Positions 1 to 64,000 of a DNA stretch of 64,000 nucleotides are shown here, piece after piece (position 1 is the stretch's first letter; the number at the start of each line of letters is the position of its first letter). The DNA is taken from assembly GCF_003054705.1 (NCBI RefSeq), contig NZ_QAYX01000018.1:124001-188000 (forward strand), written 5' to 3'. The DNA is from Opitutus sp. ER46. Its GTDB lineage: Bacteria > Verrucomicrobiota > Verrucomicrobiia > Opitutales > Opitutaceae. The notes beneath the pieces were generated by a model. That model worked only from the letters and a program-made list of their open reading frames with translations, had not been told where the DNA came from and did no database searches. Position numbers and translations under genes: made by a program.

Positions 1-49
1 ATGCCAGCCCTTCCACTCTCGCGTCCGTCGCTCCCTCTCCCACCCGTCG

Positions 50-1621
50 ATGTCCTTCACCCGTCTCCCCCTCGGCCAGCCCATCCCGGCCCGCCCGCAC
101 GCGGTCTCCTGCAGCCTGCCGACGATGCAGGACGTCCTTGGCTACGAAGAGAAGAACCCGGCGACGATGCGGCACGTCGGCTCGGCGTACCCGCGGTTTG
201 TGGTGCATCCGTTTGCGCGCCAGCTCGCCCGCCATCTCGCCGAAAACCGCCCGGAGCTGGCCGGGCGCACCTTGTGGCTGACCTCCTCCGCGCGAATGGC
301 CGAGGCGCTGATCGCCTGCCTGGGCGACGGGGTCGGGGCCAAGCGCTTCGAGGACGGTCGCGTGCACGGGGTGTCTCACCCGGCGGACGCCGCCGACGTC
401 GCACAGAAGGCGAAGGTCTTCCTGCAGAACATCGGGGGCTTCCTCAGTTCGCGCGAGGCCGAGGACGAACTGGTCGCGCGCCGGGTCCTGCCGGGCGCCG
501 CGCCAGAAACGCTTTTCGCCGGCAACGCCGCCGCCGAGGTGCGCCGCTGTCTCCAGCCTGCCTTTCCCGAGTGCGCGGCAGCCGACCTGCTGCTCGCCAA
601 CACGGGCATGAACGCGATGTACGCCGCATACCGCGCCTCGGCCGAACTCCAGGCGGCGCGCGGCCGCACCGTGTGGATCCAGCTCGGCTGGCTGTACCGG
701 GACACCATCGCCATCCTGCAGCGGTTCGCGTCCAAGCCCGACGACTACGTCTATCTCCGCGACCCGCTCGACGAGGAGGCGATCACGCGGATTTTCCAGC
801 GCTTCGGCGCGCGGATCGCCGGCGTCGTTTCGGAGCTGCCGACGAATCCGCTGATCCAGACGCCCAATCTCGCGCTGCTGGGCCGGCTGTGTCGCCAGCA
901 CGGCGCGCACCTGCTGGTGGATCCGTCGGTGGCGTCGCCGTACAGCGTCTCGGTGCTCCCGGAGGCCGACCTCGTGATCAACAGCCTCACCAAGTACACG
1001 GCGAGCGAGGGCGACATCATCGCGGGGCTGGTGGCGGTGAATCCGGCCGGGCGTGATGCCGCCGCGCTGCGCGCGCGCGTGGCCGAGCTGCTCGAGCCGG
1101 TGTATCCGCGCGACCTCGCCCGCCTCGCCGCGGAGATTGGGGAGACGGAGACGGTGCTCGCGACGATCCAGCGCAACGTGGCGCAGGTCGTCGGGTTCCT
1201 GGAGCAACACCCGGCGGTGCGCGAGGTATTCTGGGCGCGGCACGCGGCGTCGCGGGAGAACTTTGCGCGGATCGCACGCTTGCCCGCCTCAGCCGGCGGC
1301 ATGCTGTCCTTCACCTTGCGCGTGCCGATGACGCCGGTGTACGACGCCCTGCGGCTGCCGAAGGGCCCGAGTTTCGGGATGAAGACGACGCTCCTCTGCC
1401 CCTTCATCTATCTCGCCCACTTCGAGCTCGCGACGACGCCCGCGGGCGTGGCGGAACTGGCGGCGAGCCGGATCGATCCCGAGCTGCTCCGCCTTTGTGT
1501 CGGCACCGAGCCCGCGGAGGAAATCATCGGCGCGCTCGCCGAAGCCCTCGCCGCCGGAGGCCGGACGTCAGACGTCAGATGTCAGACGTCGGAGGTCAGA
1601 AGCCTGAAGCCTGAAGCCTGA
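50..1621 (+). CDS. cystathionine gamma-synthase-like PLP enzyme (STR2-like)
   Basis: A PLP-dependent enzyme of the Cys/Met metabolism family, 523 residues, expected to make or exchange thioether bonds on activated homoserine. Near the N-terminus it shows PLGQPIPARPHAVSCSLPT, then GYEEKNP and YPRFVVHP. This arrangement is the one I know from fungal STR2-type cystathionine gamma-synthases rather than from short bacterial MetB. The PLP lysine is K315 in NSLTKY, preceded by LVDPSVASPYS for the cofactor region. The ATG at 50 fits the family N-terminus, but the frame is open to the window edge, so an upstream start cannot be excluded. The last 19 or so residues (from RTSDVR) are encoded by a 7-bp DNA repeat array and are probably not ancestral; the family normally ends near ALAAGG. 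Family certain, exact substrate not. Confidence 0.85.
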   Translation: MSFTRLPLGQPIPARPHAVSCSLPTMQDVLGYEEKNPATMRHVGSAYPRFVVHPFARQLARHLAENRPELAGRTLWLTSSARMAEALIACLGDGVGAKRFEDGRVHGVSHPADAADVAQKAKVFLQNIGGFLSSREAEDELVARRVLPGAAPETLFAGNAAAEVRRCLQPAFPECAAADLLLANTGMNAMYAAYRASAELQAARGRTVWIQLGWLYRDTIAILQRFASKPDDYVYLRDPLDEEAITRIFQRFGARIAGVVSELPTNPLIQTPNLALLGRLCRQHGAHLLVDPSVASPYSVSVLPEADLVINSLTKYTASEGDIIAGLVAVNPAGRDAAALRARVAELLEPVYPRDLARLAAEIGETETVLATIQRNVAQVVGFLEQHPAVREVFWARHAASRENFARIARLPASAGGMLSFTLRVPMTPVYDALRLPKGPSFGMKTTLLCPFIYLAHFELATTPAGVAELAASRIDPELLRLCVGTEPAEEIIGALAEALAAGGRTSDVRCQTSEVRSLKPEA

Positions 1622-1775
1622 GGCCGGAAGCCAGAGGCCAGACGTCAGACGTCAGATGTCAGATGTCGGAAGCCAGAGGCCGGAGGCCTGAAGCCAGATG
1701 TCAGATGTCGGAAGCCTGAACCCAGAAGCCTGAATCCAGAGGACAGAGGACGGCCAGATGGCAGAAGCCAGAGGC
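1562..1775 (+). repeat. heptad repeat array 1
   Basis: Twenty-seven uninterrupted in-phase 7-bp units run from 1562 to 1750, followed after a short break by three more. The consensus is C(A/G/T)GA(N)G(C/T); units include cagacgt, cagatgt, cggaagc, cagaggc and ctgaagc. The array starts inside the end of the preceding gene and runs past its stop codon at 1619-1621. It has the same orientation as that gene. It is not CRISPR, because there are no spacers. Confidence 0.9.
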
Positions 1776-1805
1776 CAACCGACGAAGTCCCAAGACCTGC
1801 CCCTT

Positions 1806-1834
1806 CTTCCGTTTTCGCGCAGCGAAAACGGAAG
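1806..1834. other. 13-bp hairpin downstream of the SYLF gene
   Basis: A perfect 13-bp inverted repeat (arms 1806-1818 and 1822-1834) with a GCA loop. It lies 8 bp past the stop codon of the minus-strand SYLF gene. No T-run follows on either strand, so it is not a classical intrinsic terminator, although it may protect or end the transcript. Confidence 0.7.
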
Positions 1835-1842
1835 CCGGAAGC

Positions 1843-2532
1843 TCAGGGCGCGATGCGGCGGACGAGGTTCATCAGCGGGATGACCTCGGGGGCGACGCTG
1901 GCGGACGGCTGCACCCAGTCGCTATAGAGCAACTCGGGGAGGCTGTAGCTCGTGTTGTAGAGAACGAAGTTCGCAGCGTCGTCGCGGGAGATGTGACCCG
2001 CCTTGACCGTCGCGCCAGCGTAGAGACCGACCGAGCGGGAGTAGGCCAGGATCGGCGCCTCGAGGATTTCCTTGTTATAGGCTTCCTTCATCGCGGCTTT
2101 CGGGCCGGCGACCGCCTTGACGTCAGCGCCGATGTTGAAGCGCTGATTGAACAGCAGCTTCGGGATGGCGGGATCGGTCACCACGAAGATGCTCTCGACG
2201 GCGTTGGCGCCCAACTGCAGGCCGAGGCTCGCTTCACCGGCGCGGATGACAACCGGAACGCTCCAGGTGTTGTCGTCGCGACGGACCATGATGACGCCGT
2301 AGCCGTCCTTCACGCCGAGGAACACGCCGGCCTTGAACTGGTTGAGAATGATGAGGGCCTTGGCGCGCTGGAGAATCTGCGGCGGGATGGCCGTCTCCGG
2401 GCGGCTCTGGAACTGCTGGAGGACCGCCTCGCAGGACTCGACCCGCTGGACGATCTCGGTCCGCGTCTGATTGGCGCGCGCGAAACCGGCGGCGAACAGC
2501 GTAACAAGCGACAGCATCAAGAGCTTCTTCAT
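1843..2532 (-). CDS. SYLF-domain (Ysc84-like) lipid-binding protein
   Basis: A secreted protein of 229 residues. The start is the ATG at 2532 (MKKLLMLSLVTLFAAGFARA), which gives a clean signal peptide; the reading frame extends further upstream through repeat DNA but without support. The rest matches the SYLF/Ysc84 family: an N-terminal helical part (EIVQRVESCEAVLQQF, PPQILQRAKALIIL), then the glycine-rich core FKAGVFLGVKDGYGVIMVRR, and GLQLGANAVESIFVV. Bacterial SYLF proteins are usually periplasmic or outer-membrane associated and bind lipid; no enzymatic activity is expected. It stands alone between repeat arrays. Confidence 0.85.
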   Translation of the reverse strand: MKKLLMLSLVTLFAAGFARANQTRTEIVQRVESCEAVLQQFQSRPETAIPPQILQRAKALIILNQFKAGVFLGVKDGYGVIMVRRDDNTWSVPVVIRAGEASLGLQLGANAVESIFVVTDPAIPKLLFNQRFNIGADVKAVAGPKAAMKEAYNKEILEAPILAYSRSVGLYAGATVKAGHISRDDAANFVLYNTSYSLPELLYSDWVQPSASVAPEVIPLMNLVRRIAP

Positions 2533-2631
2533 GGAAATTGAGATAGGACCGGAATCTAGGCACGGCCGGATGGAATTGAAAAGCCGCGAATGGCGACAGG
2601 CTGGGCGCGCCAGCGGTTCCCGTTGCTGGAG

Positions 2632-2722
2632 CAGAAGCCGGAGGCCGGAAGCCGGAGGCCGGAAGCCGGAGGTCGGAAGCCTGAAGCCGGAAACCTGAAG
2701 CCGGAGGCCGGAAGTCAGTCGC
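2632..2722 (+). repeat. heptad repeat array 2
   Basis: About 13 in-phase 7-bp units (cagaagc, cggaggc, cggaagc, ctgaagc and similar) in plus orientation, about 100 bp upstream of the SYLF gene. Unlike the other four arrays it does not follow a stop codon. It forms the left edge of the inverted-repeat element at 2632-3279. Confidence 0.85.
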
Positions 2723-2725
2723 CGC

Positions 2726-3116
2726 CCTGTCCACGGAAGCCTCGGCGAAGGCCAGAGGCCGAAACCAGAGGCGCGAGACGCAGCCCGGCTCGACTTGCAA
2801 GTATATGGCTCGTCGGTCGTTGGTCCGCCGGACCGCCTCCCGCGGGCTGCCATAAGTCTGCCCACCTTCGCTTCGCTCCACCGGCCTCGAAACTGAGATA
2901 ACACGCCAAATCTGGCGTGTTATCTCGGATTGGCCGAGCGTCCGGACGAGTCCTTCTGCACCACGGCGCGGATCGTGGGGGGACGGCGCGACGTGTCGGT
3001 CGACCGGGCTGTGGCGCGCACGGCGCACCGCCGCCCTCCGGCTCCTGGCCTCCGTCATCCTCCGGCCTTCCACATTCGCCAAGGCTTCCACCTTCGCCAA
3101 GGCTACGGTGGACAGG
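2726..3116. repeat. inverted repeat pair bounding a MITE-like element
   Basis: The 26 bases at 2726-2751 and at 3091-3116 are inverted copies of each other with 23 of 26 matches. They sit just inside heptad array 2 (plus orientation) and heptad array 3 (minus orientation), so the whole 2632-3279 segment is roughly symmetric. The right arm also carries a tandem copy of TTCGCCAAGGCT (3075-3086 and 3093-3104) and of GGTGGACAG. There is no transposase gene inside. I read it as a non-autonomous or decayed mobile element; this is an inference. Confidence 0.55.
2895..2926. other. 14-bp perfect palindrome
   Basis: Arms 2895-2908 (GAGATAACACGCCA) and 2913-2926 are perfectly complementary with a 4-base loop. 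The palindrome is near the centre of the inverted-repeat element and there is no gene within it. No T-run follows, so a terminator role is unlikely. It could be a protein-binding site or a transposition-related structure. Confidence 0.7.
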
Positions 3117-3160
3117 ACGGTGGACAGCATGCCCCGACGTGCCGGCACCTCGGCCAGCTG

Positions 3161-3300
3161 ACCTCTGACGTCTGACATCCGACATCTGCCTTCTGGCTTC
3201 TGACCTCAGGCTTCCGGCTTCTGACCTCAGGCTTCCGGCTTCCGGCCTCCGGCTTCAGGCTTCCGGCCTCTGGCCTCAGTCCTTCAGCATTCAGCCTTCG
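3161..3300 (-). repeat. heptad repeat array 3 (reverse orientation)
   Basis: Seventeen in-phase units from 3161 to 3279 with less regular units to about 3300, written on the plus strand as gcttccg, acctctg, gcttctg and so on, i.e. the reverse complement of the array 1 unit. It ends at the stop codon (3303) of the minus-strand metallopeptidase gene and is therefore in the sense of that gene. Confidence 0.9.
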
Positions 3301-3302
3301 CC

Positions 3303-3674
3303 TTATTCCAGTCCCCGGGCGGCGACGTCGTCTTCGTCCCAGCCGAGGTAATGGCCAAGTTCGTGCAAGTAGGTCGTCCGCACCTCGTCCTTGTACACTT
3401 CACGATCGCCCTCGGCGAAGTCCCAGAGGTTCTCCAGGTAAAGCTGGATCTGCGGCGGCATCGGGTTGTCGTGCGCCAGCTCGGTGCCGTGGGCATCGCC
3501 GGAGAACAAGCCGAGGATGTCGGGCTCGAAACCCTCCGCCAGCACGTCCGCCGCCGGCGTCGCCTCGTAGTGGACAGCCACCCCGCGCGCGACCTGCCGG
3601 ATCTCGGGCGGCAGTTGACGTTGGGCGGCGCCGACCACGTCGACCGCGATCTGGGTGAGTTCGGCGAGTTTCAC
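3303..3674 (-). CDS. zincin-like metallopeptidase family protein
   Basis: A small protein of 123 residues with HELGHYLGWDEDD near its C-terminus (about 104-116), a HExxHxxGxxE zinc site of the kind found in the short bacterial 'possible zinc metallopeptidase' (zincin_1, formerly DUF1025) family. The length fits that family. The first in-frame start that leaves the preceding gene is a GTG at 3674, 14 bp after the ABC permease stop, so it is probably the last gene of the ABC operon. The upstream sequence has a TAATG overlapping the permease stop, but it is out of frame. No signal peptide; cytoplasmic. Natural substrate unknown. Confidence 0.8.
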   Translation of the reverse strand: MKLAELTQIAVDVVGAAQRQLPPEIRQVARGVAVHYEATPAADVLAEGFEPDILGLFSGDAHGTELAHDNPMPPQIQLYLENLWDFAEGDREVYKDEVRTTYLHELGHYLGWDEDDVAARGLE

Positions 3675-3687
3675 GGCGGCAGCGGCA

Positions 3688-5439
3688 TTACTCGCGCAGT
3701 TCCTCGGCGACGTCGATCGCCTCGAACCTGCGGCCGAGCCACCATACGCCGAGGCACACCTCCGCCACCAAGACGAGGAGCACCGGAATCGCGGCGGCCG
3801 CAATCGCGACGGCCAGCGGCATCACGAACTGAAACAGCCAAAGCAGCCCGGCACCGACCCCCGCGGCCGGCAGGAGGACCAGGACCATCGTGAGCATCTG
3901 GGCGAAGAAATAGATCATGCGCTGCCCCATCACCTCCGGCCCGGCCGCGCCGCGGTGCTGGACCTCCACCCAACTGGGAAACAGGAGCGCCGCCGTATTC
4001 GGCACGAGGAGTTGCAGGACCGTGACCGGCACGATCGCGATGGCCGCGGTGAGGCCAAGGCTGACGCGGACGCCCGGCGTGAGCCACCCGATCGTCATGC
4101 GGGCGTCGATGTTCCAGAGCGCCACCAGGAGCGCGAGCCAGGTGATGCCGACCAGGATCGCCGTGGGGGCCAGCAGCTCACCCAGCACGATCTGCCAGCC
4201 GGTGAGCGGATACGTCTTCAGGACGTCGAGCTTGCGCATGTCGCCGCGAATATCCTGCCGGGCGAACTGCGGGCCGACGATGAGCAGGTACGCCCCGCCG
4301 CCGAGCGCGATCCAGGCCGCAGTCTGGGCGAAAACCGCGAGCCCCGGCTGCAGGCGCACGATGAAGCTCGCGGTGCCGATCAGGATGACCGCGGCGCCGA
4401 AGACCCGGAGATTGAAGTAGGGCCAGGTCGACAGGAGGTTCTTCCAGAAGAACGCGATTTCCGGCCGGCCCACTGAGCCGAGTTCGAACGGCGCCGGGCG
4501 CGCGACCGCCTCGGTCGTCCCCAGCCGCCGCTCACCGGAGCGCCACGCCGCCACCCGCGCGGCGCGCTTCTCGGCCTGCGCGATGGAGGCGTCCTCAAAC
4601 GATACCGCCGCCTGCACGACCCAGAAGTAGTGCGCGACGATGACGCCGAGCGCGGGCCCGAGCGCGAGCAGGAAGGCCAGCGGGTTGCCGGCAAAAAAGG
4701 GCGCGAGCACCCACTGCAGCGGCAGCAGGAGCCAGCTCAGCGGCGCGGTGTGCCCGATCGCCGTCAGCCAGTCACGCAGCCCCGCCGGATCCGCGGGCAA
4801 GCGGAACCCATCCGGGATCCGCGCGAGACTGATCACGATGATCGCCACGAGGGCGCCCAGCACGACCAGCCGCCGCAGCAGCACGTTCACCCCGCGATCG
4901 GTCCAGCGCGTCACCACGAACCCCGCGCCTGTGAAGTGCAGGTTCATCACGCTGAAGAAGAGCCACCAGCCCACGAGCCGGGGCCAGGCCGCGTGGCCCG
5001 CCATGCTCCAGCGGCTGGAGAGCAGCGCCATGACGAGACTGGCGCCGAGCGTGCGCACCTGCGCGGTGAGGAGCCGGTAGTGCACAAGCCGCCGCCGGGT
5101 GATGGGTGCCGGAAAGAGAAACGCGATCTCGGCCTCGGAGAACCCGAGCGCGGCGCGCGCCCGCGGCACGATCCAGGCACAGGCCAGGACGACCAGCAGG
5201 ACGAGCCCGCCGATTGCGAGCGCCGCCGGCAGCCATTGCTGCGGAAACGTCGTCGCCATGGCGCCCGCGGGCATCCGGCCCCGCGGCCCCTGCAGCGCGT
5301 GGCGGAAGAAGAAAAAATACAGGTACGCGACGCCCACGACGGCGCCGACGAGGTAGCGCGGGCGCCGCAGCCGCCGCACCCGCCACAGCACCCAGTTTCG
5401 GAACGACGTGAGCCGAAGATAAAGCAGGGCCCGGATCAT
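3688..5439 (-). CDS. ABC-2-type exporter membrane subunit
   Basis: A 583-residue membrane protein starting MIRALLYLRLTSFRNW with many hydrophobic segments (for example VGAVVGVAYLYFFFF, LAIGGLVLLVVLACAWIVP, ALVAIIVISLARI, and several at the C-terminus). It resembles the 'putative ABC exporter' permeases that pair with a short CcmA-type ATPase. That ATPase gene lies 7 bp upstream on the same strand, so the two form one exporter. A conserved middle region (GRPEIAFFWKNLLSTWPYF, about 320-340) precedes the second membrane block. Substrate cannot be read from the sequence. Confidence 0.8.
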   Translation of the reverse strand: MIRALLYLRLTSFRNWVLWRVRRLRRPRYLVGAVVGVAYLYFFFFRHALQGPRGRMPAGAMATTFPQQWLPAALAIGGLVLLVVLACAWIVPRARAALGFSEAEIAFLFPAPITRRRLVHYRLLTAQVRTLGASLVMALLSSRWSMAGHAAWPRLVGWWLFFSVMNLHFTGAGFVVTRWTDRGVNVLLRRLVVLGALVAIIVISLARIPDGFRLPADPAGLRDWLTAIGHTAPLSWLLLPLQWVLAPFFAGNPLAFLLALGPALGVIVAHYFWVVQAAVSFEDASIAQAEKRAARVAAWRSGERRLGTTEAVARPAPFELGSVGRPEIAFFWKNLLSTWPYFNLRVFGAAVILIGTASFIVRLQPGLAVFAQTAAWIALGGGAYLLIVGPQFARQDIRGDMRKLDVLKTYPLTGWQIVLGELLAPTAILVGITWLALLVALWNIDARMTIGWLTPGVRVSLGLTAAIAIVPVTVLQLLVPNTAALLFPSWVEVQHRGAAGPEVMGQRMIYFFAQMLTMVLVLLPAAGVGAGLLWLFQFVMPLAVAIAAAAIPVLLVLVAEVCLGVWWLGRRFEAIDVAEELRE

Positions 5440-5446
5440 CGTGGGC

Positions 5447-6178
5447 TCAGCTTTCGCTTCCGCCGGTCGCGCGGATGAACACGTCCTCGAGGTTCACGTC
5501 CGCCTCTCCGTTGCTGAATTGCGCGGCCACCTCCGGCAGCGAACCGGCGGCAATCTTCTCGCCCCGCTTCAGGATGAGCACGTGCGAGCAGACCTCCTCC
5601 AGCAGGTGCAGCAGGTGGGAACTGAGCACGATCGTCGCGCCGGCCTGCGCGCGCTTGATGATCGAGTCTTTCATGCGCCGGATGCCGAGCGGATCGAGCC
5701 CGGTCAGCGGCTCGTCGAAGAACATCACCTGCGGCCCATGCAACAGCCCGCAGGCGATCGCCAGCTTCTGCTTCATGCCGCGCGAAAGCTCGCTCGGGAG
5801 CTGGTCGGCCTTGTCGGCGATCTCCAGTTCCTCGAGCAGCGGGCGGGCGACGTCCTCGTGGTCGGGCACGCCGTAGAGCCGCGCCACAAACCCGAGGTGC
5901 TGCCGCACGGTGAGGTATTCAAACAGCCGCGGCTCGTCGGGGAAGAAGGCCAGCGCGCGCTTCGCCGCGACCGGGTCCCGCGCCATGTCGTGGCCCGCGA
6001 TCCGCACCGTGCCGCCCTGGTACGGCACGATGCCCGCCAGACAGCGCAGCGTCGTGGTCTTGCCGGCGCCGTTCGGCCCGACCAGGCCCAGCACCTCGCC
6101 GGGGCGCACCGTAAACGACAGCTCCCGCACGGCGGGAAAGTTCCCGTAAGACTTGGCCAGGTGATCCACCTCGATCAT
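5447..6178 (-). CDS. ABC transporter ATP-binding protein
   Basis: An ATPase of 243 residues from the ATG giving MIEVDHLAKSYGNFPAV; a longer frame exists upstream from a TTG at 6307 but the extra 43 residues do not look like ABC protein. Walker A is GPNGAGKTT, the signature is LSRGMKQKLAIA, Walker B is VMFFDEPLTGLDP, and the switch histidine is in LSSHLLH. This pattern is that of the ABC-2 exporter ATPases. It is followed 7 bp later by the membrane subunit. Transported substrate unknown. Confidence 0.88.
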   Translation of the reverse strand: MIEVDHLAKSYGNFPAVRELSFTVRPGEVLGLVGPNGAGKTTTLRCLAGIVPYQGGTVRIAGHDMARDPVAAKRALAFFPDEPRLFEYLTVRQHLGFVARLYGVPDHEDVARPLLEELEIADKADQLPSELSRGMKQKLAIACGLLHGPQVMFFDEPLTGLDPLGIRRMKDSIIKRAQAGATIVLSSHLLHLLEEVCSHVLILKRGEKIAAGSLPEVAAQFSNGEADVNLEDVFIRATGGSES

Positions 6179-6327
6179 CGGCCGGGACCGTGGCAGCCGG
6201 CGCCAAATCCGCAAGTCTCCGAAAACCGCGAAACTCCTGCCCCGGTCATCCGTCATACCGCGCACGCTCGGATGACTCTCGTCAACCGGGCCGTTACCCA
6301 GATCCAATCACGTCAGCTCATCCCAAT

Positions 6328-6717
6328 ATGAAACTTTGCCGTCCGCTCCTCGCCGCCTGTGCGTTGGGCCTCGTCGCCCAGACTTCCTCCCTCCTCGCTG
6401 AGGACAACGCGCCGCCGCCTCCCCCGCAGGGTGAACACGCCAAGGGCCCGCGCGGGCCGATGACGCCGGAGGCCTATATTCAGCGCATCGAGAAGGCCGT
6501 CGGCCCGCTCACGACCGAGCAGAAGACCAAGATCACCGACATCCTCGCCGACACGAAGAAGAAGATGGAGTCGGTGAAGCCCGACGAGGGTCGCGAGAAA
6601 TTCCGCGAGCTGATGCAGGCGCAGCAGGCCGCGGTGCGCGCCGTGCTCACCGCCGAGCAGCAGACGAAGTTCGACGCCATGCCGCGGCCGGGACCGCGCG
6701 GCAAGCGTCCGGAGTAA
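6328..6717 (+). CDS. LTXXQ/Spy-like periplasmic protein
   Basis: A small secreted protein of 129 residues. The ATG at 6328 gives a signal peptide (MKLCRPLLAACALGLVAQTSSLLAE); the frame is open further upstream over the ABC gene but without a signal. The mature part is helical and carries two LTXXQ-type motifs, PLTTEQKTKITDIL and VLTAEQQTKFDAMP, spaced as in the Spy/CpxP group of periplasmic chaperone or stress proteins. A clear relative lies at 28127-28588. It is divergent from the ABC operon and ends at a good intrinsic terminator. Confidence 0.75.
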   Translation: MKLCRPLLAACALGLVAQTSSLLAEDNAPPPPPQGEHAKGPRGPMTPEAYIQRIEKAVGPLTTEQKTKITDILADTKKKMESVKPDEGREKFRELMQAQQAAVRAVLTAEQQTKFDAMPRPGPRGKRPE

Positions 6718-6744
6718 GCCAGATTTGTCAGGGGTTGGTGTTAC

Positions 6745-6782
6745 AGCCGCCGCGGATCGCAGCCCGCGGCGGCTTCCTTTTA
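6745..6782 (+). terminator. intrinsic terminator of the Spy-like gene
   Basis: An 11-bp perfect GC-rich stem (6745-6755 with 6764-6774), an 8-base loop and a following TCCTTTTA tract. It is 28 bp after the stop codon and sits between two convergent genes. Confidence 0.85.
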
Positions 6783-6837
6783 TCCGGAAACCGCGCGGCG
6801 GCCGACCGCCCCCCCGGCCGGCCGCCCCACCCCGCGC

Positions 6838-9800
6838 TCACTCCACCACGTAGATTTCGAGGAGCGCGATGCCGGTGGTGCCGCCCACGCCGGAAACCAG
6901 GACCGTGTAGGAACCCGGCTGGAAGGTCGCGACGAACGCCGCGTCCTTGCTGCCGGCAGGCAGTTCGAACGCGCCCAGGCCCGCAGCCGTGGACGCCGTG
7001 GTCGCCGCGCCGGCGTTGCTGCCCCAGTCGTCATTTGTCAGCAGCACTTGATCCGTCGTCGAGCCGGAGGGTTTGCCGTAGATCGCCATCTGCGGATCCG
7101 CCAACACCTCGGCGGCCGGGAGCCCGAGCGCGGTGAGCCGCGGCCCGACCGCCCGGATCAGGAGCGTCTTGGGGCCGTACGAGACCACGAACCCGCCGAT
7201 CAGGACTTCGCTGCCCGTGCCGGCGAAGCCGCGCGCCGAGAGGTTCACCAGGCGCGGCTGCGAGGCGCTGGAGTTCGTGTCGTACACCTCGACGAGCGCG
7301 ATGCCGGTGCCGTCGCTGGCGCCGCGCGTGATCGCCGAATACATGCCTTCGCTGAGGTCGGTGAGGATGGCGGCGTCGGTGCTGCCCGCGTGCAGGCTGA
7401 ATGCGCCGACGCTCGCGGCCGCGGTGACGATCGCACCGGCGTTGCTCGCATCGCTCCAGTTGTCGCTCGCGAGCAGGTCGGCATAGGCGCCGGACTCATA
7501 CCGCTTGAGGCTGAGCTGCGGATCCGCGAGGCGGTTGTCGACGTTGAGGTCGGCGAGCGTCGGCCCCACGCCGCGGATCAGCATCGGCTTCGCGCCGGTG
7601 CCGGAAATCACGAAGCCGGGAAACAGCTGCTGGTTGCCCGTGCCCACCCAGCCGCGGGTCGAGAGGTTCACCAGCCGGCCCGCAGTCGTGACCACCGCGG
7701 TGACCGACACCACCACCGGATCGCTGGCGATCGTCTGGGCATTGGCGGTGACGAGACACCGGTAGGTAGAACTTTGATACGCCTGGGCGCTGAGGAGCGC
7801 GAGCGACGCGGCGGTGGCGCCGCTGATGTCCTGCCACTCCCCGTTCACCAGCATCTGCCACTGGTAGGTCGTGGCGTAGCTGGTGGTCGCGGTCACGCTG
7901 AGCGTGGTGGCGTTGCCGGCGTCGAGCGTCACCGTGCCGCTCTGGTCGGCCACGACGGTGAATCCGCCGGTGTCGTCCCCACCGGGGTTGCCGTTCACGG
8001 AACTCGAGACGCGCCAGGTCGACGGCTTGGCCCAGTGTTCGGCCGCCGTCGCCGCAGCGTCCCGCACCACGATGGAGCAGCCGCCGCCCGATGCGGCGGC
8101 ATACCAGTCGGTCTCGTAACGGAACTTGAGGATATGGACGTACCACGGCGCGGGGAGCGTCAGTGCGATGGTCTCCCCGGTGTTGTCGAGCGCGCCGTCA
8201 TAGGAGCCCGCGGCAAGCGTGGCCGCCGCCCCCGGGTAGCGGGTGAGGAACGTGCTGCGCGCCTTCGCCACCACGACGTAGGCGCCGGCAGCCAGGGTCG
8301 TGCCGCTCGCGAAGGTGTAGTCCAGGCCGTTGGTGAACCGCACGCCGCTGAGATCGAGCGTGGTGGCGCCGATGTTCTTCAGCTCGATGAACTCGTAGTC
8401 GCTCGCGCTCGAGGCGGCGGCTGGCTGGTACATGAGCTCGGTGATGCGGAGGTTGTTCAGCAGATCCGTGTACGCCGACGGCAGCGTCGTCGCGTTGGAG
8501 ATGCCGGGCGTCGGCACCGCGAAGCTGGCCCACGTCATGCCGCCGTCCGTTGCGCGGCCCGTGGAGTACTCCGCGGGCTGGGCCGCGAAGTCCACCTGGT
8601 CGATCAGCGTGCCGTTGGCCCCGAGCAGCGCGAGGAGGTCGAAATCGGCGTCGAGCGCGAACGTGATGTCGGCGCCGTACAGCGTGACGAAGCCGGTGGG
8701 CGCGATGAAGCTGAGCGCCGGGAACGCGAAGCGGCTCGGGTAGTTCACGGCATCGTCCGTCAGCCGCACGCCCGCGAGCGCGACCGGCGTGGCGGCGGGA
8801 TTGTAGAGTTCGACGAAGTCGTGATCGACGCGGTAGCCGATGCGCCCCGCCCACTCGTTGATCTTCACCGCGGCCGGACTGCCGAGCGTCACCGCCGCGC
8901 CGTTGGCCGCACCCGCGGTCGGCACGGTGAGCGCCCACGTGTCGGCGCTGCTGCCCGTGCGGCTGATCGAGTAGTCGCTGATCTGATACCCGAAGGTGAT
9001 CGTGTCCAGGAGCGTGGTGCCGTCGCTGTCGTAGAGCTGCACGACGTCGCCCTCCGCATCGAGGGCGAAGCCCGTGTGCAGGCCGGAGCCGGTCGTGTTG
9101 GTGTCGGCGTACAACACCAGGTAACCGCCGGCGGCGATCGTGGTGCCGGCGGGGAACACGTATTTCTGCGGCGTGGCGGGATCGTCGGTCAGGCTCCTGC
9201 CCGCGAGGCTCACGGCGGCCGTGCCCGCGTTGTGGAGCTCGATGATGTCGGGATAGGTGCCGTCGAGCGCGATCTTGGTATTGGTCGCGAGGACCTCGTT
9301 GAGCCGCAGGCTGGGCGTGCTCGTCGCGGCGAGCGTGGCCGTGCTCGTGGCCGCGGCCGGCGTGGTCTTCGCCGCCCCGATGAGCCCGAGCAGGTAGGCC
9401 TGGCGTTGCGTCATGAAGCTCTTGATCGAGCTGCGCACCGTGGCGGACGCCCAGCCGGAGAGGTGGTTGTCCACGAACTGGTAGAAGGGCGGGTACGCGT
9501 TCGCGGAGGTGTCCGCATCGAACACCGTCCCGTAAAGCTCGCGGATCGCCGCGTAGTACTTGGCGCGAAACGCCGCGTTGCCCGTGGTGGAGCTGTTACC
9601 CATCAGCGGCAGCAGCGGCTTCATCAGCGTGACCGAGCCTACGCCGGCGCGGCTGACCGTGTCGGTCTCGGTCATGTCGTAGAGCCCCACGGCCGTGGCG
9701 CTCACCGCGCCGTCGCCCGTGCCGAGGATCGTGTCCATGTCGTGCGGCAGCAGCACCATCCGGGTGGTCGTGCCGTCGTTGACGAAGGCGGCGGCGTAGT

Positions 9801-11622
9801 CGTCGTCCTCGCCGGTGGAGAGGTTGGGCTCGTTGTTGAGGAGGATGGTGAACACGGCCATCCAGCGCGCGAGGTAGTCGAGGTCGGCGACGTTGGAGAG
9901 CGTGGTCACGTTGGCGTCGGAAAACCCGGTGTTGTTCCAGGTGCCGGCCGCGACGTTGCCGGAGGTGGCGTTGTTGAAATACGGCGCGGCGGTGTCCTGC
10001 CAGGTCTTGGTGAACGCCATCACGTCGGACCAGTCGTTGGCGGCGGAGTTGTTCTCCTTTTGCCAGCCGCTCCAGGTGGCGCTCGGGCTGGTGGGCGCGG
10101 TGCTCGAGGTGTAGGCCCACGAGGAGGTGCTGGTCTTCCGGTAGAGCTGCACGGACTGGGCGAGGGGGAAGTGGTTGTCGGCATAGTCGCCGTTGAAGTC
10201 CTCAACGCGGACCCACATCCCGAAGTCGCCCGTGGCGCCGCTGCTCACGGTCGACTCGGTGCCCTGGCGGCGCAGCTCGACCGGGGAGACGTCGGCGGCG
10301 ACGAGTCCGGCCGCGGTCTGCAGCCGCATGGCAAGATACTGCAGGTAGGAGGCCTTGGGGTTCAGGTTGAAGCTCGAGACGCCGTCCCACTTGTGGTCAT
10401 TCGGAATCTTGAAATGCAGCGGCTTGAACGTGTAGCTGCGGCTGCTGTTGCCCCGAATGCGCATGGAGCAGAGGTAGCGGATCGTGGTGTCGATGCCGCG
10501 GGTGACGACCAGGGTGACGTTGAACTCGCGATCGCTGTTGGGATTGCTGGAGGCGAGCGAGGTGAAGGCGGCGTTCTCGGCGGCGGTCAGCACGAGCCGG
10601 TAGACGGGCGCAGCGGAGCTCACAACCTCATCGTCGACCTGGTATGTGCCGTTGGTGTTCTGTCCCTCGCTCGACGGCGCGGGCCAGGTGCGGGTGTTGG
10701 TGCCGTCCGTGGCCGAGATATAGAACTCAACGATCGTCTTGGCCGCCATCGCGGGCAGCGCAGCGGTGAAGTTGCCCGAGCCGTCGTGGTCCATCGTGAC
10801 GGCGGCGTAGGAGCCCGGGCTGGTGGAGGTGGCGACGCGCCACCAGAGCGTGGCGGTGAGCGCGCTGGCGGCGGATTCGTCGGCCAGCGAGCAGGAGATG
10901 GTTACGGCGCTGCTGCTCGTCGGCACGGCCGGCGAGTGCTTCACGTCGGTGATCACGGGGGCGACGTTGGTGGAAAGGAGGGAGTTCGCGGCGCCGGGCG
11001 AGCCGCCGGTGGCAGTCGATGCGCCCCAGTTTTGTCCGTTGGTCGTGGCGAGGGAGGGGTTGCGGCGCTCGAGCGAGGCGCCGGCGCTGTTGGCGCGGGA
11101 CACCCACGACCAGCCGCCCAGGGAGTCGCGCGTGCGCGTGGCCCAGTCGCCCTCGTCGGCGTAGTCGACCTCGTCAACCACGGTCCACGCGCCGGTGGTG
11201 TCACCCGGTTTGGACAAGGCGACGGTTTCGCCGTTGTTGGCGAGGTGGCCCGTCCAGGGGCCGTAGACGGTGGCGAGGCCGGTGGCGGCCTGGAGCGAGC
11301 TGACGTTGGCGGCGACGACGACGTAGCCCTTGGCGGCAATCGTGGTGCCGGCGGGGAAGGTGTAGCTGACGCCCTGGGTGAAGGCCCAGCCCGAGAGGTC
11401 GACGGCGGTGGCGTCGGGGTTGTACAGCTCGATGAACTCGAGGCCGGTGTTCTCGGGATACGTGGTGCCCGGCCGGTACATCAGTTCGTTGATCACCGGG
11501 GCGCCGCGCAGCGCGGCGGCACCGGCCACGAGGGCCAGGAGGACCGGCAGGAGCAGACGGGAACGGGCGCGCGCAAGGAGCCGTCGCACGCAGGCACGCC
11601 AGGCGGAATTCGCAGAAAACAT
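6838..11622 (-). CDS. secreted lamin-tail/CotH-kinase multidomain protein
   Basis: A secreted protein of 1594 residues. A signal peptide lies at about 1-40 (RSRLLLPVLLALVAGAAALRG). A lamin-tail domain follows from about 42 (INELMYRP, FIELYNPDATAVDLSGW). A CotH-type kinase-like domain runs from about 340 to 750 (MRIRGNSSRSYTFKPLHFK, LLPHDMDTILG, SFMTQRQAYL). Three more lamin-tail domains start near 774, 918 and 1057. An Ig-like domain lies near 1230-1300 (YQWQMLVNGEWQDISG). It ends with two copies of a roughly 140-residue module beginning RLVNLSTRGWVGTG and RLVNLSARGFAGTG. CotH domains in spore coats are protein kinases; here the target is unknown. The gene is divergent from a VTC polymerase/DUF4956 pair, a combination that recurs in bacteria. 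The long opposite-strand frame is only a mirror of its codon bias. Confidence 0.88.
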   Translation of the reverse strand: MFSANSAWRACVRRLLARARSRLLLPVLLALVAGAAALRGAPVINELMYRPGTTYPENTGLEFIELYNPDATAVDLSGWAFTQGVSYTFPAGTTIAAKGYVVVAANVSSLQAATGLATVYGPWTGHLANNGETVALSKPGDTTGAWTVVDEVDYADEGDWATRTRDSLGGWSWVSRANSAGASLERRNPSLATTNGQNWGASTATGGSPGAANSLLSTNVAPVITDVKHSPAVPTSSSAVTISCSLADESAASALTATLWWRVATSTSPGSYAAVTMDHDGSGNFTAALPAMAAKTIVEFYISATDGTNTRTWPAPSSEGQNTNGTYQVDDEVVSSAAPVYRLVLTAAENAAFTSLASSNPNSDREFNVTLVVTRGIDTTIRYLCSMRIRGNSSRSYTFKPLHFKIPNDHKWDGVSSFNLNPKASYLQYLAMRLQTAAGLVAADVSPVELRRQGTESTVSSGATGDFGMWVRVEDFNGDYADNHFPLAQSVQLYRKTSTSSWAYTSSTAPTSPSATWSGWQKENNSAANDWSDVMAFTKTWQDTAAPYFNNATSGNVAAGTWNNTGFSDANVTTLSNVADLDYLARWMAVFTILLNNEPNLSTGEDDDYAAAFVNDGTTTRMVLLPHDMDTILGTGDGAVSATAVGLYDMTETDTVSRAGVGSVTLMKPLLPLMGNSSTTGNAAFRAKYYAAIRELYGTVFDADTSANAYPPFYQFVDNHLSGWASATVRSSIKSFMTQRQAYLLGLIGAAKTTPAAATSTATLAATSTPSLRLNEVLATNTKIALDGTYPDIIELHNAGTAAVSLAGRSLTDDPATPQKYVFPAGTTIAAGGYLVLYADTNTTGSGLHTGFALDAEGDVVQLYDSDGTTLLDTITFGYQISDYSISRTGSSADTWALTVPTAGAANGAAVTLGSPAAVKINEWAGRIGYRVDHDFVELYNPAATPVALAGVRLTDDAVNYPSRFAFPALSFIAPTGFVTLYGADITFALDADFDLLALLGANGTLIDQVDFAAQPAEYSTGRATDGGMTWASFAVPTPGISNATTLPSAYTDLLNNLRITELMYQPAAASSASDYEFIELKNIGATTLDLSGVRFTNGLDYTFASGTTLAAGAYVVVAKARSTFLTRYPGAAATLAAGSYDGALDNTGETIALTLPAPWYVHILKFRYETDWYAAASGGGCSIVVRDAAATAAEHWAKPSTWRVSSSVNGNPGGDDTGGFTVVADQSGTVTLDAGNATTLSVTATTSYATTYQWQMLVNGEWQDISGATAASLALLSAQAYQSSTYRCLVTANAQTIASDPVVVSVTAVVTTAGRLVNLSTRGWVGTGNQQLFPGFVISGTGAKPMLIRGVGPTLADLNVDNRLADPQLSLKRYESGAYADLLASDNWSDASNAGAIVTAAASVGAFSLHAGSTDAAILTDLSEGMYSAITRGASDGTGIALVEVYDTNSSASQPRLVNLSARGFAGTGSEVLIGGFVVSYGPKTLLIRAVGPRLTALGLPAAEVLADPQMAIYGKPSGSTTDQVLLTNDDWGSNAGAATTASTAAGLGAFELPAGSKDAAFVATFQPGSYTVLVSGVGGTTGIALLEIYVVE

Positions 11623-11789
11623 GAGGGCGGGAGTTGAGGAGCCGTGGGGCGGCAGCGATCGGCGCGATGCGCTGCTCCCGCCGGGGAAAGACTCCCGGAT
11701 TGTTAAGCTACGGTTCGGCGGGGCCGCCGAAATTGTTAAGCCGGGGTAAAGGCTGGTACTTCCGGGACGAAACCGCGTCGAAACGGGAC
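11623..11789. promoter_or_regulatory. divergent intergenic region with direct repeats and hairpin
   Basis: This is the space between the CotH gene (minus) and the VTC gene (plus), so it must hold both promoters. ATTGTTAAGC occurs twice (about 11699-11708 and 11732-11741), on either side of an 8-bp hairpin (11714-11721 with 11724-11731). The repeats could be a shared operator. No convincing -35/-10 pair was identified. Confidence 0.4.
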
Positions 11790-12605
11790 ATGCGCCCCGA
11801 CCTGCTGCAGCAACGACGCTTTGAGCTGAAGTACCGCGTGAAAGAGTCCACCGCGGCGGCCATTCGCGCGCACGTCCGGAGTCACCTCGTGCCCGACGAG
11901 TACGCGGCGGGCCAGCCGGACCACGCCTACGCCGTCCACAGCCTGTACCTCGATTCCGCGGACCTGCGGCTGTATCACGCGACGCTCAACGGCGACCGAA
12001 ACCGCTACAAGCTGCGGTTGCGGTACTACGACGACGCGGCGAATGCCCCGGTGTTCTTCGAGATCAAGCGCCGCGAGGACCACTGCATCCACAAGCAGCG
12101 GGCGGCGGTGCGGCGCTCCGCGCTGCACGCGCTGCTCGCCGGACGCTGGCCGGGGCCGGCCGATCTCTTCGGCAGCAGCCCGCGGCAATTGCTCGACCTC
12201 CAGGAGTTCAGCCGGCTCCTCCAGCACGTGCGCGCCCGGCCGCAGGCGCGCGTCATCTACCGGCGGGAAGCGTGGATGTCGCCGTGGGACAACTCCGCGC
12301 GCGTCACCTTCGATCGCGACGTGCGCAGCCTCCCGCACCGCACGGAGGAGCTGACGCTCGAAGACCGCGGCGCCGTGCGACCCTTCGGCGAGGAGGTGAT
12401 CTTCGAGATCAAGTACACCGACCGCATGCCGGCCTGGGCGGCGGAACTGGTCCACGTCTTCGAATTGGTGCAGAGCGGTGCGGCCAAGTACGTCGAGGGG
12501 CTCCATTCCTCCGGAGCGACACGGCCGCCCTCCCCGGTCGCCGGGCACAGCGCGACCGACAGCCGCCAGTTCTGGGCGGCCGACCGCGCGAGCGTGCCGG
12601 TCTGA
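11790..12605 (+). CDS. VTC-domain polyphosphate polymerase
   Basis: A protein of 271 residues from the ATG at 11790 (MRPDLLQQRRFELKYRV). It shows the VTC/CYTH-like tunnel-fold motifs: RFELKYRV, SLYLDSADLRLYHATLNG, RYKLRLRYY, VFFEIKRRED and, near the end, EEVIFEIKYTDRMPAW. In characterised VTC proteins these basic and acidic residues bind polyphosphate, nucleotide and metal and make polyphosphate from ATP. The next gene, 52 bp on, encodes a DUF4956 membrane protein, and CotH, VTC and DUF4956 genes commonly travel together. Activity is inferred from the family. Confidence 0.85.
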   Translation: MRPDLLQQRRFELKYRVKESTAAAIRAHVRSHLVPDEYAAGQPDHAYAVHSLYLDSADLRLYHATLNGDRNRYKLRLRYYDDAANAPVFFEIKRREDHCIHKQRAAVRRSALHALLAGRWPGPADLFGSSPRQLLDLQEFSRLLQHVRARPQARVIYRREAWMSPWDNSARVTFDRDVRSLPHRTEELTLEDRGAVRPFGEEVIFEIKYTDRMPAWAAELVHVFELVQSGAAKYVEGLHSSGATRPPSPVAGHSATDSRQFWAADRASVPV

Positions 12606-12657
12606 AGGGCGGCCGCAGCGCCACTTTTTCCGCCAACCCTCAACTCCTCCTCCGCGC

Positions 12658-13344
12658 ATGCTCGATTTCTTCGTCCGAGGTGACTACGGCGCCACGCCCG
12701 CCAGCTTCGAAACGGTGCTGCTGGCGCTGCTGCTGGCCTTCCTCCTCGGCCTGGTGATGGCCTGGGCCTACATGACCTGCCACAGCGGTGGTTCGTACTC
12801 CCGCGCGTACGTCGTCTCCCTCGTGCTCATGCCCGTGATCGTGGCGCTGGTGCTGTCGGTGCTGAGCAACAACCTCGTCACTGCGTTCGGGCTGATGGCG
12901 GTCTTCGCGATCGTCCGTTTCCGCAACATCCTCCGCGACACGCTGGACACCGCCTACATCCTGGCGGCAATCGTCGTCGGCATGGCGTGCGGCTCGCAGA
13001 AGTACGCGACGGCGGTGGTCGGCTGCGGCGTGATCCTGCTCGTGGTGATCGCGCTGGCGCTGACGCAGTTTGGTCGCCGCAGCCACTACGACCTGGTGCT
13101 CAACCTGCACTGGGCCAGCCCCGTGGCGCGGCTGGGCGAACTGCAGGCCCTCCTGGACCGACATGCGTGGCGCGCGGTCTGCGCCCATCACCAGCCCACC
13201 CCCGACGGCTCCGGCATCGATCTCTCGTACCGGCTGCTCCTGCGCGATCCAGACCGGCGCGAGGAACTCCTGCGCGAGCTCGGCGCGCTGGCGGGCGTGT
13301 CGTGCCTCGCCAGCATCACCGCCCACGACGACTCGGAGATCTGA
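12658..13344 (+). CDS. DUF4956 membrane protein
   Basis: A protein of 228 residues with four predicted transmembrane segments in the first 140 residues (TVLLALLLAFLLGLVMAWAY, AYVVSLVLMPVIVALVLSVL, a segment around AFGLMAVFAIVRFRN, and ATAVVGCGVILLVVIALAL). The soluble tail has an ACT-like look (HYDLVLNLHW, SYRLLLRDPDRREELLREL). FAIVRFRNILRDTLDTAYI is the characteristic DUF4956 stretch. The adjacent VTC gene suggests it helps or channels the polyphosphate polymerase at the membrane, but the function of DUF4956 is not established. Confidence 0.85.
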   Translation: MLDFFVRGDYGATPASFETVLLALLLAFLLGLVMAWAYMTCHSGGSYSRAYVVSLVLMPVIVALVLSVLSNNLVTAFGLMAVFAIVRFRNILRDTLDTAYILAAIVVGMACGSQKYATAVVGCGVILLVVIALALTQFGRRSHYDLVLNLHWASPVARLGELQALLDRHAWRAVCAHHQPTPDGSGIDLSYRLLLRDPDRREELLRELGALAGVSCLASITAHDDSEI

Positions 13345-13347
13345 CCC

Positions 13348-14445
13348 ATGCCGACGCCGCCGCCCCCCATTCCCGTTTCGCGCCGCCAGCGCTGGCGCGA
13401 GTTCAGGCACCGCGTGCTGCCATTCCTGCTTTTTGCCGGCAGCCTGGCCCTGGTGACCGTGCTCTGGCGCCGTTCGGTGGCCCCACCCATGTTCGTCGCC
13501 ACCGCCGAGGCCGACCAGACCGAGGTGCGCTCCGTGGCCGGCGGCTGGCTCTCGAGTCTCGACGTGGAGGTCCTGCAGCCCGTCGAAGCGGGCGCGGTGC
13601 TGGGCCACGTCGTCACGACGGATCCGCGGGTCCTGGAGGCCTCGCTCGGCGTCGCCCGCGCCGAGCTGCAGTTGCTGACCGCGAGCCTGGAGCCGGCGCT
13701 GAACCAGCAGCGGATCGCGGTCGATCGCGACCGGTTGAACCTCGAGTGGATGCAACAGCGCGTCGAACTCGCGTCGCTCCGCGTGCGCGTGACGCAGGCG
13801 GCGAGCGATCTCGCCCGGTCCGCCAAGCTGCACGCGCAGCACATGGTGACGGACCAGGAGCACGAACTCGCCCGCACGACGCACGACGAGCTCACCGCCC
13901 AGTTGCACGAGACCATGGCGCTGGTGGCGAAGCTGGCGCCGAAGTTCGATGCCACCGCGCCCGAAGCGATCCCGACGCCATCGGTGCAAGGCACGCTCTC
14001 GGCGGCGCTCCGGCTGGAAGAGGAGAAAGTCCGGCTGATCGAGGCGCAGCTCAGTCCCCAACCGCTGCGCGCGCCGCGCGGCGGCGTGGTCTCGGCGGTG
14101 TTTCGCCGCGCCGGCGAAGGAATCGTGAGCGGCGAATCGATCGTGCGCATCACGGGGACCCGTCCGCTGCGGCTCGTGGGCTACCTGCGCCAGCCGCTGC
14201 CGCTCGAGCCGCGGCCCGGCATGCTCGTCGAGGTGCGTTCGCGGCAGTTCCAGCGCCGCGTCGCCCAGGCGAAAATCGTGCAGGTCGGCACCGCCATGGA
14301 ATTCCTGCCCGCGCCCGTGCTCGCCGCGATGCGCATCCCCGTCACCGCCGAGCCATCGGAGCTCGGGCTCCGCATTCATCTTTCGCCCGTGGAGGAACTC
14401 GGGCTGCGTCCCGGCGAAATCGCTGACGGCATCATTGTGAAGTAA
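13348..14445 (+). CDS. HlyD-like membrane fusion protein
   Basis: A 365-residue protein starting 3 bp after the DUF4956 gene. It has one N-terminal membrane segment (LPFLLFAGSLALVTVLW), a first half-lipoyl part (VRSVAGGWLSSLDVEVLQPVEAGAVLGHV), a coiled-coil hairpin (about 90-230, many Q/E/L heptads), a second half-lipoyl part (LRAPRGGVVSAVFRRAGEGIVSGESIVRI) and a beta-barrel end (LRPGEIADGIIVK). This is the layout of HlyD/EmrA adaptors. There is no transporter gene of its own; the MacAB set downstream has its own adaptor, so the partner here is unclear. Confidence 0.8.
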   Translation: MPTPPPPIPVSRRQRWREFRHRVLPFLLFAGSLALVTVLWRRSVAPPMFVATAEADQTEVRSVAGGWLSSLDVEVLQPVEAGAVLGHVVTTDPRVLEASLGVARAELQLLTASLEPALNQQRIAVDRDRLNLEWMQQRVELASLRVRVTQAASDLARSAKLHAQHMVTDQEHELARTTHDELTAQLHETMALVAKLAPKFDATAPEAIPTPSVQGTLSAALRLEEEKVRLIEAQLSPQPLRAPRGGVVSAVFRRAGEGIVSGESIVRITGTRPLRLVGYLRQPLPLEPRPGMLVEVRSRQFQRRVAQAKIVQVGTAMEFLPAPVLAAMRIPVTAEPSELGLRIHLSPVEELGLRPGEIADGIIVK

Positions 14446-14668
14446 AAGTGCAGGTGAGAGTGAAAAGGCGGGCGGACTGGAGTGAAGCGGGAGTGAAGTG
14501 AGCAAACGGGCCCCGAGCCGCCGGCCCCACCTTCCTCCATTATCATAAACCGCCGCGTCTCGGTGGTTTATAATCCCCCATCCCGGATTATCCCGGCCTG
14601 ACAGCATTTCCGGCGGGGTTCGTGGCACGGCCCTCGTCGGTCCGCGCCGCGGCCAGCACGCTCCGGCC
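14446..14668. other. intergenic spacer with purine-rich tract and hairpin
   Basis: Directly after the HlyD-like stop, 14450-14511 is a purine-rich tract with repeated GAGTGAA/GTGAGAG words. It resembles, in reverse complement, the pyrimidine tract at 59357-59465. Near 14547-14573 an imperfect hairpin (ATAAACCGCCG with CGGTGGTTTAT) is followed by a short C-rich run. The macA-like promoter is probably in this space but was not identified. Confidence 0.4.
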
Positions 14669-16177
14669 ATGATCAAGCGACTCGTTCCGTGGATCGCGTT
14701 CCTGCTGCTGGCCGGGGGCGCGCTGCTGTGGTGGCGCCGTTCCACCGGCGCCGCGACCGCCTCCCTGGTGTTTCGAACCGCCACGGTGCAGCGCGGGGAT
14801 GTGACGCAGACCGTCACGGGCAGCGGCTCGCTTTCGGCGCTCATCACCGTCGATGTCGGCAGCCAGGTGTCGGGCAACATCGCGAAGCTGTATGTGGATT
14901 ACAATGACACGGTGAAGGCCGGCCAGCTCCTGGCGGAGATCGAGCCGACGACCTATGAGGCCAAGGTTTTCCAGGCGGAGGCGGACCTGCTGTCGGCGCA
15001 GGCCGCCCTCGATCTCAAGCAGCTTGCCGTGCGCCGCGCCAGCGAGCTGCTGGGCCGGAAGCTGCTCTCGCAGTCGGACTACGACGACGCCGCGGCCGCG
15101 CTGCGCCAGCAGGAGGCCTCGTTCAAGAAGGCGACGGCGGCGATGAAGAGCGCCAAGACCGACCTCGACCGCTGCAAGATCTACTCCCCCGTGGACGGCG
15201 TCGTGCTGAAGCGCACGGTGTCCGCCGGCCAGACCGTGCAGTCGAACTACAACGTTGCCACCCTCTTCACGATCGCGCGCGACCTGCGGCAGATGGAAAT
15301 CGAGGCGGCGATCTCGGAGGCGGACATCGGCGGCGTGGAGGCCGGGCAGGCGGTGACCTTCACGGTCGACGCGTTTCCCGGGCGCTCCTTCCAGGCGAAG
15401 GTGCGGCAGATCCGCAACAACTCCACCGTCTCGAACAACGTCGTCACGTACCCGACCATCATTTCGGTGGACAACGCGGACCTGAAGCTGCGGCCCGGGA
15501 TGACGGCGAACGTCGTCATCGCGACGGCTCGTCGCAGCCACGTCCTGCGCGTGCCCAATGCCGCGTTGCGCTTCAAGCCGCCGGAGGGGGCGTCCGTGCT
15601 CGCGGCGGCGGAGGCGAATGGCCCGGACGGCGCCGGCGGGCCGCCGGCCTTCGACCGCCTGCCGGACGAGATCAAGCAGCGCATGCTGGCCGACTTTGAC
15701 AAAAACGGCGACGGCCGCCTCGACGCCGACGAGCAGAAGACGATGCAGGCGACGCTGCGCAACCGGCGCGCCGCGGCCCAGGGCAGCGCGGGTGGGTTCG
15801 GCCCGCCCGATGGCGGCATGGGCGGCCCGCCTCCGGGGGGCGGTGGTCCGGCCGGGGGCGGCGCCGGCGGCGGATCGGGCGGCAGCGCCCGCGTGGTGCG
15901 CGCCGCCGGCTCGGCCGTCGACCACTCGCAGCCCGTCACCGTGTACGTCGTGCAAGGCACACCCGATGCCGCAGGACGAGCCAGCGGTGCGCTGCAGCCG
16001 AGGCCGGTCTTTGTCGGCGTAAGCGACAGCACGTACACCGAGATTCTCTCCGGGATCGAGGAGGGTGCTGTCCTCGCCAGCGGCACGCTGTCCGCGCAGC
16101 AGCTCGCGACGACGCCGGCGAAGACCGGCACGAACAACCTCTTTGGTCCGCCGCGCCCGCCCGGCGCGCGCAAGTGA
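14669..16177 (+). CDS. MacA-like efflux adaptor with EF-hand insertion
   Basis: A 502-residue periplasmic adaptor anchored by one N-terminal helix (LVPWIAFLLLAGGALLW). The lipoyl halves are TVDVGSQVSGNIAKLYVDYNDTVK and YSPVDGVVLKRTVSAGQTV, separated by a coiled-coil hairpin (about 95-165). The beta-barrel region contains GMTANVVIATARRSHVLRVPNAAL. This is the MacA/RND-adaptor plan. An unusual insertion follows before the last strand: an EF-hand-like loop DKNGDGRLDADE at 344-355, then a Gly/Pro-rich linker at about 375-405. The stop overlaps the start of the ATPase gene by 4 bp, so the three genes form one macAB-like operon. Substrate unknown (peptide, lipid or antibiotic in known MacAB systems). 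Confidence 0.85.
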   Translation: MIKRLVPWIAFLLLAGGALLWWRRSTGAATASLVFRTATVQRGDVTQTVTGSGSLSALITVDVGSQVSGNIAKLYVDYNDTVKAGQLLAEIEPTTYEAKVFQAEADLLSAQAALDLKQLAVRRASELLGRKLLSQSDYDDAAAALRQQEASFKKATAAMKSAKTDLDRCKIYSPVDGVVLKRTVSAGQTVQSNYNVATLFTIARDLRQMEIEAAISEADIGGVEAGQAVTFTVDAFPGRSFQAKVRQIRNNSTVSNNVVTYPTIISVDNADLKLRPGMTANVVIATARRSHVLRVPNAALRFKPPEGASVLAAAEANGPDGAGGPPAFDRLPDEIKQRMLADFDKNGDGRLDADEQKTMQATLRNRRAAAQGSAGGFGPPDGGMGGPPPGGGGPAGGGAGGGSGGSARVVRAAGSAVDHSQPVTVYVVQGTPDAAGRASGALQPRPVFVGVSDSTYTEILSGIEEGAVLASGTLSAQQLATTPAKTGTNNLFGPPRPPGARK

Positions 16178-16956
16178 GCCGCGACCCGCACGCCATGCAA
16201 CCGGTCATCGAGATCACCGACCTGCACCGCATCTACCAGACGGGGGGTGCGCCCGTGCATGCGGTGCGCGGCGTGTCGCTGCGCGTGATGCCGGGCGAGT
16301 TCGTCGCGGTGATGGGCGCGAGCGGCTCGGGCAAGTCGACGCTGATGAACACGCTTGGCTGTCTCGACCGCCCGACGCGCGGCTCGTACCGGGTCGACGG
16401 GACGGATGTGTCGGCGCTGGACAGCGACGCGCTCGCCGCCATCCGCAACCGCAAGATCGGTTTCGTCTTCCAGGGCTTCAACCTCCTGGCCCGCACCACC
16501 GCGCTCGAAAACGTCGAGCTGCCGATGCTCTACGCGCACCCGCCGCTGCCGAGCGGCGAACTGCGGGCGCGGGCCTTGCACGCGCTCGCCCAGGTGGGGC
16601 TCAGCGACCGCGCCGACCACGTGCCGAGCCAGCTCTCGGGCGGGCAGCAGCAGCGCGTCGCAATCGCGCGGGCCCTCGTGCTCGGACCTTCGCTCCTGCT
16701 CGCCGACGAGCCGACGGGAAACCTGGATACGCGCACCAGCATCGAGATCATGGGCGTGTTCCAGCAGCTCAACGCCGCGGGCATGACCGTCGTGATGGTC
16801 ACGCACGAGCTGGACGTCGCCCGCTTCGCCCGCCGCATGATCGTCATGCGCGACGGCCGCGTGCGGCGGGACGAGCCGATTGCCGCGCGCGCGGCGGCGG
16901 CGACCGAGCTGGCCCGCGTCGCGGCGGAGGAACAGGCCGCGGAACTCATCCCATGA
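16174..16956 (+). CDS. MacB-type ABC ATPase
   Basis: An ATPase of 260 residues. The GTG at 16174 overlaps the upstream stop (GTGA); an ATG seven codons later (16195) is an equally plausible start. Walker A is GASGSGKST, the Q-loop is in FVFQGFNLL, the signature is LSGGQQQRVAIARAL, Walker B is LLLADEPTGNLD, and the switch histidine is in MVTHE. These are the LolD/MacB group motifs. It is separate from its permease, which starts in a 4-bp overlap at its end. Confidence 0.9.
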   Translation: MSRDPHAMQPVIEITDLHRIYQTGGAPVHAVRGVSLRVMPGEFVAVMGASGSGKSTLMNTLGCLDRPTRGSYRVDGTDVSALDSDALAAIRNRKIGFVFQGFNLLARTTALENVELPMLYAHPPLPSGELRARALHALAQVGLSDRADHVPSQLSGGQQQRVAIARALVLGPSLLLADEPTGNLDTRTSIEIMGVFQQLNAAGMTVVMVTHELDVARFARRMIVMRDGRVRRDEPIAARAAAATELARVAAEEQAAELIP

Positions 16957-18173
16957 AACGTCTGCTCGCCATTCTGCGCGTCGCCCTCCGGGCGCTCCGA
17001 CGCAACGTCCTGCGCACCTTCCTCACGATGCTGGGCATCATCATCGGCGTGGCCGCGGTGATCGGCATGGTGAGCATCGGCACCGGCGCGCGCGTGCAGG
17101 TCGAGCAGCAGATCGCCGCGCTGGGGCAGAACGTGATCATGGTCATGGCCGGCAACATGAGCCGCGGCGGGATGTTCTCGGGCATGGGCGGCGCGCCGAC
17201 GCTGACGCTCGAGGACGCGTTCGCGTTGCGGAACGAAGTCGACGGCGTCGCCACGATGAGCCCCGAGGTGCGCGGCAATGTGCAGGTCGTGGCCGGCAAT
17301 CTGAACTGGAACGTGCAGGTGATGGGCGTGAGCCACGAGTACCTCGACCTGCGCGCCTGGCCGCTGAGTGAGGGCGACTTTTTCACCGAGCAGGACATCC
17401 GCGCGAGCACCCGTACCTGCGTGCTCGGCCAGACCACGGCGAAGAAGCTCTTCGAGGACGCCAGTCCGATCGGCGCCGCGGTGCGCGTGAAGGGGATCCC
17501 GTTCACCGTCGTGGCGGTGCTCGCGCCGAAAGGCTCGAACATGATGGGCCAGGACCAGGATGACGTCGTGTTTGTCCCTTACTCCACCGCGATGCGCCGG
17601 CTCTTCGGGCAGAATTTCCTGCGCGCGATCAACCTGGGCGCGGCGAGTCCCGATCGGATCAAGGACGTCACGACGCAGGTGGCCGAACTGCTGCGGCAGC
17701 GGCATCGCATCCAACCCGGGCGCGACGACGATTTCATGGTGCGCACGCAGCAGGAGATCACAGAGTTCGCGACCTCGACGGCGAAGACGATGACCGGGCT
17801 GCTGGGCGCGATCGCCGGTGTGTCGCTGCTCGTCGGCGGCATCGGCATCATGAACATCATGCTGGTGTCAGTCACGGAGCGCACGCGGGAGATCGGCATC
17901 CGGCTGGCGGTGGGCGCGCGGCGACGCGACATCCTGCGGCAGTTTCTGACCGAGGCGGTGGTCTTGAGCATCGCCGGCGGGCTGGTCGGGATCGCGACCG
18001 GCGTGGGCGTTTCGATGGCGCTCGCGGCGCAGTTCAACTGGCCGACGCTGACGCCGACGTACGCGGTCGCGGGAGCGTTCCTCTTCAGCGCGATGGTCGG
18101 CGTGTTCTTCGGCTACTACCCGGCGAGGAAAGCCGCGCAGCTCGATCCCATCGAAGCACTGCGGTACGAATAG
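16953..18173 (+). CDS. MacB-type ABC permease
   Basis: A permease of 406 residues from the ATG at 16953, which overlaps the ATPase stop (ATGA). It has the MacB topology: a first membrane helix (RTFLTMLGIIIGVAAVIGMVS), a periplasmic domain at about 45-280, then three C-terminal helices. Typical motifs are GGIGIMNIMLVSVTERTREIG and GYYPARKAAQLDPIEALRYE at the end. With the adaptor and ATPase it forms a mechanotransmission exporter needing a TolC-like outer-membrane protein, which is not encoded nearby. The stop codon is followed after 2 bp by heptad array 4. Confidence 0.9.
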   Translation: MKRLLAILRVALRALRRNVLRTFLTMLGIIIGVAAVIGMVSIGTGARVQVEQQIAALGQNVIMVMAGNMSRGGMFSGMGGAPTLTLEDAFALRNEVDGVATMSPEVRGNVQVVAGNLNWNVQVMGVSHEYLDLRAWPLSEGDFFTEQDIRASTRTCVLGQTTAKKLFEDASPIGAAVRVKGIPFTVVAVLAPKGSNMMGQDQDDVVFVPYSTAMRRLFGQNFLRAINLGAASPDRIKDVTTQVAELLRQRHRIQPGRDDDFMVRTQQEITEFATSTAKTMTGLLGAIAGVSLLVGGIGIMNIMLVSVTERTREIGIRLAVGARRRDILRQFLTEAVVLSIAGGLVGIATGVGVSMALAAQFNWPTLTPTYAVAGAFLFSAMVGVFFGYYPARKAAQLDPIEALRYE

Positions 18174-18175
18174 GT

Positions 18176-18294
18176 CAGAAGCCGGATATCAGGAGCCAGA
18201 TGTCGGACGTCAGATGTCAGAAGCCTGAGGCCGGATATCCGAAGCCAGAGACCGGGAACCGGAGGCCGGATGTCAGATATCAGAGGTCAGACGT
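18176..18294 (+). repeat. heptad repeat array 4
   Basis: Seventeen in-phase 7-bp units (cagaagc, cggatat, cagatgt, cggacgt, ctgaggc and so on) start 2 bp after the MacB permease stop, in the sense of that gene. They face array 5 across a 59-bp spacer. Confidence 0.9.
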
Positions 18295-18353
18295 CAGCGT
18301 CAGACTAGGCCCGGCTGTCCGCCGCACCCTTGCGGGCCTCTGGCATCGGTTTG

Positions 18354-18423
18354 GCTTCCGACCTCTGACATCTGGCCTCTGGCTTCTGACATCTGGCCTC
18401 CGGCTTCCGGCTTCTGGCCTCCG
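18354..18423 (-). repeat. heptad repeat array 5 (reverse orientation)
   Basis: Ten in-phase units in reverse complement (gcttccg, acctctg, acatctg, gcctccg) end 3 bp before the stop codon of the minus-strand Cys-rich gene, in the sense of that gene. Arrays 4 and 5 together fill the space between two convergent genes. Confidence 0.9.
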
Positions 18424-18426
18424 TAA

Positions 18427-18702
18427 TTACTTCTTCTTGCAGCAGCCTTCCTTCTTCTCGCCCTCGGCGCCGGCCGGGCACTGCTTCTTTTCGCCCTTCT
18501 GGCAGCAGGCGGGTTTGTTGGCCTTGTCGCACTTCGCACAATCTTTGCCCTCGGCTTTGCACTTGGCCTTCATCTCGGCGCAAGCAGCGGCACTCGGGCA
18601 TTCCTTGGTAGGCTGGGCGGGCTTGGCCTGGTCTGCGGCGTAAGCGGCGAACGCAAAGGCGGCCAGGGCGAAGGAAGCGGTGAGGAGGGTACGGATTTTC
18701 AT
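18427..18702 (-). CDS. small secreted cysteine-rich protein
   Basis: A 91-residue protein from the ATG at 18702 with a clear signal peptide (MKIRTLLTASFALAAFAFAAYA). The mature part of about 68 residues has ten cysteines, including CAKC and two CC pairs (ACCQK, GCCKKK), among many lysines. This composition suggests periplasmic metal binding, and the gene lies just downstream of a metal efflux operon on the same strand. I do not recognise a named family. Disulfide-rich structure is an alternative. Confidence 0.7.
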   Translation of the reverse strand: MKIRTLLTASFALAAFAFAAYAADQAKPAQPTKECPSAAACAEMKAKCKAEGKDCAKCDKANKPACCQKGEKKQCPAGAEGEKKEGCCKKK

Positions 18703-18955
18703 GAAGTTGAAACAGGGGATTGGCTTCGTAACTACACTCAAACCAGACCCTTACCAGCCGATTCTGATCAGCTCGCATCCTCTTGAACGAAACCTCCAGC
18801 CGCAAACGACTGCCGGCCACCCGTCCGTGGATCGGCGCCTCCGCCCAACCCGCCGCCGCCCCTGCCCTGCGTCGCGCCGCCTGAGCAGTCAGGCTGGTTG
18901 CGTCAAAGGTCTATACGCCTGGTCCTGTCCCGCCGCGGGCAGAGCCGCAGCTAGA
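18703..18955. other. intergenic region upstream of the Cys-rich gene
   Basis: No coding sequence is supported here. It must contain the promoter of the Cys-rich gene on the minus strand unless that gene is read through from the RND operon past the palindrome at 18956-19014. No clear promoter motif was found. Confidence 0.3.
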
Positions 18956-19014
18956 TGTGACGCCGTGACGGCCTGACCCCATTTCCGACGGGGTCAGGCC
19001 GTCACGGCGTCACA
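18956..19014. repeat. 25-bp perfect palindrome after the RND pump gene
   Basis: The arms 18956-18980 and 18990-19014 are perfect 25-base complements around a 9-base loop. The right arm ends 7 bp from the RND pump stop codon. The arms include TGACCCC/GGGGTCA and CGTGACG. No T-run follows, so although it would stop or stabilise an RNA end, its length and perfection look more like a REP- or MITE-type palindromic element. Confidence 0.8.
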
Positions 19015-19021
19015 CGCAAGG

Positions 19022-22000
19022 CTACGTGGTCGTTGCGCGCGCTTCGCGGGCGAGGCGGCGTTCCCAGTACCAGGTGAAGAAGACGGGGACGGAGAACAGG
19101 GACACGAAATCGAAGACCATGCCGCCCACCACCGGCAGCACCATCGGCTGCATCAGCTCGGACCCGCGGCCCGTGGCCCAGAGCACCGGGATCAGCGAGA
19201 GCATGGCCGTCGCGTTGGTCATGATCGCGGGCCGGCGCCGGCGCAGGCCGGCCTGGAAGACCCGGCGGTTCACTTCGGCAAGCGTGCCGGGGTGCGTCTT
19301 GAACTGCTCCTGGATGTACGTCCCAAGCAGGATGCCGTCGTTGAACATGACGCCGAGCAGCACCAGGAAGCCGACCACCACGGCGGTCGTCATCTCCGCC
19401 CCCCAGAGCCACACGAAGAAGAACCCGCCCGCGGTCGTGACCGTCGCGTTGGCCAAGACGATGATCGCGGTGATCAGCCACGACCGCGTGCCGAGATAGA
19501 TCAGCAGCACCATCACCGCCATCGACGCGCTGATGATCCAACGGAGAGTCTGGTCGGCCTTGAGCTTCTGCTCGTAGCGGCCCACCCAACGATAGGTCGC
19601 ACCCGCCGGCAGCTCCAGCTGGCCGGACGACAAGGCGGCCCGGAGCCGCGCATCGGCATCGCGCACGACCTCGACCTCGCCGCGGCCGCGCGCGTTGAGC
19701 AGCACGTACTGCGTGCGCTTGCCGCCTTCCGAACGGATCGCCATCGGCCCGATCGTGTAGGTCAGCCCCGCCTCGCTCGGCCGCGTGGCGACGACGCGCG
19801 CGTGTCCGGCCTTGATCGCCGCCAATACCGCGGCCGGCAGCGACTCGTCCGCCGGTACGGTGAGTTCGAGCCGGTGCGGATCCAACACGGTCGCGTTGCG
19901 TTGCGCCGTAAGCGGCAGGCCGGCGACGAATGCGTTGGCGTCCCCGCCGTGGTCCGCGAGCTGCAGCGTATGCACCGTCGGCACCGCGAGGACACTGCTG
20001 AGCGGCACGCCGCCCATCCCACCGGGCACCGGGATGCGCACCCCGAGCAACTCGTCCGGGTCATCGCGCCGCTCGCGTTCGTAGCGGATGCGCACCGGAT
20101 AACGCAGCGCCCCCTCGACGGAGTACGTCACGGCCATGCCGCCGAGCGCCGTCTCAACCGACCGCATGACTTGCTCGTTGGTCAGCCCGAAGCGCGCAAG
20201 CTTAGCCGGATCCAGCCGGATTTCGGCGTAGGGCTTGCCGCCCTCGCGCTGCATCTGCACGTCGGCCGCGCCGGGCGTGGGCTGGATGACCTTCTCGGCC
20301 GCCTCGGCGAAACGCTCGAGCGCGTCCTGGTCATCGCCCAGCACCTGCAGCGCGATGAGACTGCGGATGCCGGTGGAGAGCATCACCACGCGGGTCTCGA
20401 TCGGCTGGAGCCAGCTCGGCGCAACGCCGGGGATTTCCGTGATCGCAGCAAGCGCGGCGCGAACCTCAGCCAACGTACGCGGCCGCTTCTCCACGGTGCC
20501 GTCGGCGCGCGGCATCTCGTGCACCGGCCACTCCGCGTACGGCTTCAGGAGCACGACCGTCTCGATCATGCCGATCGGCGCGGGATCAAGCGCGGTTTCG
20601 GCGCGGCCCATCTTGCCCATGACCGAAGCCACCTCGGGCACGGATTCGATCAGCCGGTTCTGCGTGAGCATGATCCGCTGCGTTTCGCCCAGTCCGCCCG
20701 TGGCGGGAATGGACGGCATGAAGAGCAGACTGCCCTCGTCAAGCGGCGGCAGGAAACTGGAACCCACGCCCGGGAACAGCCGCGTGAGCGCGCGATCGAC
20801 GCGGGTCTGCGTGAAATCGCCGCCCGCGGCCGCGACCAGCCGCCGCAGCGGCCAGCCGACAGTAGGCCAGCCCACGCCCAGCAGGTAGCCGCCGATGGCC
20901 ATCGTGCCGATCGCCGCCGTGAAGAGCACCTTGTGCCGGAGGATGCGCGCGTACGCCCATTCGTAGCCGACGTGGATCGCGTGGCTCGCAGGATTCTCCT
21001 CGTAGCTCACCAGCCGCTCGCGCCCGAGGCGCCAGATCGCGGCGGCGACGACCACGGCAAACAGCGGCGCGAACAACCAGCCCGGGACCGTGATCGCCCA
21101 GCGCCCGTGATCGAGCGGGAGCGACCAGCCGTCGCGAATGAACCACGCGAACGCCACGCCGCCCGCGACGCCCGCCAGCCCGAGCAGGAGCGGCTTGCGC
21201 ACATGCCAGGGCGGCAGCAGCAGCCGGCACAATACGGGCACGAGCAGCGTGCCGAACAGCACCGCGCCCGTGATTGCGAGCGACTTCGTCAGCGCGAGCG
21301 GTTCGAAGAGCCGGCCCGCCTGGTCGGTCAGCGCGAAGATCGGCAGGAAGCCGATGATCGTGGTCGCGGCCGACGTGAGCAGCGGGCGCGTCACCTCCTG
21401 CGCCGCGCGGATCACGGTGTCGGTGATCTCCGCGTTGAACGGCGACGTCGGCATCGGCCGCCCCTCGCGCCGACACTTCTCCTGCAAGTCGACGAGGTGC
21501 TGCGTGATGTTCTCCGTCATGATGATCCCGAAATCGACCATCACGCCGATCGCGATCGCGATGCCCGCGAGGCTCATGATGTTCGCGCCGAGACCGAACC
21601 CATGCATCACGAGGAACGTGAACAGCATCCCCAGCGGCAGGCTCACCGCCACCGCGAGGCTCGCGCGCACATGCAGCAGGAACGCCACGACCACGATGAC
21701 CGTGGTGATGATCGCCTCCTTCAGCGTGTCGGTGACCGTCTCCGTCGTTTCGCGGATAAGCTGGGAGCGATCGTAGAACGCGACGGCGGACAACTGCTCG
21801 CGCGCGAGCGTGGGCGCGAGATCGGCGAGCCGCTGCTTCACTGCCGTGATGACGGTCTTCGGATCCTCGCGGACGCGCATGCCGATGATCGCGCCCACGT
21901 GCTCCTGGTAACCGTCCGCCAAAAGTCCCTGGCGAAACTGGCCGCCGAGCTGCACGTGCGCGACGTCGCCCAGCCGCAGGCCCGCGCCGCGCTGCCGGTC

Positions 22001-22729
22001 GCCGCGCAGGACGATGTTCTCCACGTCCGCCACCGACCGGATGAAGCCCACGCCCCGGATCATCGTCTCGATGCCGCTCTGCTCCACGCTCATGGCACCG
22101 ACGTCGCGCCCCGCCTGCTGCACGGCCATCATCAGCATGTCGAGCGTGAGCCCCTGGGCCTCGAGCCGGTTGGGATCGACGTCGATCTGGTACTCGCGGC
22201 CGACTCCGCCCGCGGGCGCGACCTCGGCCACGCCGGGCACACCGCGTAACGCGGGCACGACCACCTGGTCGAGGACGTAGCGCTTGTGTTCGAGATCGCG
22301 CGGACCCTGCAGCGTGAACGCATACACCTGACCCATTGCGGTGGCGTCGGGTCCGAGCCGGGCGTTCACGCCTTCGGGCAGGACGCCCTGGAGCTGCGAC
22401 AGCCGCTCGAGCACGCGGGTACGGCACTCGTAGAGGTCCCGCCGCTCCGCGAAGATCACGTACACGTAGCTGGCGCCATACAGCGACATGCCGCGGACCG
22501 TCTGCACGCCGGGAAGGCCCTGCAGTTCGCGGGCGAGCCGGGACGTCACCTGGTCGTCCATGTCCTGCGGACTTTTTCCCGGCCACTCGGCCCAGACGAT
22601 GACCTGGTTGTCGCTCAGGTCGGGAATCGCGTCGACCGGCACGTGACGCCAGGCCCACAGCCCGGCGACGGCCAGCGCCAGCGCGGCGCCGAGGGTGAGG
22701 AACGTGTTGCGAATGACGAAGGAGAGCAC
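19022..22729 (-). CDS. heavy-metal efflux RND pump (CusA/CzcA family)
   Basis: An inner-membrane proton-driven metal pump of 1235 residues from a GTG at 22729 (LSFVIRNTFLTLGAALALAV); a longer open frame over the adaptor gene end is not used. It has HME-RND motifs: DAIPDLSDNQVIVWAEWPGK, GASYVYVIFAERRDLY, the charged TM4 GVMVDFGIIMTENI, PLDEGSLLFMPS and, at the end, RPAIMTNATAMLSLIPVLW. It is about 190 residues longer than typical CusA; much of the excess is a roughly 75-residue insertion after the sixth helix region (between LCRLLLPP and YEENPASHAIHVGYE) containing two extra hydrophobic segments. It follows the adaptor gene by 17 bp and works with it and the outer-membrane factor at 24690-25988. 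Copper/silver is likeliest from context; Co/Zn/Ni is possible. Confidence 0.9.
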   Translation of the reverse strand: MLSFVIRNTFLTLGAALALAVAGLWAWRHVPVDAIPDLSDNQVIVWAEWPGKSPQDMDDQVTSRLARELQGLPGVQTVRGMSLYGASYVYVIFAERRDLYECRTRVLERLSQLQGVLPEGVNARLGPDATAMGQVYAFTLQGPRDLEHKRYVLDQVVVPALRGVPGVAEVAPAGGVGREYQIDVDPNRLEAQGLTLDMLMMAVQQAGRDVGAMSVEQSGIETMIRGVGFIRSVADVENIVLRGDRQRGAGLRLGDVAHVQLGGQFRQGLLADGYQEHVGAIIGMRVREDPKTVITAVKQRLADLAPTLAREQLSAVAFYDRSQLIRETTETVTDTLKEAIITTVIVVVAFLLHVRASLAVAVSLPLGMLFTFLVMHGFGLGANIMSLAGIAIAIGVMVDFGIIMTENITQHLVDLQEKCRREGRPMPTSPFNAEITDTVIRAAQEVTRPLLTSAATTIIGFLPIFALTDQAGRLFEPLALTKSLAITGAVLFGTLLVPVLCRLLLPPWHVRKPLLLGLAGVAGGVAFAWFIRDGWSLPLDHGRWAITVPGWLFAPLFAVVVAAAIWRLGRERLVSYEENPASHAIHVGYEWAYARILRHKVLFTAAIGTMAIGGYLLGVGWPTVGWPLRRLVAAAGGDFTQTRVDRALTRLFPGVGSSFLPPLDEGSLLFMPSIPATGGLGETQRIMLTQNRLIESVPEVASVMGKMGRAETALDPAPIGMIETVVLLKPYAEWPVHEMPRADGTVEKRPRTLAEVRAALAAITEIPGVAPSWLQPIETRVVMLSTGIRSLIALQVLGDDQDALERFAEAAEKVIQPTPGAADVQMQREGGKPYAEIRLDPAKLARFGLTNEQVMRSVETALGGMAVTYSVEGALRYPVRIRYERERRDDPDELLGVRIPVPGGMGGVPLSSVLAVPTVHTLQLADHGGDANAFVAGLPLTAQRNATVLDPHRLELTVPADESLPAAVLAAIKAGHARVVATRPSEAGLTYTIGPMAIRSEGGKRTQYVLLNARGRGEVEVVRDADARLRAALSSGQLELPAGATYRWVGRYEQKLKADQTLRWIISASMAVMVLLIYLGTRSWLITAIIVLANATVTTAGGFFFVWLWGAEMTTAVVVGFLVLLGVMFNDGILLGTYIQEQFKTHPGTLAEVNRRVFQAGLRRRRPAIMTNATAMLSLIPVLWATGRGSELMQPMVLPVVGGMVFDFVSLFSVPVFFTWYWERRLAREARATTT

Positions 22730-22746
22730 GGTGAAGGGCGAAGGCG

Positions 22747-24087
22747 TCAGTGCTGGTGCGCGGCGGACGCGGGCTGGCTGACCGCGCCGTGCGGGAAGAG
22801 GAGGCTGGGCGTGCCGGCGAGCTGCGCCTGGCTGTCGATGAGGAACACGCCCTGCGTGGCGACCTCGTCGCCGGGTTTCAGGCCGGCGCGCACGACGTAA
22901 ACATCGTTGCCCGACTCGTCCTCGAGCCGCGGCCCGAGCGCGAGCGGCGCGAGTTCGAAGCGGAGGCGACCGTCCGACTGCCGCTCGGCCACGCGCCACG
23001 CGACGTGACGCACGCCGGTGGAAAGCACGGCGGTCTTCGGCACGAGCGTGAACCGGCCCCAGGTGGAAGGTTCGGCGGGGTCCGCAGCCTCGAGGTCGGC
23101 GGTGAGCGCGGTTTCGAAACGCGCGTTGATCAGGCTGCCCGGCAGCAGGCGCCCTTGGGGATCGCGCAAGTGCACGTGCACCTCGCGCGTGCGCAGTTCA
23201 CGGTTGAGCTCGGGCGCGACCCACGCGACGCCCGCCTCGATGTCGGGCAGCTCGCCCAGGTCATCCGAAGCGAGCCGGGCCGGCTGGCCGACGCGGAGCC
23301 AGCGCGCCCGCGTTTCCGGCACCTGCATGACAAGCATGTATGCGTCGGGCTCGACGAGCCGGAGCAACGCGGTATCGGCCATCACCTCCTGGCCCACCTG
23401 CGGCAGGCGGCCGTCCATCGCGTCACCCTCGCCGCCGAGCGCGAGCACGACGCGACCGGCGAACGGACTCGTGATCGTGACGGTGTCGACCGGCAGGTGT
23501 CCGTCGAGGATGGCGCGGGCGACCGGGGCGAGATTCCAGCGGTCAAAACGCTCGGTGAGCGCGCGGATCGTGGGCTGGTCGCCGAGCTTCACGGCGGCGG
23601 CGAGTTCGCCCTGGGCGGCGAACACCTCCGCGCTGTACAAGTCGACGACCGGATCGCCGGCCTGCACGACGGTGCCGGCATGGAGCGCGGCGGGGTGCCG
23701 GCGGACGATGCGGCCGGCCACGCGTGGCACGATCACCTGGGCGGTGCGGTCGTCGTATCGGACGATACCATACGCCCGCACGAGCGGACGCGCCGGGCCG
23801 GCGACGACCGTGGACAACTGGACATCCATCCGCCGCTGCTGCTCGGCAGTGAGCTCACCGGCGGTGACGCGCGTCATCTTCATGCCGCACACGGGGCAGT
23901 TCCCCGGGCGGTTGCCGATGTAGTCCATCATCGGGCACGCCCAGCGCTCGCCGGCGGTGGCGGCCTCGGCGGCGTGGTCGTGAGCCTCGGCCGGCGTGAA
24001 GAGGGCGGAGGCCGGCAGGAGGCCGATGACGGTGGCGCCGACGAGGAGACCGGCGACACCGATCAGGAGGGAAGGAGCAGGGCGCAT
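22747..24087 (-). CDS. CusB-type RND efflux adaptor with metal-binding N-domain
   Basis: A periplasmic adaptor of 446 residues. After a signal/anchor helix it has a His-rich stretch (EAHDHAAEA) and a heavy-metal-binding domain, WACPMMDYIGNRPGNCPVCG, which is the short 'CPM...CPxCGM' module often fused to CusB. The barrel-sandwich hybrid follows (RVAGRIVRRHPAALHAGTVV, ITSPFAGRVVLALGGEGDAM), then the beta-barrel and the C-terminal GLKPGDEVATQGVFLIDSQAQL. It ends HQH. Its partners are the pump downstream and the TolC-like gene upstream. Confidence 0.88.
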   Translation of the reverse strand: MRPAPSLLIGVAGLLVGATVIGLLPASALFTPAEAHDHAAEAATAGERWACPMMDYIGNRPGNCPVCGMKMTRVTAGELTAEQQRRMDVQLSTVVAGPARPLVRAYGIVRYDDRTAQVIVPRVAGRIVRRHPAALHAGTVVQAGDPVVDLYSAEVFAAQGELAAAVKLGDQPTIRALTERFDRWNLAPVARAILDGHLPVDTVTITSPFAGRVVLALGGEGDAMDGRLPQVGQEVMADTALLRLVEPDAYMLVMQVPETRARWLRVGQPARLASDDLGELPDIEAGVAWVAPELNRELRTREVHVHLRDPQGRLLPGSLINARFETALTADLEAADPAEPSTWGRFTLVPKTAVLSTGVRHVAWRVAERQSDGRLRFELAPLALGPRLEDESGNDVYVVRAGLKPGDEVATQGVFLIDSQAQLAGTPSLLFPHGAVSQPASAAHQH

Positions 24088-24144
24088 GCGAAAGAGAGGT
24101 GAGGCGGGACGGCGCGAGGCGGAGAGGGTGAGCGGGCGTGGGGC

Positions 24145-24639
24145 TCAGCGCTTCACGACCTCGTTCTTGAGGTAGAGCGGGCCGTAGCGGTCGGGATCGG
24201 CCTTGAATTTCGGCGGGCACATCCGGCAGCCAAAGCCGATGGTCTTTCCCTGGTAGGTGGCGGTGGGAATCGTCGGATCGACCGGCATGCCGCAGATGGC
24301 GCAGCGGGTGTTCACCGGCTGCTTCGGGTCGGCCGTCGGCGCAGCCGAGGCCGGCGCCGCACCGTGGCCGCTGTGGTCGTGCGCGGCGGCGGTGGCCGCG
24401 GCCGAAGCGGTTGGCGTGACGGCCGGCGCCGGCGCGCCCGCGGGTTCGGAGGATGTCGAGGATCCGGAAGTGGCGACAGCGGGCGCGAGCGGGTTGGAAA
24501 CCATGGCGGCGTAATCACCGCCACCGACCGCGGCAGCGCTGGCCGCGGCGTGCGGCTGATAGCGGGCAGCGCGGGCGCCGAGCGTGACGAGAGCGCCAAC
24601 GACGAACGTGGCGAGGAAGACGGAAAGGTGGCGGATCAT
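24145..24639 (-). CDS. membrane-anchored YHS-like metal-binding protein
   Basis: A protein of 164 residues from the ATG at 24639. One N-terminal helix (LSVFLATFVVGALVTLG) is followed by a long Ala/Pro/Thr-rich linker, a HDHSGHG segment and a C-terminal YHS-like module: CAICGMPVD, ATYQGKTIGFGCRMCPPKF and DPDRYGPLYL. Such modules bind Cu(I)/Ag(I) or heme-free metal through the cysteines. It lies between the adaptor and outer-membrane genes of the same operon, suggesting a periplasmic metal carrier. Confidence 0.8.
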   Translation of the reverse strand: MIRHLSVFLATFVVGALVTLGARAARYQPHAAASAAAVGGGDYAAMVSNPLAPAVATSGSSTSSEPAGAPAPAVTPTASAAATAAAHDHSGHGAAPASAAPTADPKQPVNTRCAICGMPVDPTIPTATYQGKTIGFGCRMCPPKFKADPDRYGPLYLKNEVVKR

Positions 24640-24689
24640 AGGCGGAGGCGAAGAGCGGAGGTTCGGTTGGGCGTGGCGATCGCGGCAGT

Positions 24690-25988
24690 TCAGGTTTGCG
24701 GCTGGAACTGGGCGGTGGGCAGGTAGCGCCAAAGCTCGGCCTGGGCGGTGCGCAGGGCGGTTTCGGCGCGGACGACCTGAAGCTCGGTGTCGGTGATCTT
24801 CTCGAGCAGTTCGACGAGTTGGAAGACGGTGGAGTCGCCGCCCATGGCGGCACCCGCGTTGGCGCCCACGCCGGCGGCGCGGAGCATCGCGTCGTATTCG
24901 GCGTTGAGGCGCTGGACCGTCTCGCGGCTGAGCCGGCGCGCGGTGTCGGCGAGTTCGGCGGCGCGTTGCACGCGGCTGAGCGCGGTCGTGATGCGAAAGC
25001 GGGCGGCATCGCCATCGGTGCGGGCCGCGTCGCGCTCGGCGCTGGCGGCGCGTTGCTCGGCGCGGGCGTAACGCCGCGAGCGCCAGGGGAGGTCGGTCAT
25101 GAAGGCGAGGCCGACGGTGTTCTCGTCGCCCATGGCGGTGCGGTTCTGTTCATAGCGCACGCCAACCGAGGTCATCGGCCGGCCGGAGGCGCGCGCCATG
25201 CGCATCATGGCGTTGGCCTCGCTGACGCGTGCGGCGGCGAGTTGCAGAACGGCGGCATCATCCGGGCGGATCTCGGCGGCGTCGGGCGCGGCAAACGCCG
25301 GCAGGGGCGCAGACGCGGCCAGGCCCAGCCGGCCGCGGGCGGCGGCGAGTGCGTCTTCGGCCATGGTCCGCTCCTCGGCGACCATGAGCTGCATCGCCGC
25401 GAGCCGGGATTGGATCGTGAGCCGGTCGGCGAGCCGGCCGCCGCCGCTGGCGAGACGGACCTCGACGCTGCGGAGCACGGCGTCGAGGCGGTTGAGCTGC
25501 GTCTCCAACAACCGGATGCGCTCTTGCGCGCCGTCGGCCTCGGCGAGGGCCATGGCGGTGTCGGCCGCCATCTCGCCGGCCATGAGCGCGTAATCGGCGC
25601 CGGCCATTGCGGCGGTGGCCCGGGCGCGATCGCGGTCGGCCGCGCGCTCGCCGGCCTTGGGCAGGGGCTGGCGCAGGTTGACCTCGTACATCGTGCTGCG
25701 CTCGTCCATCGGGCCGACCATGCGGGAGCCCATGCCCTCGAGCGTCGGGTCGGGCAGGCGGCCGGCCGCGGCGACGCGGGCCTCGGCGGCGCTCGTGCGC
25801 CGGGCGGCGGCAACCAGCGCGGGCGCGCTGGTCACCACGCGCAGAAACTCGGCGCGCGAGGAGCCAGGCGCGGGCGCGGAGACCGGTGCAGGGGCGGCAG
25901 AGACCGGCAGCGGCAGCGCCGCACCGAAGCAGGCGGTGAGCGCGAAGGCGGTCAGAGAAGGGAGGAGGCGCATGGCGGATTTGGGCAT
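24690..25988 (-). CDS. TolC/CusC-type outer-membrane efflux protein
   Basis: An outer-membrane channel protein of 432 residues from the ATG at 25988; an internal ATG at 25973 is also possible. LTAC at the end of the hydrophobic N-terminus resembles a lipobox, as in CusC-type lipoproteins. The rest is the helical OEP repeat: RRTSAAEARVAAAGRLPDPTL, the strand-like NLRQPLPKAGER, and its second-half equivalents VGLAFMTDLPWRSRRYARAEQ and RVQRAAELADTARRLSRETV. It should dock with the CusB-like adaptor. Confidence 0.85.
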   Translation of the reverse strand: MPKSAMRLLPSLTAFALTACFGAALPLPVSAAPAPVSAPAPGSSRAEFLRVVTSAPALVAAARRTSAAEARVAAAGRLPDPTLEGMGSRMVGPMDERSTMYEVNLRQPLPKAGERAADRDRARATAAMAGADYALMAGEMAADTAMALAEADGAQERIRLLETQLNRLDAVLRSVEVRLASGGGRLADRLTIQSRLAAMQLMVAEERTMAEDALAAARGRLGLAASAPLPAFAAPDAAEIRPDDAAVLQLAAARVSEANAMMRMARASGRPMTSVGVRYEQNRTAMGDENTVGLAFMTDLPWRSRRYARAEQRAASAERDAARTDGDAARFRITTALSRVQRAAELADTARRLSRETVQRLNAEYDAMLRAAGVGANAGAAMGGDSTVFQLVELLEKITDTELQVVRAETALRTAQAELWRYLPTAQFQPQT

Positions 25989-26061
25989 GGCAACGCCGGG
26001 TGCCGGGCCGGGGAGGGCGCGGCAGCGGAGGAAAGGAAACGCGGCGCGGAGGCGCGGCGGG

Positions 26062-26484
26062 TTACTGGCAGCAGCCGCCGGCGACGGGCGCCTGGGCAGA
26101 CTTTGGGGCGGAGCTGCCACCCTTGGCCTTGGCGGCGTCGATCTTGGCGAGGTACTTCGCGGGTTCCTTCATGAAGTCCTCCTCGCAGCCGCTGCAGCAG
26201 AACACGACGAGGCGGTCGGGCTGGCCCTCGACGCGGTAGATGTACTCGTCGGCCTTGCCCATCGAGCCGAGCTTCTCGTCGGACACGACGCAGGTGTGGA
26301 GCGGATAGGATTTGCGCTCCTTTGCGGCCCACGCGGCGTCCTTCTCGCCGACGGGAATGAGCTTCCCGGCCGGGGCGGATTCGGCGGCAGCCTGCTCGGC
26401 GTGAGCGGGTTGCGAGATGGCGGGAAGCGAGAGCAGGAGGGCCGCGGCGGCCAGAAGGAGGGAGGTGCAGGATCGCAGTTTCAT
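26062..26484 (-). CDS. periplasmic Cys-rich metal-binding protein
   Basis: A secreted protein of 140 residues (signal MKLRSCTSLLLAAAALLLSLPAISQPAHA). It has a TRASH/YHS-like core: YPLHTCVVSDEKLGSMGKADEYIY, FCCSGCEEDFMKEPAKYLAKID, and it ends with GGCCQ. The cysteine pairs and the placement as first gene of the RND operon indicate a periplasmic metal binder. Its exact family is not certain. Confidence 0.75.
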   Translation of the reverse strand: MKLRSCTSLLLAAAALLLSLPAISQPAHAEQAAAESAPAGKLIPVGEKDAAWAAKERKSYPLHTCVVSDEKLGSMGKADEYIYRVEGQPDRLVVFCCSGCEEDFMKEPAKYLAKIDAAKAKGGSSAPKSAQAPVAGGCCQ

Positions 26485-26591
26485 GGGTATGTTCAGGTGA
26501 CAATAACCGCCAGGCGGCGAAATCCCTCAACCTGACTGCGGAAATTTCGTGAGGGGTTTTTCGGCGGGGCGGTTATAGTCGGTGCTGTCTC
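26485..26591. promoter_or_regulatory. divergent control region of the metal island
   Basis: These 107 bp separate the RND operon (minus) from the cnrYXH-like operon (plus), so both promoters should be here. An imperfect palindrome with 9-bp arms and one mismatch (26521-26529 with 26550-26558) lies at its centre, and GGTTATAGT at 26571-26579 could be a -10 region for the plus operon. A self-regulated ECF promoter is expected but not proven. Confidence 0.45.
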
Positions 26592-26909
26592 ATGAATGCC
26601 CGTGAACCCAACGATAGGCTGCCGTCGACCCTCGCCACCTGGCGGGTGAGTCCGCCGGCCGACCCGAATTTCCGTCCCGCCGTCTGGCAACGCATCCGCG
26701 CGCGCACGCAGGAGACGTGGGCCAGATACGTGCGCGCCCACCTGATCGGCTGGTCGGTCGCAACCGTGGCCGCCGTGGCGGTCGCCGGTTGGACCGGGCA
26801 CCACATGGCCGAGGCGCGGCTCGCCGCCGGACGCGAGCGGATGGTGGCGTCGTATCTGAGTGAACTCGACCCGCGGGTGCTCGCACAGGCGGAGCCGGTG
26901 CGGCCATGA
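26592..26909 (+). CDS. small membrane protein, probable CnrY-like anti-sigma factor
   Basis: A protein of 105 residues with a cytoplasmic N-terminus (LATWRVSPPADPNFRPAVWQRIRAR), one transmembrane helix (about 50-70, LIGWSVATVAAVAVAGW) and a short periplasmic tail. It has no recognised enzymatic motif. The size, topology and order (small membrane protein, periplasmic sensor, ECF sigma) match cnrYXH of Cupriavidus, in which CnrY holds the sigma factor at the membrane. It overlaps the next gene by 4 bp (ATGA). The role is inferred from context. Confidence 0.65.
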   Translation: MNAREPNDRLPSTLATWRVSPPADPNFRPAVWQRIRARTQETWARYVRAHLIGWSVATVAAVAVAGWTGHHMAEARLAAGRERMVASYLSELDPRVLAQAEPVRP

Positions 26910-27385
26910 GATACGGGATGATCACGCTGGCGGTGGTGGCCGCGATCTCGGCCCTGGCCGGGCTGGTGTCGTTCCGCGCGTCGCAGGACGCCGAAGTGGC
27001 GGCGGCGTTGGCGAAACAAGACGCGCTGGCGTGGCTGCGGACGGACTTCCAGCTCAGCGACGAGCAGTTCAAGGCGATCAAGCAGCTGCACGAGTCGTAC
27101 TCGGCGGTGTGCGCGGAACATTGCGAGGCGATCCAGGACGCGACGCGGGAGCGGAATGCTTTGCGCGCAAAGCAGGCGGATGCCGCGACGCTGGCCGCGG
27201 CGGATCGGCGCGTGACGGAGCTCACGCAAACCTGCGAGACCGCGATCGCGCGGCACGTGCGGCAATGTGCGGCGCTGATGTCCCCCGAGGCGGGCGAGCG
27301 CTACCTGGCGCTGGTGCTGCCACGGATCGCGCGCTTCGACCACCAGGCGCCGCCGGACGTGGCGGTTGGCCACCGGCACCACTGA
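26906..27385 (+). CDS. CnrX-like periplasmic heavy-metal sensor
   Basis: A 159-residue protein anchored by one N-terminal helix (MITLAVVAAISALAGLVSF) with a helical periplasmic domain: WLRTDFQLSDEQFKAIKQLH, CAEHCEAIQDATRERN, then a second helical hairpin and HRHH at the C-terminus. This is the Metal_resist/CnrX-type four-helix fold. Metal binding to such a domain releases the anti-sigma protein. Translationally coupled to the CnrY-like gene and 9 bp before the sigma gene. Confidence 0.75.
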   Translation: MRYGMITLAVVAAISALAGLVSFRASQDAEVAAALAKQDALAWLRTDFQLSDEQFKAIKQLHESYSAVCAEHCEAIQDATRERNALRAKQADAATLAAADRRVTELTQTCETAIARHVRQCAALMSPEAGERYLALVLPRIARFDHQAPPDVAVGHRHH

Positions 27386-27394
27386 CCGCTGGCG

Positions 27395-27964
27395 ATGGAA
27401 GCCTCCCTCGACGCCGCGCCGACCCCGGGTGAAGACTCGGAGCTGATGCGGCGCGTCCAGGCGGGGGACGAGGCGGCCTTGGGCGAGCTGATGCGCCGGT
27501 GGGAGCGGCCGGTGAAGGCGGTGATCGGGCGGCTGGTGCTGAACGCGCGGGAGGCCGAGGACCTGGCGCAGGAAACGTTCGTGCGGGTGTGGCAGCAGCG
27601 GGACCGGTTTCGGGCGGACGCGGCGTTCCGGCCGTGGGTGTTTGCGATCGCGGTAAACCTGGCGCGCAACCGCCTGCGGTGGTGGCGGAGCCGGCCGGAG
27701 GTGGGGCTGGACGCGTGGACCGACGGAGCAGCCGACGGCGCCACGGGCGCGACCTCGGCAGAAGGAGCCGAGCGGGCGCGGGCGGTGCGCGATGCGATCG
27801 CGGCGCTACCGACGGACCTGCGGGAGGCGATCGTCTTGGCCGAGTACGAGCAACTCTCGCACGCGGAGATCGCGGAGGCGGTCGGGGCGACGCCGAAGGC
27901 GGTGGAAAACCGCGTGGCCCGGGCGCGGGCGAAGCTGCGGACGGCGCTCGCGCGCTGGCTGTAA
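27395..27964 (+). CDS. ECF sigma factor
   Basis: A 189-residue sigma-70-family ECF factor. Region 2 is at about 20-95 (LMRRVQAGDEAALGELMRRW, AEDLAQETFVRVWQQRDRF, WVFAIAVNLARNRLRWW). Region 4 is at about 130-185 (ALPTDLREAIVLAEYEQLSH, IAEAVGATPKAVENRVARAR). No extra domains. It is the third gene of the cnrYXH-like set and is expected to drive the adjacent efflux genes, though no consensus promoter was proven. Confidence 0.9.
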   Translation: MEASLDAAPTPGEDSELMRRVQAGDEAALGELMRRWERPVKAVIGRLVLNAREAEDLAQETFVRVWQQRDRFRADAAFRPWVFAIAVNLARNRLRWWRSRPEVGLDAWTDGAADGATGATSAEGAERARAVRDAIAALPTDLREAIVLAEYEQLSHAEIAEAVGATPKAVENRVARARAKLRTALARWL

Positions 27965-27993
27965 AAAGAAGCGGACCGGGAAGACCGGTCCGC
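27961..27993 (-). terminator. intrinsic terminator of the second Spy-like gene
   Basis: A 9-bp perfect stem (27971-27979 with 27985-27993) and a 5-base loop, followed on the minus strand by a T-rich tract. It is therefore a terminator for minus-strand transcription from the gene at 28127-28588, and its T-tract overlaps the end of the sigma gene. Confidence 0.75.
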
Positions 27994-28126
27994 GAGGGAG
28001 AGGAGACTGAGGTGCGGCCCACTGAGAGCCGCGGGCGGCAGCGCCGGCGACCGGGGGCCGTGGAGGCACTGCCGGAGCTGGCGGCCAGAAAGGCCAGGTG
28101 GCCTGCGGCCGCCAGACGGCGAAAGG

Positions 28127-28588
28127 TTACTCCGCGGCGGGAGCGGGCGCCGGGGTGGCAGCCTTCTTGTGGCCCTTGTGCTTGGCCTTCTGGTTCTCCT
28201 TTGCCTTGGGCGTTTCCTTCTTCGGCGCTTCCTTCGGCATGGCGTCGAACTTGGCCTGCTGGTCGGGCGTGAGGACGGCGCGGATCTCGGCGCTCTGGGC
28301 GTCCATGGCGGCGCGGCGTTCCTTGCCCTTCAGCTCATGGATCTTGCCGTCGTAGGACGACATGACGGCCTGGATCTTGAGCTTTTGCTCGGCCGTGAGG
28401 CCGCCGACGGCTTCGTCGATCCGCTGCACCAGCCTGTGGCCGGCAGGCGCGGTGGGTTTGGCGAGCGGCTTGGCCTCGGCATTGGCGGGGGCCGCGGGAG
28501 TGGCGGGAGTCGCGGCCTCATCGGCGGCGATCGCAGAAAGACCGGCGCCCAAGGTGGTCGCCAGAAGAAGAACTCGGAGGGATTTCAT
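28127..28588 (-). CDS. LTXXQ/Spy-like periplasmic protein 2
   Basis: A 153-residue secreted protein (signal MKSLRVLLLATTLGAGLSAIA). A Pro/Ala-rich segment precedes two LTXXQ-type motifs, GGLTAEQKLKIQAVM and VLTPDQQAKFDAMP, closely matching the protein at 6328-6717. The C-terminus is a Lys/Pro/Ala tail with HKGHKK. It sits at the end of the metal island, convergent with the sigma gene; periplasmic metal or envelope stress protection is plausible. Confidence 0.75.
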   Translation of the reverse strand: MKSLRVLLLATTLGAGLSAIAADEAATPATPAAPANAEAKPLAKPTAPAGHRLVQRIDEAVGGLTAEQKLKIQAVMSSYDGKIHELKGKERRAAMDAQSAEIRAVLTPDQQAKFDAMPKEAPKKETPKAKENQKAKHKGHKKAATPAPAPAAE

Positions 28589-28845
28589 TGGATTATGGGA
28601 CTAACGATGTCCGGACCATGACGACATCGGGTGTCGCCCAGTAACACCGAATAGCGCGAATGAGGAATCGCGGCGAGTCCGCGCATCACAAGGCGAGCCC
28701 CCTTGGGGCGCAGGTTGGACGCGCCTTCGTGCACATCACTGGCTGGTGGGCGCGCCCCGACACTGCCCATTCCCGCAGCGAAAACGGAGGACGCCAAGGC
28801 AACATGTCTACAATTATAATTGCCCTCACACCAGTGATTTATCGG

Positions 28846-28881
28846 ATAATGTCCAGATACTCCGGCATAATGTCCGGATAC
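28846..28881. repeat. two direct repeats, 21 bp apart
   Basis: ATAATGTCCAGATAC at 28846-28860 and ATAATGTCCGGATAC at 28867-28881 differ at one base. Several short direct repeats in one phase are typical of the ends of IS21-family elements, so this may be a remnant end. No transposase gene is nearby. Confidence 0.6.
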
Positions 28882-28917
28882 TTTTTTCTCGGCCGGCTTC
28901 ACCCGGCCGAGAAAAAA
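28882..28917. other. 15-bp hairpin with flanking T and A runs
   Basis: Perfect arms at 28882-28896 and 28903-28917 around a 6-base loop. The stem begins with six T and ends with six A, so on either strand the hairpin is followed by A, not U. It is 15 bp after the stop of the minus-strand secreted protein gene. If the outer A:U pairs melt, it does not form a standard terminator. Confidence 0.65.
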
Positions 28918-28931
28918 GGTCGTCACCCGTT

Positions 28932-31900
28932 TTACGGAATCCACAGCGGAATCGTGAACTCCTTGAGCGGCGATGCAGTGAACCATTGGCCCAACTCGCC
29001 AGCCGGAGGAACGGTCTGGCCGGAAAGCGTTTTGGTCACGACCGGCAGGATCACGTTGACGGAGATTTCGGGACAAGGATCGCTCCACACTTGCGCGGCA
29101 TCCTGCACGCGCGCGCGGAAGGCCCAGGGGCCGGTGAGCGGCGCGCCCTGTTGGAAGGAGAGCGGCACGAGCGGTTGTCCGGGTGCGGTCTCGCCAAGCA
29201 TCACGTCGAACGTGAGGTCGACCGTTGCGGCGGCAGTGGCGGGTGATTGCAGCGCAAGGCGCGTCCACTCACCGCCGGGAGGTTTCGCCTGGAGTTCGAT
29301 GGCGGCGACGGACGGGGACGCGTTGGCTTTGACAGCGAACTTCACGCCCGGGCGGCCGAGATAGGCGGTCCAGTTCCCGTCCTGCCACATGCGTGGGTAG
29401 GTGCGTCCGTGCAGCGGGCTCGACGGATCGGACACCGTGATGCTGCTGGCGAGGGGGGTGAGGCTGGTGACCTGGCGCGGGACGACGACCTGGATGGTGG
29501 CGGTGACGGTGTTGGACTGCGCCCAATACGTGCTCCAGAGGCGGCCCGCCGGGCTGTACACCGACACGGGGTACGTCGAGCCGCCCACGGCGTTGGCCGG
29601 CACGACGAAGCGCACCTGGTTTGAGGTGTCGGCGTTGAGGCCAGTCCAGTGGTAGCTGGTGTGTCCGCCGGCGGCCGTGAGGATGACGGTGGCGCCGGGC
29701 GCAGCGGTTGCGAAGGTGGGCGTGAGCACGACGTTTTGTGCTTGGGGCGGCGGGGCCGGATCCTGCTTGAACAAGGCGACGCCGTGGCCGCCATAGATGT
29801 CCTGGCCCCAGGTCTCGACCATATACTCCACCGGCTCGCTGCTGAAGTTGTCGGGCGCGTTCCAGGTGCCCCACCGCTGCCCGGGGCCGACGCCCATGGT
29901 GAAGGTGAAGGTCGTGACGAACACCCGCGGGAGCTCGACCGTCGTCATGACGTCCTTCCAGCCCCAGATTGCCTCCTGGTCCTCGGTGGAATCGACGATG
30001 GTCCAGGTGGGGACGAGCCGGCGCTCAAAGACGCGGCGCCAGAGATTGAGGAATCCCGGACCGGCGCGGCTGCTGTAGCCGGTGAAGGTGACGGTGTCGC
30101 CGCCCCAGGGAACGGGGGTGTTCTCGGGGACGACGGTGAGCGTGCGGGACAGGCCGGAGATGACGGAGAAGTTGGCCCGGGCCACGGCGGGGCCGCCCTC
30201 GCCTTGGGCCGTGATGGTGTAAACATGGCTGCCGTAATCGAGGCCGGAGACCGTGTGGCTCCCGCTGGGCGAGTTCTTTTCGGGCAGGCCCGGGCCGGTG
30301 ACGGACACGCGCGTGGCGTTGGCGCTGGCCCAGGTGACCGTGGTGGTGCCCGGGGCGCCGCCGGCATCGGGGTTGGTGCTGATGGTGGCCGTGACCGGAC
30401 CGGTGGTTGAGCCCTCACCGATGACTACGGTGGCCGTGCGGGTGACGGGTCCGCCGAAACCCTGGGCGGTGAGCGTGTACGTGTGGGAACCGGCCGCGAG
30501 ACCGTTGAGCGTCTGCGTGCCGGTGGGCTCGCCGCGTGGGTCCAGGCCGGGGCCGCTCACGACGACCGACGTCGCATTCTCGGTCGACCAGGTGAGCGCG
30601 GCGACGCCGGGGGCGGTGGCCACGGAAACTTCGGCGGCGAGCGCGGCGGTGACGTAGGGGAGCGGTTTGCTCACGTAGAAATCGGCGGTGCGGGAAACGG
30701 GGCCACCGACACCCTGCGCCGTGATGGTAAAATGATGCAGGCCCTCGGGAAGATCCTTCACCACGCGGGAGCCGTTGGGCTCGGTGGTGTCGGCCAAGCC
30801 GGCGCCGGTGACAATGACCGAGGTGGCGTTGAGGCTGGTCCACGTGACGGTGGTCGTGCCTGGGGGAGTGCCGGTGGACGGGTTGGCTTCGATGGAGGCG
30901 GAGACAGGCGGTCCGCTGGGCGCGGGAGCGACATGCACGAGGGTCGACCGCGTGACCGGACCATCCTGGCCCTGGGCGACGAGGGTGAACGTGTGATCGC
31001 CGACGGGCAGCGCGGTGATGGCCTGGGTGCCGTTGGGAGAAGTGCTGCCGGCGAAGTTCGGACCCGTGACAGCGACGGCGGAGGCGTTGGCGGAACTCCA
31101 CGTGAGCGTGGTGTTGCCGGGCGCGGCGAGGAAGACCGGCGAGGCGGCGAGCGTGGCGGTGACGCTGGCGGGTCGAGGTTGTACGACGATGGTGGCCGAA
31201 CGTGTGAGCGGGCCGCCGGGACCCTCGGCCCGGAGATTGAATGTGTGCGTGCCGGCGGCGAGGGCCGTGAGCGCATGGTCGCCGGACGTGGCGGTACTGA
31301 GTTGGCTCGCGGGGCCGGTGACCAGCACGGAGGTGGCGTTGGTGCTGCCCCAGGTAAGCCGGGCGGCGGCAGGCTCGGTGGCGGTGGTCGGATCGACGGT
31401 AAGCCAAGCGGTGAGTTGGGCCGGTTCCACGACGGTGACCGTGACGGACTTCGTGATCGGCCCACCGTAGCCCTGTGCGGTGAGGGTGAACGAATGGGTA
31501 CCGGCGGCGAGGTTGGTCACCGTCTGGGAGCCCTGCGGGAGCGCGCTCTGGAAACCATTCGGGCCGGAGAGCGCGACTGCGGTCGCGTGCTCGGAGGACC
31601 ACGTGACCGTGGCGGAGCCGGGGGCGTTAGTGCTTTGGGGCGAAATGCTGAGGGTAGCCGCGACCGAGGGCGGCGCGTTGATCGTCACGACATGCGTGGC
31701 AGAGGCAGACGCGCCCGCAGCATCGGTGGCGGTCGCGACCCAGGTGATCGTGGCGGGCCCAGTGTCGGTGCTGCTGACGGAGGCGGTGGCGGAGGAGGGG
31801 CCGATTGAGCGTTCATCATATGAGCCAACTTCGCTTCCGGATCTTGAGATAGTAATCCGACGCAAATTTCCGTCGTCCGAAGCCTCGGCTCGCAGGGAAT

Positions 31901-32654
31901 ACGATACTCCTGTTCCCACAACGCCGGGTGGTGTGACCCAAGTAATCACTGGCGCACGGTTGGGAAGATCGACCTGCGGAACGAACGACACGTCCAACGT
32001 CCTACTTTTGTTCAGGATGAAACTAATCGTCCTCGCCGCCCGAATGCCCGCCGGATCGCCGTCGAAACCGTTGAATAGATTCTGGAGGTAAGGCTCGGCA
32101 ATGACAGTGACCTCTTTCCCGGGTGGAAATTGCAGTGAGGCAGACGCGGTGTAGCCCGTGCCGTTCACTTTGGCGGTACCTTCGCCGCCGCCAGAGAAGG
32201 TCAGGGTCAGCGTACACACCTCCGGCACATCCGTGACATCCATCGATAGCGTCACCGCATACGCGCTGTTCTCTAGATAACCAGACGGGACCAAATAGTC
32301 CCAAACGCGCTCGCACATGACACTCAGCGTGCAGCCGGTGCCATCGAATGAGCCCCCGGCCCCGGGCAGAGCCATTCCGACCTGCCGATCGATCAAGGCA
32401 TAGGCGTTCGCCTTCGCCGTCGCTGACAGCGTCGAGTCAGAAACCTTAGTCCGCAGCGTATTCCAGTACGGAGAAAGCGCCTCGTACTCGCGGGTCTGGG
32501 CATTCTTTGCGATGTAGCCGCCCGAGAAGAACTGTCGGCTCGCGGGTTGGGCGGAAGTCGAAGACGCAGAGCCGGTCAGGAGAAGGGCGGCGGAGAGCAG
32601 AAGTGATCGTAGGCGGGGGGCGGGGTGGTCGGCGCAGAACGCTGGGGTATTCAT
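28932..32654 (-). CDS. large secreted repeat protein
   Basis: A 1240-residue protein with a signal peptide (LRSLLLSAALLLTGSASSTSA). After a unique N-terminal part (about 40-330, with an Ig-like section near 240-330), six tandem repeats of about 84 residues run from about 338 to 840. Each carries a pattern like (V)TWSSxNATxVxVTGP, then GSxTVxxLxxGxHxFTLTAQGxGGPVTR, in the style of beta-sandwich adhesin repeats. The C-terminal 400 residues are a different beta-rich region without a recognised family. There is no LPXTG or obvious anchor. It follows the CAP-like secreted protein gene by 15 bp. The first 280 codons are lower in GC than the repeats, suggesting a mosaic origin. Confidence 0.75.
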   Translation of the reverse strand: MNTPAFCADHPAPRLRSLLLSAALLLTGSASSTSAQPASRQFFSGGYIAKNAQTREYEALSPYWNTLRTKVSDSTLSATAKANAYALIDRQVGMALPGAGGSFDGTGCTLSVMCERVWDYLVPSGYLENSAYAVTLSMDVTDVPEVCTLTLTFSGGGEGTAKVNGTGYTASASLQFPPGKEVTVIAEPYLQNLFNGFDGDPAGIRAARTISFILNKSRTLDVSFVPQVDLPNRAPVITWVTPPGVVGTGVSYSLRAEASDDGNLRRITISRSGSEVGSYDERSIGPSSATASVSSTDTGPATITWVATATDAAGASASATHVVTINAPPSVAATLSISPQSTNAPGSATVTWSSEHATAVALSGPNGFQSALPQGSQTVTNLAAGTHSFTLTAQGYGGPITKSVTVTVVEPAQLTAWLTVDPTTATEPAAARLTWGSTNATSVLVTGPASQLSTATSGDHALTALAAGTHTFNLRAEGPGGPLTRSATIVVQPRPASVTATLAASPVFLAAPGNTTLTWSSANASAVAVTGPNFAGSTSPNGTQAITALPVGDHTFTLVAQGQDGPVTRSTLVHVAPAPSGPPVSASIEANPSTGTPPGTTTVTWTSLNATSVIVTGAGLADTTEPNGSRVVKDLPEGLHHFTITAQGVGGPVSRTADFYVSKPLPYVTAALAAEVSVATAPGVAALTWSTENATSVVVSGPGLDPRGEPTGTQTLNGLAAGSHTYTLTAQGFGGPVTRTATVVIGEGSTTGPVTATISTNPDAGGAPGTTTVTWASANATRVSVTGPGLPEKNSPSGSHTVSGLDYGSHVYTITAQGEGGPAVARANFSVISGLSRTLTVVPENTPVPWGGDTVTFTGYSSRAGPGFLNLWRRVFERRLVPTWTIVDSTEDQEAIWGWKDVMTTVELPRVFVTTFTFTMGVGPGQRWGTWNAPDNFSSEPVEYMVETWGQDIYGGHGVALFKQDPAPPPQAQNVVLTPTFATAAPGATVILTAAGGHTSYHWTGLNADTSNQVRFVVPANAVGGSTYPVSVYSPAGRLWSTYWAQSNTVTATIQVVVPRQVTSLTPLASSITVSDPSSPLHGRTYPRMWQDGNWTAYLGRPGVKFAVKANASPSVAAIELQAKPPGGEWTRLALQSPATAAATVDLTFDVMLGETAPGQPLVPLSFQQGAPLTGPWAFRARVQDAAQVWSDPCPEISVNVILPVVTKTLSGQTVPPAGELGQWFTASPLKEFTIPLWIP

Positions 32655-32669
32655 GCCGGGGTATGGGGG

Positions 32670-34523
32670 TTAAGGTTCGAGGTCGAAGAGCTCGACGAGT
32701 CCGAGGCCGCTGCCTCCTTTCGCCCCGACCACGGCCGTGTAGGCTCCAGGTGGCAGGGTCACGACCAGCGCCGCTTCCCGGGGGTCGCTCGGCGCAAAAG
32801 GCCGCAGATCGGATTTCAGACGGACGTTTTCCGGACCATCGGCCCAATCGTCGTTGCGGGCGATCTCGCGTCCATCCTGCTGCGCGACGACCGAGAGGGT
32901 CGTGTCGGCCACGAGTCCGGTGAGTCCATGCACCGCCAAGCCTGGTCCCTGCGTCCGCACGACAATCGTCCGCGGCCTGTCCTTGATGATGAAGCCGGCG
33001 ATCAACGCATCGGGGCCGATGACGCCTCGCGTCGAAAGATTCAGCAGTCGAGAGGAACTCAGGTTGTCGATATTGAACACCTCAACGAGTCCGGTGCCGT
33101 TCGACCCCAGCTCGTCGCTGACGATCGCGGTGTAGGGCCCGGGCCAAAGCGTGAGCACCATGCCAGCCTCATCGTCGGTGGCCGGGGTAAGCCCAAGCTC
33201 ATGCAGCAACCGCCAGTCGGGGTGTTCGCGCCAACCAGCGTTTTCGCCGAGCAACTCGCCTGCTCCCGAATAAACGCGCACCCGTGTCTTCTTGGCAGGA
33301 TTGGTCACGCCGAGTCTGGCGAGACCCGGCCCCTGGGTCCGCAATGCCACGCGCACTGGCAGCGTGCCCGTGATCCAGAACCCGGCGATCATCTGCTCAT
33401 TGCCGGAGCCGATGGTTCCACGCGTCGATAAATTGATGAGCGGGGTGACTGGCGAGTGGACGGACGATGATGCGATCGACTTCTCCTCATCAAAAAACGT
33501 GACCGTGTAGCGGTAGCTGCGAACCACGGTGCTGCCGACCGGAACGCCGGTAATGTTTGAGACCGTAATCTCCACCGTGGTCCCATCGGGCGACGTTCTG
33601 AGATCAAGGTCCCGTGTATCGAAATCCCAAGTGATCGGATCGATATCTTCGTTACGGACTAGGTGGCGCACGGGCACTTCCACCCCATTCACGCGTGCGG
33701 TGACAACGGCCTCGGCTTTCGCGTAGGGTGCCGAGTGGTCTGAGGCTAACGCGAAGCTCCAGCGAAGAGATTCAGCCGCCCGATACTTCCGAAAGAGCGC
33801 GTAGGGCACGTATCCCGGCGCAGGCCATGCGACAAACAGTGAAGGGTCCACCGTGTGAGCCCCAAACACAGGATGCCACAGGTCAGGGTGATACTCTCCA
33901 TTCGACGCAAGCCCAATGGCGCCGCCGACGGTGGCGTCGTGTAACAAGTCCGACCGATGCCCTACTGTCGCTGCGTTAATCGCCCCGTTGTCGAAAATGA
34001 ACCCATCGGCCATGCCACCGGTCAACCGAACCGGGTTGGTGTTCGCACCGATCTCGGAACTCAGACACGCCTCGCGCGCCAGCTCGTTGTATCCGACCCA
34101 TGTGCTGTCGATGTAATGGGTGAACGGCCGCTCCGGGTTCAGCGCCAGCACCAGCGCGCCGGCCTGCACCATCGGCAGCTTGCTGGCATCTTCCTGCATC
34201 GGCTGCGAGTAGTTGAGTGCCCGATACGCATTCAGCTGGGCGTATTCGCGCAGCCGGTAGCGCTCGGAGATCTCGCCCGGGACCTGCGGCGAGAGCGAGC
34301 CGGTCCAGCCGATGTCCGGGTACGGCGCCGCGAAGACGTTCCAGTAGAAGTCCATCATCTCGGCGCGGCTCCGCGGATCGACGAGGAAGGAGCCGTCGTA
34401 GGCAGTCCACGCGAGCGGACGGCTCTTGAGCTCGGGATGGCGATCCGCCGGCGCGGCGACAGCAACCGAGAGGGCGAGGACGGCCGGGAGCAGGAGCCGG
34501 CCAGACAGGGGGTACGAAATCAT
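32670..34523 (-). CDS. secreted CAP-like protein with NLSTRG modules
   Basis: A 617-residue secreted protein; the ATG at 34523 gives the signal peptide MISYPLSGRLLLPAVLALSV, while an upstream GTG at 34550 adds nine residues. The N-terminal region (about 45-210: LREYAQLNAYRALNYSQPMQ, GALVLALNPERPFTHYIDST, GHRSDLLHDATVGGAIGLAS) resembles the CAP/SCP fold of secreted Cys-rich and PR1 proteins, though this call is moderate. The C-terminal half has two copies of a roughly 130-residue module starting PLINLSTRGTIGSG and RLLNLSTRGVIG, the same type that ends the CotH protein. Likely co-transcribed with the next gene, 15 bp away. Confidence 0.7.
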   Translation of the reverse strand: MISYPLSGRLLLPAVLALSVAVAAPADRHPELKSRPLAWTAYDGSFLVDPRSRAEMMDFYWNVFAAPYPDIGWTGSLSPQVPGEISERYRLREYAQLNAYRALNYSQPMQEDASKLPMVQAGALVLALNPERPFTHYIDSTWVGYNELAREACLSSEIGANTNPVRLTGGMADGFIFDNGAINAATVGHRSDLLHDATVGGAIGLASNGEYHPDLWHPVFGAHTVDPSLFVAWPAPGYVPYALFRKYRAAESLRWSFALASDHSAPYAKAEAVVTARVNGVEVPVRHLVRNEDIDPITWDFDTRDLDLRTSPDGTTVEITVSNITGVPVGSTVVRSYRYTVTFFDEEKSIASSSVHSPVTPLINLSTRGTIGSGNEQMIAGFWITGTLPVRVALRTQGPGLARLGVTNPAKKTRVRVYSGAGELLGENAGWREHPDWRLLHELGLTPATDDEAGMVLTLWPGPYTAIVSDELGSNGTGLVEVFNIDNLSSSRLLNLSTRGVIGPDALIAGFIIKDRPRTIVVRTQGPGLAVHGLTGLVADTTLSVVAQQDGREIARNDDWADGPENVRLKSDLRPFAPSDPREAALVVTLPPGAYTAVVGAKGGSGLGLVELFDLEP

Positions 34524-34698
34524 GGGGCGCAGCCGAGAAGGGCGCGCCACGTCTGGCCGTAAGCGTTAATCCTGTCAAATCTTCTTTACCTGAATAAACC
34601 ACCCCAAAGCCGGGGGCGGGAAATCACACGGGGGCACTACCGGATTTCCGGTAATCACCAGCCTTCTCGATGGTGGTGGACTGGATACGCTGTTCTCC
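34524..34698. promoter_or_regulatory. divergent intergenic region
   Basis: This is the promoter space for the CAP-like gene (minus) and the small hypothetical (plus). On the minus strand a TTGACA hexamer lies at 34579-34574, but no good -10 is found 16-18 bp further on. The region is less GC-rich than its surroundings. Confidence 0.35.
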
Positions 34699-35103
34699 AT
34701 GCCCAGCCGAATCGTCGCAGTCAGGAAGCCAGGTGGGGCGCCGGCCACGGAAGGCGAAGTCGTACCCCTGTTCGTTTGTCCCGGGATGCAGGAGAAGGAA
34801 ATGCCGCACGCCGTTTTCCCGCATGGGAGCGGATTCTCTGAACCGGTCCCATGCCCGAGCCGTGGAACCTGTGCCTGGTTTGCGGCGCACGATCTCGGCG
34901 GCCGGACCGAGTTCACCGACTTTCCCAAAGGCGCGCAGATTACCGCCGCTTTCCATACCGAAGGGCAGTTGTGCGAGCGATACGTCCACGTCCGGCAGCT
35001 CGCCACCCTGCCTCGGCGCCACCCGCGGCCCAACCCGGAATGGGCCGCCGATCTCCTTGAGGTGCAGCGGCGCCTCGATCGCTGCCAGGGGAACGTGCCC
35101 TAA
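34699..35103 (+). CDS. hypothetical protein
   Basis: A 134-residue protein from the ATG at 34699, without signal peptide or membrane segment. It has a mixed composition with several cysteines (FVCPG, EPVPCPSRGTCAW, LCERY, RRLDRC), which could bind a metal, but I do not recognise a family. Opposite-strand frames of similar length exist; this one was preferred because it is divergent from the secreted-protein operon and has the more protein-like composition. Confidence 0.45.
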   Translation: MPSRIVAVRKPGGAPATEGEVVPLFVCPGMQEKEMPHAVFPHGSGFSEPVPCPSRGTCAWFAAHDLGGRTEFTDFPKGAQITAAFHTEGQLCERYVHVRQLATLPRRHPRPNPEWAADLLEVQRRLDRCQGNVP

Positions 35104-35347
35104 GCGCCCGCCGCCGAGAAGAACCTGTCCACCGGTCCGCAGGTGAGGTCAGGCTCCCTCTGCCTGCGACTTCGTCTCGCAACGCGCTGCGTAGCGGTAC
35201 CCTGCACAAACGCAGCGCATGCTATTTATTGATCAACAGTGATTTAAAACTCGGTAAGAAATTGCCTTACCGAGTTTCAGGGCGGCGCTCCCAGCTTTTG
35301 CTTGCTGAGCGACTGAAACCGAATCTCATCTCTGGGTCCTCCAAACC
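35104..35347. promoter_or_regulatory. feo promoter region with palindrome
   Basis: A 12-bp perfect inverted repeat (35247-35258 with 35266-35277; AAACTCGGTAAG) with a 7-base spacer lies about 70 bp before the first feoA start. A weaker 9-bp stem is at 35184-35192/35210-35218. The palindrome is not followed by T, so an operator for an iron regulator or an attenuating structure is likelier than a terminator. It does not match a standard Fur box that I can recognise. Confidence 0.45.
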
Positions 35348-35599
35348 GTGAACCCACTCACCGCCTCGATCCTGCCTCTCTGCCAGCTGCCCGCTGGGGA
35401 ATCCGGACGCATTCGGGAGCTGGCCGGCAACCCGCAGTTTTGCCAGCGCGTGCGCGAACTCGGCTTCGGCGAGTCCGCCGTCGTCCGCAAGATTGGCGGC
35501 CGCGGCCCCTTCGTCTGCGCGGTGAATGGCAACCGTATCGCTCTCAACCACGACGCCGCGATGAACATCTTCGTCGAGCTGCTCGCGCGCCGGGCCTGA
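35348..35599 (+). CDS. feoA: FeoA-like protein 1
   Basis: A small cytoplasmic SH3-like protein of 83 residues from a GTG. It has the FeoA pattern: LPAGESGRIRELAGNP, then RVRELGFGESAVVRKIGG, PFVCAVNGNRIALNHDAAMNIFV. FeoA supports Fe(II) transport by FeoB, probably by binding its G domain. It is the first gene of the feo operon and is followed by a second, different feoA. Confidence 0.85.
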   Translation: MNPLTASILPLCQLPAGESGRIRELAGNPQFCQRVRELGFGESAVVRKIGGRGPFVCAVNGNRIALNHDAAMNIFVELLARRA

Positions 35600-35617
35600 G
35601 CTGAGCACTCCGCTCCC

Positions 35618-35860
35618 ATGACTCCCGCCATCAAGCTCTCCGAACTCGCCATCGGCGCCTCCGCGACCGTCCGCGAGTACCCGCGCCAGGGCTCCGCCTT
35701 CATGCGCCTCCGCGAAATGGGCCTCCTCGCCGGCACGCGCATCACGCTGGTGCGCACCGCCCCGCTCGGCGACCCGCTCGAGATCAAGGTCCGGGGCTAC
35801 CACCTCACGCTGCGCAAAGCCGAGGCCGAACACGTCCTGGTCGAGCGGGCCGAAGGCTGA
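35618..35860 (+). CDS. feoA: FeoA-like protein 2
   Basis: An 80-residue FeoA (IKLSELAIGASATVREYPRQ, RLREMGLLAGTRITLVRTAP, DPLEIKVRGYHLTLRKAEAE). It matches the FeoA core more closely than its neighbour and is 18 bp after it and about 90 bp before feoB. Two tandem feoA genes are seen in several phyla. Confidence 0.88.
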   Translation: MTPAIKLSELAIGASATVREYPRQGSAFMRLREMGLLAGTRITLVRTAPLGDPLEIKVRGYHLTLRKAEAEHVLVERAEG

Positions 35861-35952
35861 CGCCCACCGTCCGCCCGCGGCCACCGCGCCTCCGGTTCCG
35901 GCCCCGGCCCGCGGCGTCCCGCCCGCCGCTCACCGTTCCCTCTTTCCCACGC

Positions 35953-38094
35953 ATGATTCCCACCGCCCCCCACATCACCCGCTCCGCGCCGAACAGCGCG
36001 CCGGGCACCGGCCGCACTCCCGTGTACGCCGTGGTGGGCAACCCGAATTGCGGCAAAAGCACGCTCTTCAACGCCCTCACCGGCCTGAAGCAGAAGGTCG
36101 GCAACTACCCCGGCGTGACCGTCGAGAAGAAGGTCGGCACCGCCTATTCCCAGCACGGCCAGCCTATCACCGTCATCGACCTGCCGGGAGCCTACTCGCT
36201 CGCCGCCCGCTCGCCCGACGAGGCTGTCACCCGCGACGTGCTCCTCGGCCGCCGCGCCGACACCCAGCAACCCGACCGTATCCTCTGCGTCGTCGACGCC
36301 ACCAATCTCGAGCGCAACCTCTACCTCGTCCACCAGATCCTCGACCTCGGCCGGCCGGTGATCCTCGCGCTCAACATGATGGATCTCGCGGCCGAGTCCG
36401 GCCTGGACATCCGCGTCGCCCGCCTGGAACACGAGCTCGGGATCCCGGTGATCCCGTGCGAGGCGGTCAACGGCAAGGGCGTCATCGAGCTCAAGCTCGC
36501 GATGAGCCGAGCCGACCTGCCGCTTTCGAAGCACGCGTGGACCATCCCGGCCGCGATCGCGCCGGCCGTTTCGGAGTTGCAGGCCTCGCTCGTCACGCAC
36601 GACGGCAAGGCGCCCCTGATCGCCCGGGCCGAGGCCCTCCTCCTGCTCACCGACCAGGACTCCGTCCGCGTCGCCGGCTCCACCCCCCTCCATCCGAAAA
36701 CCCAGGAGCTGCTGCATTCCTGGGAAAAGCGCTGGCAGCACGAGGGGACCGACTGGGCCGCCGCGCTGGTCAACTCGCGTTACGACGCCATCGGCGTGAT
36801 CGCCGAGAAGGTCGTCCTGCGGTCCCACGCCACCAACGGCCTTACCACGTCGGATCGCATCGATGCCTGGGTGACGCACCCCGTCTGGGGCTGGCTGATC
36901 CTGGGCACGATCATGGCGCTGCTGTTCCTGAGCATCTTCACGCTGGCCGAGTACCCGATGAACTGGCTCGACGGCGAAGTGTCGGCGCTGAGCGAATGGG
37001 TGAAGACGAGCATGGCGCCCGGCGACCTGCGCGACCTGATCACCGACGGCGCCATCGCCGGCGTGGGCGGCGTCGTGATGTTCCTGCCGCAGATCCTCAT
37101 CCTGTTCTTCTTCATCGGGCTGCTGGAAAGCACGGGCTACATGTCGCGCGCCGCGTTCATCATGGACCGGCTGATGAGTCGCGTGGGCCTCAACGGCAAA
37201 AGCTTCATCCCGCTCCTGAGCTCCTACGCCTGTGCGATTCCCGGCATCATGGCGACGCGGACGATCGAGCAGCCCAAGGACCGGCTGGTCACGATGCTTG
37301 TTTCGCCGCTGATGAGCTGTTCCGCGCGACTCCCGGTTTACCTGCTGCTGATCGCGGCACTGGTGCCGGACGACCGCGTGCCGCTGCTGACGAAGGTCGG
37401 GCTCATGCTGCTCATGTACAGCCTGGGAACATTCGGCGCCTTCGGCTTCGCGTGGCTGTTCAAGCGCACGCTCCTGAAGGGCGAGCCGCCGGTGATGATC
37501 ATGGAGCTGCCGCCGTATCACGCGCCGCGGATGAAGGACGTGATGCAGCACATGGTGGAACGCGCCTGGGTCTTCCTACGCCGCGCCGGCACGATCATCC
37601 TCGGGATCAGCATCGTGCTGTGGTTCCTCACTGCGTACCCGAAGGCCCCCACCGGCACGCCGGCCGCGCAGCAGATCGAACACAGCTTCGCCGGGCAGGC
37701 GGGTCGCGTGCTCGAGCCCGTGATCAAGCCGCTCGGCTTCGACTGGCGCATCGGCATCGGCCTGGTGACGTCGTTCGCCGCGCGCGAAGTGTTCGTGAGC
37801 TCGACGGCGGTGGTGTTCAACGTCGAGGACTTCAACGACCAGGACGTCGCCCCGCTGCGCACCGCGCTGCGCGAGGCGAAGTGGCCCGACGGTCGCGCGC
37901 TGTTCACCCCGCTCGTCTGCCTCACGCTGATGATCTACTACGTGTTCGCGATGCAGTGCGTGAGCACGCTCGCGGTCGTGAAACGCGAGAGCAACTCCTG
38001 GCGCTGGCCGCTGTTCCAACTCGGCTACATGACCGGCACCGCCTGGATCCTCTGCTTCATCGTCTACCAGACCGGCCGCGCGCTCGGTTTCTGA
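35953..38094 (+). CDS. feoB: ferrous iron transport protein B
   Basis: A 713-residue FeoB. The N-terminal G-domain shows G1 GNPNCGKS, G3 DLPGAYSLAARSPDE, G4 NMMD, then a GDI-like helical part. The membrane domain has two gate motifs (MATRTIEQPKDRLVTMLVSP, MSCSARLPVYLLLIAAL) and ends with helices to residue 713. It takes up Fe(II) across the inner membrane. Length and order are normal. Confidence 0.95.
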   Translation: MIPTAPHITRSAPNSAPGTGRTPVYAVVGNPNCGKSTLFNALTGLKQKVGNYPGVTVEKKVGTAYSQHGQPITVIDLPGAYSLAARSPDEAVTRDVLLGRRADTQQPDRILCVVDATNLERNLYLVHQILDLGRPVILALNMMDLAAESGLDIRVARLEHELGIPVIPCEAVNGKGVIELKLAMSRADLPLSKHAWTIPAAIAPAVSELQASLVTHDGKAPLIARAEALLLLTDQDSVRVAGSTPLHPKTQELLHSWEKRWQHEGTDWAAALVNSRYDAIGVIAEKVVLRSHATNGLTTSDRIDAWVTHPVWGWLILGTIMALLFLSIFTLAEYPMNWLDGEVSALSEWVKTSMAPGDLRDLITDGAIAGVGGVVMFLPQILILFFFIGLLESTGYMSRAAFIMDRLMSRVGLNGKSFIPLLSSYACAIPGIMATRTIEQPKDRLVTMLVSPLMSCSARLPVYLLLIAALVPDDRVPLLTKVGLMLLMYSLGTFGAFGFAWLFKRTLLKGEPPVMIMELPPYHAPRMKDVMQHMVERAWVFLRRAGTIILGISIVLWFLTAYPKAPTGTPAAQQIEHSFAGQAGRVLEPVIKPLGFDWRIGIGLVTSFAAREVFVSSTAVVFNVEDFNDQDVAPLRTALREAKWPDGRALFTPLVCLTLMIYYVFAMQCVSTLAVVKRESNSWRWPLFQLGYMTGTAWILCFIVYQTGRALGF

Positions 38095-38101
38095 CCCGGC
38101 C

Positions 38102-38272
38102 ATGTCACCCACCCTGCAGACCCTTCTTGCCCTCGGAATCGTGGCGCTCGCCGCGACCTGGCTGGTGTGGCGCGCGGTGGCGTCACGCAAGGGCGGCGGG
38201 TGCGGCGGCGGCGACTGCGGCGCGATCAGTCCCGAGATCCGGAAGCTGCAGGCAAAGCTGAAGCGGCGCTGA
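38102..38272 (+). CDS. small FeoB-associated Cys-containing membrane protein
   Basis: A 56-residue protein starting 7 bp after feoB. It has one membrane helix (TLLALGIVALAATWLVW), a short basic stretch, the motif GGGCGGGDCG, and a Lys/Arg-rich end. Small membrane proteins with a Gly/Cys motif after feoB are known as FeoB-associated proteins (often treated as FeoC-like). Function unproven; the location and motif make this a good call. Confidence 0.75.
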   Translation: MSPTLQTLLALGIVALAATWLVWRAVASRKGGGCGGGDCGAISPEIRKLQAKLKRR

Positions 38273-38537
38273 GCCAGGCGGACCCCGCGCGGCGTTACGA
38301 CGCCGCACGAGCACGCGGAGCCGCGGGCACAGGCGCGGAAGCGCCGATCGCACTCTCGGACCCGCCCAGGCAGGAGAGAAGCGGGCGCGCGGGAAAGCGG
38401 GCGGCCCGCGCACGCCGCGGCACCGGGTGCGAACCCACGTTCCCCCGAATGCCACGTGGCCGAGCAGGTTGCGCTCGTCCGCCGGGCCCGGTCGCAGTTC
38501 GGGCTGGCGCCGGCCGGGAATCCGCTAACGTGTACAG
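38273..38537. other. intergenic region, nothing recognised
   Basis: A very GC-rich spacer between the feo operon and the radical SAM gene. No credible gene, repeat or terminator was found; the promoter of the next gene is presumably near its right end. Confidence 0.3.
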
Positions 38538-39617
38538 ATGCACACGCCCGACCAATCCCCCGCCCCGCCCCATTCCGCGTGGCCCACGGGCCGCGGCTCG
38601 AATTTCAACCCGCCCAACCGGTTTGAACGCCTCCACGTCGAGCCGGACCCCGACTGCCCGCCGGACGAGCAGCTGAACCCGCGGACGCAGTTCTTCTACG
38701 ATGCCACCGAGAGCGTCCTGGCGCGCAACGAAAGCCCGGATGTCGGGTTCGCCTACGGGCTCAACCCGTACCGCGGCTGCGAACACGGCTGCGCGTATTG
38801 TTACGCCCGACCCTACCACGAGTACCTCGGCTGGAGCAGCGGGCTCGATTTCGAGAGCAAGATCCTCGTGAAGCTCCGCGCGCCGGAGCTCCTGCGCCGG
38901 GAGCTGTCTGCGCCGCGCTGGCAGGCGCAGACCATCGCGATGAGCGGCGTCACGGACTGCTACCAGCCGGTGGAGCGTCGGTTTCGGCTCACGCGGCAAT
39001 GCCTCGAGGTCTGCGCCGAACTCCGGCACCCCGTCGTCCTCATCACCAAGAACGCGCTGATCACCCGCGACATCGACGTCCTGAGCGAATTGGCGCGTTT
39101 CAACTGCGTGTCGGTGAACCTGTCGGTCACCACGCTGGACCCGGAGCTCGGCGGCCTGATGGAGCCGCGGGCGTCGCGGCCGGCCGCCCGCCTCGACGCC
39201 ATCCGTCAGCTCAGCGCCGCCGGAATCCCAGTGGGCGTGATGACGGCCCCGGTGGTTCCGGGGCTCACCGATCACGAGGTGCCAGGCATCCTGGAGACGG
39301 CCGCGGCGGCCGGCGCCCGGCGCGCGGGGTACGTGCTCCTGCGGCTGCCGCACTCGGTGAAGGACGTGTTCACCGCCTGGCTGGCGGAAAAGCTGCCCAC
39401 GAAACAGGCGCGCGTGCTGGACCGGATGCGGGCGTTTCGCGGCGGACGGCTTTACGACAGCGCCTGGGGCCAGCGCGGGATCGGCCGGGGCGTGTTCGCG
39501 GACCAACTGGCCCAGATGTTCGACGTGACCTGCCGCCGGGTGGGGCTCAGCCAGGAGAGCACGCCGCTTTCCACGGAGCATTTCCGCAAACCGGGCGAGC
39601 AGCTCAGCCTGTTTTAG
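38538..39617 (+). CDS. PA0069-type radical SAM protein
   Basis: A 359-residue radical SAM enzyme. The cluster motif is GCEHGCAYCYARPYHEYLGW (CxxxCxxC with an aromatic before the last Cys). The start is typical for the family: GRGSNFNPPNRFERL. Downstream are the SAM-binding strand motifs AMSGVTDCYQPVERRFRLTR, VVLITKNALITRD and SVNLSVTT. It is related to spore photoproduct lyase in sequence, but the reaction of this family is not established. Confidence 0.9.
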   Translation: MHTPDQSPAPPHSAWPTGRGSNFNPPNRFERLHVEPDPDCPPDEQLNPRTQFFYDATESVLARNESPDVGFAYGLNPYRGCEHGCAYCYARPYHEYLGWSSGLDFESKILVKLRAPELLRRELSAPRWQAQTIAMSGVTDCYQPVERRFRLTRQCLEVCAELRHPVVLITKNALITRDIDVLSELARFNCVSVNLSVTTLDPELGGLMEPRASRPAARLDAIRQLSAAGIPVGVMTAPVVPGLTDHEVPGILETAAAAGARRAGYVLLRLPHSVKDVFTAWLAEKLPTKQARVLDRMRAFRGGRLYDSAWGQRGIGRGVFADQLAQMFDVTCRRVGLSQESTPLSTEHFRKPGEQLSLF

Positions 39618-39699
39618 GACCGGAGGACGTATCGCCGGTGGGTTGCCCCACGCGCCGACCCTTGCCTCCCCGGCGGCCGGTGCGCAGCTTTGCGCAGTC

Positions 39700-40779
39700 A
39701 TGGCAGACGACGCCACCATCGAGCCCGCCGGCACACCGCGCAAACCGAGCTTCCCAATCGGACCGGAGCTGCGCGGCTATCTGCGGCGCTACAAGCGGGA
39801 GCGCGACCTGCCGGTCACCTATGAACGCCTCCTGGCGTTCCGCGAGGTGAGCCCGCTGCCGGACGAGAACGGCAAGCCCACGCTCTGGGACACCGTGATC
39901 TACGACACGTCGGAAATGCACTCGCTGAACGAGGCGCTGAAGGAGGTTTATGCCTCGCTCAAGGTCGACGGCGACCTGTCCGTGGTGGACCACCTCTACA
40001 TCGACCGGATCGACTTCTGCACCTTCGGCAACTCGACGCCCTTCCGCATCCGGATCGTCAACGCCTACAACGACAACCAGGACTACTTTTACGTGAAGCG
40101 CGCGGACGCCTCGCGCGTGTACGGGCTCGAGCTCGAGCACCTGTTGTCGCCGAACCGCATGCAGTTCCTCACCCACGGCAACACCCTCGTCGAGGAGCAC
40201 GTGGCGGGCATCCCGGGGGACATCTTCATCAAGGACTGGCTCGGCCGGCCCGACCCGAAGCCCATCCGCGTGGCCAAGGAGCTGGTGAAGTTCAACGAGC
40301 GCTGCTTCGTGCGACTCCTGGGCGACATGCGCTCCTACAATTTCGTCTTCGTCGTCACGCCCGATTTCGAGGAGTCGCAGCTGCGCATCCGCGCCATGGA
40401 TTTCGACCAGCAGAGCTACAACGGGCGGATGAATTTTTACCGGCCGCAGTTCTTCAAGGACAACACCCCCCTGGTGAACTACTGCCTCAAGCACCTGCGC
40501 GTGGAGACGGCGCGGCAGTACGCGCGCGAGGAGCAAACGCTCATGCTGCAGCGCGCGCAGCTGGCCTCCGAACGGCTCGGGTTGCTCCTGCACGACATGG
40601 CGCGCGATCCGATCGCGCCGCCCGGCAAGATCCACACATTGCGCGAAGGCCTGGCCGAGCACTACAAGCGCCACGACTACCTGCGTTGCGAATCGATGGG
40701 CTCGCTGATCCGCGAAAACCTCGAGTCGATCCGCCGGCACATCGGCCGGCCCGTCGTGCCCGAGCTGGTCCCCGAGTAG
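39700..40779 (+). CDS. conserved hypothetical protein
   Basis: A 359-residue cytoplasmic protein; the ATG at 39700 (MADDATIEPAG) is preferred to one 19 codons upstream. It has no signal or membrane segment. Recognisable but unassigned blocks are FRIRIVNAYNDNQDYFYVKR, VYGLELEHLLSPNRMQFLTH, GDIFIKDWL and IRAMDFDQQSYNGRMNFYRP. The last, with an acidic pair and FDQQ, and the 'HGNTLVEEHVAGIPGD' block look like an active or binding site. I do not recognise a family. It follows the radical SAM gene closely and precedes a lipoprotein-like gene. Confidence 0.6.
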   Translation: MADDATIEPAGTPRKPSFPIGPELRGYLRRYKRERDLPVTYERLLAFREVSPLPDENGKPTLWDTVIYDTSEMHSLNEALKEVYASLKVDGDLSVVDHLYIDRIDFCTFGNSTPFRIRIVNAYNDNQDYFYVKRADASRVYGLELEHLLSPNRMQFLTHGNTLVEEHVAGIPGDIFIKDWLGRPDPKPIRVAKELVKFNERCFVRLLGDMRSYNFVFVVTPDFEESQLRIRAMDFDQQSYNGRMNFYRPQFFKDNTPLVNYCLKHLRVETARQYAREEQTLMLQRAQLASERLGLLLHDMARDPIAPPGKIHTLREGLAEHYKRHDYLRCESMGSLIRENLESIRRHIGRPVVPELVPE

Positions 40780-40825
40780 ACGGAGCGATTTCGCGCTTCG
40801 GTTCCGCCCGCAATCGCCTAACCTG

Positions 40826-41230
40826 ATGCGGTCCATGCGCCAGCCGCTTCTCTTCGCCGTCCTCTCGCTCCTCATCCTCGCCGGAGCCGGGTGTGCCTCC
40901 GCGCCCAAGCTCACGCCGAAAGGCCAGGTGAACGTGCCCGCGACCACCGCCGCGGAAGAGTCGCGCTTCGTCACGGTGCCTTTCCACCAGGAGGTCGTGA
41001 TTCATCTGCCGGCGCTGACGACGCCCGGGACACAATGGACGCTCGTGATGAACGACACCCGGTTCACGACGCCCTGGCGCGAGTTGACCGCGCAACCCGA
41101 CGGCACCTTCGTGGCGTCCTTCCTCGCCATTCGCGAAGGTCGCCGGACCATCCGCTTCCTCGCGCTGCCGCCAGACCAGCGCGAAGCCACCGCCACTCAG
41201 GCCTACGAAGTCCGCATCGAAATCAAATGA
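40826..41230 (+). CDS. small secreted (lipoprotein-like) protein
   Basis: A 134-residue protein with a signal peptide ending LILAGAGC, a non-ideal lipobox. The mature domain is beta-rich (VVIHLPALTTPGTQWTLVMN, FVASFLAIREGRRTIRFLAL, YEVRIEI), somewhat like the chagasin/I42 protease-inhibitor fold, but the defining NPTTGY motif is absent. It overlaps the FKBP gene by 4 bp, so the two are coupled. Confidence 0.6.
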   Translation: MRSMRQPLLFAVLSLLILAGAGCASAPKLTPKGQVNVPATTAAEESRFVTVPFHQEVVIHLPALTTPGTQWTLVMNDTRFTTPWRELTAQPDGTFVASFLAIREGRRTIRFLALPPDQREATATQAYEVRIEIK

Positions 41231-41724
41231 AACGCGCCCTCCTCGCCGTTGGTCTTCTCCTCGCCCTCTTCGCCGGCGCCTACGTCTGGTTCGCGCGGCA
41301 GGAGCCCCCCGCGCCGGTGACGACGCCCGCGCCAACGGTGGACGCGAAGGCGGCCGAGCGGGAGGCGCTTTTCGGCGCGGAGGCATTGGCGCCGGAGGTG
41401 CAGTGGCGGGAGAGCGGCCTCGGTTACCGCATCGTCGCCGAAGGCACCGGACCGAAGCCCGGGATCGGCAGCCCGGTGCGCCTGCGGTACGTCGGCCGCC
41501 TGAAGGACGGCACGATTTTCGACCGCGCCGAGACGCCGAGCGAGTTTCAGATTGGCGCGACGATTCGCGGCCTCTCGAACGGCCTGCAGCTGCTGGCGGC
41601 AGGTGGCAAGGCGACCTTCTTCATTCCGCCGTCGCAGGGCTACGGCCACGCGAAGGTGATGGGCATCCCGCCTGACTCCGGGCTGATTTTTGAAGTGGAA
41701 GTCGTCGAGGTCGGCGCCCGCTGA
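41227..41724 (+). CDS. FKBP-type peptidyl-prolyl isomerase
   Basis: A 165-residue protein with an N-terminal membrane helix or signal anchor (ALLAVGLLLALFAGAYVWF) and a C-terminal FKBP domain (about 70-165): GSPVRLRYVGRLKDGTIFDR, EFQIGATIRGLSNGLQLLAA, GGKATFFIPPSQGYGH, IPPDSGLIFEVEVVEV. It should fold proteins in the periplasm. It is the last gene of its group. Confidence 0.9.
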   Translation: MKRALLAVGLLLALFAGAYVWFARQEPPAPVTTPAPTVDAKAAEREALFGAEALAPEVQWRESGLGYRIVAEGTGPKPGIGSPVRLRYVGRLKDGTIFDRAETPSEFQIGATIRGLSNGLQLLAAGGKATFFIPPSQGYGHAKVMGIPPDSGLIFEVEVVEVGAR

Positions 41725-42062
41725 TCCGGCAAGGTCGAGCGCGTCACGCCCCCGTCCGGCGCGATACGCGCCCATTTTCGGGGTCCGGTGGCGTCCCTCA
41801 CCGCGCGTCGGCGCTCGAACGGAGACCGGGTCTGCGGAAACACACCCTAACCGCGTCACATCGATACCCTCGGCCGCACCCCAACCAGGGCAAAAGTCTC
41901 ACCGGGATGACTAGGATTAACCGGTAGTTCGGAGCAACTCATTTTTATCGCCTATTTCGCTGCTAATAATTCTGGGATCAGCCTTCTAACAATTTTCATG
42001 ATTGACTAGTGACAATAAATTTTACCTCTCTGCATCGCTTCATCACGAACCCCTACTCCCCC
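41725..42062. promoter_or_regulatory. upstream region of the secretion operon
   Basis: The first half is GC-rich and empty. From about 41930 to 42060 it becomes AT-rich (CATTTTTATCGCC, CTGCTAATAATTC, TTGACTAGTGACAATAAATTT), the lowest-GC stretch near here. It is the likely promoter and leader of the 14-kb operon. A GTG at 42009 is in frame with the first gene. Confidence 0.45.
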
Positions 42063-42500
42063 ATGAAGAATGCAGCTCTCCCGATTCATCCCGCGCGGCC
42101 CGGTCGCCGCCGGCTCCGCCGCCAGCAGGCGTTCACCATGTTCGAGGTCCTCCTGGTCGTCATCGCCCTCGGCCTGCTCGCCGCCCTGATCGTGCCGACG
42201 ATCGAACGCTTCATCGATGCGACCGGCGACACCGCCAAGACCCACAATGCCAAGATTCTGAACCAGTACGTCGAGACGCTGTACAACGCCGGCGCGGAAA
42301 CGAATTGGGCCGACGGCGCAGCCGCGATCACCGCGCTGACCGCCGGGGTTTCGCTGCCTCCGACTGTGCCCGGCGGGCAGACCCAGATTGTGAAGCTCAC
42401 CCAGGCCGTGAACGCGGAAGCCTATACTTACACCGCCGGCACCCCGACCTCGCCGCCCAGCTTCTCCCCGCTGCTCGGTCGGCGCAACGTGAGGCCGTAG
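42063..42500 (+). CDS. pseudopilin 1
   Basis: A 145-residue protein with a type III signal: a long basic leader (RPGRRRLRRQQA) and the segment FTMFEVLLVVIALGLLAALI, giving glutamate at +5 of the mature protein. The -1 residue is Ala rather than the usual Gly. The mature domain is small (VETLYNAGAETNWADG) with the look of a GspG/FimT-like minor pseudopilin. It must be processed by a prepilin peptidase, which is not encoded in the window. Confidence 0.8.
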   Translation: MKNAALPIHPARPGRRRLRRQQAFTMFEVLLVVIALGLLAALIVPTIERFIDATGDTAKTHNAKILNQYVETLYNAGAETNWADGAAAITALTAGVSLPPTVPGGQTQIVKLTQAVNAEAYTYTAGTPTSPPSFSPLLGRRNVRP

Positions 42501-42503
42501 GCC

Positions 42504-42893
42504 ATGAATACCCGGGGCCCCGGCGCGGCGTTCACGCTCCTCGAGATCCTGATCGTGGTCACCATGCTTGGGCTCCTGGGCACCATGGTGGTGGGCGGTT
42601 TTCGCAACGTGGTGCCCGCCGCGCGTGAGACGGCTGCGGTCAACAAGGCCCGCGTCGTCAACGCCGCCCGGATCACCTATGCATTGACCGTCCCCGCCGC
42701 GGCGACCGAATGGGACGCCGCGCTGTCCGACGCCCAGCGCTGCACGCTGCTGATCGAAGCCGGCGCACTCACGGGTGCACCGGCGGACTGGCTCGCCGCC
42801 ACGGGAGGTTACTCGCTGGCGCTCACCGGCGGGCTGCGCGCCCGGACGGTTCTCCGCAACAAGGCCGGCGCCACGCTCGCCTACACCGACTGA
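42504..42893 (+). CDS. pseudopilin 2
   Basis: A 129-residue protein with a short leader (MNTRGPGAA) and FTLLEILIVVTMLGLLGTMV, glutamate at +5, Ala at -1. The mature part is short and resembles a GspG/H-like pseudopilin. Three bp separate it from the first gene. Confidence 0.82.
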   Translation: MNTRGPGAAFTLLEILIVVTMLGLLGTMVVGGFRNVVPAARETAAVNKARVVNAARITYALTVPAAATEWDAALSDAQRCTLLIEAGALTGAPADWLAATGGYSLALTGGLRARTVLRNKAGATLAYTD

Positions 42894-42996
42894 GCTCCGT
42901 CGGTCGTCCCGCCGACAATCGCTCCCCCCGGCACTCCCCGTGTCCGCCCTGGGCCGCCGCATGCCCAGCCCGCGCCTCCCTACGTTCATAATCTGG

Positions 42997-43827
42997 ATGA
43001 AATCGCCGCCGGCATTCCCCTCGCCTGCCCACTCCCGCCACACCCAGCGCGGCTTCGTCCTCAGCGAGCTCGTCATCGTCCTCGTGCTTTCGTCGGTCAC
43101 GACGGCGGCCCTGCTGGCGGCTCTCCTTGCACTCCTCCACACCATGCAACCCCAGAGCATCCTGATCGGCGGGGAAACCCTGCCGGTTGCGCCCACGTTC
43201 GGCGCCTTTCCATCCGCGGTACGCCTGCATCAGGCGTTCACCGACCGCGTTGCTGCTGCCCGCGCCGTCTACGTGCTGGGCGGCCAGCACCTCTCGATTC
43301 CCGCCGATGCCGCGCCCACCCGTGTGGCACCGCTGCGCGTCCGCGGCCTGCCGCGCATCGATGATTTCTCGCCCGGCCTGCCTCTGGACGCGTGCCGGTT
43401 CCAGGAAACCTATGGCCCGGCGCTCGGCGCCACAGAGGACGCCCCGTCCCGCGAGGACTTCTCCACTGTCGTGGTTGGGTCCCATCAGGGCGTCCTCGCC
43501 ATCACGTGCTTCGTGCAGGTGCGACGCCGGGAGGAGACCTGGTCCGACGGCAGCGCGACCCGCAGCTTTGTGGTGCGCGAGGTGCAGCTCTGGGACATCG
43601 AGCACGGCGCCCAGCACTACGCGTTCGCCGAACGACCGGCGCACTCCCAAGGCGTATTCGTCGGCGCCGTGCACACCTGGCTGCGGTATCAGCTGAACAC
43701 GGACGGAGAGGAAGGCCCCGCCTGCGTGGCGTTTCCCGATCCTTGGATCTACGGCGGCAACCGGGGGCGACCCGATGATCTGCCGCCCTTCTCCCGCTTC
43801 AGCTACCTCCTGGCGGTTTCGCCATGA
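42997..43827 (+). CDS. pseudopilin 3
   Basis: A 276-residue protein from the ATG at 42997; GTG 42940 and ATG 42961 are in frame upstream. A cleavage site RG/FVLSELVIVLVLSSVTTA gives glutamate at +5. The larger mature domain (about 225 residues, with QEVYxP-like VREVQLWDIEHGAQHYAF) suggests a GspJ-type pseudopilin. It overlaps the next gene by 4 bp. Confidence 0.75.
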   Translation: MKSPPAFPSPAHSRHTQRGFVLSELVIVLVLSSVTTAALLAALLALLHTMQPQSILIGGETLPVAPTFGAFPSAVRLHQAFTDRVAAARAVYVLGGQHLSIPADAAPTRVAPLRVRGLPRIDDFSPGLPLDACRFQETYGPALGATEDAPSREDFSTVVVGSHQGVLAITCFVQVRRREETWSDGSATRSFVVREVQLWDIEHGAQHYAFAERPAHSQGVFVGAVHTWLRYQLNTDGEEGPACVAFPDPWIYGGNRGRPDDLPPFSRFSYLLAVSP

Positions 43828-45176
43828 CGCGTGGTGCCTCCAGTCGAGTTCGTCCGCGTCGTGGCCACGGCGGCTATCTGGTCATCCTCGTGCTTGTCAT
43901 CCTCGCCTTTGTCGGCGTCGCCGCCGCGATGCAGGCGCTGGTGCTGACGAGCGTTGGCACCACGTCGCGCGCATTTGACGGCTACCGGCAGGGCACGGCC
44001 GAGCGACTGCGGCTCGAGCGGGCCGTGACCGAAGCCGTGCTCGACGCCGTCACCGGCGATCACGCCCATGCCAGCGTGATCCTCCCCAACGCACTGGAGA
44101 CCCGCCTCGCCCAACTCGGCGACGCCTCGAGCAAACTGAGCATCACGGAGACGCCTCCCCTTCCGGCGGTGGTCGCATTTCCAACTCCGTTCGCGTCGCC
44201 GGACGAGTTGAGTCTGGTGACTGAGGAGCTGCGGCCGTGCCTCACCCCCGAATTGAGCCGCCTCATCGGGCCGCGCGTGGCAGCCTATCCTCCCGCCCGC
44301 TTTGTCTTCGTCTCCGAGCGACAGGCGCTGGAGACACGTTGCTCCTACGACATCGCGGTCTTCGCCCGGCTTTTGGCCGCACCACTCACGCGCTTTCCCA
44401 TCGCGGCCTACGACCTCCCTGACGAGATCGGCGCCACCACCGGAGCCCAGGGCCCGATCTCCACCTCCGCGTTTCCTGCGGGCCTCGTCCCCGGCCGTGA
44501 TCCGAATTTCGTCTCCGCGCTTCAGGCCCAGCCGGGGCTGCTGCCGTATCACTACCGCCACCGCGCCGCTCTCGCCTCCGCGTATCAACGGCTCTTCTCG
44601 GCGCGGTTCCTGGATCGCGCCGCAGAATATGCCGGCATCACTCACTTTCATGACCTCGAAGCCACAGCGGAAACCGCCGAGTTGGCAGGATTGAGCAAAA
44701 CCGGGGCGACCGCGCGCTGGGATCTCGGCGCCGCCGGTCCCGGCACCTACGGGGCGATCACCGCGACGCGCGACGCCGCCGTCCTGTTTTCCCGCACGGG
44801 CGCCACGACGCTCGAGTTGTCAGACTCCGGCGCCCAACCCGCCGCGCCGGCGATCCTCGTCGTGCTCGCCGGACCAAAGGAGCCAGCCGCCGCGCCGCTC
44901 CAGGTCGCGCTGGGTTCGATCACCCGCCCCGTGGTGATCGTCGGCTTTCACGTCCAATTCACCACCGCTGCTGAAACCGTGGTGCAGGGGGCGCTGCTGC
45001 TCGATCCAGCCTCCTCCCTGACACTGGGAGGTCGGCTCACGGTCGGGCACCTCTCCTATTGGGCCGGGAGCACCCGCGTCGCGGCGGTCGATATCAACCC
45101 CGGCGCCATGCCCGCCGCCGCCGAGCGGATCGCTCCGCGGGCCGTGTACGTCGCCACAAGCTCGGAGCCGTTATGA
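43824..45176 (+). CDS. GspK/PilX-like minor component
   Basis: A 450-residue protein with an N-terminal hydrophobic segment G/YLVILVLVILAFVGVAAAMQ after a basic leader. There is no glutamate at +5, as in GspK and some PilX proteins, which sit at the pseudopilus tip. The large remaining part is unassigned. It is coupled by ATGA overlaps on both sides. Confidence 0.65.
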   Translation: MTRGASSRVRPRRGHGGYLVILVLVILAFVGVAAAMQALVLTSVGTTSRAFDGYRQGTAERLRLERAVTEAVLDAVTGDHAHASVILPNALETRLAQLGDASSKLSITETPPLPAVVAFPTPFASPDELSLVTEELRPCLTPELSRLIGPRVAAYPPARFVFVSERQALETRCSYDIAVFARLLAAPLTRFPIAAYDLPDEIGATTGAQGPISTSAFPAGLVPGRDPNFVSALQAQPGLLPYHYRHRAALASAYQRLFSARFLDRAAEYAGITHFHDLEATAETAELAGLSKTGATARWDLGAAGPGTYGAITATRDAAVLFSRTGATTLELSDSGAQPAAPAILVVLAGPKEPAAAPLQVALGSITRPVVIVGFHVQFTTAAETVVQGALLLDPASSLTLGGRLTVGHLSYWAGSTRVAAVDINPGAMPAAAERIAPRAVYVATSSEPL

Positions 45177-46504
45177 CCACGCGTCACTCCCGCGGCTTCA
45201 CCATCGCCGAATTCGTCGTCGCCCTCGTCCTCCTCGGCGTCGTGCTCGGGCCGCTGCTGGTCTTCGTCACGCGTATCCAGGATCTCAATCACGCGATCGG
45301 GCGGCAGTCCCGGCTCGAGTCCTGGCGATCCTTTCACGACCAGGCTCTCGCGTCCGGTCTCAACCCGAATCTTGCCCCGGCTCTGGCCGCCACGCTGAAC
45401 CCCGCGGTCCCGGTCGTTCCCCCGCTGCCCATCACCCAGACCAGCGTGGCGCCAGCGCCGGGGTTTCCGCGGCTCGTTCCCATCCACCTCATGCTCGACC
45501 CCTCGGTGGCCGAGCCGCGCGTCGCCGGCGCCGGTTTCCAGATCGGCGCCGGCGCGCCCCTCCCGCCGCGCGACGACCCGACCTCCCCGCTCGTTCCCAT
45601 CGTGATGCCCACGCCCGTGCTCACCCCGGTCGATGGCACCACGGTGGCCGCCACGTCACTCGCCGCTGCAAACGCCGGCGAGCCGCGTGTGCTCCAAGTC
45701 ACGGCCACCGCCAGCGCTGAGGCCGAAGTTCACCTCGTGCTCAGCCAGCCCGCCACCGCCACCGAAGGTCCCGGCCAGGCCATGCAGTCCGTGACGGCCG
45801 TGCACCTGCTGCAACGCGTCCAGGGTCACGCCTGGTCCGAGTATCCCGGACGCGGCGACGCCGGCGACCGCGCGGTCGGCCTGCCCGATGGGCGCACCCG
45901 ATGGCTCGTGACGACCGCCGCCGGTCGCCTGCAGGTTTATGAACCCAGTCCGCTGGCGCGATTCGCCTATCGCCTCGGGCTGGGCGCACCCGTCCTGAAA
46001 CATGGAGGCATCGAGGTCGCGCCCGGGACGGCAGTGCCCTTCGACTTCCCGGCCTACACCGCGGTCCAGCAGGGAACGCACGCGGTGACCATCGACTTCC
46101 CCGCCGCCACCAAGGCCGCGTTCGGCGACGCCTGGCCAACCGAGGCGATCGGCTTCCAGTCCACCTTCGGCCCCTTCGCCGGGCCGTTCTCCGGCGATCT
46201 GCGCTCCTTCTTCCAACCCGAATGGATCACCGCGTGGAGCGACCTCGTGCGCATCGCCGCCGATCCGGTTGTTCCGGAGGGCGCGGTGGCGGACTCCGCA
46301 GCGTGGACGTTCCTGCGCACGCGAACCGCGCTCGGCGTTCCGGTGCTCGCGACCGACGCGGACACCACCGGGTTCTTCGCGCCCGGCAGCGTCGAGTTTC
46401 AGGCGCCGGTCGTCGCCGATGGCCGGGCGTTCGGCCGACTCTCGTTCGACCACGGCACGATCCTCAGCACCGGCACCACCCTCGCCATGCCGGTCCTGCC
46501 CTGA
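45173..46504 (+). CDS. pseudopilin 4, large
   Basis: A 443-residue protein with the cleavage site RG/FTIAEFVVALVLLGVVLGPL (glutamate at +5) and a very large Pro-rich and beta-rich domain of about 430 residues. This size is far above usual pseudopilins (100-250), and the domain is unassigned. It follows by ATGA overlap and is 12 bp before the PilT-like gene. Confidence 0.7.
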   Translation: MTTRHSRGFTIAEFVVALVLLGVVLGPLLVFVTRIQDLNHAIGRQSRLESWRSFHDQALASGLNPNLAPALAATLNPAVPVVPPLPITQTSVAPAPGFPRLVPIHLMLDPSVAEPRVAGAGFQIGAGAPLPPRDDPTSPLVPIVMPTPVLTPVDGTTVAATSLAAANAGEPRVLQVTATASAEAEVHLVLSQPATATEGPGQAMQSVTAVHLLQRVQGHAWSEYPGRGDAGDRAVGLPDGRTRWLVTTAAGRLQVYEPSPLARFAYRLGLGAPVLKHGGIEVAPGTAVPFDFPAYTAVQQGTHAVTIDFPAATKAAFGDAWPTEAIGFQSTFGPFAGPFSGDLRSFFQPEWITAWSDLVRIAADPVVPEGAVADSAAWTFLRTRTALGVPVLATDADTTGFFAPGSVEFQAPVVADGRAFGRLSFDHGTILSTGTTLAMPVLP

Positions 46505-46516
46505 CGCCCGTTCACC

Positions 46517-47539
46517 ATGCCCGCCTTTCCCATCCTCGAGCTGCTCGACCAGGTAACCCGCCCCGCGGGCACGACCGACATCACGCTGAAGTCAACCGGT
46601 AGCGTGGCTGTCGGTCGCAACGGGGCCTTGTCCGTAACCCACATTCCCGCGCTCGCGGCCACGTGGGCCGAGAGCGTGCGCGCGATTCTGCCCGCCCGGC
46701 CGTCCGATGCCCGCCGCGGCTGCACCACCGTCGTCCGCGATCCGAACGGACGCCGGTACCGAATCACGCTTTCGCCCAACCGCGAAGGCGAGGCGCTCTC
46801 CATCCGTCCCCTCCCGCGCGCGATTCTCAGCCCGGAGGAACTGCGTTTGCCGGAAGGCCTGAAGGACTACTTCGTGCAACTGCAGGGCGGCATGTTCCTC
46901 GTCGGCGGCGTCACCGGCTCGGGCAAGACCTGGACACTCGCGTCGCTGCTCAAGGCCCGGGCCGCCGCGCTCGGTGGGAAGTTCATCACCATCGAGCGGC
47001 CCATCGAATTCGAGCATGAGGACACCGCCACGGCCGTGTTCCATCAGCGGGAGGTTGGGACGCATGCCGTCAGCTATGCCGCCGCCCTCGAGGAGGCGCT
47101 GCAGGAGAAGCCCAACGTCCTCATGGTGCAGGAAATCCGCCGTCGCGACGAGGCGGAGACCGCGTTGTCCGCCGCTCTCAGCGGTCACGTGGTCGTCACG
47201 TCGCTGCACGCTTACACCGCGCCCTCCACGCCACAGCGGTTCCTTGGGCTCATCAATCCGGCGTTCGAAGACAACGGCGCGCGCGACGCCCTTGCCGGAT
47301 GCCTCGAGGGCGTCGTCCTCCAGCGGCTCATCCCGGGATGCGAGGGGTTGGTTCCGATTTTCGAGGTCATGTATTTTCGCAATCAGCACGGTGAAAGGCT
47401 GACGCAGATGGAGCGCCTGGTGCGGCAGGGCAACTGGCTGGGCCTCCGGCAGGAAATGGAAATCTCCCGGCGGCTCGGGATGATGCAGTGGGAAGACAGC
47501 CTCGCCGAGCGCCGGCAGCAGCAACTCATCGCCGTCTGA
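46517..47539 (+). CDS. PilT-like ATPase with altered motifs
   Basis: A 340-residue protein of the secretion ATPase superfamily, PilT-like in length. Walker A is GVTGSGKT (about 131-138). The Asp box reads TIERPIEF where PilT has TIEDPIEF, and the Walker B region reads MVQEIRRRDE where PilT has VGEMRD-type sequence; the last Glu of the Asp box and the Walker B Glu are kept. The His box is reduced (SLHAYTA). It could still hydrolyse ATP, but the changes imply altered kinetics or a structural role. Retraction ATPases belong to type IV pili and not to type II secretion. Confidence 0.8.
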   Translation: MPAFPILELLDQVTRPAGTTDITLKSTGSVAVGRNGALSVTHIPALAATWAESVRAILPARPSDARRGCTTVVRDPNGRRYRITLSPNREGEALSIRPLPRAILSPEELRLPEGLKDYFVQLQGGMFLVGGVTGSGKTWTLASLLKARAAALGGKFITIERPIEFEHEDTATAVFHQREVGTHAVSYAAALEEALQEKPNVLMVQEIRRRDEAETALSAALSGHVVVTSLHAYTAPSTPQRFLGLINPAFEDNGARDALAGCLEGVVLQRLIPGCEGLVPIFEVMYFRNQHGERLTQMERLVRQGNWLGLRQEMEISRRLGMMQWEDSLAERRQQQLIAV

Positions 47540-47553
47540 ACCTCGCCGTCCTC

Positions 47554-49050
47554 ATGTTCACCGCCGCGAAACTCTGGCCGTCGCTCGCCGCCACCCCCTT
47601 GGGGGAGTTGGTGACCGGCACCGCGCATCAGGCTCACCCGACGGATGTGACCGCGCCACTTGGCGTCCGCTTTGCCGGCCAAAACGTGCTCGCCATCCAC
47701 ATCGCGCTCGAGAAGGCCGCCACCGTTCGGGTGGCGTTCGACCGGCAGGGGCAACCGCGCCTCAGCGGCATCCGCAACATCCGCCAGCGGGCGTCCGCCG
47801 ACTTCGTCGATGTCCTGCGCGCCGAAGCGGCAGCGGCGCACGCGCATTGGGCCGTCGTGGTGCTGGCCGCGGGCTGGCAGGCGGTCCTGGGACAACGCGC
47901 GGCGCGCGCCGATGCGACCGAGCCGCGGTCCAGCTTCGCCCGCCATCGCCTGATGATGGAAACACCAGAGGCCGTGATTCCGCGCGCCCAGCCGGACCGC
48001 CTCTACACCGCGGTCGACCATCCGGTGCTCGATCGATCCGTCGTCTTCTCGGTCCGGCGCGCCGACGTCGAGGATCTCTCCACGCAGATCCGAAAAGCCG
48101 GGCTGGGCGTGGCCGCGATCCGCATCGGTGTCGCCGCCCAACTTGAGGCCTGGCTCGCACGCGAGGCCGACGGGGGCCTGGCCCGGGACCTCGTTCTCAC
48201 CGACGGCCTCAGCGCGCTCCTGCTCAACACGGAACACGGCGACTTCGTGCCGCCCCGCGGCGCGGTGGAAGCCGACCAGCCACGCCAGGCCGTCCAGCGT
48301 CCCGGAGCCGTCGACGAGGACATCGCCCGCTTCATCAATGCCAACGGCGGTCGCTCGCTGACCTTCATCGGTCCGGAGGAGCTTTGCGCCGCGGTGAAGA
48401 AACACGCCCCCGCCGCGGAGCTGGTGCGCCCGCCCGACCATCCCGCCCACGACACCCAGAACGTCACGCTGGCGGCTGCGGTGCAGCACGATCTCAACCC
48501 CGAGGCGAGGGAAGTCCGCCCCGCCCTGCCCCGCTCATGGCGCCGGCTGATCCTGGGCTCCGCCGGGCTCGCCGCGGTGCTCGCCGTCGTCGCCATCGTC
48601 AACACCGCCTACGCCGTTCGCATCACATACGACTGCTACCGGCTGGAACGCGCCGCCGCCGGCTGGAACGCCGACACCGATGGCGACCGCGCCCTCCTCG
48701 CACGCGCGGCCGCGGATCTCGCCGACGCGACCGCGCTGCGGACCTGGGTGGCGTCCAGTTTTCACGCCCAGCGATTTGCGTATCGGCTGCTGCGTGACAT
48801 CCCCGGGAGCGCCGCCCTGGACAAACTCCAGCTCGAGCTGCGCGACGGCCAACTGGCCCTCACCTTTGTCGTCCTCGGCGACCAGGACGCGCAGCTCGCG
48901 GCGCACCGCGCCGTGGAACAGGCGATCAAGGAACTGCGGTTCAAGATCGGCAGCGAAGAGTTGCCCGTCGGCATGGCCGGCTCGGCGCGTGCCATCCAGT
49001 ACCGGCTCCACCTCATCGTGCCGGATGCCGCGGAGGTGGCCGCGTCATGA
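47554..49050 (+). CDS. GspL-like (PilM/PilN-like) inner-membrane assembly protein
   Basis: A 498-residue protein from the ATG at 47554. A cytoplasmic part of about 330 residues with actin-like character precedes one transmembrane helix (LILGSAGLAAVLAVVAIVNTAYAV) and a periplasmic part (LQLELRDGQLALTFVVLGDQ) of ferredoxin-like type. This is the GspL plan, equal to a PilM-PilN fusion. It would link the GspE-type ATPase to the membrane platform. 4-bp overlap with the next gene. Confidence 0.65.
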   Translation: MFTAAKLWPSLAATPLGELVTGTAHQAHPTDVTAPLGVRFAGQNVLAIHIALEKAATVRVAFDRQGQPRLSGIRNIRQRASADFVDVLRAEAAAAHAHWAVVVLAAGWQAVLGQRAARADATEPRSSFARHRLMMETPEAVIPRAQPDRLYTAVDHPVLDRSVVFSVRRADVEDLSTQIRKAGLGVAAIRIGVAAQLEAWLAREADGGLARDLVLTDGLSALLLNTEHGDFVPPRGAVEADQPRQAVQRPGAVDEDIARFINANGGRSLTFIGPEELCAAVKKHAPAAELVRPPDHPAHDTQNVTLAAAVQHDLNPEAREVRPALPRSWRRLILGSAGLAAVLAVVAIVNTAYAVRITYDCYRLERAAAGWNADTDGDRALLARAAADLADATALRTWVASSFHAQRFAYRLLRDIPGSAALDKLQLELRDGQLALTFVVLGDQDAQLAAHRAVEQAIKELRFKIGSEELPVGMAGSARAIQYRLHLIVPDAAEVAAS

Positions 49051-50069
49051 CCCGCTACTACCGCCGCACGTTCGCCGGGATCGGGCTCGTGTTTGCCGCG
49101 CTCGCCGGCGCCGCCTTTCTGACGAACGCGATGGCGGCCGACGTCCGCGCCCGCCACCTCCGCCTGCGCGCCCAGCACGAGGCGGGTGCGGTCACCCGCG
49201 CCACCCAGCGCAGCCAGGTTGAACGCGTCGAAGCCTCCATTAGTCCGCTGCGGGCATTTGCGACTCGCTGGCACGACTCCGCGCGGCTGCCGGAAAAGGA
49301 GGCCGCGGAAAAGGTCCGCTCCGAGATCGAAATGATCGCGCAGCGGCAGCTCGGCCTGGTGACCGACAACGCGATCACCCCGCAGCCGGAGCGCTACCTC
49401 TTCCAGGGCCAGCCGTGGCGCGTGCAACGCGTGACCCTTCGCGCCAGCGGCAAGGACCTCGCGGCGCTCCTCACCTGGCTCGGAAAAGTCGAAGAGCGGT
49501 ATCCCGCCGCGCTCGTCGAGCTGTGCGAGTTTTCCTCCAACATCGGGGGCAACACCGGTTTGACCCTCCGGCTCATCCAGCCCGTCGCCAGCCACGAGAG
49601 CCGCCGCACGCCCCCCGCCCCGGCATGGGCCGACGTCGGCGGGATGTCCGAGCTCATGCAGTCGGTGCCGTGGACTGACTTTTTCCCGGAGCGGCTGAAG
49701 CACGCCCGCCCCATCGGGTTCACGCGCAACCCCCTTCAGCCCGCGATCGCCTCCGACCAACGCCCGCTTCCGCTGGGGGGAGCAACCCCCGACGAGATCA
49801 CTCCGCGGCTGGAGGTCGCGCTCGAGGGGCGCGTCCGCAGCGTGATCCGCGGCGCGTCTCCCCTGGTGGTCATCGATGGCCGCATCTTCCGGATCGGCGA
49901 CGAGGTCATGGCCGGCTCACCGCGCGAGCGACTCCTGCCCGAGGCCAAGACCAGGCTGAAACACATCGGCGAGGACCAACTCACGTTCCAGGTCTCCGGC
50001 GGCACCTACGAGAACCCGATCCAGTGCGACGTGCGGTACGCCCTGCCCGCCTTCCTCCACAGCCGATGA
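49047..50069 (+). CDS. GspM/PilO-like protein with GspC/PilP-like C-domain
   Basis: A 340-residue protein with one N-terminal membrane helix, a coiled coil (about 30-95), a ferredoxin-like domain (RVQRVTLRASGKDLAALLTW), a Pro-rich linker, and a C-terminal beta domain (LEGRVRSVIRGASPLVVIDG, EVMAGSPRERLLPEAKTRLK, HIGEDQLTFQV) like the homology region of GspC/PilP. This fuses two machine parts normally encoded separately. ATGA overlaps on both sides. Confidence 0.65.
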   Translation: MTRYYRRTFAGIGLVFAALAGAAFLTNAMAADVRARHLRLRAQHEAGAVTRATQRSQVERVEASISPLRAFATRWHDSARLPEKEAAEKVRSEIEMIAQRQLGLVTDNAITPQPERYLFQGQPWRVQRVTLRASGKDLAALLTWLGKVEERYPAALVELCEFSSNIGGNTGLTLRLIQPVASHESRRTPPAPAWADVGGMSELMQSVPWTDFFPERLKHARPIGFTRNPLQPAIASDQRPLPLGGATPDEITPRLEVALEGRVRSVIRGASPLVVIDGRIFRIGDEVMAGSPRERLLPEAKTRLKHIGEDQLTFQVSGGTYENPIQCDVRYALPAFLHSR

Positions 50070-52339
50070 ACGCGCCCTCCACTGTTGTCACGATCACGCC
50101 GTGCCCGGCGGCGGAGACCACCCGGCCGCTCGAGGCCGCGGAGGGGTACGCTCTCGGGCCGGAGGAACTGCGCAACGCGTTCGCGGCGCGTCGGCTCTAC
50201 CCCGCCGCGCTGGCGTCTGCCTCAATCTACGGCGCCGCACTGGAGCTGTATGTCGCCTGGCTTGATCTGGTCCATGCGGCCTTCCGTCCGGGCGACACCC
50301 CTTGGCTGCCGGTCGGCACCGCCGGCCCTTTGCTCATCCTCGGTCATCACCACCCCACCACGCCGGGGCCGCTGCCGAGCGGTTGGTTCCAGCCCGTGCT
50401 GCTGCGCCGCGGCGACTACGAACGCCACCTGCGCCTCTGCACCCCCTTCGTCCAGAACGCGCCCGCCCCGGATTGGGATGCCGGTACTCTGGTCGCACCG
50501 CGCCGGCTGTTCCCCGTGCCCGACGTCCGCCTGGTCCGCCCGACCACGCTGCGCGCGGCGTTGCGCTTCCTGCTCGAGTATTTCCCGCATCGCCCCGCCG
50601 ACCTGCAGCGTCTCCAGGAGCTGCTCGTCGACTCCGACGAGGTCCCGCTCGACGCGCTGCCGCCCGGTTACCACGGCGCGTGCTGGTTCCTGCTGGAGCA
50701 TGGCGCCGTCGCCGATCCGACCGTGATCGCCCCGCCGGAGTCCGTGCTGCGTCAGCTCAGCCCCGCGCTCTCCGCGCACACCCGCCCGCTCGCCGCCCAT
50801 GGTCGTGAACTCTGGGTCGGCGCGGAGCGGCTGCCGCAACCCGCGGCCGAAGACCTGCTCCTCAACGAACTCGGCGACGGCTGGCACGTGCACTTCGTCC
50901 TGCTCGACGGCCCACGCGCCATCGAGCGTGCCCCGGGAACGACGCCCTATGCGGCGCCCGGACCGCAACCGGCCGCGGAGCCGCGCGGCGCGGGGCGCGT
51001 CCGGGTCAAGATCGAGGATGGGCGGGCCCGGATTCGGTCGGGCGACGCCGCCCGGGAGCCCGGCACGATCCGGCTCAGCCAAAAGGATATTCGCGAGCTT
51101 GAGACCTATAACGCCCGCCGACCGGATCGCGATCCGCTCAAGGTGTTTCTCAAGGAGCTGTCCGCCGGGATCCGCCACGGCGCGACCGATCTGCACATCG
51201 AACTCGGCCTGGACTCGTACCGGATTCGCGCGCGCATCGATGGTTACCTCGAGGAGTGGCTCGAGATGCCCGCGGATTTCGGCCGCATGGTGATCGGCGC
51301 AGCCAAAGAGCAGTTTGGGATGCCGCCCGAGCGCTGGCTGCCGCAGGACGGCGCGTGCACCGTCCACCACGGGGCCGAGATCGTGAACCTGCGCGTGGCC
51401 GCCTATCCCATTCGCGGCACCGGCCAGAAACTCGCAATCCGGTTCCTCCCGCGCCGCGGCCAGGTGCCCCCGCTCGACCAGTTGATGCCCGCCCGCGAGG
51501 CCGCGCTCCTGCGACGCGCCATCTCCCGGCCGTACGGGTTGATCCTGCTGTGCGGGCCGACCGGCTCCGGCAAGACCACCACCACGTTCTCGGCCCTGGC
51601 GGAGATCAACCAGCCCGACGTGAACATCACCACCATGGAGGACCCGGTGGAGTACGAGATGGATGGCGTGAACCAGGCCGAGCTGGACCGGCGCCGGCTG
51701 GTGGATTGGGACGCGCTCCTCGCCGGCTTTCTACGCCAGGATCCGGACGTGGGCATGGTGGGCGAGATTCGCGACCGCGACACGGCCGATACCGCGATCC
51801 GGCTGACGCTCACCGGCCACATCGTCTTTGCGACGCTGCACACGATGTCCTGCGCGCACACGGTGGAGCGGCTGGTCGACACCGGCGTGAATGCCCAGAT
51901 GTTCGCCAACGCCGCCACGCTCATCGTCAGCCAGCGGCTGGTGCGCCGCCTGTGCCGGCGCTGCCGGGACGCAGGTCGTCGCGCGCCAACGCCGGCGGAA
52001 ACCAGCCTCTTTCAACGCCACGGCGTCGAGGCTCCGTCCGCGGTATTCGATCCCGTGCGGGGCGACTGCGAGGAGTGCCGCGGCACCGGCTACCGCGGAC
52101 AAATCGGGGCCTTTGAAATGCTGCCCGTCACGTCCGAAGTGGCGCTCCTCATCGCGGAGAAGCGCCCGATTCGCGAGATCGAGGCATGGATGCAGCAGCA
52201 CGGATTCACCCGCGTCTACCAGGCGGCACTGACGCTCGCGGCCCGCGGCGAAACCAGCCTCGCCGAGGCCGGCCAGTGGCAGGCGGTGTGGGAAGAACTG
52301 CCGGACAGGCCCGATGCAGCCCGGAGGAATGAACCATGA
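50066..52339 (+). CDS. GspE/PilB-type assembly ATPase
   Basis: A 757-residue ATPase. The N-terminal 350 residues are a divergent GspE/PilB N-region. The ATPase core has LFLKEL-like start (DPLKVFLKELSAGIRHGATD), Walker A GPTGSGKTTTT (about 497-504), Asp box TMEDPVEYE, Walker B GMVGEIRDRDTADTA and His box TLHTMS, all intact. The tetracysteine zinc motif is CRRC (about 630) and CEEC (about 669). It should power pseudopilus extension. Coupled by ATGA overlaps. Confidence 0.9.
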   Translation: MNAPSTVVTITPCPAAETTRPLEAAEGYALGPEELRNAFAARRLYPAALASASIYGAALELYVAWLDLVHAAFRPGDTPWLPVGTAGPLLILGHHHPTTPGPLPSGWFQPVLLRRGDYERHLRLCTPFVQNAPAPDWDAGTLVAPRRLFPVPDVRLVRPTTLRAALRFLLEYFPHRPADLQRLQELLVDSDEVPLDALPPGYHGACWFLLEHGAVADPTVIAPPESVLRQLSPALSAHTRPLAAHGRELWVGAERLPQPAAEDLLLNELGDGWHVHFVLLDGPRAIERAPGTTPYAAPGPQPAAEPRGAGRVRVKIEDGRARIRSGDAAREPGTIRLSQKDIRELETYNARRPDRDPLKVFLKELSAGIRHGATDLHIELGLDSYRIRARIDGYLEEWLEMPADFGRMVIGAAKEQFGMPPERWLPQDGACTVHHGAEIVNLRVAAYPIRGTGQKLAIRFLPRRGQVPPLDQLMPAREAALLRRAISRPYGLILLCGPTGSGKTTTTFSALAEINQPDVNITTMEDPVEYEMDGVNQAELDRRRLVDWDALLAGFLRQDPDVGMVGEIRDRDTADTAIRLTLTGHIVFATLHTMSCAHTVERLVDTGVNAQMFANAATLIVSQRLVRRLCRRCRDAGRRAPTPAETSLFQRHGVEAPSAVFDPVRGDCEECRGTGYRGQIGAFEMLPVTSEVALLIAEKRPIREIEAWMQQHGFTRVYQAALTLAARGETSLAEAGQWQAVWEELPDRPDAARRNEP

Positions 52340-53673
52340 ACCCCACCGTCACTCCCCCCACGTCGCGCCCGCCCCTGAACCTCCGGTCCTCAGCGGCATC
52401 GGCTCGCTGGCAACTCCACGCCTTTGAGGTGGCCCGCCGTGCGGGCAAGGTGAGCGTCGGCGCGCCCGTGCGACCGCGGCGCGTCTGCGTGTACGCGTCG
52501 TCGATCGAGGCCGCGGAAGCGGGCGCCGGCGCGAGCAAGGACGAGACCTGCCGCCGCGTGCCGCTTCGGCCGACCGAAACCCTGTGGCCTCACCACTGGC
52601 CCCGGCGGGACGAGATTGCCGATTTCTACGAGACCGTCGGCAGCGCCCTGCGCACGGGAAGCGGCATGGGCCTGGCGTTGAACCTCGCCGCGCGGGTGGC
52701 GCGCACGCCTGCCATGCGAGGCATCGTGGGCAGCCTCCAGCACCGCGTCACCCACGGCGAGGAACTGCACACCGCCATGCGCGCCTTTCCCCAGACCTTC
52801 GCGCCGATGCAGCTTGCCATGGTCGAAGCGGCGGCCGCGGCGGGGCTGGACAAAGCCGGCGGTCTCCTGGTGACGATCGCAGAACGACTGCAGAAGGACG
52901 GCAAAGTCTGGCGCCGCTTCGTGGGCGCCCTCACGTACCCGCTCAGTCTCATCGCGCTGACGCTCGTCGGCGCCATCGTCCTGGAGATCTGGGCCCTGCC
53001 GCCCATGGTCGAATTATTCCGCACGCTGGGCGGGCATCTGCCGCCCATCACCCGGGCGTTCTATGCGGTTGCCCAATTCCTGCGGGAACACGCGCTCATC
53101 GTGTTTCCGCTTCTCGGTGCAGTCGTCGTCGCCGGGATCGTGACCGGCCCGGCGCTGCTTCGCACTCCCTGGGCCCAGCGGCTGAGCATCCGACTGTGGG
53201 TGGTCGGCCCGATCATCCAGTGGATCGCCCTGGTTCGTGCGCTCGGAACCTTCGTCCTCCTGAAACAATCCGGCGCCCGGGTCCGCGATCAGTTCGCGAT
53301 GGCCGCCGCGGCCGCCGGCAATTGCGTGGTCGGCGCCTTCTTCGAGGCATGCTACGCGCGCATCGCGCTCGGCGAGACCGTGGAGGAGGCGTTCACCGCC
53401 GAACGCCACCGCCTCGGCGACGATGGGCTGCGGCTTGCCGGCAAGATGGAGGTCGGCATGGCGGGCGCGGACCTGGGCACGCTCCTGCAGCGCACCATCG
53501 CCGAGATCGATGATCGCGCCGAGGCGCGCCTGAACCTCCTCCCCAATCTCCTGCGCTGGCCCCTCCTGATCGTGTGCTGCGCGATCATCGGAGCCGTCGC
53601 CCTCGCGATCGTGCTGCCCTATCCCAACCTCATCGCCGACGTCGCCCAGCAGCAGGCGAACGGGGGCCGGTGA
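52336..53673 (+). CDS. GspF/PilC-type inner-membrane platform protein
   Basis: A 445-residue protein with two T2SSF-type cytoplasmic domains and three membrane helices (TLVGAIVLEIWALP, a second at LIVFPLLGAVVVAGIV, and the last at LLIVCCAIIGAVALAIVLP). GSGMGLALNLAA and MVEAAAAAGLDKAGGLL are the family's typical loops. It anchors the ATPase. The N-terminus (about 80 residues) is longer than usual. Confidence 0.88.
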   Translation: MNPTVTPPTSRPPLNLRSSAASARWQLHAFEVARRAGKVSVGAPVRPRRVCVYASSIEAAEAGAGASKDETCRRVPLRPTETLWPHHWPRRDEIADFYETVGSALRTGSGMGLALNLAARVARTPAMRGIVGSLQHRVTHGEELHTAMRAFPQTFAPMQLAMVEAAAAAGLDKAGGLLVTIAERLQKDGKVWRRFVGALTYPLSLIALTLVGAIVLEIWALPPMVELFRTLGGHLPPITRAFYAVAQFLREHALIVFPLLGAVVVAGIVTGPALLRTPWAQRLSIRLWVVGPIIQWIALVRALGTFVLLKQSGARVRDQFAMAAAAAGNCVVGAFFEACYARIALGETVEEAFTAERHRLGDDGLRLAGKMEVGMAGADLGTLLQRTIAEIDDRAEARLNLLPNLLRWPLLIVCCAIIGAVALAIVLPYPNLIADVAQQQANGGR

Positions 53674-55304
53674 ACCCCTTGCCCATGAACTCGAGCCCGC
53701 GTGCCCTCCTCTTCCTGCTCCTGACCCTCGCGTCCGTCCTGGCCGCCGGTGAACCCGCCACCCTCCTTGGCCGCAAGATCGCCGCCATGGCAGAGGAACC
53801 GGTCGTGCTCGCCGCCGCTGACCCGGGCGCCGCGGATGTCATCACCGAAGCCGCCGAGGTGGCGCGCCTCGAACGTCTTCCCCCCCTCGCCATCCCGGTG
53901 CAGGACGATACGCTCGGCGGCGCGATCACGACCATCGCGACGGCCTGCGGGATGAACTTCATCGCGCCCGCCGCCGAGGACTTCCCCGAACGCGTGACTC
54001 TCACCACGAAGGTAAGCCCCTGGCGCCTGCTGAACCGGCTCAGCGACCGCTACCGGTTCACGTTGGCCTATCGGGACGGCATCTGGGAATTCAACCGCGA
54101 GGCCACCGGCGCTCTCATCGCCCGCGTGTACGCGCTCAAGCACACCAATCTCGATGTGTACAAGGCCGCGCAGAACGCGTTCGCCACCGTGGGCGCCACG
54201 ACCAGCGCCGCCCCGGCGGCCGGCGACGAGTCGGCCGGCGGCCGCGTCTTCTCCCCCCAAACCCGCAAGATCATCGACGATATCCGCGATCTCATCGGCC
54301 TGCCGGGCGAACGCATCCAGACCGACGCCGGCGCCGCCCAGGACGCCGTCAAGTCCTCGCCTCCCGCCAAGCCGGTTGGGGACGCCCCTTCCCGCGCCAA
54401 GGTGATCTACATCCCGGATGTGAACGCGCTCTACGTCGCGTGCAGCCGGGCCCAGCACGAACTCGTCACCGGCTACATCAAACTCATCGACCAGCCACCC
54501 CGGCAGGTGCGGATCGAGGCGCGCTTCTTTGAAACCAGTTGGGACCCCAAGACGATCCTCGGCGTCAACCACGAGAACTTCCAGCCGCGGGTCTCGCTGC
54601 GGGAGATCGAGGGCAAGGTGAACCTCTCCCGCTTCATCAACGAGGGCGAACAAGCGCTGCTCACCATCGACGACCTCTCGCTCCAGCTGAACGCCCTGCA
54701 GACCGACAAGCGCAGCCGGCTCGTGCAGAACCCCACCGTCGTCACCGCGAACAATCAGGAAGTATACTTCTCGGTCGGCGACGAGGAGCCCTTCGTTTCC
54801 TCCAACAACATCTATTCCGGCGTGCCGAACGGAGGCTTCGGCGCCACCACCGCCAACGTCTCCATCCGCCGCATCGGCACGTCCGTGAACATCGTGCCCA
54901 CCATCTTCCCGGGCGAGCAGGGCGGGCGCCGCCGCATCCGCCTCGTCGTGCGCATCGAGGTCGGCGTGCTGAAGGGATTCCGGCAGGTGAACACGATCGA
55001 GATCCCGGTCGTCTCGTCACAGAAGTACGAGTACACGACCTACGTGGAGGACAACCAGGCGCTGGCGTTCGGCGGGCTCGCCGGCATCGGCGAGGTCGAC
55101 GGCGTCACCAAGGTGCCCATCGCCGGCGACGTCCCCCTCATCGGCTACCTGTTCAAGTCGAAGTCACGCGAGGTGCACCAGCGCAACCTCGTGGCGTACA
55201 TCATCGCCCGCATCGTCGACCAGGCAGAGCCCACCCCGCTTCCCGCCGTCTCGCTGCGAGAGCCGGCTCCCAGCGACAAAACCAAGGGGAACTTTCCACC
55301 ATGA
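53670..55304 (+). CDS. secretin (GspD/PilQ type)
   Basis: The outer-membrane channel of the system, 544 residues if the GTG at 53670 (which overlaps the preceding stop) is used, or 539 from the ATG at 53685, which gives the better signal peptide (SSPRALLFLLLTLASVLAAG). N-domains at about 90-200 are followed by a linker and the secretin core: VRIEARFFE, RLVQNPTVVTANNQEVYFSV, and VPIAGDVPLIGYLFKSKS near the C-terminus. The usual S-domain is not obvious. It ends in ATGA overlap with a tiny ORF. Confidence 0.88.
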   Translation: MNPLPMNSSPRALLFLLLTLASVLAAGEPATLLGRKIAAMAEEPVVLAAADPGAADVITEAAEVARLERLPPLAIPVQDDTLGGAITTIATACGMNFIAPAAEDFPERVTLTTKVSPWRLLNRLSDRYRFTLAYRDGIWEFNREATGALIARVYALKHTNLDVYKAAQNAFATVGATTSAAPAAGDESAGGRVFSPQTRKIIDDIRDLIGLPGERIQTDAGAAQDAVKSSPPAKPVGDAPSRAKVIYIPDVNALYVACSRAQHELVTGYIKLIDQPPRQVRIEARFFETSWDPKTILGVNHENFQPRVSLREIEGKVNLSRFINEGEQALLTIDDLSLQLNALQTDKRSRLVQNPTVVTANNQEVYFSVGDEEPFVSSNNIYSGVPNGGFGATTANVSIRRIGTSVNIVPTIFPGEQGGRRRIRLVVRIEVGVLKGFRQVNTIEIPVVSSQKYEYTTYVEDNQALAFGGLAGIGEVDGVTKVPIAGDVPLIGYLFKSKSREVHQRNLVAYIIARIVDQAEPTPLPAVSLREPAPSDKTKGNFPP

Positions 55305-55381
55305 ACGTTCCCGCCTCCGATCCCCAGCACGTCCCGGCGGCCGCGATCCGACAGCGCCGGTCCGCCGTTGCGGCCGAATGA
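55301..55381 (+). CDS. 26-residue coupled mini-ORF
   Basis: An ORF of 26 codons, too short for most gene finders, starting in the secretin stop (ATGA at 55301-55304) and ending in the start of the ATPase gene (ATGA at 55378-55381). The peptide (starting MNVPASDPQHV) is Ala- and Arg-rich with no known motif. It may be translated only to carry ribosomes to the next gene, or it may be a real peptide of the machine. Its status is inferred from the double overlap alone. Confidence 0.5.
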   Translation: MNVPASDPQHVPAAAIRQRRSAVAAE

Positions 55382-56304
55382 CCTTCCGGCTCCACGACTT
55401 CGCGATCGATCTCACCGCTCGCGCCCGCGCCGGCCTGCTCGATCCCGTGCTCGGCCGCGATCGCGAGATCGAGCGGCTCCTGCGCATCCTCGCCCGCAAG
55501 ACCAAGAACAACCCGGTCCTGCTCGGTGAACCGGGCGTCGGCAAGACCGCGATCGTCGAGGGCCTCGCCCAGCGCATCGTCAGCGTCGCGCCCCCGTCCC
55601 ACCTCGCCGAGGTGACGGTGTACGCCCTGAATCTCGGCAGCGTGCTCGCCGGCACGAGCTACCGCGGCGACTTCGAACAGCGGCTGCAGCAGCTCATCGC
55701 CGAGTTGCGTCGCCCCGGCTCCCGCCGGCTGCTGTTTGTCGACGAGCTCCACCTGCTCGGCCGCGCCGGCCGCAGCGAGGGCGGACTCGACGCCGGCAAC
55801 CTCCTGAAGCCCCTTCTCGCCCGCGGCGAGTTGCCCTGCATCGGCGCCTCCACGCCCGACGAGTGGCAGCAGCTCGTCGCCCTCGATCCCGCCCTGGAAC
55901 GGCGTTTCCAACCCGTCACCGTCGCCGAAGCCAGCCCCGCTCAGACCTTGCAGATCCTCCGCGGGCTCCGCGCGCGCTACGAGGGACATCACGGCGTCGA
56001 GATCACCGAGGATGCCCTCCACGCCGCCATCGATCATGCCGTTGCCCGCGATCGCACGCGCCGGCTGCCCGACAAGGCCATCGACCTCCTGGATGAGGCT
56101 TGCGCCATGGTGCGGCTCGCCCGCGGTCTCGACGCCACGCCGGAGTGGACGCTGGCGGAGCGGGCACTCTCTGCGGCCGCCGAGGCTTTCGACCTCAGCG
56201 CGTACGCGCACCTGCGCAGCCGGGTGATCCCGGCACTGCGCCCCACCAGCCGGCCGCAGGTGGACGCGGCCGCGATTGCCCGGCTCGCCCGGAACGACGA
56301 ATAG
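55378..56304 (+). CDS. stand-alone Clp D1-type AAA+ ATPase
   Basis: A 308-residue protein that corresponds to the first AAA+ ring of ClpA/ClpB only. The motifs are GRDREIERLLRILARKTKNN, Walker A GEPGVGKT (about 50-57), the threading pore loop SYRGDFEQRL (about 94-103), Walker B LLFVDELHLL, sensor GASTPDEW, arginine fingers LERRF and the small-domain helix LPDKAIDLLDEACA. The Clp N-domain, second ring and middle domain are missing. Retained pore-loop tyrosine suggests it still threads or remodels a protein. It is the last gene of the secretion operon, coupled by ATGA. Its role in a pilus-like machine is not known to me. Confidence 0.85.
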   Translation: MTFRLHDFAIDLTARARAGLLDPVLGRDREIERLLRILARKTKNNPVLLGEPGVGKTAIVEGLAQRIVSVAPPSHLAEVTVYALNLGSVLAGTSYRGDFEQRLQQLIAELRRPGSRRLLFVDELHLLGRAGRSEGGLDAGNLLKPLLARGELPCIGASTPDEWQQLVALDPALERRFQPVTVAEASPAQTLQILRGLRARYEGHHGVEITEDALHAAIDHAVARDRTRRLPDKAIDLLDEACAMVRLARGLDATPEWTLAERALSAAAEAFDLSAYAHLRSRVIPALRPTSRPQVDAAAIARLARNDE

Positions 56305-56339
56305 CGCCACGGCGAGGCACCTGCCGCCATACCGACAGC

Positions 56340-57290
56340 TTAGCGCGCCGGAGCTCCCACGCCCCCGGCCTTCGTCGTCTCCACCAACACCGGAAAGTGA
56401 TCCGAGGGCATGCGGGCCACCGCCCGTTCGAGATTCAGTTCGTCCGGCTGGTCCTTGCCACCAGCGTTCGACTCTGCCGGGAGCCGCGCGCGATAGCTGT
56501 CGGTCAGAACACCGTAACGCTTCACCGCAAAGGCGCGGCTCAGGAAGATGTGGTCGATCCGCGCCGGCGTCCACGCGTCCGGCAGGAAGTTGTTGAACGT
56601 GCCGTTGGGCTCATAGCGGACCGGCGAGAGTTCGCGCGCGTCCTTCACCCAACCCGCCCCCGCCAGTGTCTGGTAGTACTCGGTCTTCTGATCCGAGTTG
56701 AAGTCGCCCATCAGCACGACCGGGGCGTCCCCCGCGATCGCCTTCGCCTCCTCGAGCAGCATGCGTGCACTGTTCCGCCGTGCTTCATGGCCCTTGTGAT
56801 CGAAATGGACGTTGAAGACGAAGAACACGAACCCGGTCGCCCGTTGCTCGAGCTTCGCCCAGGTGCAGATCCGACGGTAGTTCGAGTCCCAGCCTTTCGA
56901 CGGCACCGTCTTCGTCGGCGAGAACCAGAACGTACCCGAGGCCCGCACCGCCACCGCCTCAGTCCGATAGAAGATCGCGGCGAACTCGCCTGCGCGCGCC
57001 CCGTCATCCCGGCCCACGCCCACCCATGCGTACCCCTCGACCAGCCGCGCCACGTCCTCGAGCTGGTGATAGAGCGCTTCCTGGGTCCCGAGCACATCGA
57101 AGCCGTGAAAGCGGATCAGTCCGGCCACGAACGGTACGCGCTCTTTCCAACCGTTGCCGCGCTGGACATCACCCGCGTTGTCGTTGCGCAGGTTGTACGT
57201 GCCGAGCACGAGGTCCTGCGCCGACACACTGACGGCGGTCACGGCGAGCAGAATCAGAATGAACCAGGAGCGGGGGGTGGAGGCGGGCAT
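56340..57290 (-). CDS. secreted endonuclease/exonuclease/phosphatase family protein
   Basis: A 316-residue protein from the ATG at 57290 (signal WFILILLAVTAVSVSA); an upstream ATG at 57317 is in frame. The EEP fold motifs are TYNLRNDN, GTQEALYHQLEDV, NVHFDHKG, LMGDFNSDQKTEYY, RIDHIFLSR and MPSDHFPVLVE. These are the metal, Asp/His and phosphate-binding residues of the DNase I-like family. Substrate (nucleic acid or phospho-compound) unknown; extracytoplasmic. Confidence 0.85.
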   Translation of the reverse strand: MPASTPRSWFILILLAVTAVSVSAQDLVLGTYNLRNDNAGDVQRGNGWKERVPFVAGLIRFHGFDVLGTQEALYHQLEDVARLVEGYAWVGVGRDDGARAGEFAAIFYRTEAVAVRASGTFWFSPTKTVPSKGWDSNYRRICTWAKLEQRATGFVFFVFNVHFDHKGHEARRNSARMLLEEAKAIAGDAPVVLMGDFNSDQKTEYYQTLAGAGWVKDARELSPVRYEPNGTFNNFLPDAWTPARIDHIFLSRAFAVKRYGVLTDSYRARLPAESNAGGKDQPDELNLERAVARMPSDHFPVLVETTKAGGVGAPAR

Positions 57291-57601
57291 GAAAATCAGC
57301 AAGAGGCGGTAAAACATAGAAGCAAGGGGCACAGCGGCGGAAAGCCGTGTTTCTTGCGCGAGCAAAGTCCGGGCGAGGTCGGAGGGCAAGCCACCTAACA
57401 TTCTTATGCTGAATAGATAACCAGCCCGCCGCCTGGCGGCCGTCTTGGCGGGGTCGGCGCCGACCGGCCCCGGTGGGGCGCGAAAAATGGGGCCGCCTGG
57501 CGACTTCGTACCTTCCGACGGCCGGGCTCAAGCCTCGTTTTTCATTGCCGCGCACGAACTTCGGCCGTTCCGTTCGCCCGCTTCAAACGTCTTAGTACCC
57601 G
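57291..57601. promoter_or_regulatory. divergent intergenic region
   Basis: About 310 bp between the EEP gene (minus) and a small hypothetical gene (plus). It contains a short stem GCCGCC/GGCGGC near 57429-57443. No promoter pair was identified with confidence. Confidence 0.3.
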
Positions 57602-57817
57602 ATGGATACCTGCCTTCAGACCCTCCGCACCGAACTCAGGGCGTGCCAGCAACGGCTCGGCACCGCCGCGGAGCGGACGACCGATTTCGAGCAGGTTCTC
57701 AGCCTCGCCCACCAGATCAACAACCGGGTGGCCGGCGAATACCTGCGTGCCGCGATCGCGCACGAGAACAGTCCGCCGTCCTTCACCAGTTTCTATCGCG
57801 GGTATTTCCAGTCCTAA
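57602..57817 (+). CDS. small hypothetical protein
   Basis: A 71-residue, mostly helical protein (LQTLRTELRACQQRLGTAAE, FEQVLSLAHQINNRVAGEYL), without signal or membrane segment. HQINNRVAGEY has the look of a histidine-kinase dimerisation helix, but there is no kinase domain. I do not recognise a family. It ends about 50 bp from the convergent methyltransferase gene. Confidence 0.5.
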   Translation: MDTCLQTLRTELRACQQRLGTAAERTTDFEQVLSLAHQINNRVAGEYLRAAIAHENSPPSFTSFYRGYFQS

Positions 57818-57868
57818 CCGCGGACGCCGTCAGCCGACTCACAGGTCCAGCCAGACCGTCATTCCCCG

Positions 57869-59311
57869 TCAGCCCTTCACCAGCGTGAGCACGCACTCAA
57901 GGTGGCGGGTCTGCGGAAAGAGATCGAAGGGCTGCGCCGCCGTCAGCCGGTAGCCGGCCGCCAGGAAGTGCCGCAGGTCACGCATCTGCGTCGCGGGGTC
58001 GCAGGAAACGTAGACCACCGCGCGGGGACCGAACGCGAACAGCTGCTTGAGAAACGCCTCGTCGGAGCCTTTCCGCGGGGGATCGATGATCACCGCCGTA
58101 TCCGCCGCCGGAAACTCGAGCCCGGCAAAGATGCCGGCCGCGTCGGCCGCGAGGAAGCTGGCGTTGGTGATTCCGTTCGCCGCCGCGTTCTCCTTGGCAA
58201 AGCGCACGCTGCTTTCGCTGATCTCCACGCCGGCCACGCGCTCGAACGCCGAAGCTGCCGTCAGCGCGAACAGGCCGCTGCCGCAATACGCGTCCACCAG
58301 GAAGCGCGCCCCGCTCTGCGCCGCCTGCGTACGCACGTACCCCGTGAACGCCGGCAGGATGAACGGGTTGTTTTGGAAGAAGTCGCGCGCCAGGAAGTGC
58401 AGCCGGATCGGGGCCTCCGACCCGCCGCGGTCAATGGTCTCGGTGATCACCGCATCGTAATCCGTCGTCACCTCGCCGCTCGCCTCGCGCAGCAACAGCG
58501 TCGCCCCGCGCGTGTAACTCGCCGCCTTGCCGTGCACCGCCGCCCGCACCGCCCCCAGCCGGGCATTGATCGCGTCCGTCGCGATCGGGCAATGCGGCAC
58601 GTCCACGATGTCAAACCGGGTGCCCTGTCGCAGGAAGCCGATCGGAAAGGGCTTCACGCCCTCCGCCGATCCGGTCGCCGCCGCCCCCTGCGGCGCCGCC
58701 ACCAGAGGCTCGCTGCCCGCATCGTCGTCCGCCGCCGTCACGCCAAAATCCTCGCGATGCGCCGCCGGCGCGGGCCGCCGCGGCGCCGCAAAATGCGGCG
58801 TGATCTTCGAACGGTAGCCGTACTCGCGCGGCGAGGAAACCACCGGCGACACCGGGAAGCTCGTGTCCGCCATGTGCAACAGCAGCTCCGCCACCTGACG
58901 CTGCTTCCACTGCAACTGCGCGACGTAGCTCAGGTGCTGGTACTGGCAACCCCCGCACCGGCCAAATAGCGGACACCGGGGCTGCACGCGCTCCGGCGAC
59001 GGCACCAGCACGTTCACCAAATCGGCTTCCGAGTAATTCTTGTGGTTCCGGAATACCCGCGCGCGCACGCGTTCGCCCGGCAAGGTGAACGGCACCATCA
59101 CGACCCAGCCGGAGGGGCCCTTCGCCTCCGCCGCAACGTCCGTCGTCGTCGCCGCCATCGCCCCGACCGCGGGAGCCCGCGGCGCGATCTCCACGCGACC
59201 CAGCCCCAGCCCGAGGTTGGTCAACGTCGTGATCTCCAGTTCGATCTCCTGGTGATACGCAAACGGATGGTCGTTGAACGGCTTCTTTCTTCCCACGGCG
59301 CCACGGAACAT
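57869..59311 (-). CDS. TrmA/RlmD-family RNA uracil methyltransferase
   Basis: A 480-residue SAM-dependent RNA methyltransferase from the ATG at 59311 (an alternative start at 59380 adds 23 residues). An N-terminal TRAM-like part (EIELEITTLTNLGLGLGRVE) is followed by the Fe-S motif CPLFGRCGGCQYQHLSY and a possible fourth cysteine (HCPIATD). The Rossmann core has VDAYCGSGLFAL, VAGVEISESSVRFAKENA and DPPRKGSDEAFL. The catalytic cysteine is in VYVSCDPATQMRDL, with HLECVLTL at the end. It likely methylates a uracil in 23S rRNA or tRNA. Confidence 0.9.
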   Translation of the reverse strand: MFRGAVGRKKPFNDHPFAYHQEIELEITTLTNLGLGLGRVEIAPRAPAVGAMAATTTDVAAEAKGPSGWVVMVPFTLPGERVRARVFRNHKNYSEADLVNVLVPSPERVQPRCPLFGRCGGCQYQHLSYVAQLQWKQRQVAELLLHMADTSFPVSPVVSSPREYGYRSKITPHFAAPRRPAPAAHREDFGVTAADDDAGSEPLVAAPQGAAATGSAEGVKPFPIGFLRQGTRFDIVDVPHCPIATDAINARLGAVRAAVHGKAASYTRGATLLLREASGEVTTDYDAVITETIDRGGSEAPIRLHFLARDFFQNNPFILPAFTGYVRTQAAQSGARFLVDAYCGSGLFALTAASAFERVAGVEISESSVRFAKENAAANGITNASFLAADAAGIFAGLEFPAADTAVIIDPPRKGSDEAFLKQLFAFGPRAVVYVSCDPATQMRDLRHFLAAGYRLTAAQPFDLFPQTRHLECVLTLVKG

Positions 59312-59471
59312 GAACCTCCCCGGAAAGTGAAGGGCCGTTTTCGTCCGTTCGAGAGACACCCCTCCCTCCCGCCTCGCCATCCTCCCCCCTTTCCCTTTTC
59401 ACTTCCGATCCCGCCGTCTCCGTCCCCACCCTCACTCTCACTTTCACCCTCACTCACCCTTTCTTCCCGCC
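59312..59471. other. intergenic pyrimidine-rich tract
   Basis: About 110 bp of nearly pure C/T (59357-59465; words such as TCACTCTCACTTTCACCC) lies between two divergent methyltransferase genes. On the minus strand it is a run of GTGAGAGTGAAAG-like words, similar to 14450-14511. No promoter was identified. Confidence 0.5.
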
Positions 59472-60278
59472 TTGCCTCCCGAACGCATCACCAGTCTCCA
59501 GAACCCGCGCGTGAAGCAGCTCGTCAAGCTGCGCGACCGCCGGCCGCGCGATGAGGCCGGCGTGTTCCTCGTCGAGGGCTACCGGGAGGTGCGCCGCGCC
59601 TTGGAGAAGAAGGTCGCCCTGCAGGAGCTCTACTTCGCGCCCGACTGGTTCCTCGGCGAAAACGAGCCCGCACTGATCGCCGAGGCCGAAGCCGCCGGCG
59701 CCCGGTTGTTCGAACTTTCCAAGGACGCCTTCGCCAAGGTCGCCTACCGCGAGCGCCCCGACGGCCTCCTCGCCGTCGCCCCCCAGTGGCGCCGCGCGCT
59801 CTCCGACCTGGTCCTGCCACCCGAGCCCTTCCTCCTCGTCGTCGAAGCGATCGAGAAGCCTGGCAACCTCGGTACCATCCTGCGTAGCGCGGACGCCGCC
59901 GGCTGCCACGCGGTGATCGTCTGCGATCCGGTCACCGACATCTTCAATCCGAACGTCGTCCGCGCCTCCACCGGCGTCCTGTTTTCCGTCCCACTCGTCG
60001 TGGAGGAGAGCGCCAACGTCCTCCAGTGGCTCCGCGAGAAGGGCGTGAAGACCGTCGCGACAACGCCTTCGGCCACCGCTCCCTACTCCGATACCGACCT
60101 GCGCGGCCCGATGGCCGTCATCATGGGGAGCGAGCAGTACGGGCTCAGCGAGTTCTGGCTGAAGAACTCCGATTTCCCCGTGCGCATCCCCATGGCCGGC
60201 CAGGCCGACTCGCTGAACGTCGCCATGGCGACGATCATCACGCTCTTCGAAGCCGTCCGCCAGCGGGCCGCCCGGTAG
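59472..60278 (+). CDS. SpoU-family RNA 2'-O-methyltransferase
   Basis: A 268-residue enzyme from a TTG start; the family N-terminus ITSLQNPRVKQLVKLRDRRP begins almost at once, so no later start fits. The three SpoU motifs are EKPGNLGTILRSADAAG, VIMGSEQYGLS and IPMAGQADSLNVAMATII. A substrate-binding domain precedes the knot. It likely methylates a ribose in rRNA or tRNA. Confidence 0.92.
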   Translation: MPPERITSLQNPRVKQLVKLRDRRPRDEAGVFLVEGYREVRRALEKKVALQELYFAPDWFLGENEPALIAEAEAAGARLFELSKDAFAKVAYRERPDGLLAVAPQWRRALSDLVLPPEPFLLVVEAIEKPGNLGTILRSADAAGCHAVIVCDPVTDIFNPNVVRASTGVLFSVPLVVEESANVLQWLREKGVKTVATTPSATAPYSDTDLRGPMAVIMGSEQYGLSEFWLKNSDFPVRIPMAGQADSLNVAMATIITLFEAVRQRAAR

Positions 60279-60304
60279 TCCGGTCTCGGCCCCGTCACTG
60301 CGCT

Positions 60305-61357
60305 TCAGGCCGACGGGGCCGCGTGGCGCAATGCCGCCACGAGTTCGGCCGTGCCCTCGGCCATGCTGATGCGCGGCACATACCCCAGATCCCGCCGCGC
60401 CGCCGAAATGTCGAACCAGTGATCCTTGGCCAGTTCCGCCGCGACGAAGCGCGTCATCGGCGGCTCGCCTCGCAGGCGGAGCGTCCGCCACACGAGTTCG
60501 CACGCCGCGCCCACCGCTTGCGCCGCGGGCAACGGAATCCGCCGCGTCACCGGTCGCTCGCCCAGTGCCTGCAGTATATCGTTGATCCACGCCCACAGCG
60601 CCACCGGCTCGCCATTGGTGATGAAAAACGCGCGCCCGCCTGCGGCCCCACCGCCCGGCGACGCCGCGAGCGTCCGCTCGGCGCAAAGCTGCGCGTCCAC
60701 CGCGTTCTCCACGTGCACCATGTCCACCTGGTTGTCCCCCCGGCCCACAATGCGCAGGCGGCCCGCCCGCGCCCGCGCCAGGACGCGCGGCACGAGATGC
60801 GGATCGCCGACGCCCCAGATCAGGTGCGGCCGCAGCGCCACCGTGCGCAACCGTTCGCCATGCGCCTCCCGCACCTCACGCTCCGCCAGCGCCTTCGTCA
60901 GCGGGTACGCACTCGGACACTCCGTCGTCAGCGGCAGCGACTCGTCCGCGCCCGCCAGATCGCGGCCGTTGTACACGACACTCGGCGTGCTCGTGTAAAC
61001 GAACCGCTTCACGCCGTGCTGGTGACATGCCGCCAGCAGCGCCCGCGTCCCCAGCACGTTCGTACGGTAAAACTCCTCGTACCGCCCCCACACCCCGACC
61101 TTCGCGGCGACATGAAACACGGTCTCCACCCCGGCGCAGGCCGCGGCCACCGTCGCCGCGTCGTCCAGCGAGGCGCGGGCAAACGCCACGCCGCGCGCGA
61201 GCAGCTCCGGCGAGGGCGTGCGCGCCAGCACCGTCACTTGCCGGCCGTCCGCCAGCAGCCGATCGACCAGCCGGCGACCGAGAAAGCCCGTGCCGCCCGT
61301 GACCAGCACAGGGCCGCGCGGACCGGCGGAAGCCAGACTGGAAGGTTCAGACCCCAA
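60305..61357 (-). CDS. oleD: OleD-like NAD(P)-dependent dehydrogenase/epimerase
   Basis: A 350-residue short-chain dehydrogenase of the extended type. The nucleotide site is VLVTGGTGFLGRRLVDRL; a start at a GTG at 61309 is possible instead of the TTG at 61357. The active site has YTSTPSVVYNG and YPLTKALAE (YxxxK). In olefin biosynthesis OleD reduces a 2-alkyl-3-ketoacid made by OleA. The adjacent oleC-like gene supports this over a steroid or sugar role. The oleA and oleB genes are not in the window. Confidence 0.8.
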   Translation of the reverse strand: MGSEPSSLASAGPRGPVLVTGGTGFLGRRLVDRLLADGRQVTVLARTPSPELLARGVAFARASLDDAATVAAACAGVETVFHVAAKVGVWGRYEEFYRTNVLGTRALLAACHQHGVKRFVYTSTPSVVYNGRDLAGADESLPLTTECPSAYPLTKALAEREVREAHGERLRTVALRPHLIWGVGDPHLVPRVLARARAGRLRIVGRGDNQVDMVHVENAVDAQLCAERTLAASPGGGAAGGRAFFITNGEPVALWAWINDILQALGERPVTRRIPLPAAQAVGAACELVWRTLRLRGEPPMTRFVAAELAKDHWFDISAARRDLGYVPRISMAEGTAELVAALRHAAPSA

Positions 61358-61479
61358 GGCCGCGCAGCCTGCCCGCCGCCGCCCAAAAAGGAAAAGTCAA
61401 AGTTACGCGCAGTCGGCGTGCTCAAGAAATCGCAGCATGCCCATCGATGCACTGAAGAAGCACGTTCCTGCCTTTTCCC

Positions 61480-61500
61480 CAAAATGGCGCAGCCATTTTG
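61480..61500. other. hairpin with GCA loop downstream of oleC
   Basis: A 9-bp perfect stem (61480-61488 with 61492-61500) with a GCA loop, the same apex (GC-GCA-GC) as the hairpin at 1806-1834. It lies about 35 bp past the minus-strand oleC stop. Confidence 0.6.
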
Positions 61501-61503
61501 CTT

Positions 61504-61536
61504 AGCCGGCTGCCGGCCTTCGCCCGGCAGCCGGCT
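61504..61536 (-). terminator. hairpin at the end of oleC
   Basis: A 13-bp perfect GC-rich stem (61504-61516 with 61524-61536) whose right arm overlaps the oleC stop codon. No clear T-run follows. It separates oleC from oleD and could reduce read-through rather than fully end transcription. Confidence 0.6.
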
Positions 61537-63214
61537 ACCGCTTCGGCTCGATATCGAAGCCCTTCGCCGTCGCCGCCCAGCGCGCCAGCGTGAGGCGGTG
61601 GATCTTCGCGTTGTGCCGCACGTCGACCGGAAACTTCGGATGGAAATAAAACACGCGGATCGGCTCGGTGTGCGCGTGCGCCAGGCCCAGCGTCTTCAAC
61701 TCGCGCGCGAAGTGCCGCGCCTCGGCTGAATCGCGGACCGTCGCCTCGACCACGATCGCCGGCTGCCGCACGCCGCCGGCCTCGATCCCGATCAACGCGC
61801 AGCGCCGCACGCGCGGATGCGCCCGGAATACCTGCTCGCAGGGCTCGGTGAAGAACGTCCCCCGCGGCGTCTCCACGCGCTCGACCTTGCGCCCGCTGAA
61901 CCAGAGTCGGCCTTCCCCATCCAGATAGCCGCAGTCGCCCATCCGGTGCCATCGCGCGGCCCCCGTGCCCGGAGCCGGCGCAATCTTCGCCGCCGCGGTC
62001 GCATCCGGACGCTCGTCATAGCTCTGCGTCACGACCGGCCCGCGCACGATGATCTCGCCGATCTCGCCCGCCGGCAGCTCCCGCGCGTCCGCCAGCTGCG
62101 CGATCGGGCCGTCGGTGGTCGCAATGATCTTCACGTCGATCTCCCGCACCGGGCGGCCGACACACGCCCCGCACACCGACGCCGGATCAATCTCCTCCGC
62201 CGCCACGGTCGCCACCGGCAGCGCCTCGGTCGCGCCATACGGGCTGTGCAACTGGCCGCGCGGGAGGAACGCCGCCGCGTTCCGCCACAGCGCCGCCGGC
62301 ACCGGCGCGCCGGCGCACAACACGCGGCGCAACGAGGGCAGCGTGATCCGGTGCGCGACGCAGTGTTCGCTGATCTTCCGCCAGAGCGTCGGCGAACCGA
62401 AGGAATTGGTCACCTGCTCCTGCTGGATCGCCTGTACGATCTTCGCCGGATCCACCTGCGCCGGGTGCCGCGGATCGATCTCGGGCACCACCGTCGTCAT
62501 GCCCAGCGCCGGATTGAACAACGCGAAAACCGGCAGCAGCGGCAGATCCGTCTCCCCCGGCTGAATACCATACGTCTCCCGGATCAGCCGCACCTGCGCC
62601 TCGAACATCCCGTGCTGGTAGCACACGCCCTTCGGCGCCCCCGTCGACCCCGAGGTGAACAGGACCGCCGCCAGGTCGTCGGGCGCGGTCGCCACGCAAC
62701 GTGCCACGTCCGCGCGCGCCCCGGCGGGCCCCGCTGCGGGACGGGTCAGCCGCGCCGTCAGTGCCCCGCTCGCCGTCACGCGCACCCCCACCGAGGCGAA
62801 CGAGGGCCGGAACACGCGGCTGATTAGCTGCGCCAGCGGGATGCCGAGCAGCACGCGGGGCCGCGAATGCCGCACGCAGGCCAGGAAGCTCTTCATTCCC
62901 ATGCCGGGATCGATGATCACCGGCACGGCGCCGAGCTGAAACACCGCGAACACCGAAGCGATCAGCGGCAGTCCCTGCCGCACCATCACGAGCGTGCGAT
63001 CACCGCGACGCACGCCAGCCACCGTCAGCCGGTGCGACCAGGCCGCGACCTCCGCCTCGAGTTCGGCGAAGGTCAGGCTCAGGTAGTCGATCTCGCCCCC
63101 GCGGCGCCCGCGGGGAATCTTCAGCGCCACGCGGTCCGGCTGGGCCGCCGCCATGCGCGTCAGGTAACGCGCAATGTTGGCGTTGGCCGAAGCGTTGGCG
63201 GGCGCACCCGGCAT
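61535..63214 (-). CDS. oleC: OleC-like AMP-forming ligase
   Basis: A 559-residue ANL-superfamily enzyme. The N-terminus (NIARYLTRMAAAQPDRVALK) is typical of OleC-type proteins. The P-loop is LFTSGSTGAPKGVCYQH, the A5 motif is YGATEALP, and the A7 region is HRMGDCGYLDGEGRLWFSGR. In olefin biosynthesis OleC makes a beta-lactone from the OleD product. The start is an ATG at 63214, 12 bp from the RNase D gene. A conventional acyl-CoA ligase is the alternative. Confidence 0.82.
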   Translation of the reverse strand: MPGAPANASANANIARYLTRMAAAQPDRVALKIPRGRRGGEIDYLSLTFAELEAEVAAWSHRLTVAGVRRGDRTLVMVRQGLPLIASVFAVFQLGAVPVIIDPGMGMKSFLACVRHSRPRVLLGIPLAQLISRVFRPSFASVGVRVTASGALTARLTRPAAGPAGARADVARCVATAPDDLAAVLFTSGSTGAPKGVCYQHGMFEAQVRLIRETYGIQPGETDLPLLPVFALFNPALGMTTVVPEIDPRHPAQVDPAKIVQAIQQEQVTNSFGSPTLWRKISEHCVAHRITLPSLRRVLCAGAPVPAALWRNAAAFLPRGQLHSPYGATEALPVATVAAEEIDPASVCGACVGRPVREIDVKIIATTDGPIAQLADARELPAGEIGEIIVRGPVVTQSYDERPDATAAAKIAPAPGTGAARWHRMGDCGYLDGEGRLWFSGRKVERVETPRGTFFTEPCEQVFRAHPRVRRCALIGIEAGGVRQPAIVVEATVRDSAEARHFARELKTLGLAHAHTEPIRVFYFHPKFPVDVRHNAKIHRLTLARWAATAKGFDIEPKR

Positions 63215-63226
63215 ACCGCGCCAAAC

Positions 63227-64000
63227 TCAGGCCTTCGCGGAGGCGAAGGCCTTGGTGAGCGCCGGCTCGTGCACGAGCAGTTCCGCCTGCCAGGGCAGGA
63301 GCAGCTGGTTGATCTGCCGCGGAGCGCGCGCGATCTGCGCGAGCTGGGAGCGGTTGGCGATCAACGTCGGCTCGATCGAGAGCTTCTTGGCCACCCGGTC
63401 CCGGTCCGTCCGCACGCGTTCCTGCAGTTCGATTTCCGCCTGCGTGAGAGCCACGTGGTGCGGGTCCCGACCCGGCCGACGCGGGAGCGTCTTCGGGTCG
63501 CGTGCCAGGCCGGTGCGCACCGCCTGCGCCAGCGAGGGAAAGATGCGGTCGTGGCGCTTGCCGAGGTGCACCGAGTTCAGGATCGTCTCGGCGCCGTCGC
63601 CGGACTCCGCCGCCTCGGCGATCTTCAGCAGCATCGCGTTGCCGCAAACCTTGAAGGGCGGCGTGTCGAGCCGCTGCGCCTGCGCCTCGCGCCAGTGCCA
63701 CACCGCGTGCAGCACGCTGAGGCCCGGGCCGCGCAGCCGCTCGCTGCGGCCGATCCGCCAGTCATTGTCGGTGGGCGGGGCAAAACCCTCGGCGCCCGCC
63801 GCAATCTGGGCGCGGCACTGTTGCTCGAGCCACGACAAGCGGCCAAGGCGCTTGAGATCGCGCGTCAGGATGTCGCGCAGCGCCGGCAGGTGCCAGACGT
63901 CGAGGGAGGCGTAATTGAGCAGCTTCGGCGTGATGGGCCGCTTCGACCAGTTCGCCTTCTGGCCTTCCTTGTCGAGCGCGACGCCAAAGTGCTGGTCCAG
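63227..64000 (-). CDS. rnd: ribonuclease D, C-terminal part
   Basis: The last 257 codons of an exoribonuclease; its start lies beyond the window edge. The DEDDy exonuclease end is visible just inside the edge (NWSKRPITPKLLNYASLDVW, with the YxxxD motif). The HRDC-type domains follow (about 60-130: PFKVCGNAMLLKIAEAAESG) and the tail ends AKA. It trims tRNA precursors in other bacteria. The frame is continuous to base 64000. Confidence 0.85.
   Translation of the reverse strand: MDQHFGVALDKEGQKANWSKRPITPKLLNYASLDVWHLPALRDILTRDLKRLGRLSWLEQQCRAQIAAGAEGFAPPTDNDWRIGRSERLRGPGLSVLHAVWHWREAQAQRLDTPPFKVCGNAMLLKIAEAAESGDGAETILNSVHLGKRHDRIFPSLAQAVRTGLARDPKTLPRRPGRDPHHVALTQAEIELQERVRTDRDRVAKKLSIEPTLIANRSQLAQIARAPRQINQLLLPWQAELLVHEPALTKAFASAKA

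Follow-up and report, generated by a model that had tools for sequence, protein, structure and literature searches.

Heptad repeat arrays in Opitutus sp. ER46 point away from the nearer gene and often begin at its protected edge

Results

Five arrays and their genes

The window, a stretch of 64,000 nucleotides from Opitutus sp. ER46, contains five tandem arrays of a 7-bp unit, C(A/G/T)GA(N)G(C/T), the limits of which were set with a trained HMM (Table 1). All five arrays listed in the earlier note were found again, and 100 order-2 Markov shuffles of the window produced no tolerant array and no exact run longer than 2. The longest exact in-phase runs of the five are 23, 12, 10, 8 and 5 units, the longest of all lying in array 1 (1555-1715). 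The earlier figure of up to 27 copies in phase would include imperfect units.

Table 1. Repeat arrays of the window and the genes lying behind them.
Feature	Position	Strand	Remarks
PLP-dependent enzyme gene (Cys_Met_Meta_PP)	50..1621	+	abuts array 1
Array 1	1553..1777	+	HMM; 26 conforming units, 10 kinds
Array 2	2632..2718	+	HMM; 11 conforming units, 6 kinds; left arm of wide inward pair with array 3
Array 3	3158..3283	-	HMM; 16 conforming units, 11 kinds; right arm of inward pair with array 2
Zincin-like metallopeptidase gene	3303..3674	-	behind array 3
MacB/FtsX-type permease gene	16953..18173	+	abuts array 4
Array 4	18172..18297	+	HMM; 10 conforming units, 8 kinds
Array 5	18335..18423	-	HMM; 11 conforming units, 6 kinds; inward pair with array 4
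Small gene	18427..18702	-	behind array 5; no Pfam match

Four of the five arrays abut a stop codon and read in the sense of that gene, as had been claimed, the genes being those for the PLP-dependent enzyme, the zincin-like protein and the FtsX-type permease, and the small gene. Array 3 lies 19 bp past the zincin stop and array 5 lies 3 bp past that of the small gene, while the HMM starts array 4 one base into the FtsX stop codon (TAG, 18171-18173), so that this stop is partly array sequence. Array 1 goes further: it supplies the present stop of the PLP-enzyme gene (TGA, 1619-1621) and encodes residues 502-523, that is, 22 extra residues, and its start coincides with the position at which the relatives of this gene stop (residue 502 in 9 of 11, 503 in one and 505 in one). 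By eye, the 70 bases that follow the stop in each of these 11 relatives showed no array with the motif. The remaining array, array 2, lies upstream of a minus-strand Ysc84 gene, 114 bp beyond its called start (2517) and in the opposite sense. The spacers measure 439 bp between arrays 2 and 3 and 37 bp between arrays 4 and 5.

Composition of the arrays

We modeled 65 arrays in 1.85 Mb of the ER46 genome. Across the whole genome a 4-unit pattern matched 493 times, against none for a reversed control, and outside the arrays autocorrelation of the gaps gave no clear period-7 peak, either in this genome or in 400 kb of the relative G023. Median array length is 81 bp and the median number of units 11.6, figures to be read with the poor performance of both HMM and pattern on short arrays in mind. 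Unit positions 1, 3, 4 and 6 are nearly fixed in the HMM arrays and positions 2, 5 and 7 variable. In stretches found by their period alone, with the phase then set by the motif, the major base accounts for 0.87, 0.88, 0.80 and 0.79 of positions 1, 3, 4 and 6 and for 0.56, 0.52 and 0.63 of positions 2, 5 and 7. Positions 5 and 7 are linked (0.26 bit); self-complementary heptads with GGCC or ACGT cores were considered as a source of the link and dropped by reasoning only, the commonest ending, AGC, being a misfit.

Recent expansion does show in higher-order repeats and in one array where 14 consecutive units are identical. Expansion followed by mutation, as proposed earlier, is nevertheless an incomplete account, since four columns are nearly fixed; these columns hint at a constraint or a template, as turnover alone does not yield them. 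Exact stretches of at least 28 bases are common to 32 array pairs, against 5-7 in three unit shuffles, and because of these long blocks we conclude that arrays also exchange or inherit blocks. Three-layer G-quadruplexes are excluded by the array sequence: none of the 65 arrays has a 4xGGG motif and 854 units hold 19 GGG runs. A two-layer GG motif is present in 43 of the 65.

Placement and direction

Gene context could be assigned to 58 of the 65 arrays, with distances taken from a purpose-made gene caller. The expectation of the earlier note that a genome scan would find arrays enriched at stop codons in the gene's own sense was borne out, 33 of 58 starting no more than 30 bp from a stop and reading in the sense of its gene, whereas 2000 random draws gave 4.4 on average and 13 at most. 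Where a gene 3' end lies behind the array, the 5' edge falls between -4 and +9 bp of the stop in 24 of 38 cases. In the other 20 of the 58 it is a gene 5' end that lies behind, and those arrays are antisense to that gene, with the 5' edge 41-192 bp ahead of the start codon in 17. Agreement in sense thus holds at stops and not in general, and co-directional gaps contain 11 sense and 13 antisense arrays.

The direction of an array is away from the nearer gene in 52 of 58 (random mean 29, maximum 43). It follows that pairs within one gap point inward: among 20 adjacent pairs, 18 are inward, two share a direction and none is outward. Many arrays have no partner. Convergent gaps account for 27 of the 58 arrays, and when gaps of at least 80 bp were counted (eight blocks), arrays occurred in 12 of 100 convergent, 8 of 441 co-directional and 4 of 157 divergent ones. 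Nine convergent gaps carry both arms, and in each of them the remaining flanks sum to between -44 and 25 bp; array-free convergent gaps (n = 153) have a median of 93 bp, 19% of them being 25 bp or less. One array (C22) ends 5 bp from the stop of the opposite gene. The better rule is that the 5' edge of an array faces the nearer gene, and the sense rule is a by-product of it rather than a general one. That edge often lies against selected sequence, a stop codon or the region before a start, from which the array reads inward into the gap.

Internal decay

Averaged over arrays, the inner part is somewhat more disrupted, with a modest and uneven gradient. Of 28 phase shifts, 22 are found at the midpoint or inward of it, a count that includes one past the called inner end and several from one array. 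Among arrays of at least 63 bp (n = 46) the 3' half is less regular in 24 and the 5' half in 10, with 12 ties (P 0.024), and bases outside conforming units make up 15% of the outer, 10% of the middle and 22% of the inner third. Immediately beyond the arrays, period-7 likeness is as low at one end as at the other (0.278 and 0.272).

Relatives and other bacteria

Congeners with at least 90% completeness number 19, and in 14 of these there is no exact 4-unit match. Arrays in selected stretches of relatives point away from the nearer gene in 16 cases and toward it in 5, yet most adjacent pairs there share a direction (six of eight, with two inward). Among arrays of other bacteria 46 could be placed, 31 pointing away and 15 toward; both of these direction counts give a P of about 0.03, uncorrected for kinship. 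Period-7 stretches of any wording with a clear GA column, arrays with the ER46 motif included, divide into 17 away and 11 toward in the relatives, a split that is not decisive.

The calls of six genes were checked against relatives. For three of them, which we take to encode a ferredoxin oxidoreductase beta subunit, UPRT and a member of the COG0523 family, five relatives each were considered, and we used the 8 of 15 flanks in which the printed end matched the gene's C-terminus. No same-site array with the motif was seen by eye in these eight flanks, two of which (G019, G008) showed another period-7 wording. G023 likewise displayed no array with the motif by eye at two sites, and although its FtsX-type protein is 90% identical it is without an array at the site of array 4.

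Discussion

The earlier note had proposed a role at transcribed 3' ends or an insertion mechanism aimed at stop codons. Neither covers the data, because direction follows the nearer gene whichever of its ends is concerned and pairs point inward. We tentatively favor a different reading, in which STRR-like heptad arrays would be renewed at their gene-facing edge and halted where selection guards the gene, both the growth and any enzyme behind it being putative. New units would be added mainly at the 5' edge through slippage or recombination; neutral flank would disappear or be written over at that edge up to the point where the gene's own selection stops the process, and older units would decay toward the interior. 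Since edge renewal would halt at genes, arrays on opposite strands of one gap should end as an inward inverted pair. Overwriting requires an extra step, because slippage alone adds units and leaves the flanks in place. We infer it from the edges, as the relatives compared are too distant (about 82% DNA likeness for G023 at two comparable edges, and proteins 80-86% alike for the others).

Two other explanations deserve weight, and we consider both unlikely. The first is a role in RNA at gene ends, where inward pairs would fold into long stem-loops that end or shield the transcript, and arrays on their own would serve as 3' tails. It accords with the richness of convergent gaps in arrays, with predicted folds in which 30-90% of an arm is bound to its partner arm (12 pairs, arms at least 45 bp), and with a terminator-like hairpin and T-run seen by eye directly after one array (G000:C17:214042). 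However, these 12 pairs gave no sign that paired arms co-evolve as hairpins: an arm fits its own partner no better than it fits the arms of different pairs (mean rank 5.8 of 12 where 6.5 is expected, permutation 0.60). Terminator scans gave a single site at 1400-3500, at 2583-2597 outside the arrays and not above shuffles (mean 1.4), and none at 18000-19100; no RNA family in Rfam matched window 1-20000 at gathering score. The partnerless arrays, and those with a gene 5' end behind them, also speak against such a role.

The second, equally doubtful, holds that these are ordinary slippage microsatellites, the placement of which reflects nothing more than purifying selection that keeps repeats out of genes and promoters. 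The expansion described above fits, as does the prevalence of one to three unit kinds in arrays with the motif in other phyla, but this account predicts neither the direction of arrays and pairs nor edges at stop codons, nor fixed columns beside variable ones.

It is very unlikely, in our view, that the arrays are additions to 3' ends of broken DNA, joined later like fused telomeres, even though this would produce inward pairs that are sharply bounded on the outside and ragged where they join, as in the geometry observed. Ku is present in ER46, and among 57 relatives including it array matches occur in 4 of 5 genomes with Ku versus 7 of 52 without (Fisher 0.0037, kinship uncorrected); RVT_1 is found in 6 of 7 array genomes versus 5 of 20 others of the genus (Fisher 0.009). 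Yet G027, with 22 matches and 98% completeness, has no Ku hit, which contradicts Ku as a requirement, and G029 has Ku and no arrays. At class level the association is weak (9 of 43 versus 20 of 194; Fisher 0.053, or 0.097 minus ER46), and gap-wide break points would not cluster at the stop codon. Multi-site platforms for a DNA- or RNA-binding protein reading C.GA.G every 7 bp are similarly improbable: the fixed columns would suit them, and S1, Csp and Csr proteins are named as candidates for TAACTGA repeats by MacGregor (PMC4679880), but most near-complete congeners manage without an exact match and no common theme was found among the four window genes behind arrays. A mobile element with terminal inverted repeats or a shared core was rejected, there being nothing common to all inspected spacers (19-500 bp). 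A GATAAC-type hairpin was noticed by eye in four of the inspected spacers, and by pattern it occurs in 3 of 41 array gaps versus 9 of 884 others; this hairpin, the core of which is CGCCAAATCTGGCG, is not peculiar to gaps that contain arrays.

If renewal at the gene-facing edge does rewrite gaps up to the stop, it would bear on the origin of new C-termini and 3' untranslated regions. The single-base match with stop codons makes the origin of the arrays testable among close strains. Quite unlikely, though worth stating, is a broader version: a general bacterial process may lay GA-anchored degenerate heptads in one direction and rewrite gaps right up to the outermost base that selection protects in a gene, at times taking over its stop codon. 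The layout seen in Xanthomonas, in the ER46 lineage and, less strongly, in arrays of other phyla would then be what this process leaves behind, and G-quadruplexes would not be the cause.

Several known repeats invite comparison. REP and BIME elements are intergenic palindromic repeats in inverted arrangements; they share this layout with the ER46 arrays, the units of which are instead non-palindromic 7-bp tandems. The STRR repeats of cyanobacteria are degenerate heptads with several wordings. ER46 arrays appear to resemble those of heterocystous species, as degenerate and largely intergenic heptads with different units. Nostoc has GGGGA(C/T)T heptads that are 68% intergenic, with few inverted pairs reported (PMC4692102), and a trnL intron P6b stem built of the motifs TDNGATT and NNTGAGT, which have GA as in ER46 but lie inside an intron (PMC4476775). 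TAACTGA repeats of Beggiatoaceae, cyanobacteria and Bacteroidetes (MacGregor 2015, PMC4679880) are, like ours, intergenic, patchy and sometimes composed of mixed heptamers, with shorter, repeat-free gaps in some relatives. In Beggiatoaceae, however, they mostly lie forward just 5' of starts, in sets of 2-6 copies with related heptamers rarely repeated. We rejected membership in this group, the unit being different and 20 of the 58 ER46 arrays antisense to the gene whose start lies behind.

The closest layout is that of the GGGAATC or GGGANTN heptamers of Xanthomonas, for which the same arrangement at gene edges was described by Rehm et al. in 2015 (PMC4692102). As in ER46, those repeats lie closer to the 5' neighboring ORF on either strand (mean 28 versus 160 nt), mostly no more than 50 bp from a stop, in sense, or from a start, then on the non-coding strand; inverted pairs are convergent (70 cases in Xcc), and repeats are scattered over the genome and under-represented between divergent genes. 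They differ in having mostly four units, whereas the ER46 arrays appear longer; in lying between convergent genes in 16% of cases, against nearly half here; and in conservation, 83% of Xcc repeats being present also in Xac, whereas most near-complete congeners lack an exact match to the ER46 motif. Aligned here on GA, columns 1-4 and 6 are conserved in Xanthomonas, against 1, 3, 4 and 6 in ER46. Quadruplexes were offered in that text as a possible basis of the layout, with function left open. That idea requires four G-runs, which ER46 arrays do not have. In conclusion, the ER46 arrays share with the Xanthomonas type the fixed and variable columns, the nearer gene on the 5' side and the convergent pairs, and lack the G-runs; a gene-edge layout built from such a unit makes the layout separable from the quadruplex idea.

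Heptad arrays and their unit

The five window arrays of a degenerate 7-bp unit, C(A/G/T)GA(N)G(C/T), reported in an earlier note are real and lie well above chance expectation.

Heptad arrays called in the window with a two-strand heptad HMM
Array	Position	Strand
1	1553-1777	+
2	2632-2718	+
3	3158-3283	-
4	18172-18297	+
5	18335-18423	-

We examined 1.85 Mb of the Opitutus sp. ER46 genome (G000; 5.71 Mb, 25 contigs). Eight blocks (1.65 Mb: the first 200 kb each of contigs C19-C25, plus 248 kb of C18) were picked irrespective of arrays, except C18, which contains the window (at C18:124001-188000); the remainder consisted of stretches centred on arrays from a genome-wide pattern listing. The HMM called 65 arrays, 39 of them from the eight blocks, with a median length of 81 bp. 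In the HMM units C1, G3, A4 and G6 are fixed at 0.93-0.99, while position 2 varies among G, A and T, position 5 among all four bases, and position 7 is mostly C or T. Since the HMM is biased to its own motif, column fixation was rechecked on 84 non-coding stretches found in the eight blocks by period 7 alone, with phase and strand still motif-set; in the 56 of these stretches that overlap arrays, the major-base fractions at positions 1-7 were 0.87, 0.56, 0.88, 0.80, 0.52, 0.79 and 0.63. One array (G000:C18:196748-196872), directly 3' of a stop codon, contains 14 identical CGGAAGC units in a row, is degenerate at its inner end and is perhaps the youngest of the sample.

Placement relative to genes

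Using gene ends from our own coding-potential gene caller, we placed 58 of the 65 arrays in a gap; the other seven lay within or across a called gene, in a gap >1500 bp or close to a stretch end, and were left out. One of these seven, G000:C17:214042-214097, is followed directly by a G+C-rich hairpin and T-run (by eye), resembling an intrinsic terminator.

In 52 of 58 cases the array is directed away from whichever gene is nearer (random mean 29, maximum 43), and adjacent pairs sharing a gap (n=20) are plus-then-minus, that is inward, in 18, plus-plus in one, minus-minus in one and never outward. The earlier claim that arrays sit at stop codons in gene sense holds for 33/58 arrays, which start ≤30 bp from the stop of the gene they follow, against 4.4 on average and at most 13 in 2000 random placements. 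As a general rule of sense it fails, since co-directional gaps hold 11 sense and 13 antisense arrays. A gene 5' end lies behind the array in 20/58, with the called start codon 41-192 bp off in 17 and at distances of 2, 9 and 282 in the remaining three. Among gaps ≥80 bp in the eight blocks, arrays occur in 12/100 convergent, 8/441 co-directional and 4/157 divergent gaps.

Array edges

Genus relatives of the PLP-enzyme (gene 50-1621) align up to about residue 501-507 of its 523, a few reaching 510-518, and in 11 relatives the stop lies at the equivalent of residue 502 (nine relatives), 503 (one) or 505 (one). Base 1553, the HMM start of array 1, is the position of residue 502; the last 22 residues (502-523) are therefore encoded by array sequence, and the stop now in use (1619-1621) is a TGA from an array 1 unit. 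Array 4 likewise supplies the last two bases of the FtsX stop (TAG, 18171-18173). FtsX of the relative G023 (90% protein identity) ends with TGA, and the array is absent at that site; G023 gave no array by HMM in the 400 kb searched and no exact-pattern match genome-wide. The array at G000:C18:196748 begins immediately past the stop, and its G023 counterpart is a gap of ~40 bp. In all sequence examined, the summed non-array flank was -44 to 25 bp in 9/9 convergent gaps with both arms; array-free convergent gaps (n=153, eight blocks) had a median of 93 bp, with 19% at ≤25 bp.

Irregularity is somewhat greater on the inner side: of 28 phase shifts, 22 fall at or past the array middle, and among 46 arrays ≥63 bp the inner half was less regular in 24 and the outer in 10, with 12 ties (P 0.024). 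There is no smooth gradient (bases outside conforming units: 15% outer, 10% middle, 22% inner third), and period-7 likeness just beyond the ends is equal on both sides.

Possible mechanism

Paired arms showed no mutual matching in the 12 pairs tested, and the spacers compared (19-500 bp) have no sequence common to all. Origin of the arrays from broken ends would predict Ku, which is present in the own genome and in 3/27 genomes of the genus, ranking 1, 2 and 4 by arrays. However, the relative G027 has arrays without a Ku hit, G029 has Ku without arrays, and the class-level link is weak (matches in 9/43 Ku-positive vs 20/194 Ku-negative genomes; Fisher 0.053). We therefore consider a broken-end origin improbable, and prefer a model in which arrays would turn over at their edges until stopped by selection. 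The direction of array growth and the enzymology behind such turnover we infer rather than observe.

Other repeats and hairpins

By eye, a perfect hairpin (13-bp stem CTTCCGTTTTCGC, loop GCA, without T-run) lies at 1806-1834 between array 1 and the Ysc84 gene, and another, GAGATAACACGCCA-AATC-TGGCGTGTTATCTC, at 2895-2926; the core of the latter, in two forms, occurs in 12/925 intergenic gaps, three of them array-bearing. Also by eye, TTCGCCAAGG...GGACAGG occurs at 3067-3127 in the window spacer and just past the inner ends of arrays G000:C18:27225 and 60739, and GGGCCTAGTCTGACG is common, in opposite senses, to spacers 18298-18334 and G000:C14:14828-14865. Other short-period intergenic repeats of this genome are GAGTAAGAGAAA (41/925 gaps) and AGTGAAAGTGAG (32/925), and an 18-bp tandem lies at window 59427-59463. 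A dispersed motif around AGTATCTGGACATTAT, with 12-mers in ≤28/925 own-genome gaps, looks like a further repeat family. The small product of 18427-18702 (-), Cys- and Lys-rich by eye, has no Pfam match.

Distribution across genomes

A 4-unit pattern is present in 11/57 relatives, own genome included (493 matches in the own genome, 213 in G019, 22 in G027, ≤8 in others), and in 29/237 genomes of the class. A 12-unit scan of named genomes gave at least 114 stretches from many phyla, the arrays among the matches listed being mostly of 1-3 unit kinds. In 19 stretches from four relatives, picked for containing matches, 16 arrays point away from and five toward the nearer gene (P ~0.03, kinship-uncorrected, some from one genome); adjacent pairs are less tidy (two inward, six same-direction, none outward). 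Period-7 stretches with other wording also occur in relatives. In other bacteria a crude longest-ORF model placed 46/116 arrays among the matches listed (of the rest, 40 lay at the edge of a stretch, 27 within ORFs and three in long gaps), 31 pointing away and 15 toward (P ~0.03, again kinship-uncorrected, some from one genome).

Comparison with known heptamer repeats

In the passages of Rehm et al. 2015 (PMC4692102) on Xanthomonas GGGAATC heptamers, these lie closer to the 5' neighbouring ORF on either strand, mostly ≤50 bp from stops in sense and from starts on the non-coding strand, form convergent pairs and are scarce between divergent genes, placement features that they have in common with our arrays. 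Those authors discuss quadruplexes; our arrays, unlike those heptamers as described there, are without the G-runs needed for three-layer quadruplexes. The TAACTGA heptamers of MacGregor 2015 (PMC4679880) differ from our arrays in how they are placed in the main genome of that study, as far as described there, and the Nostoc trnL intron P6b heptad motifs presented in PMC4476775 contain GA, as does our unit. Full-text queries without the unit's own letters found no earlier description of it. With the layout already in print and the unit undescribed in the literature searched, we therefore regard the unit as a variation on a known repeat type.
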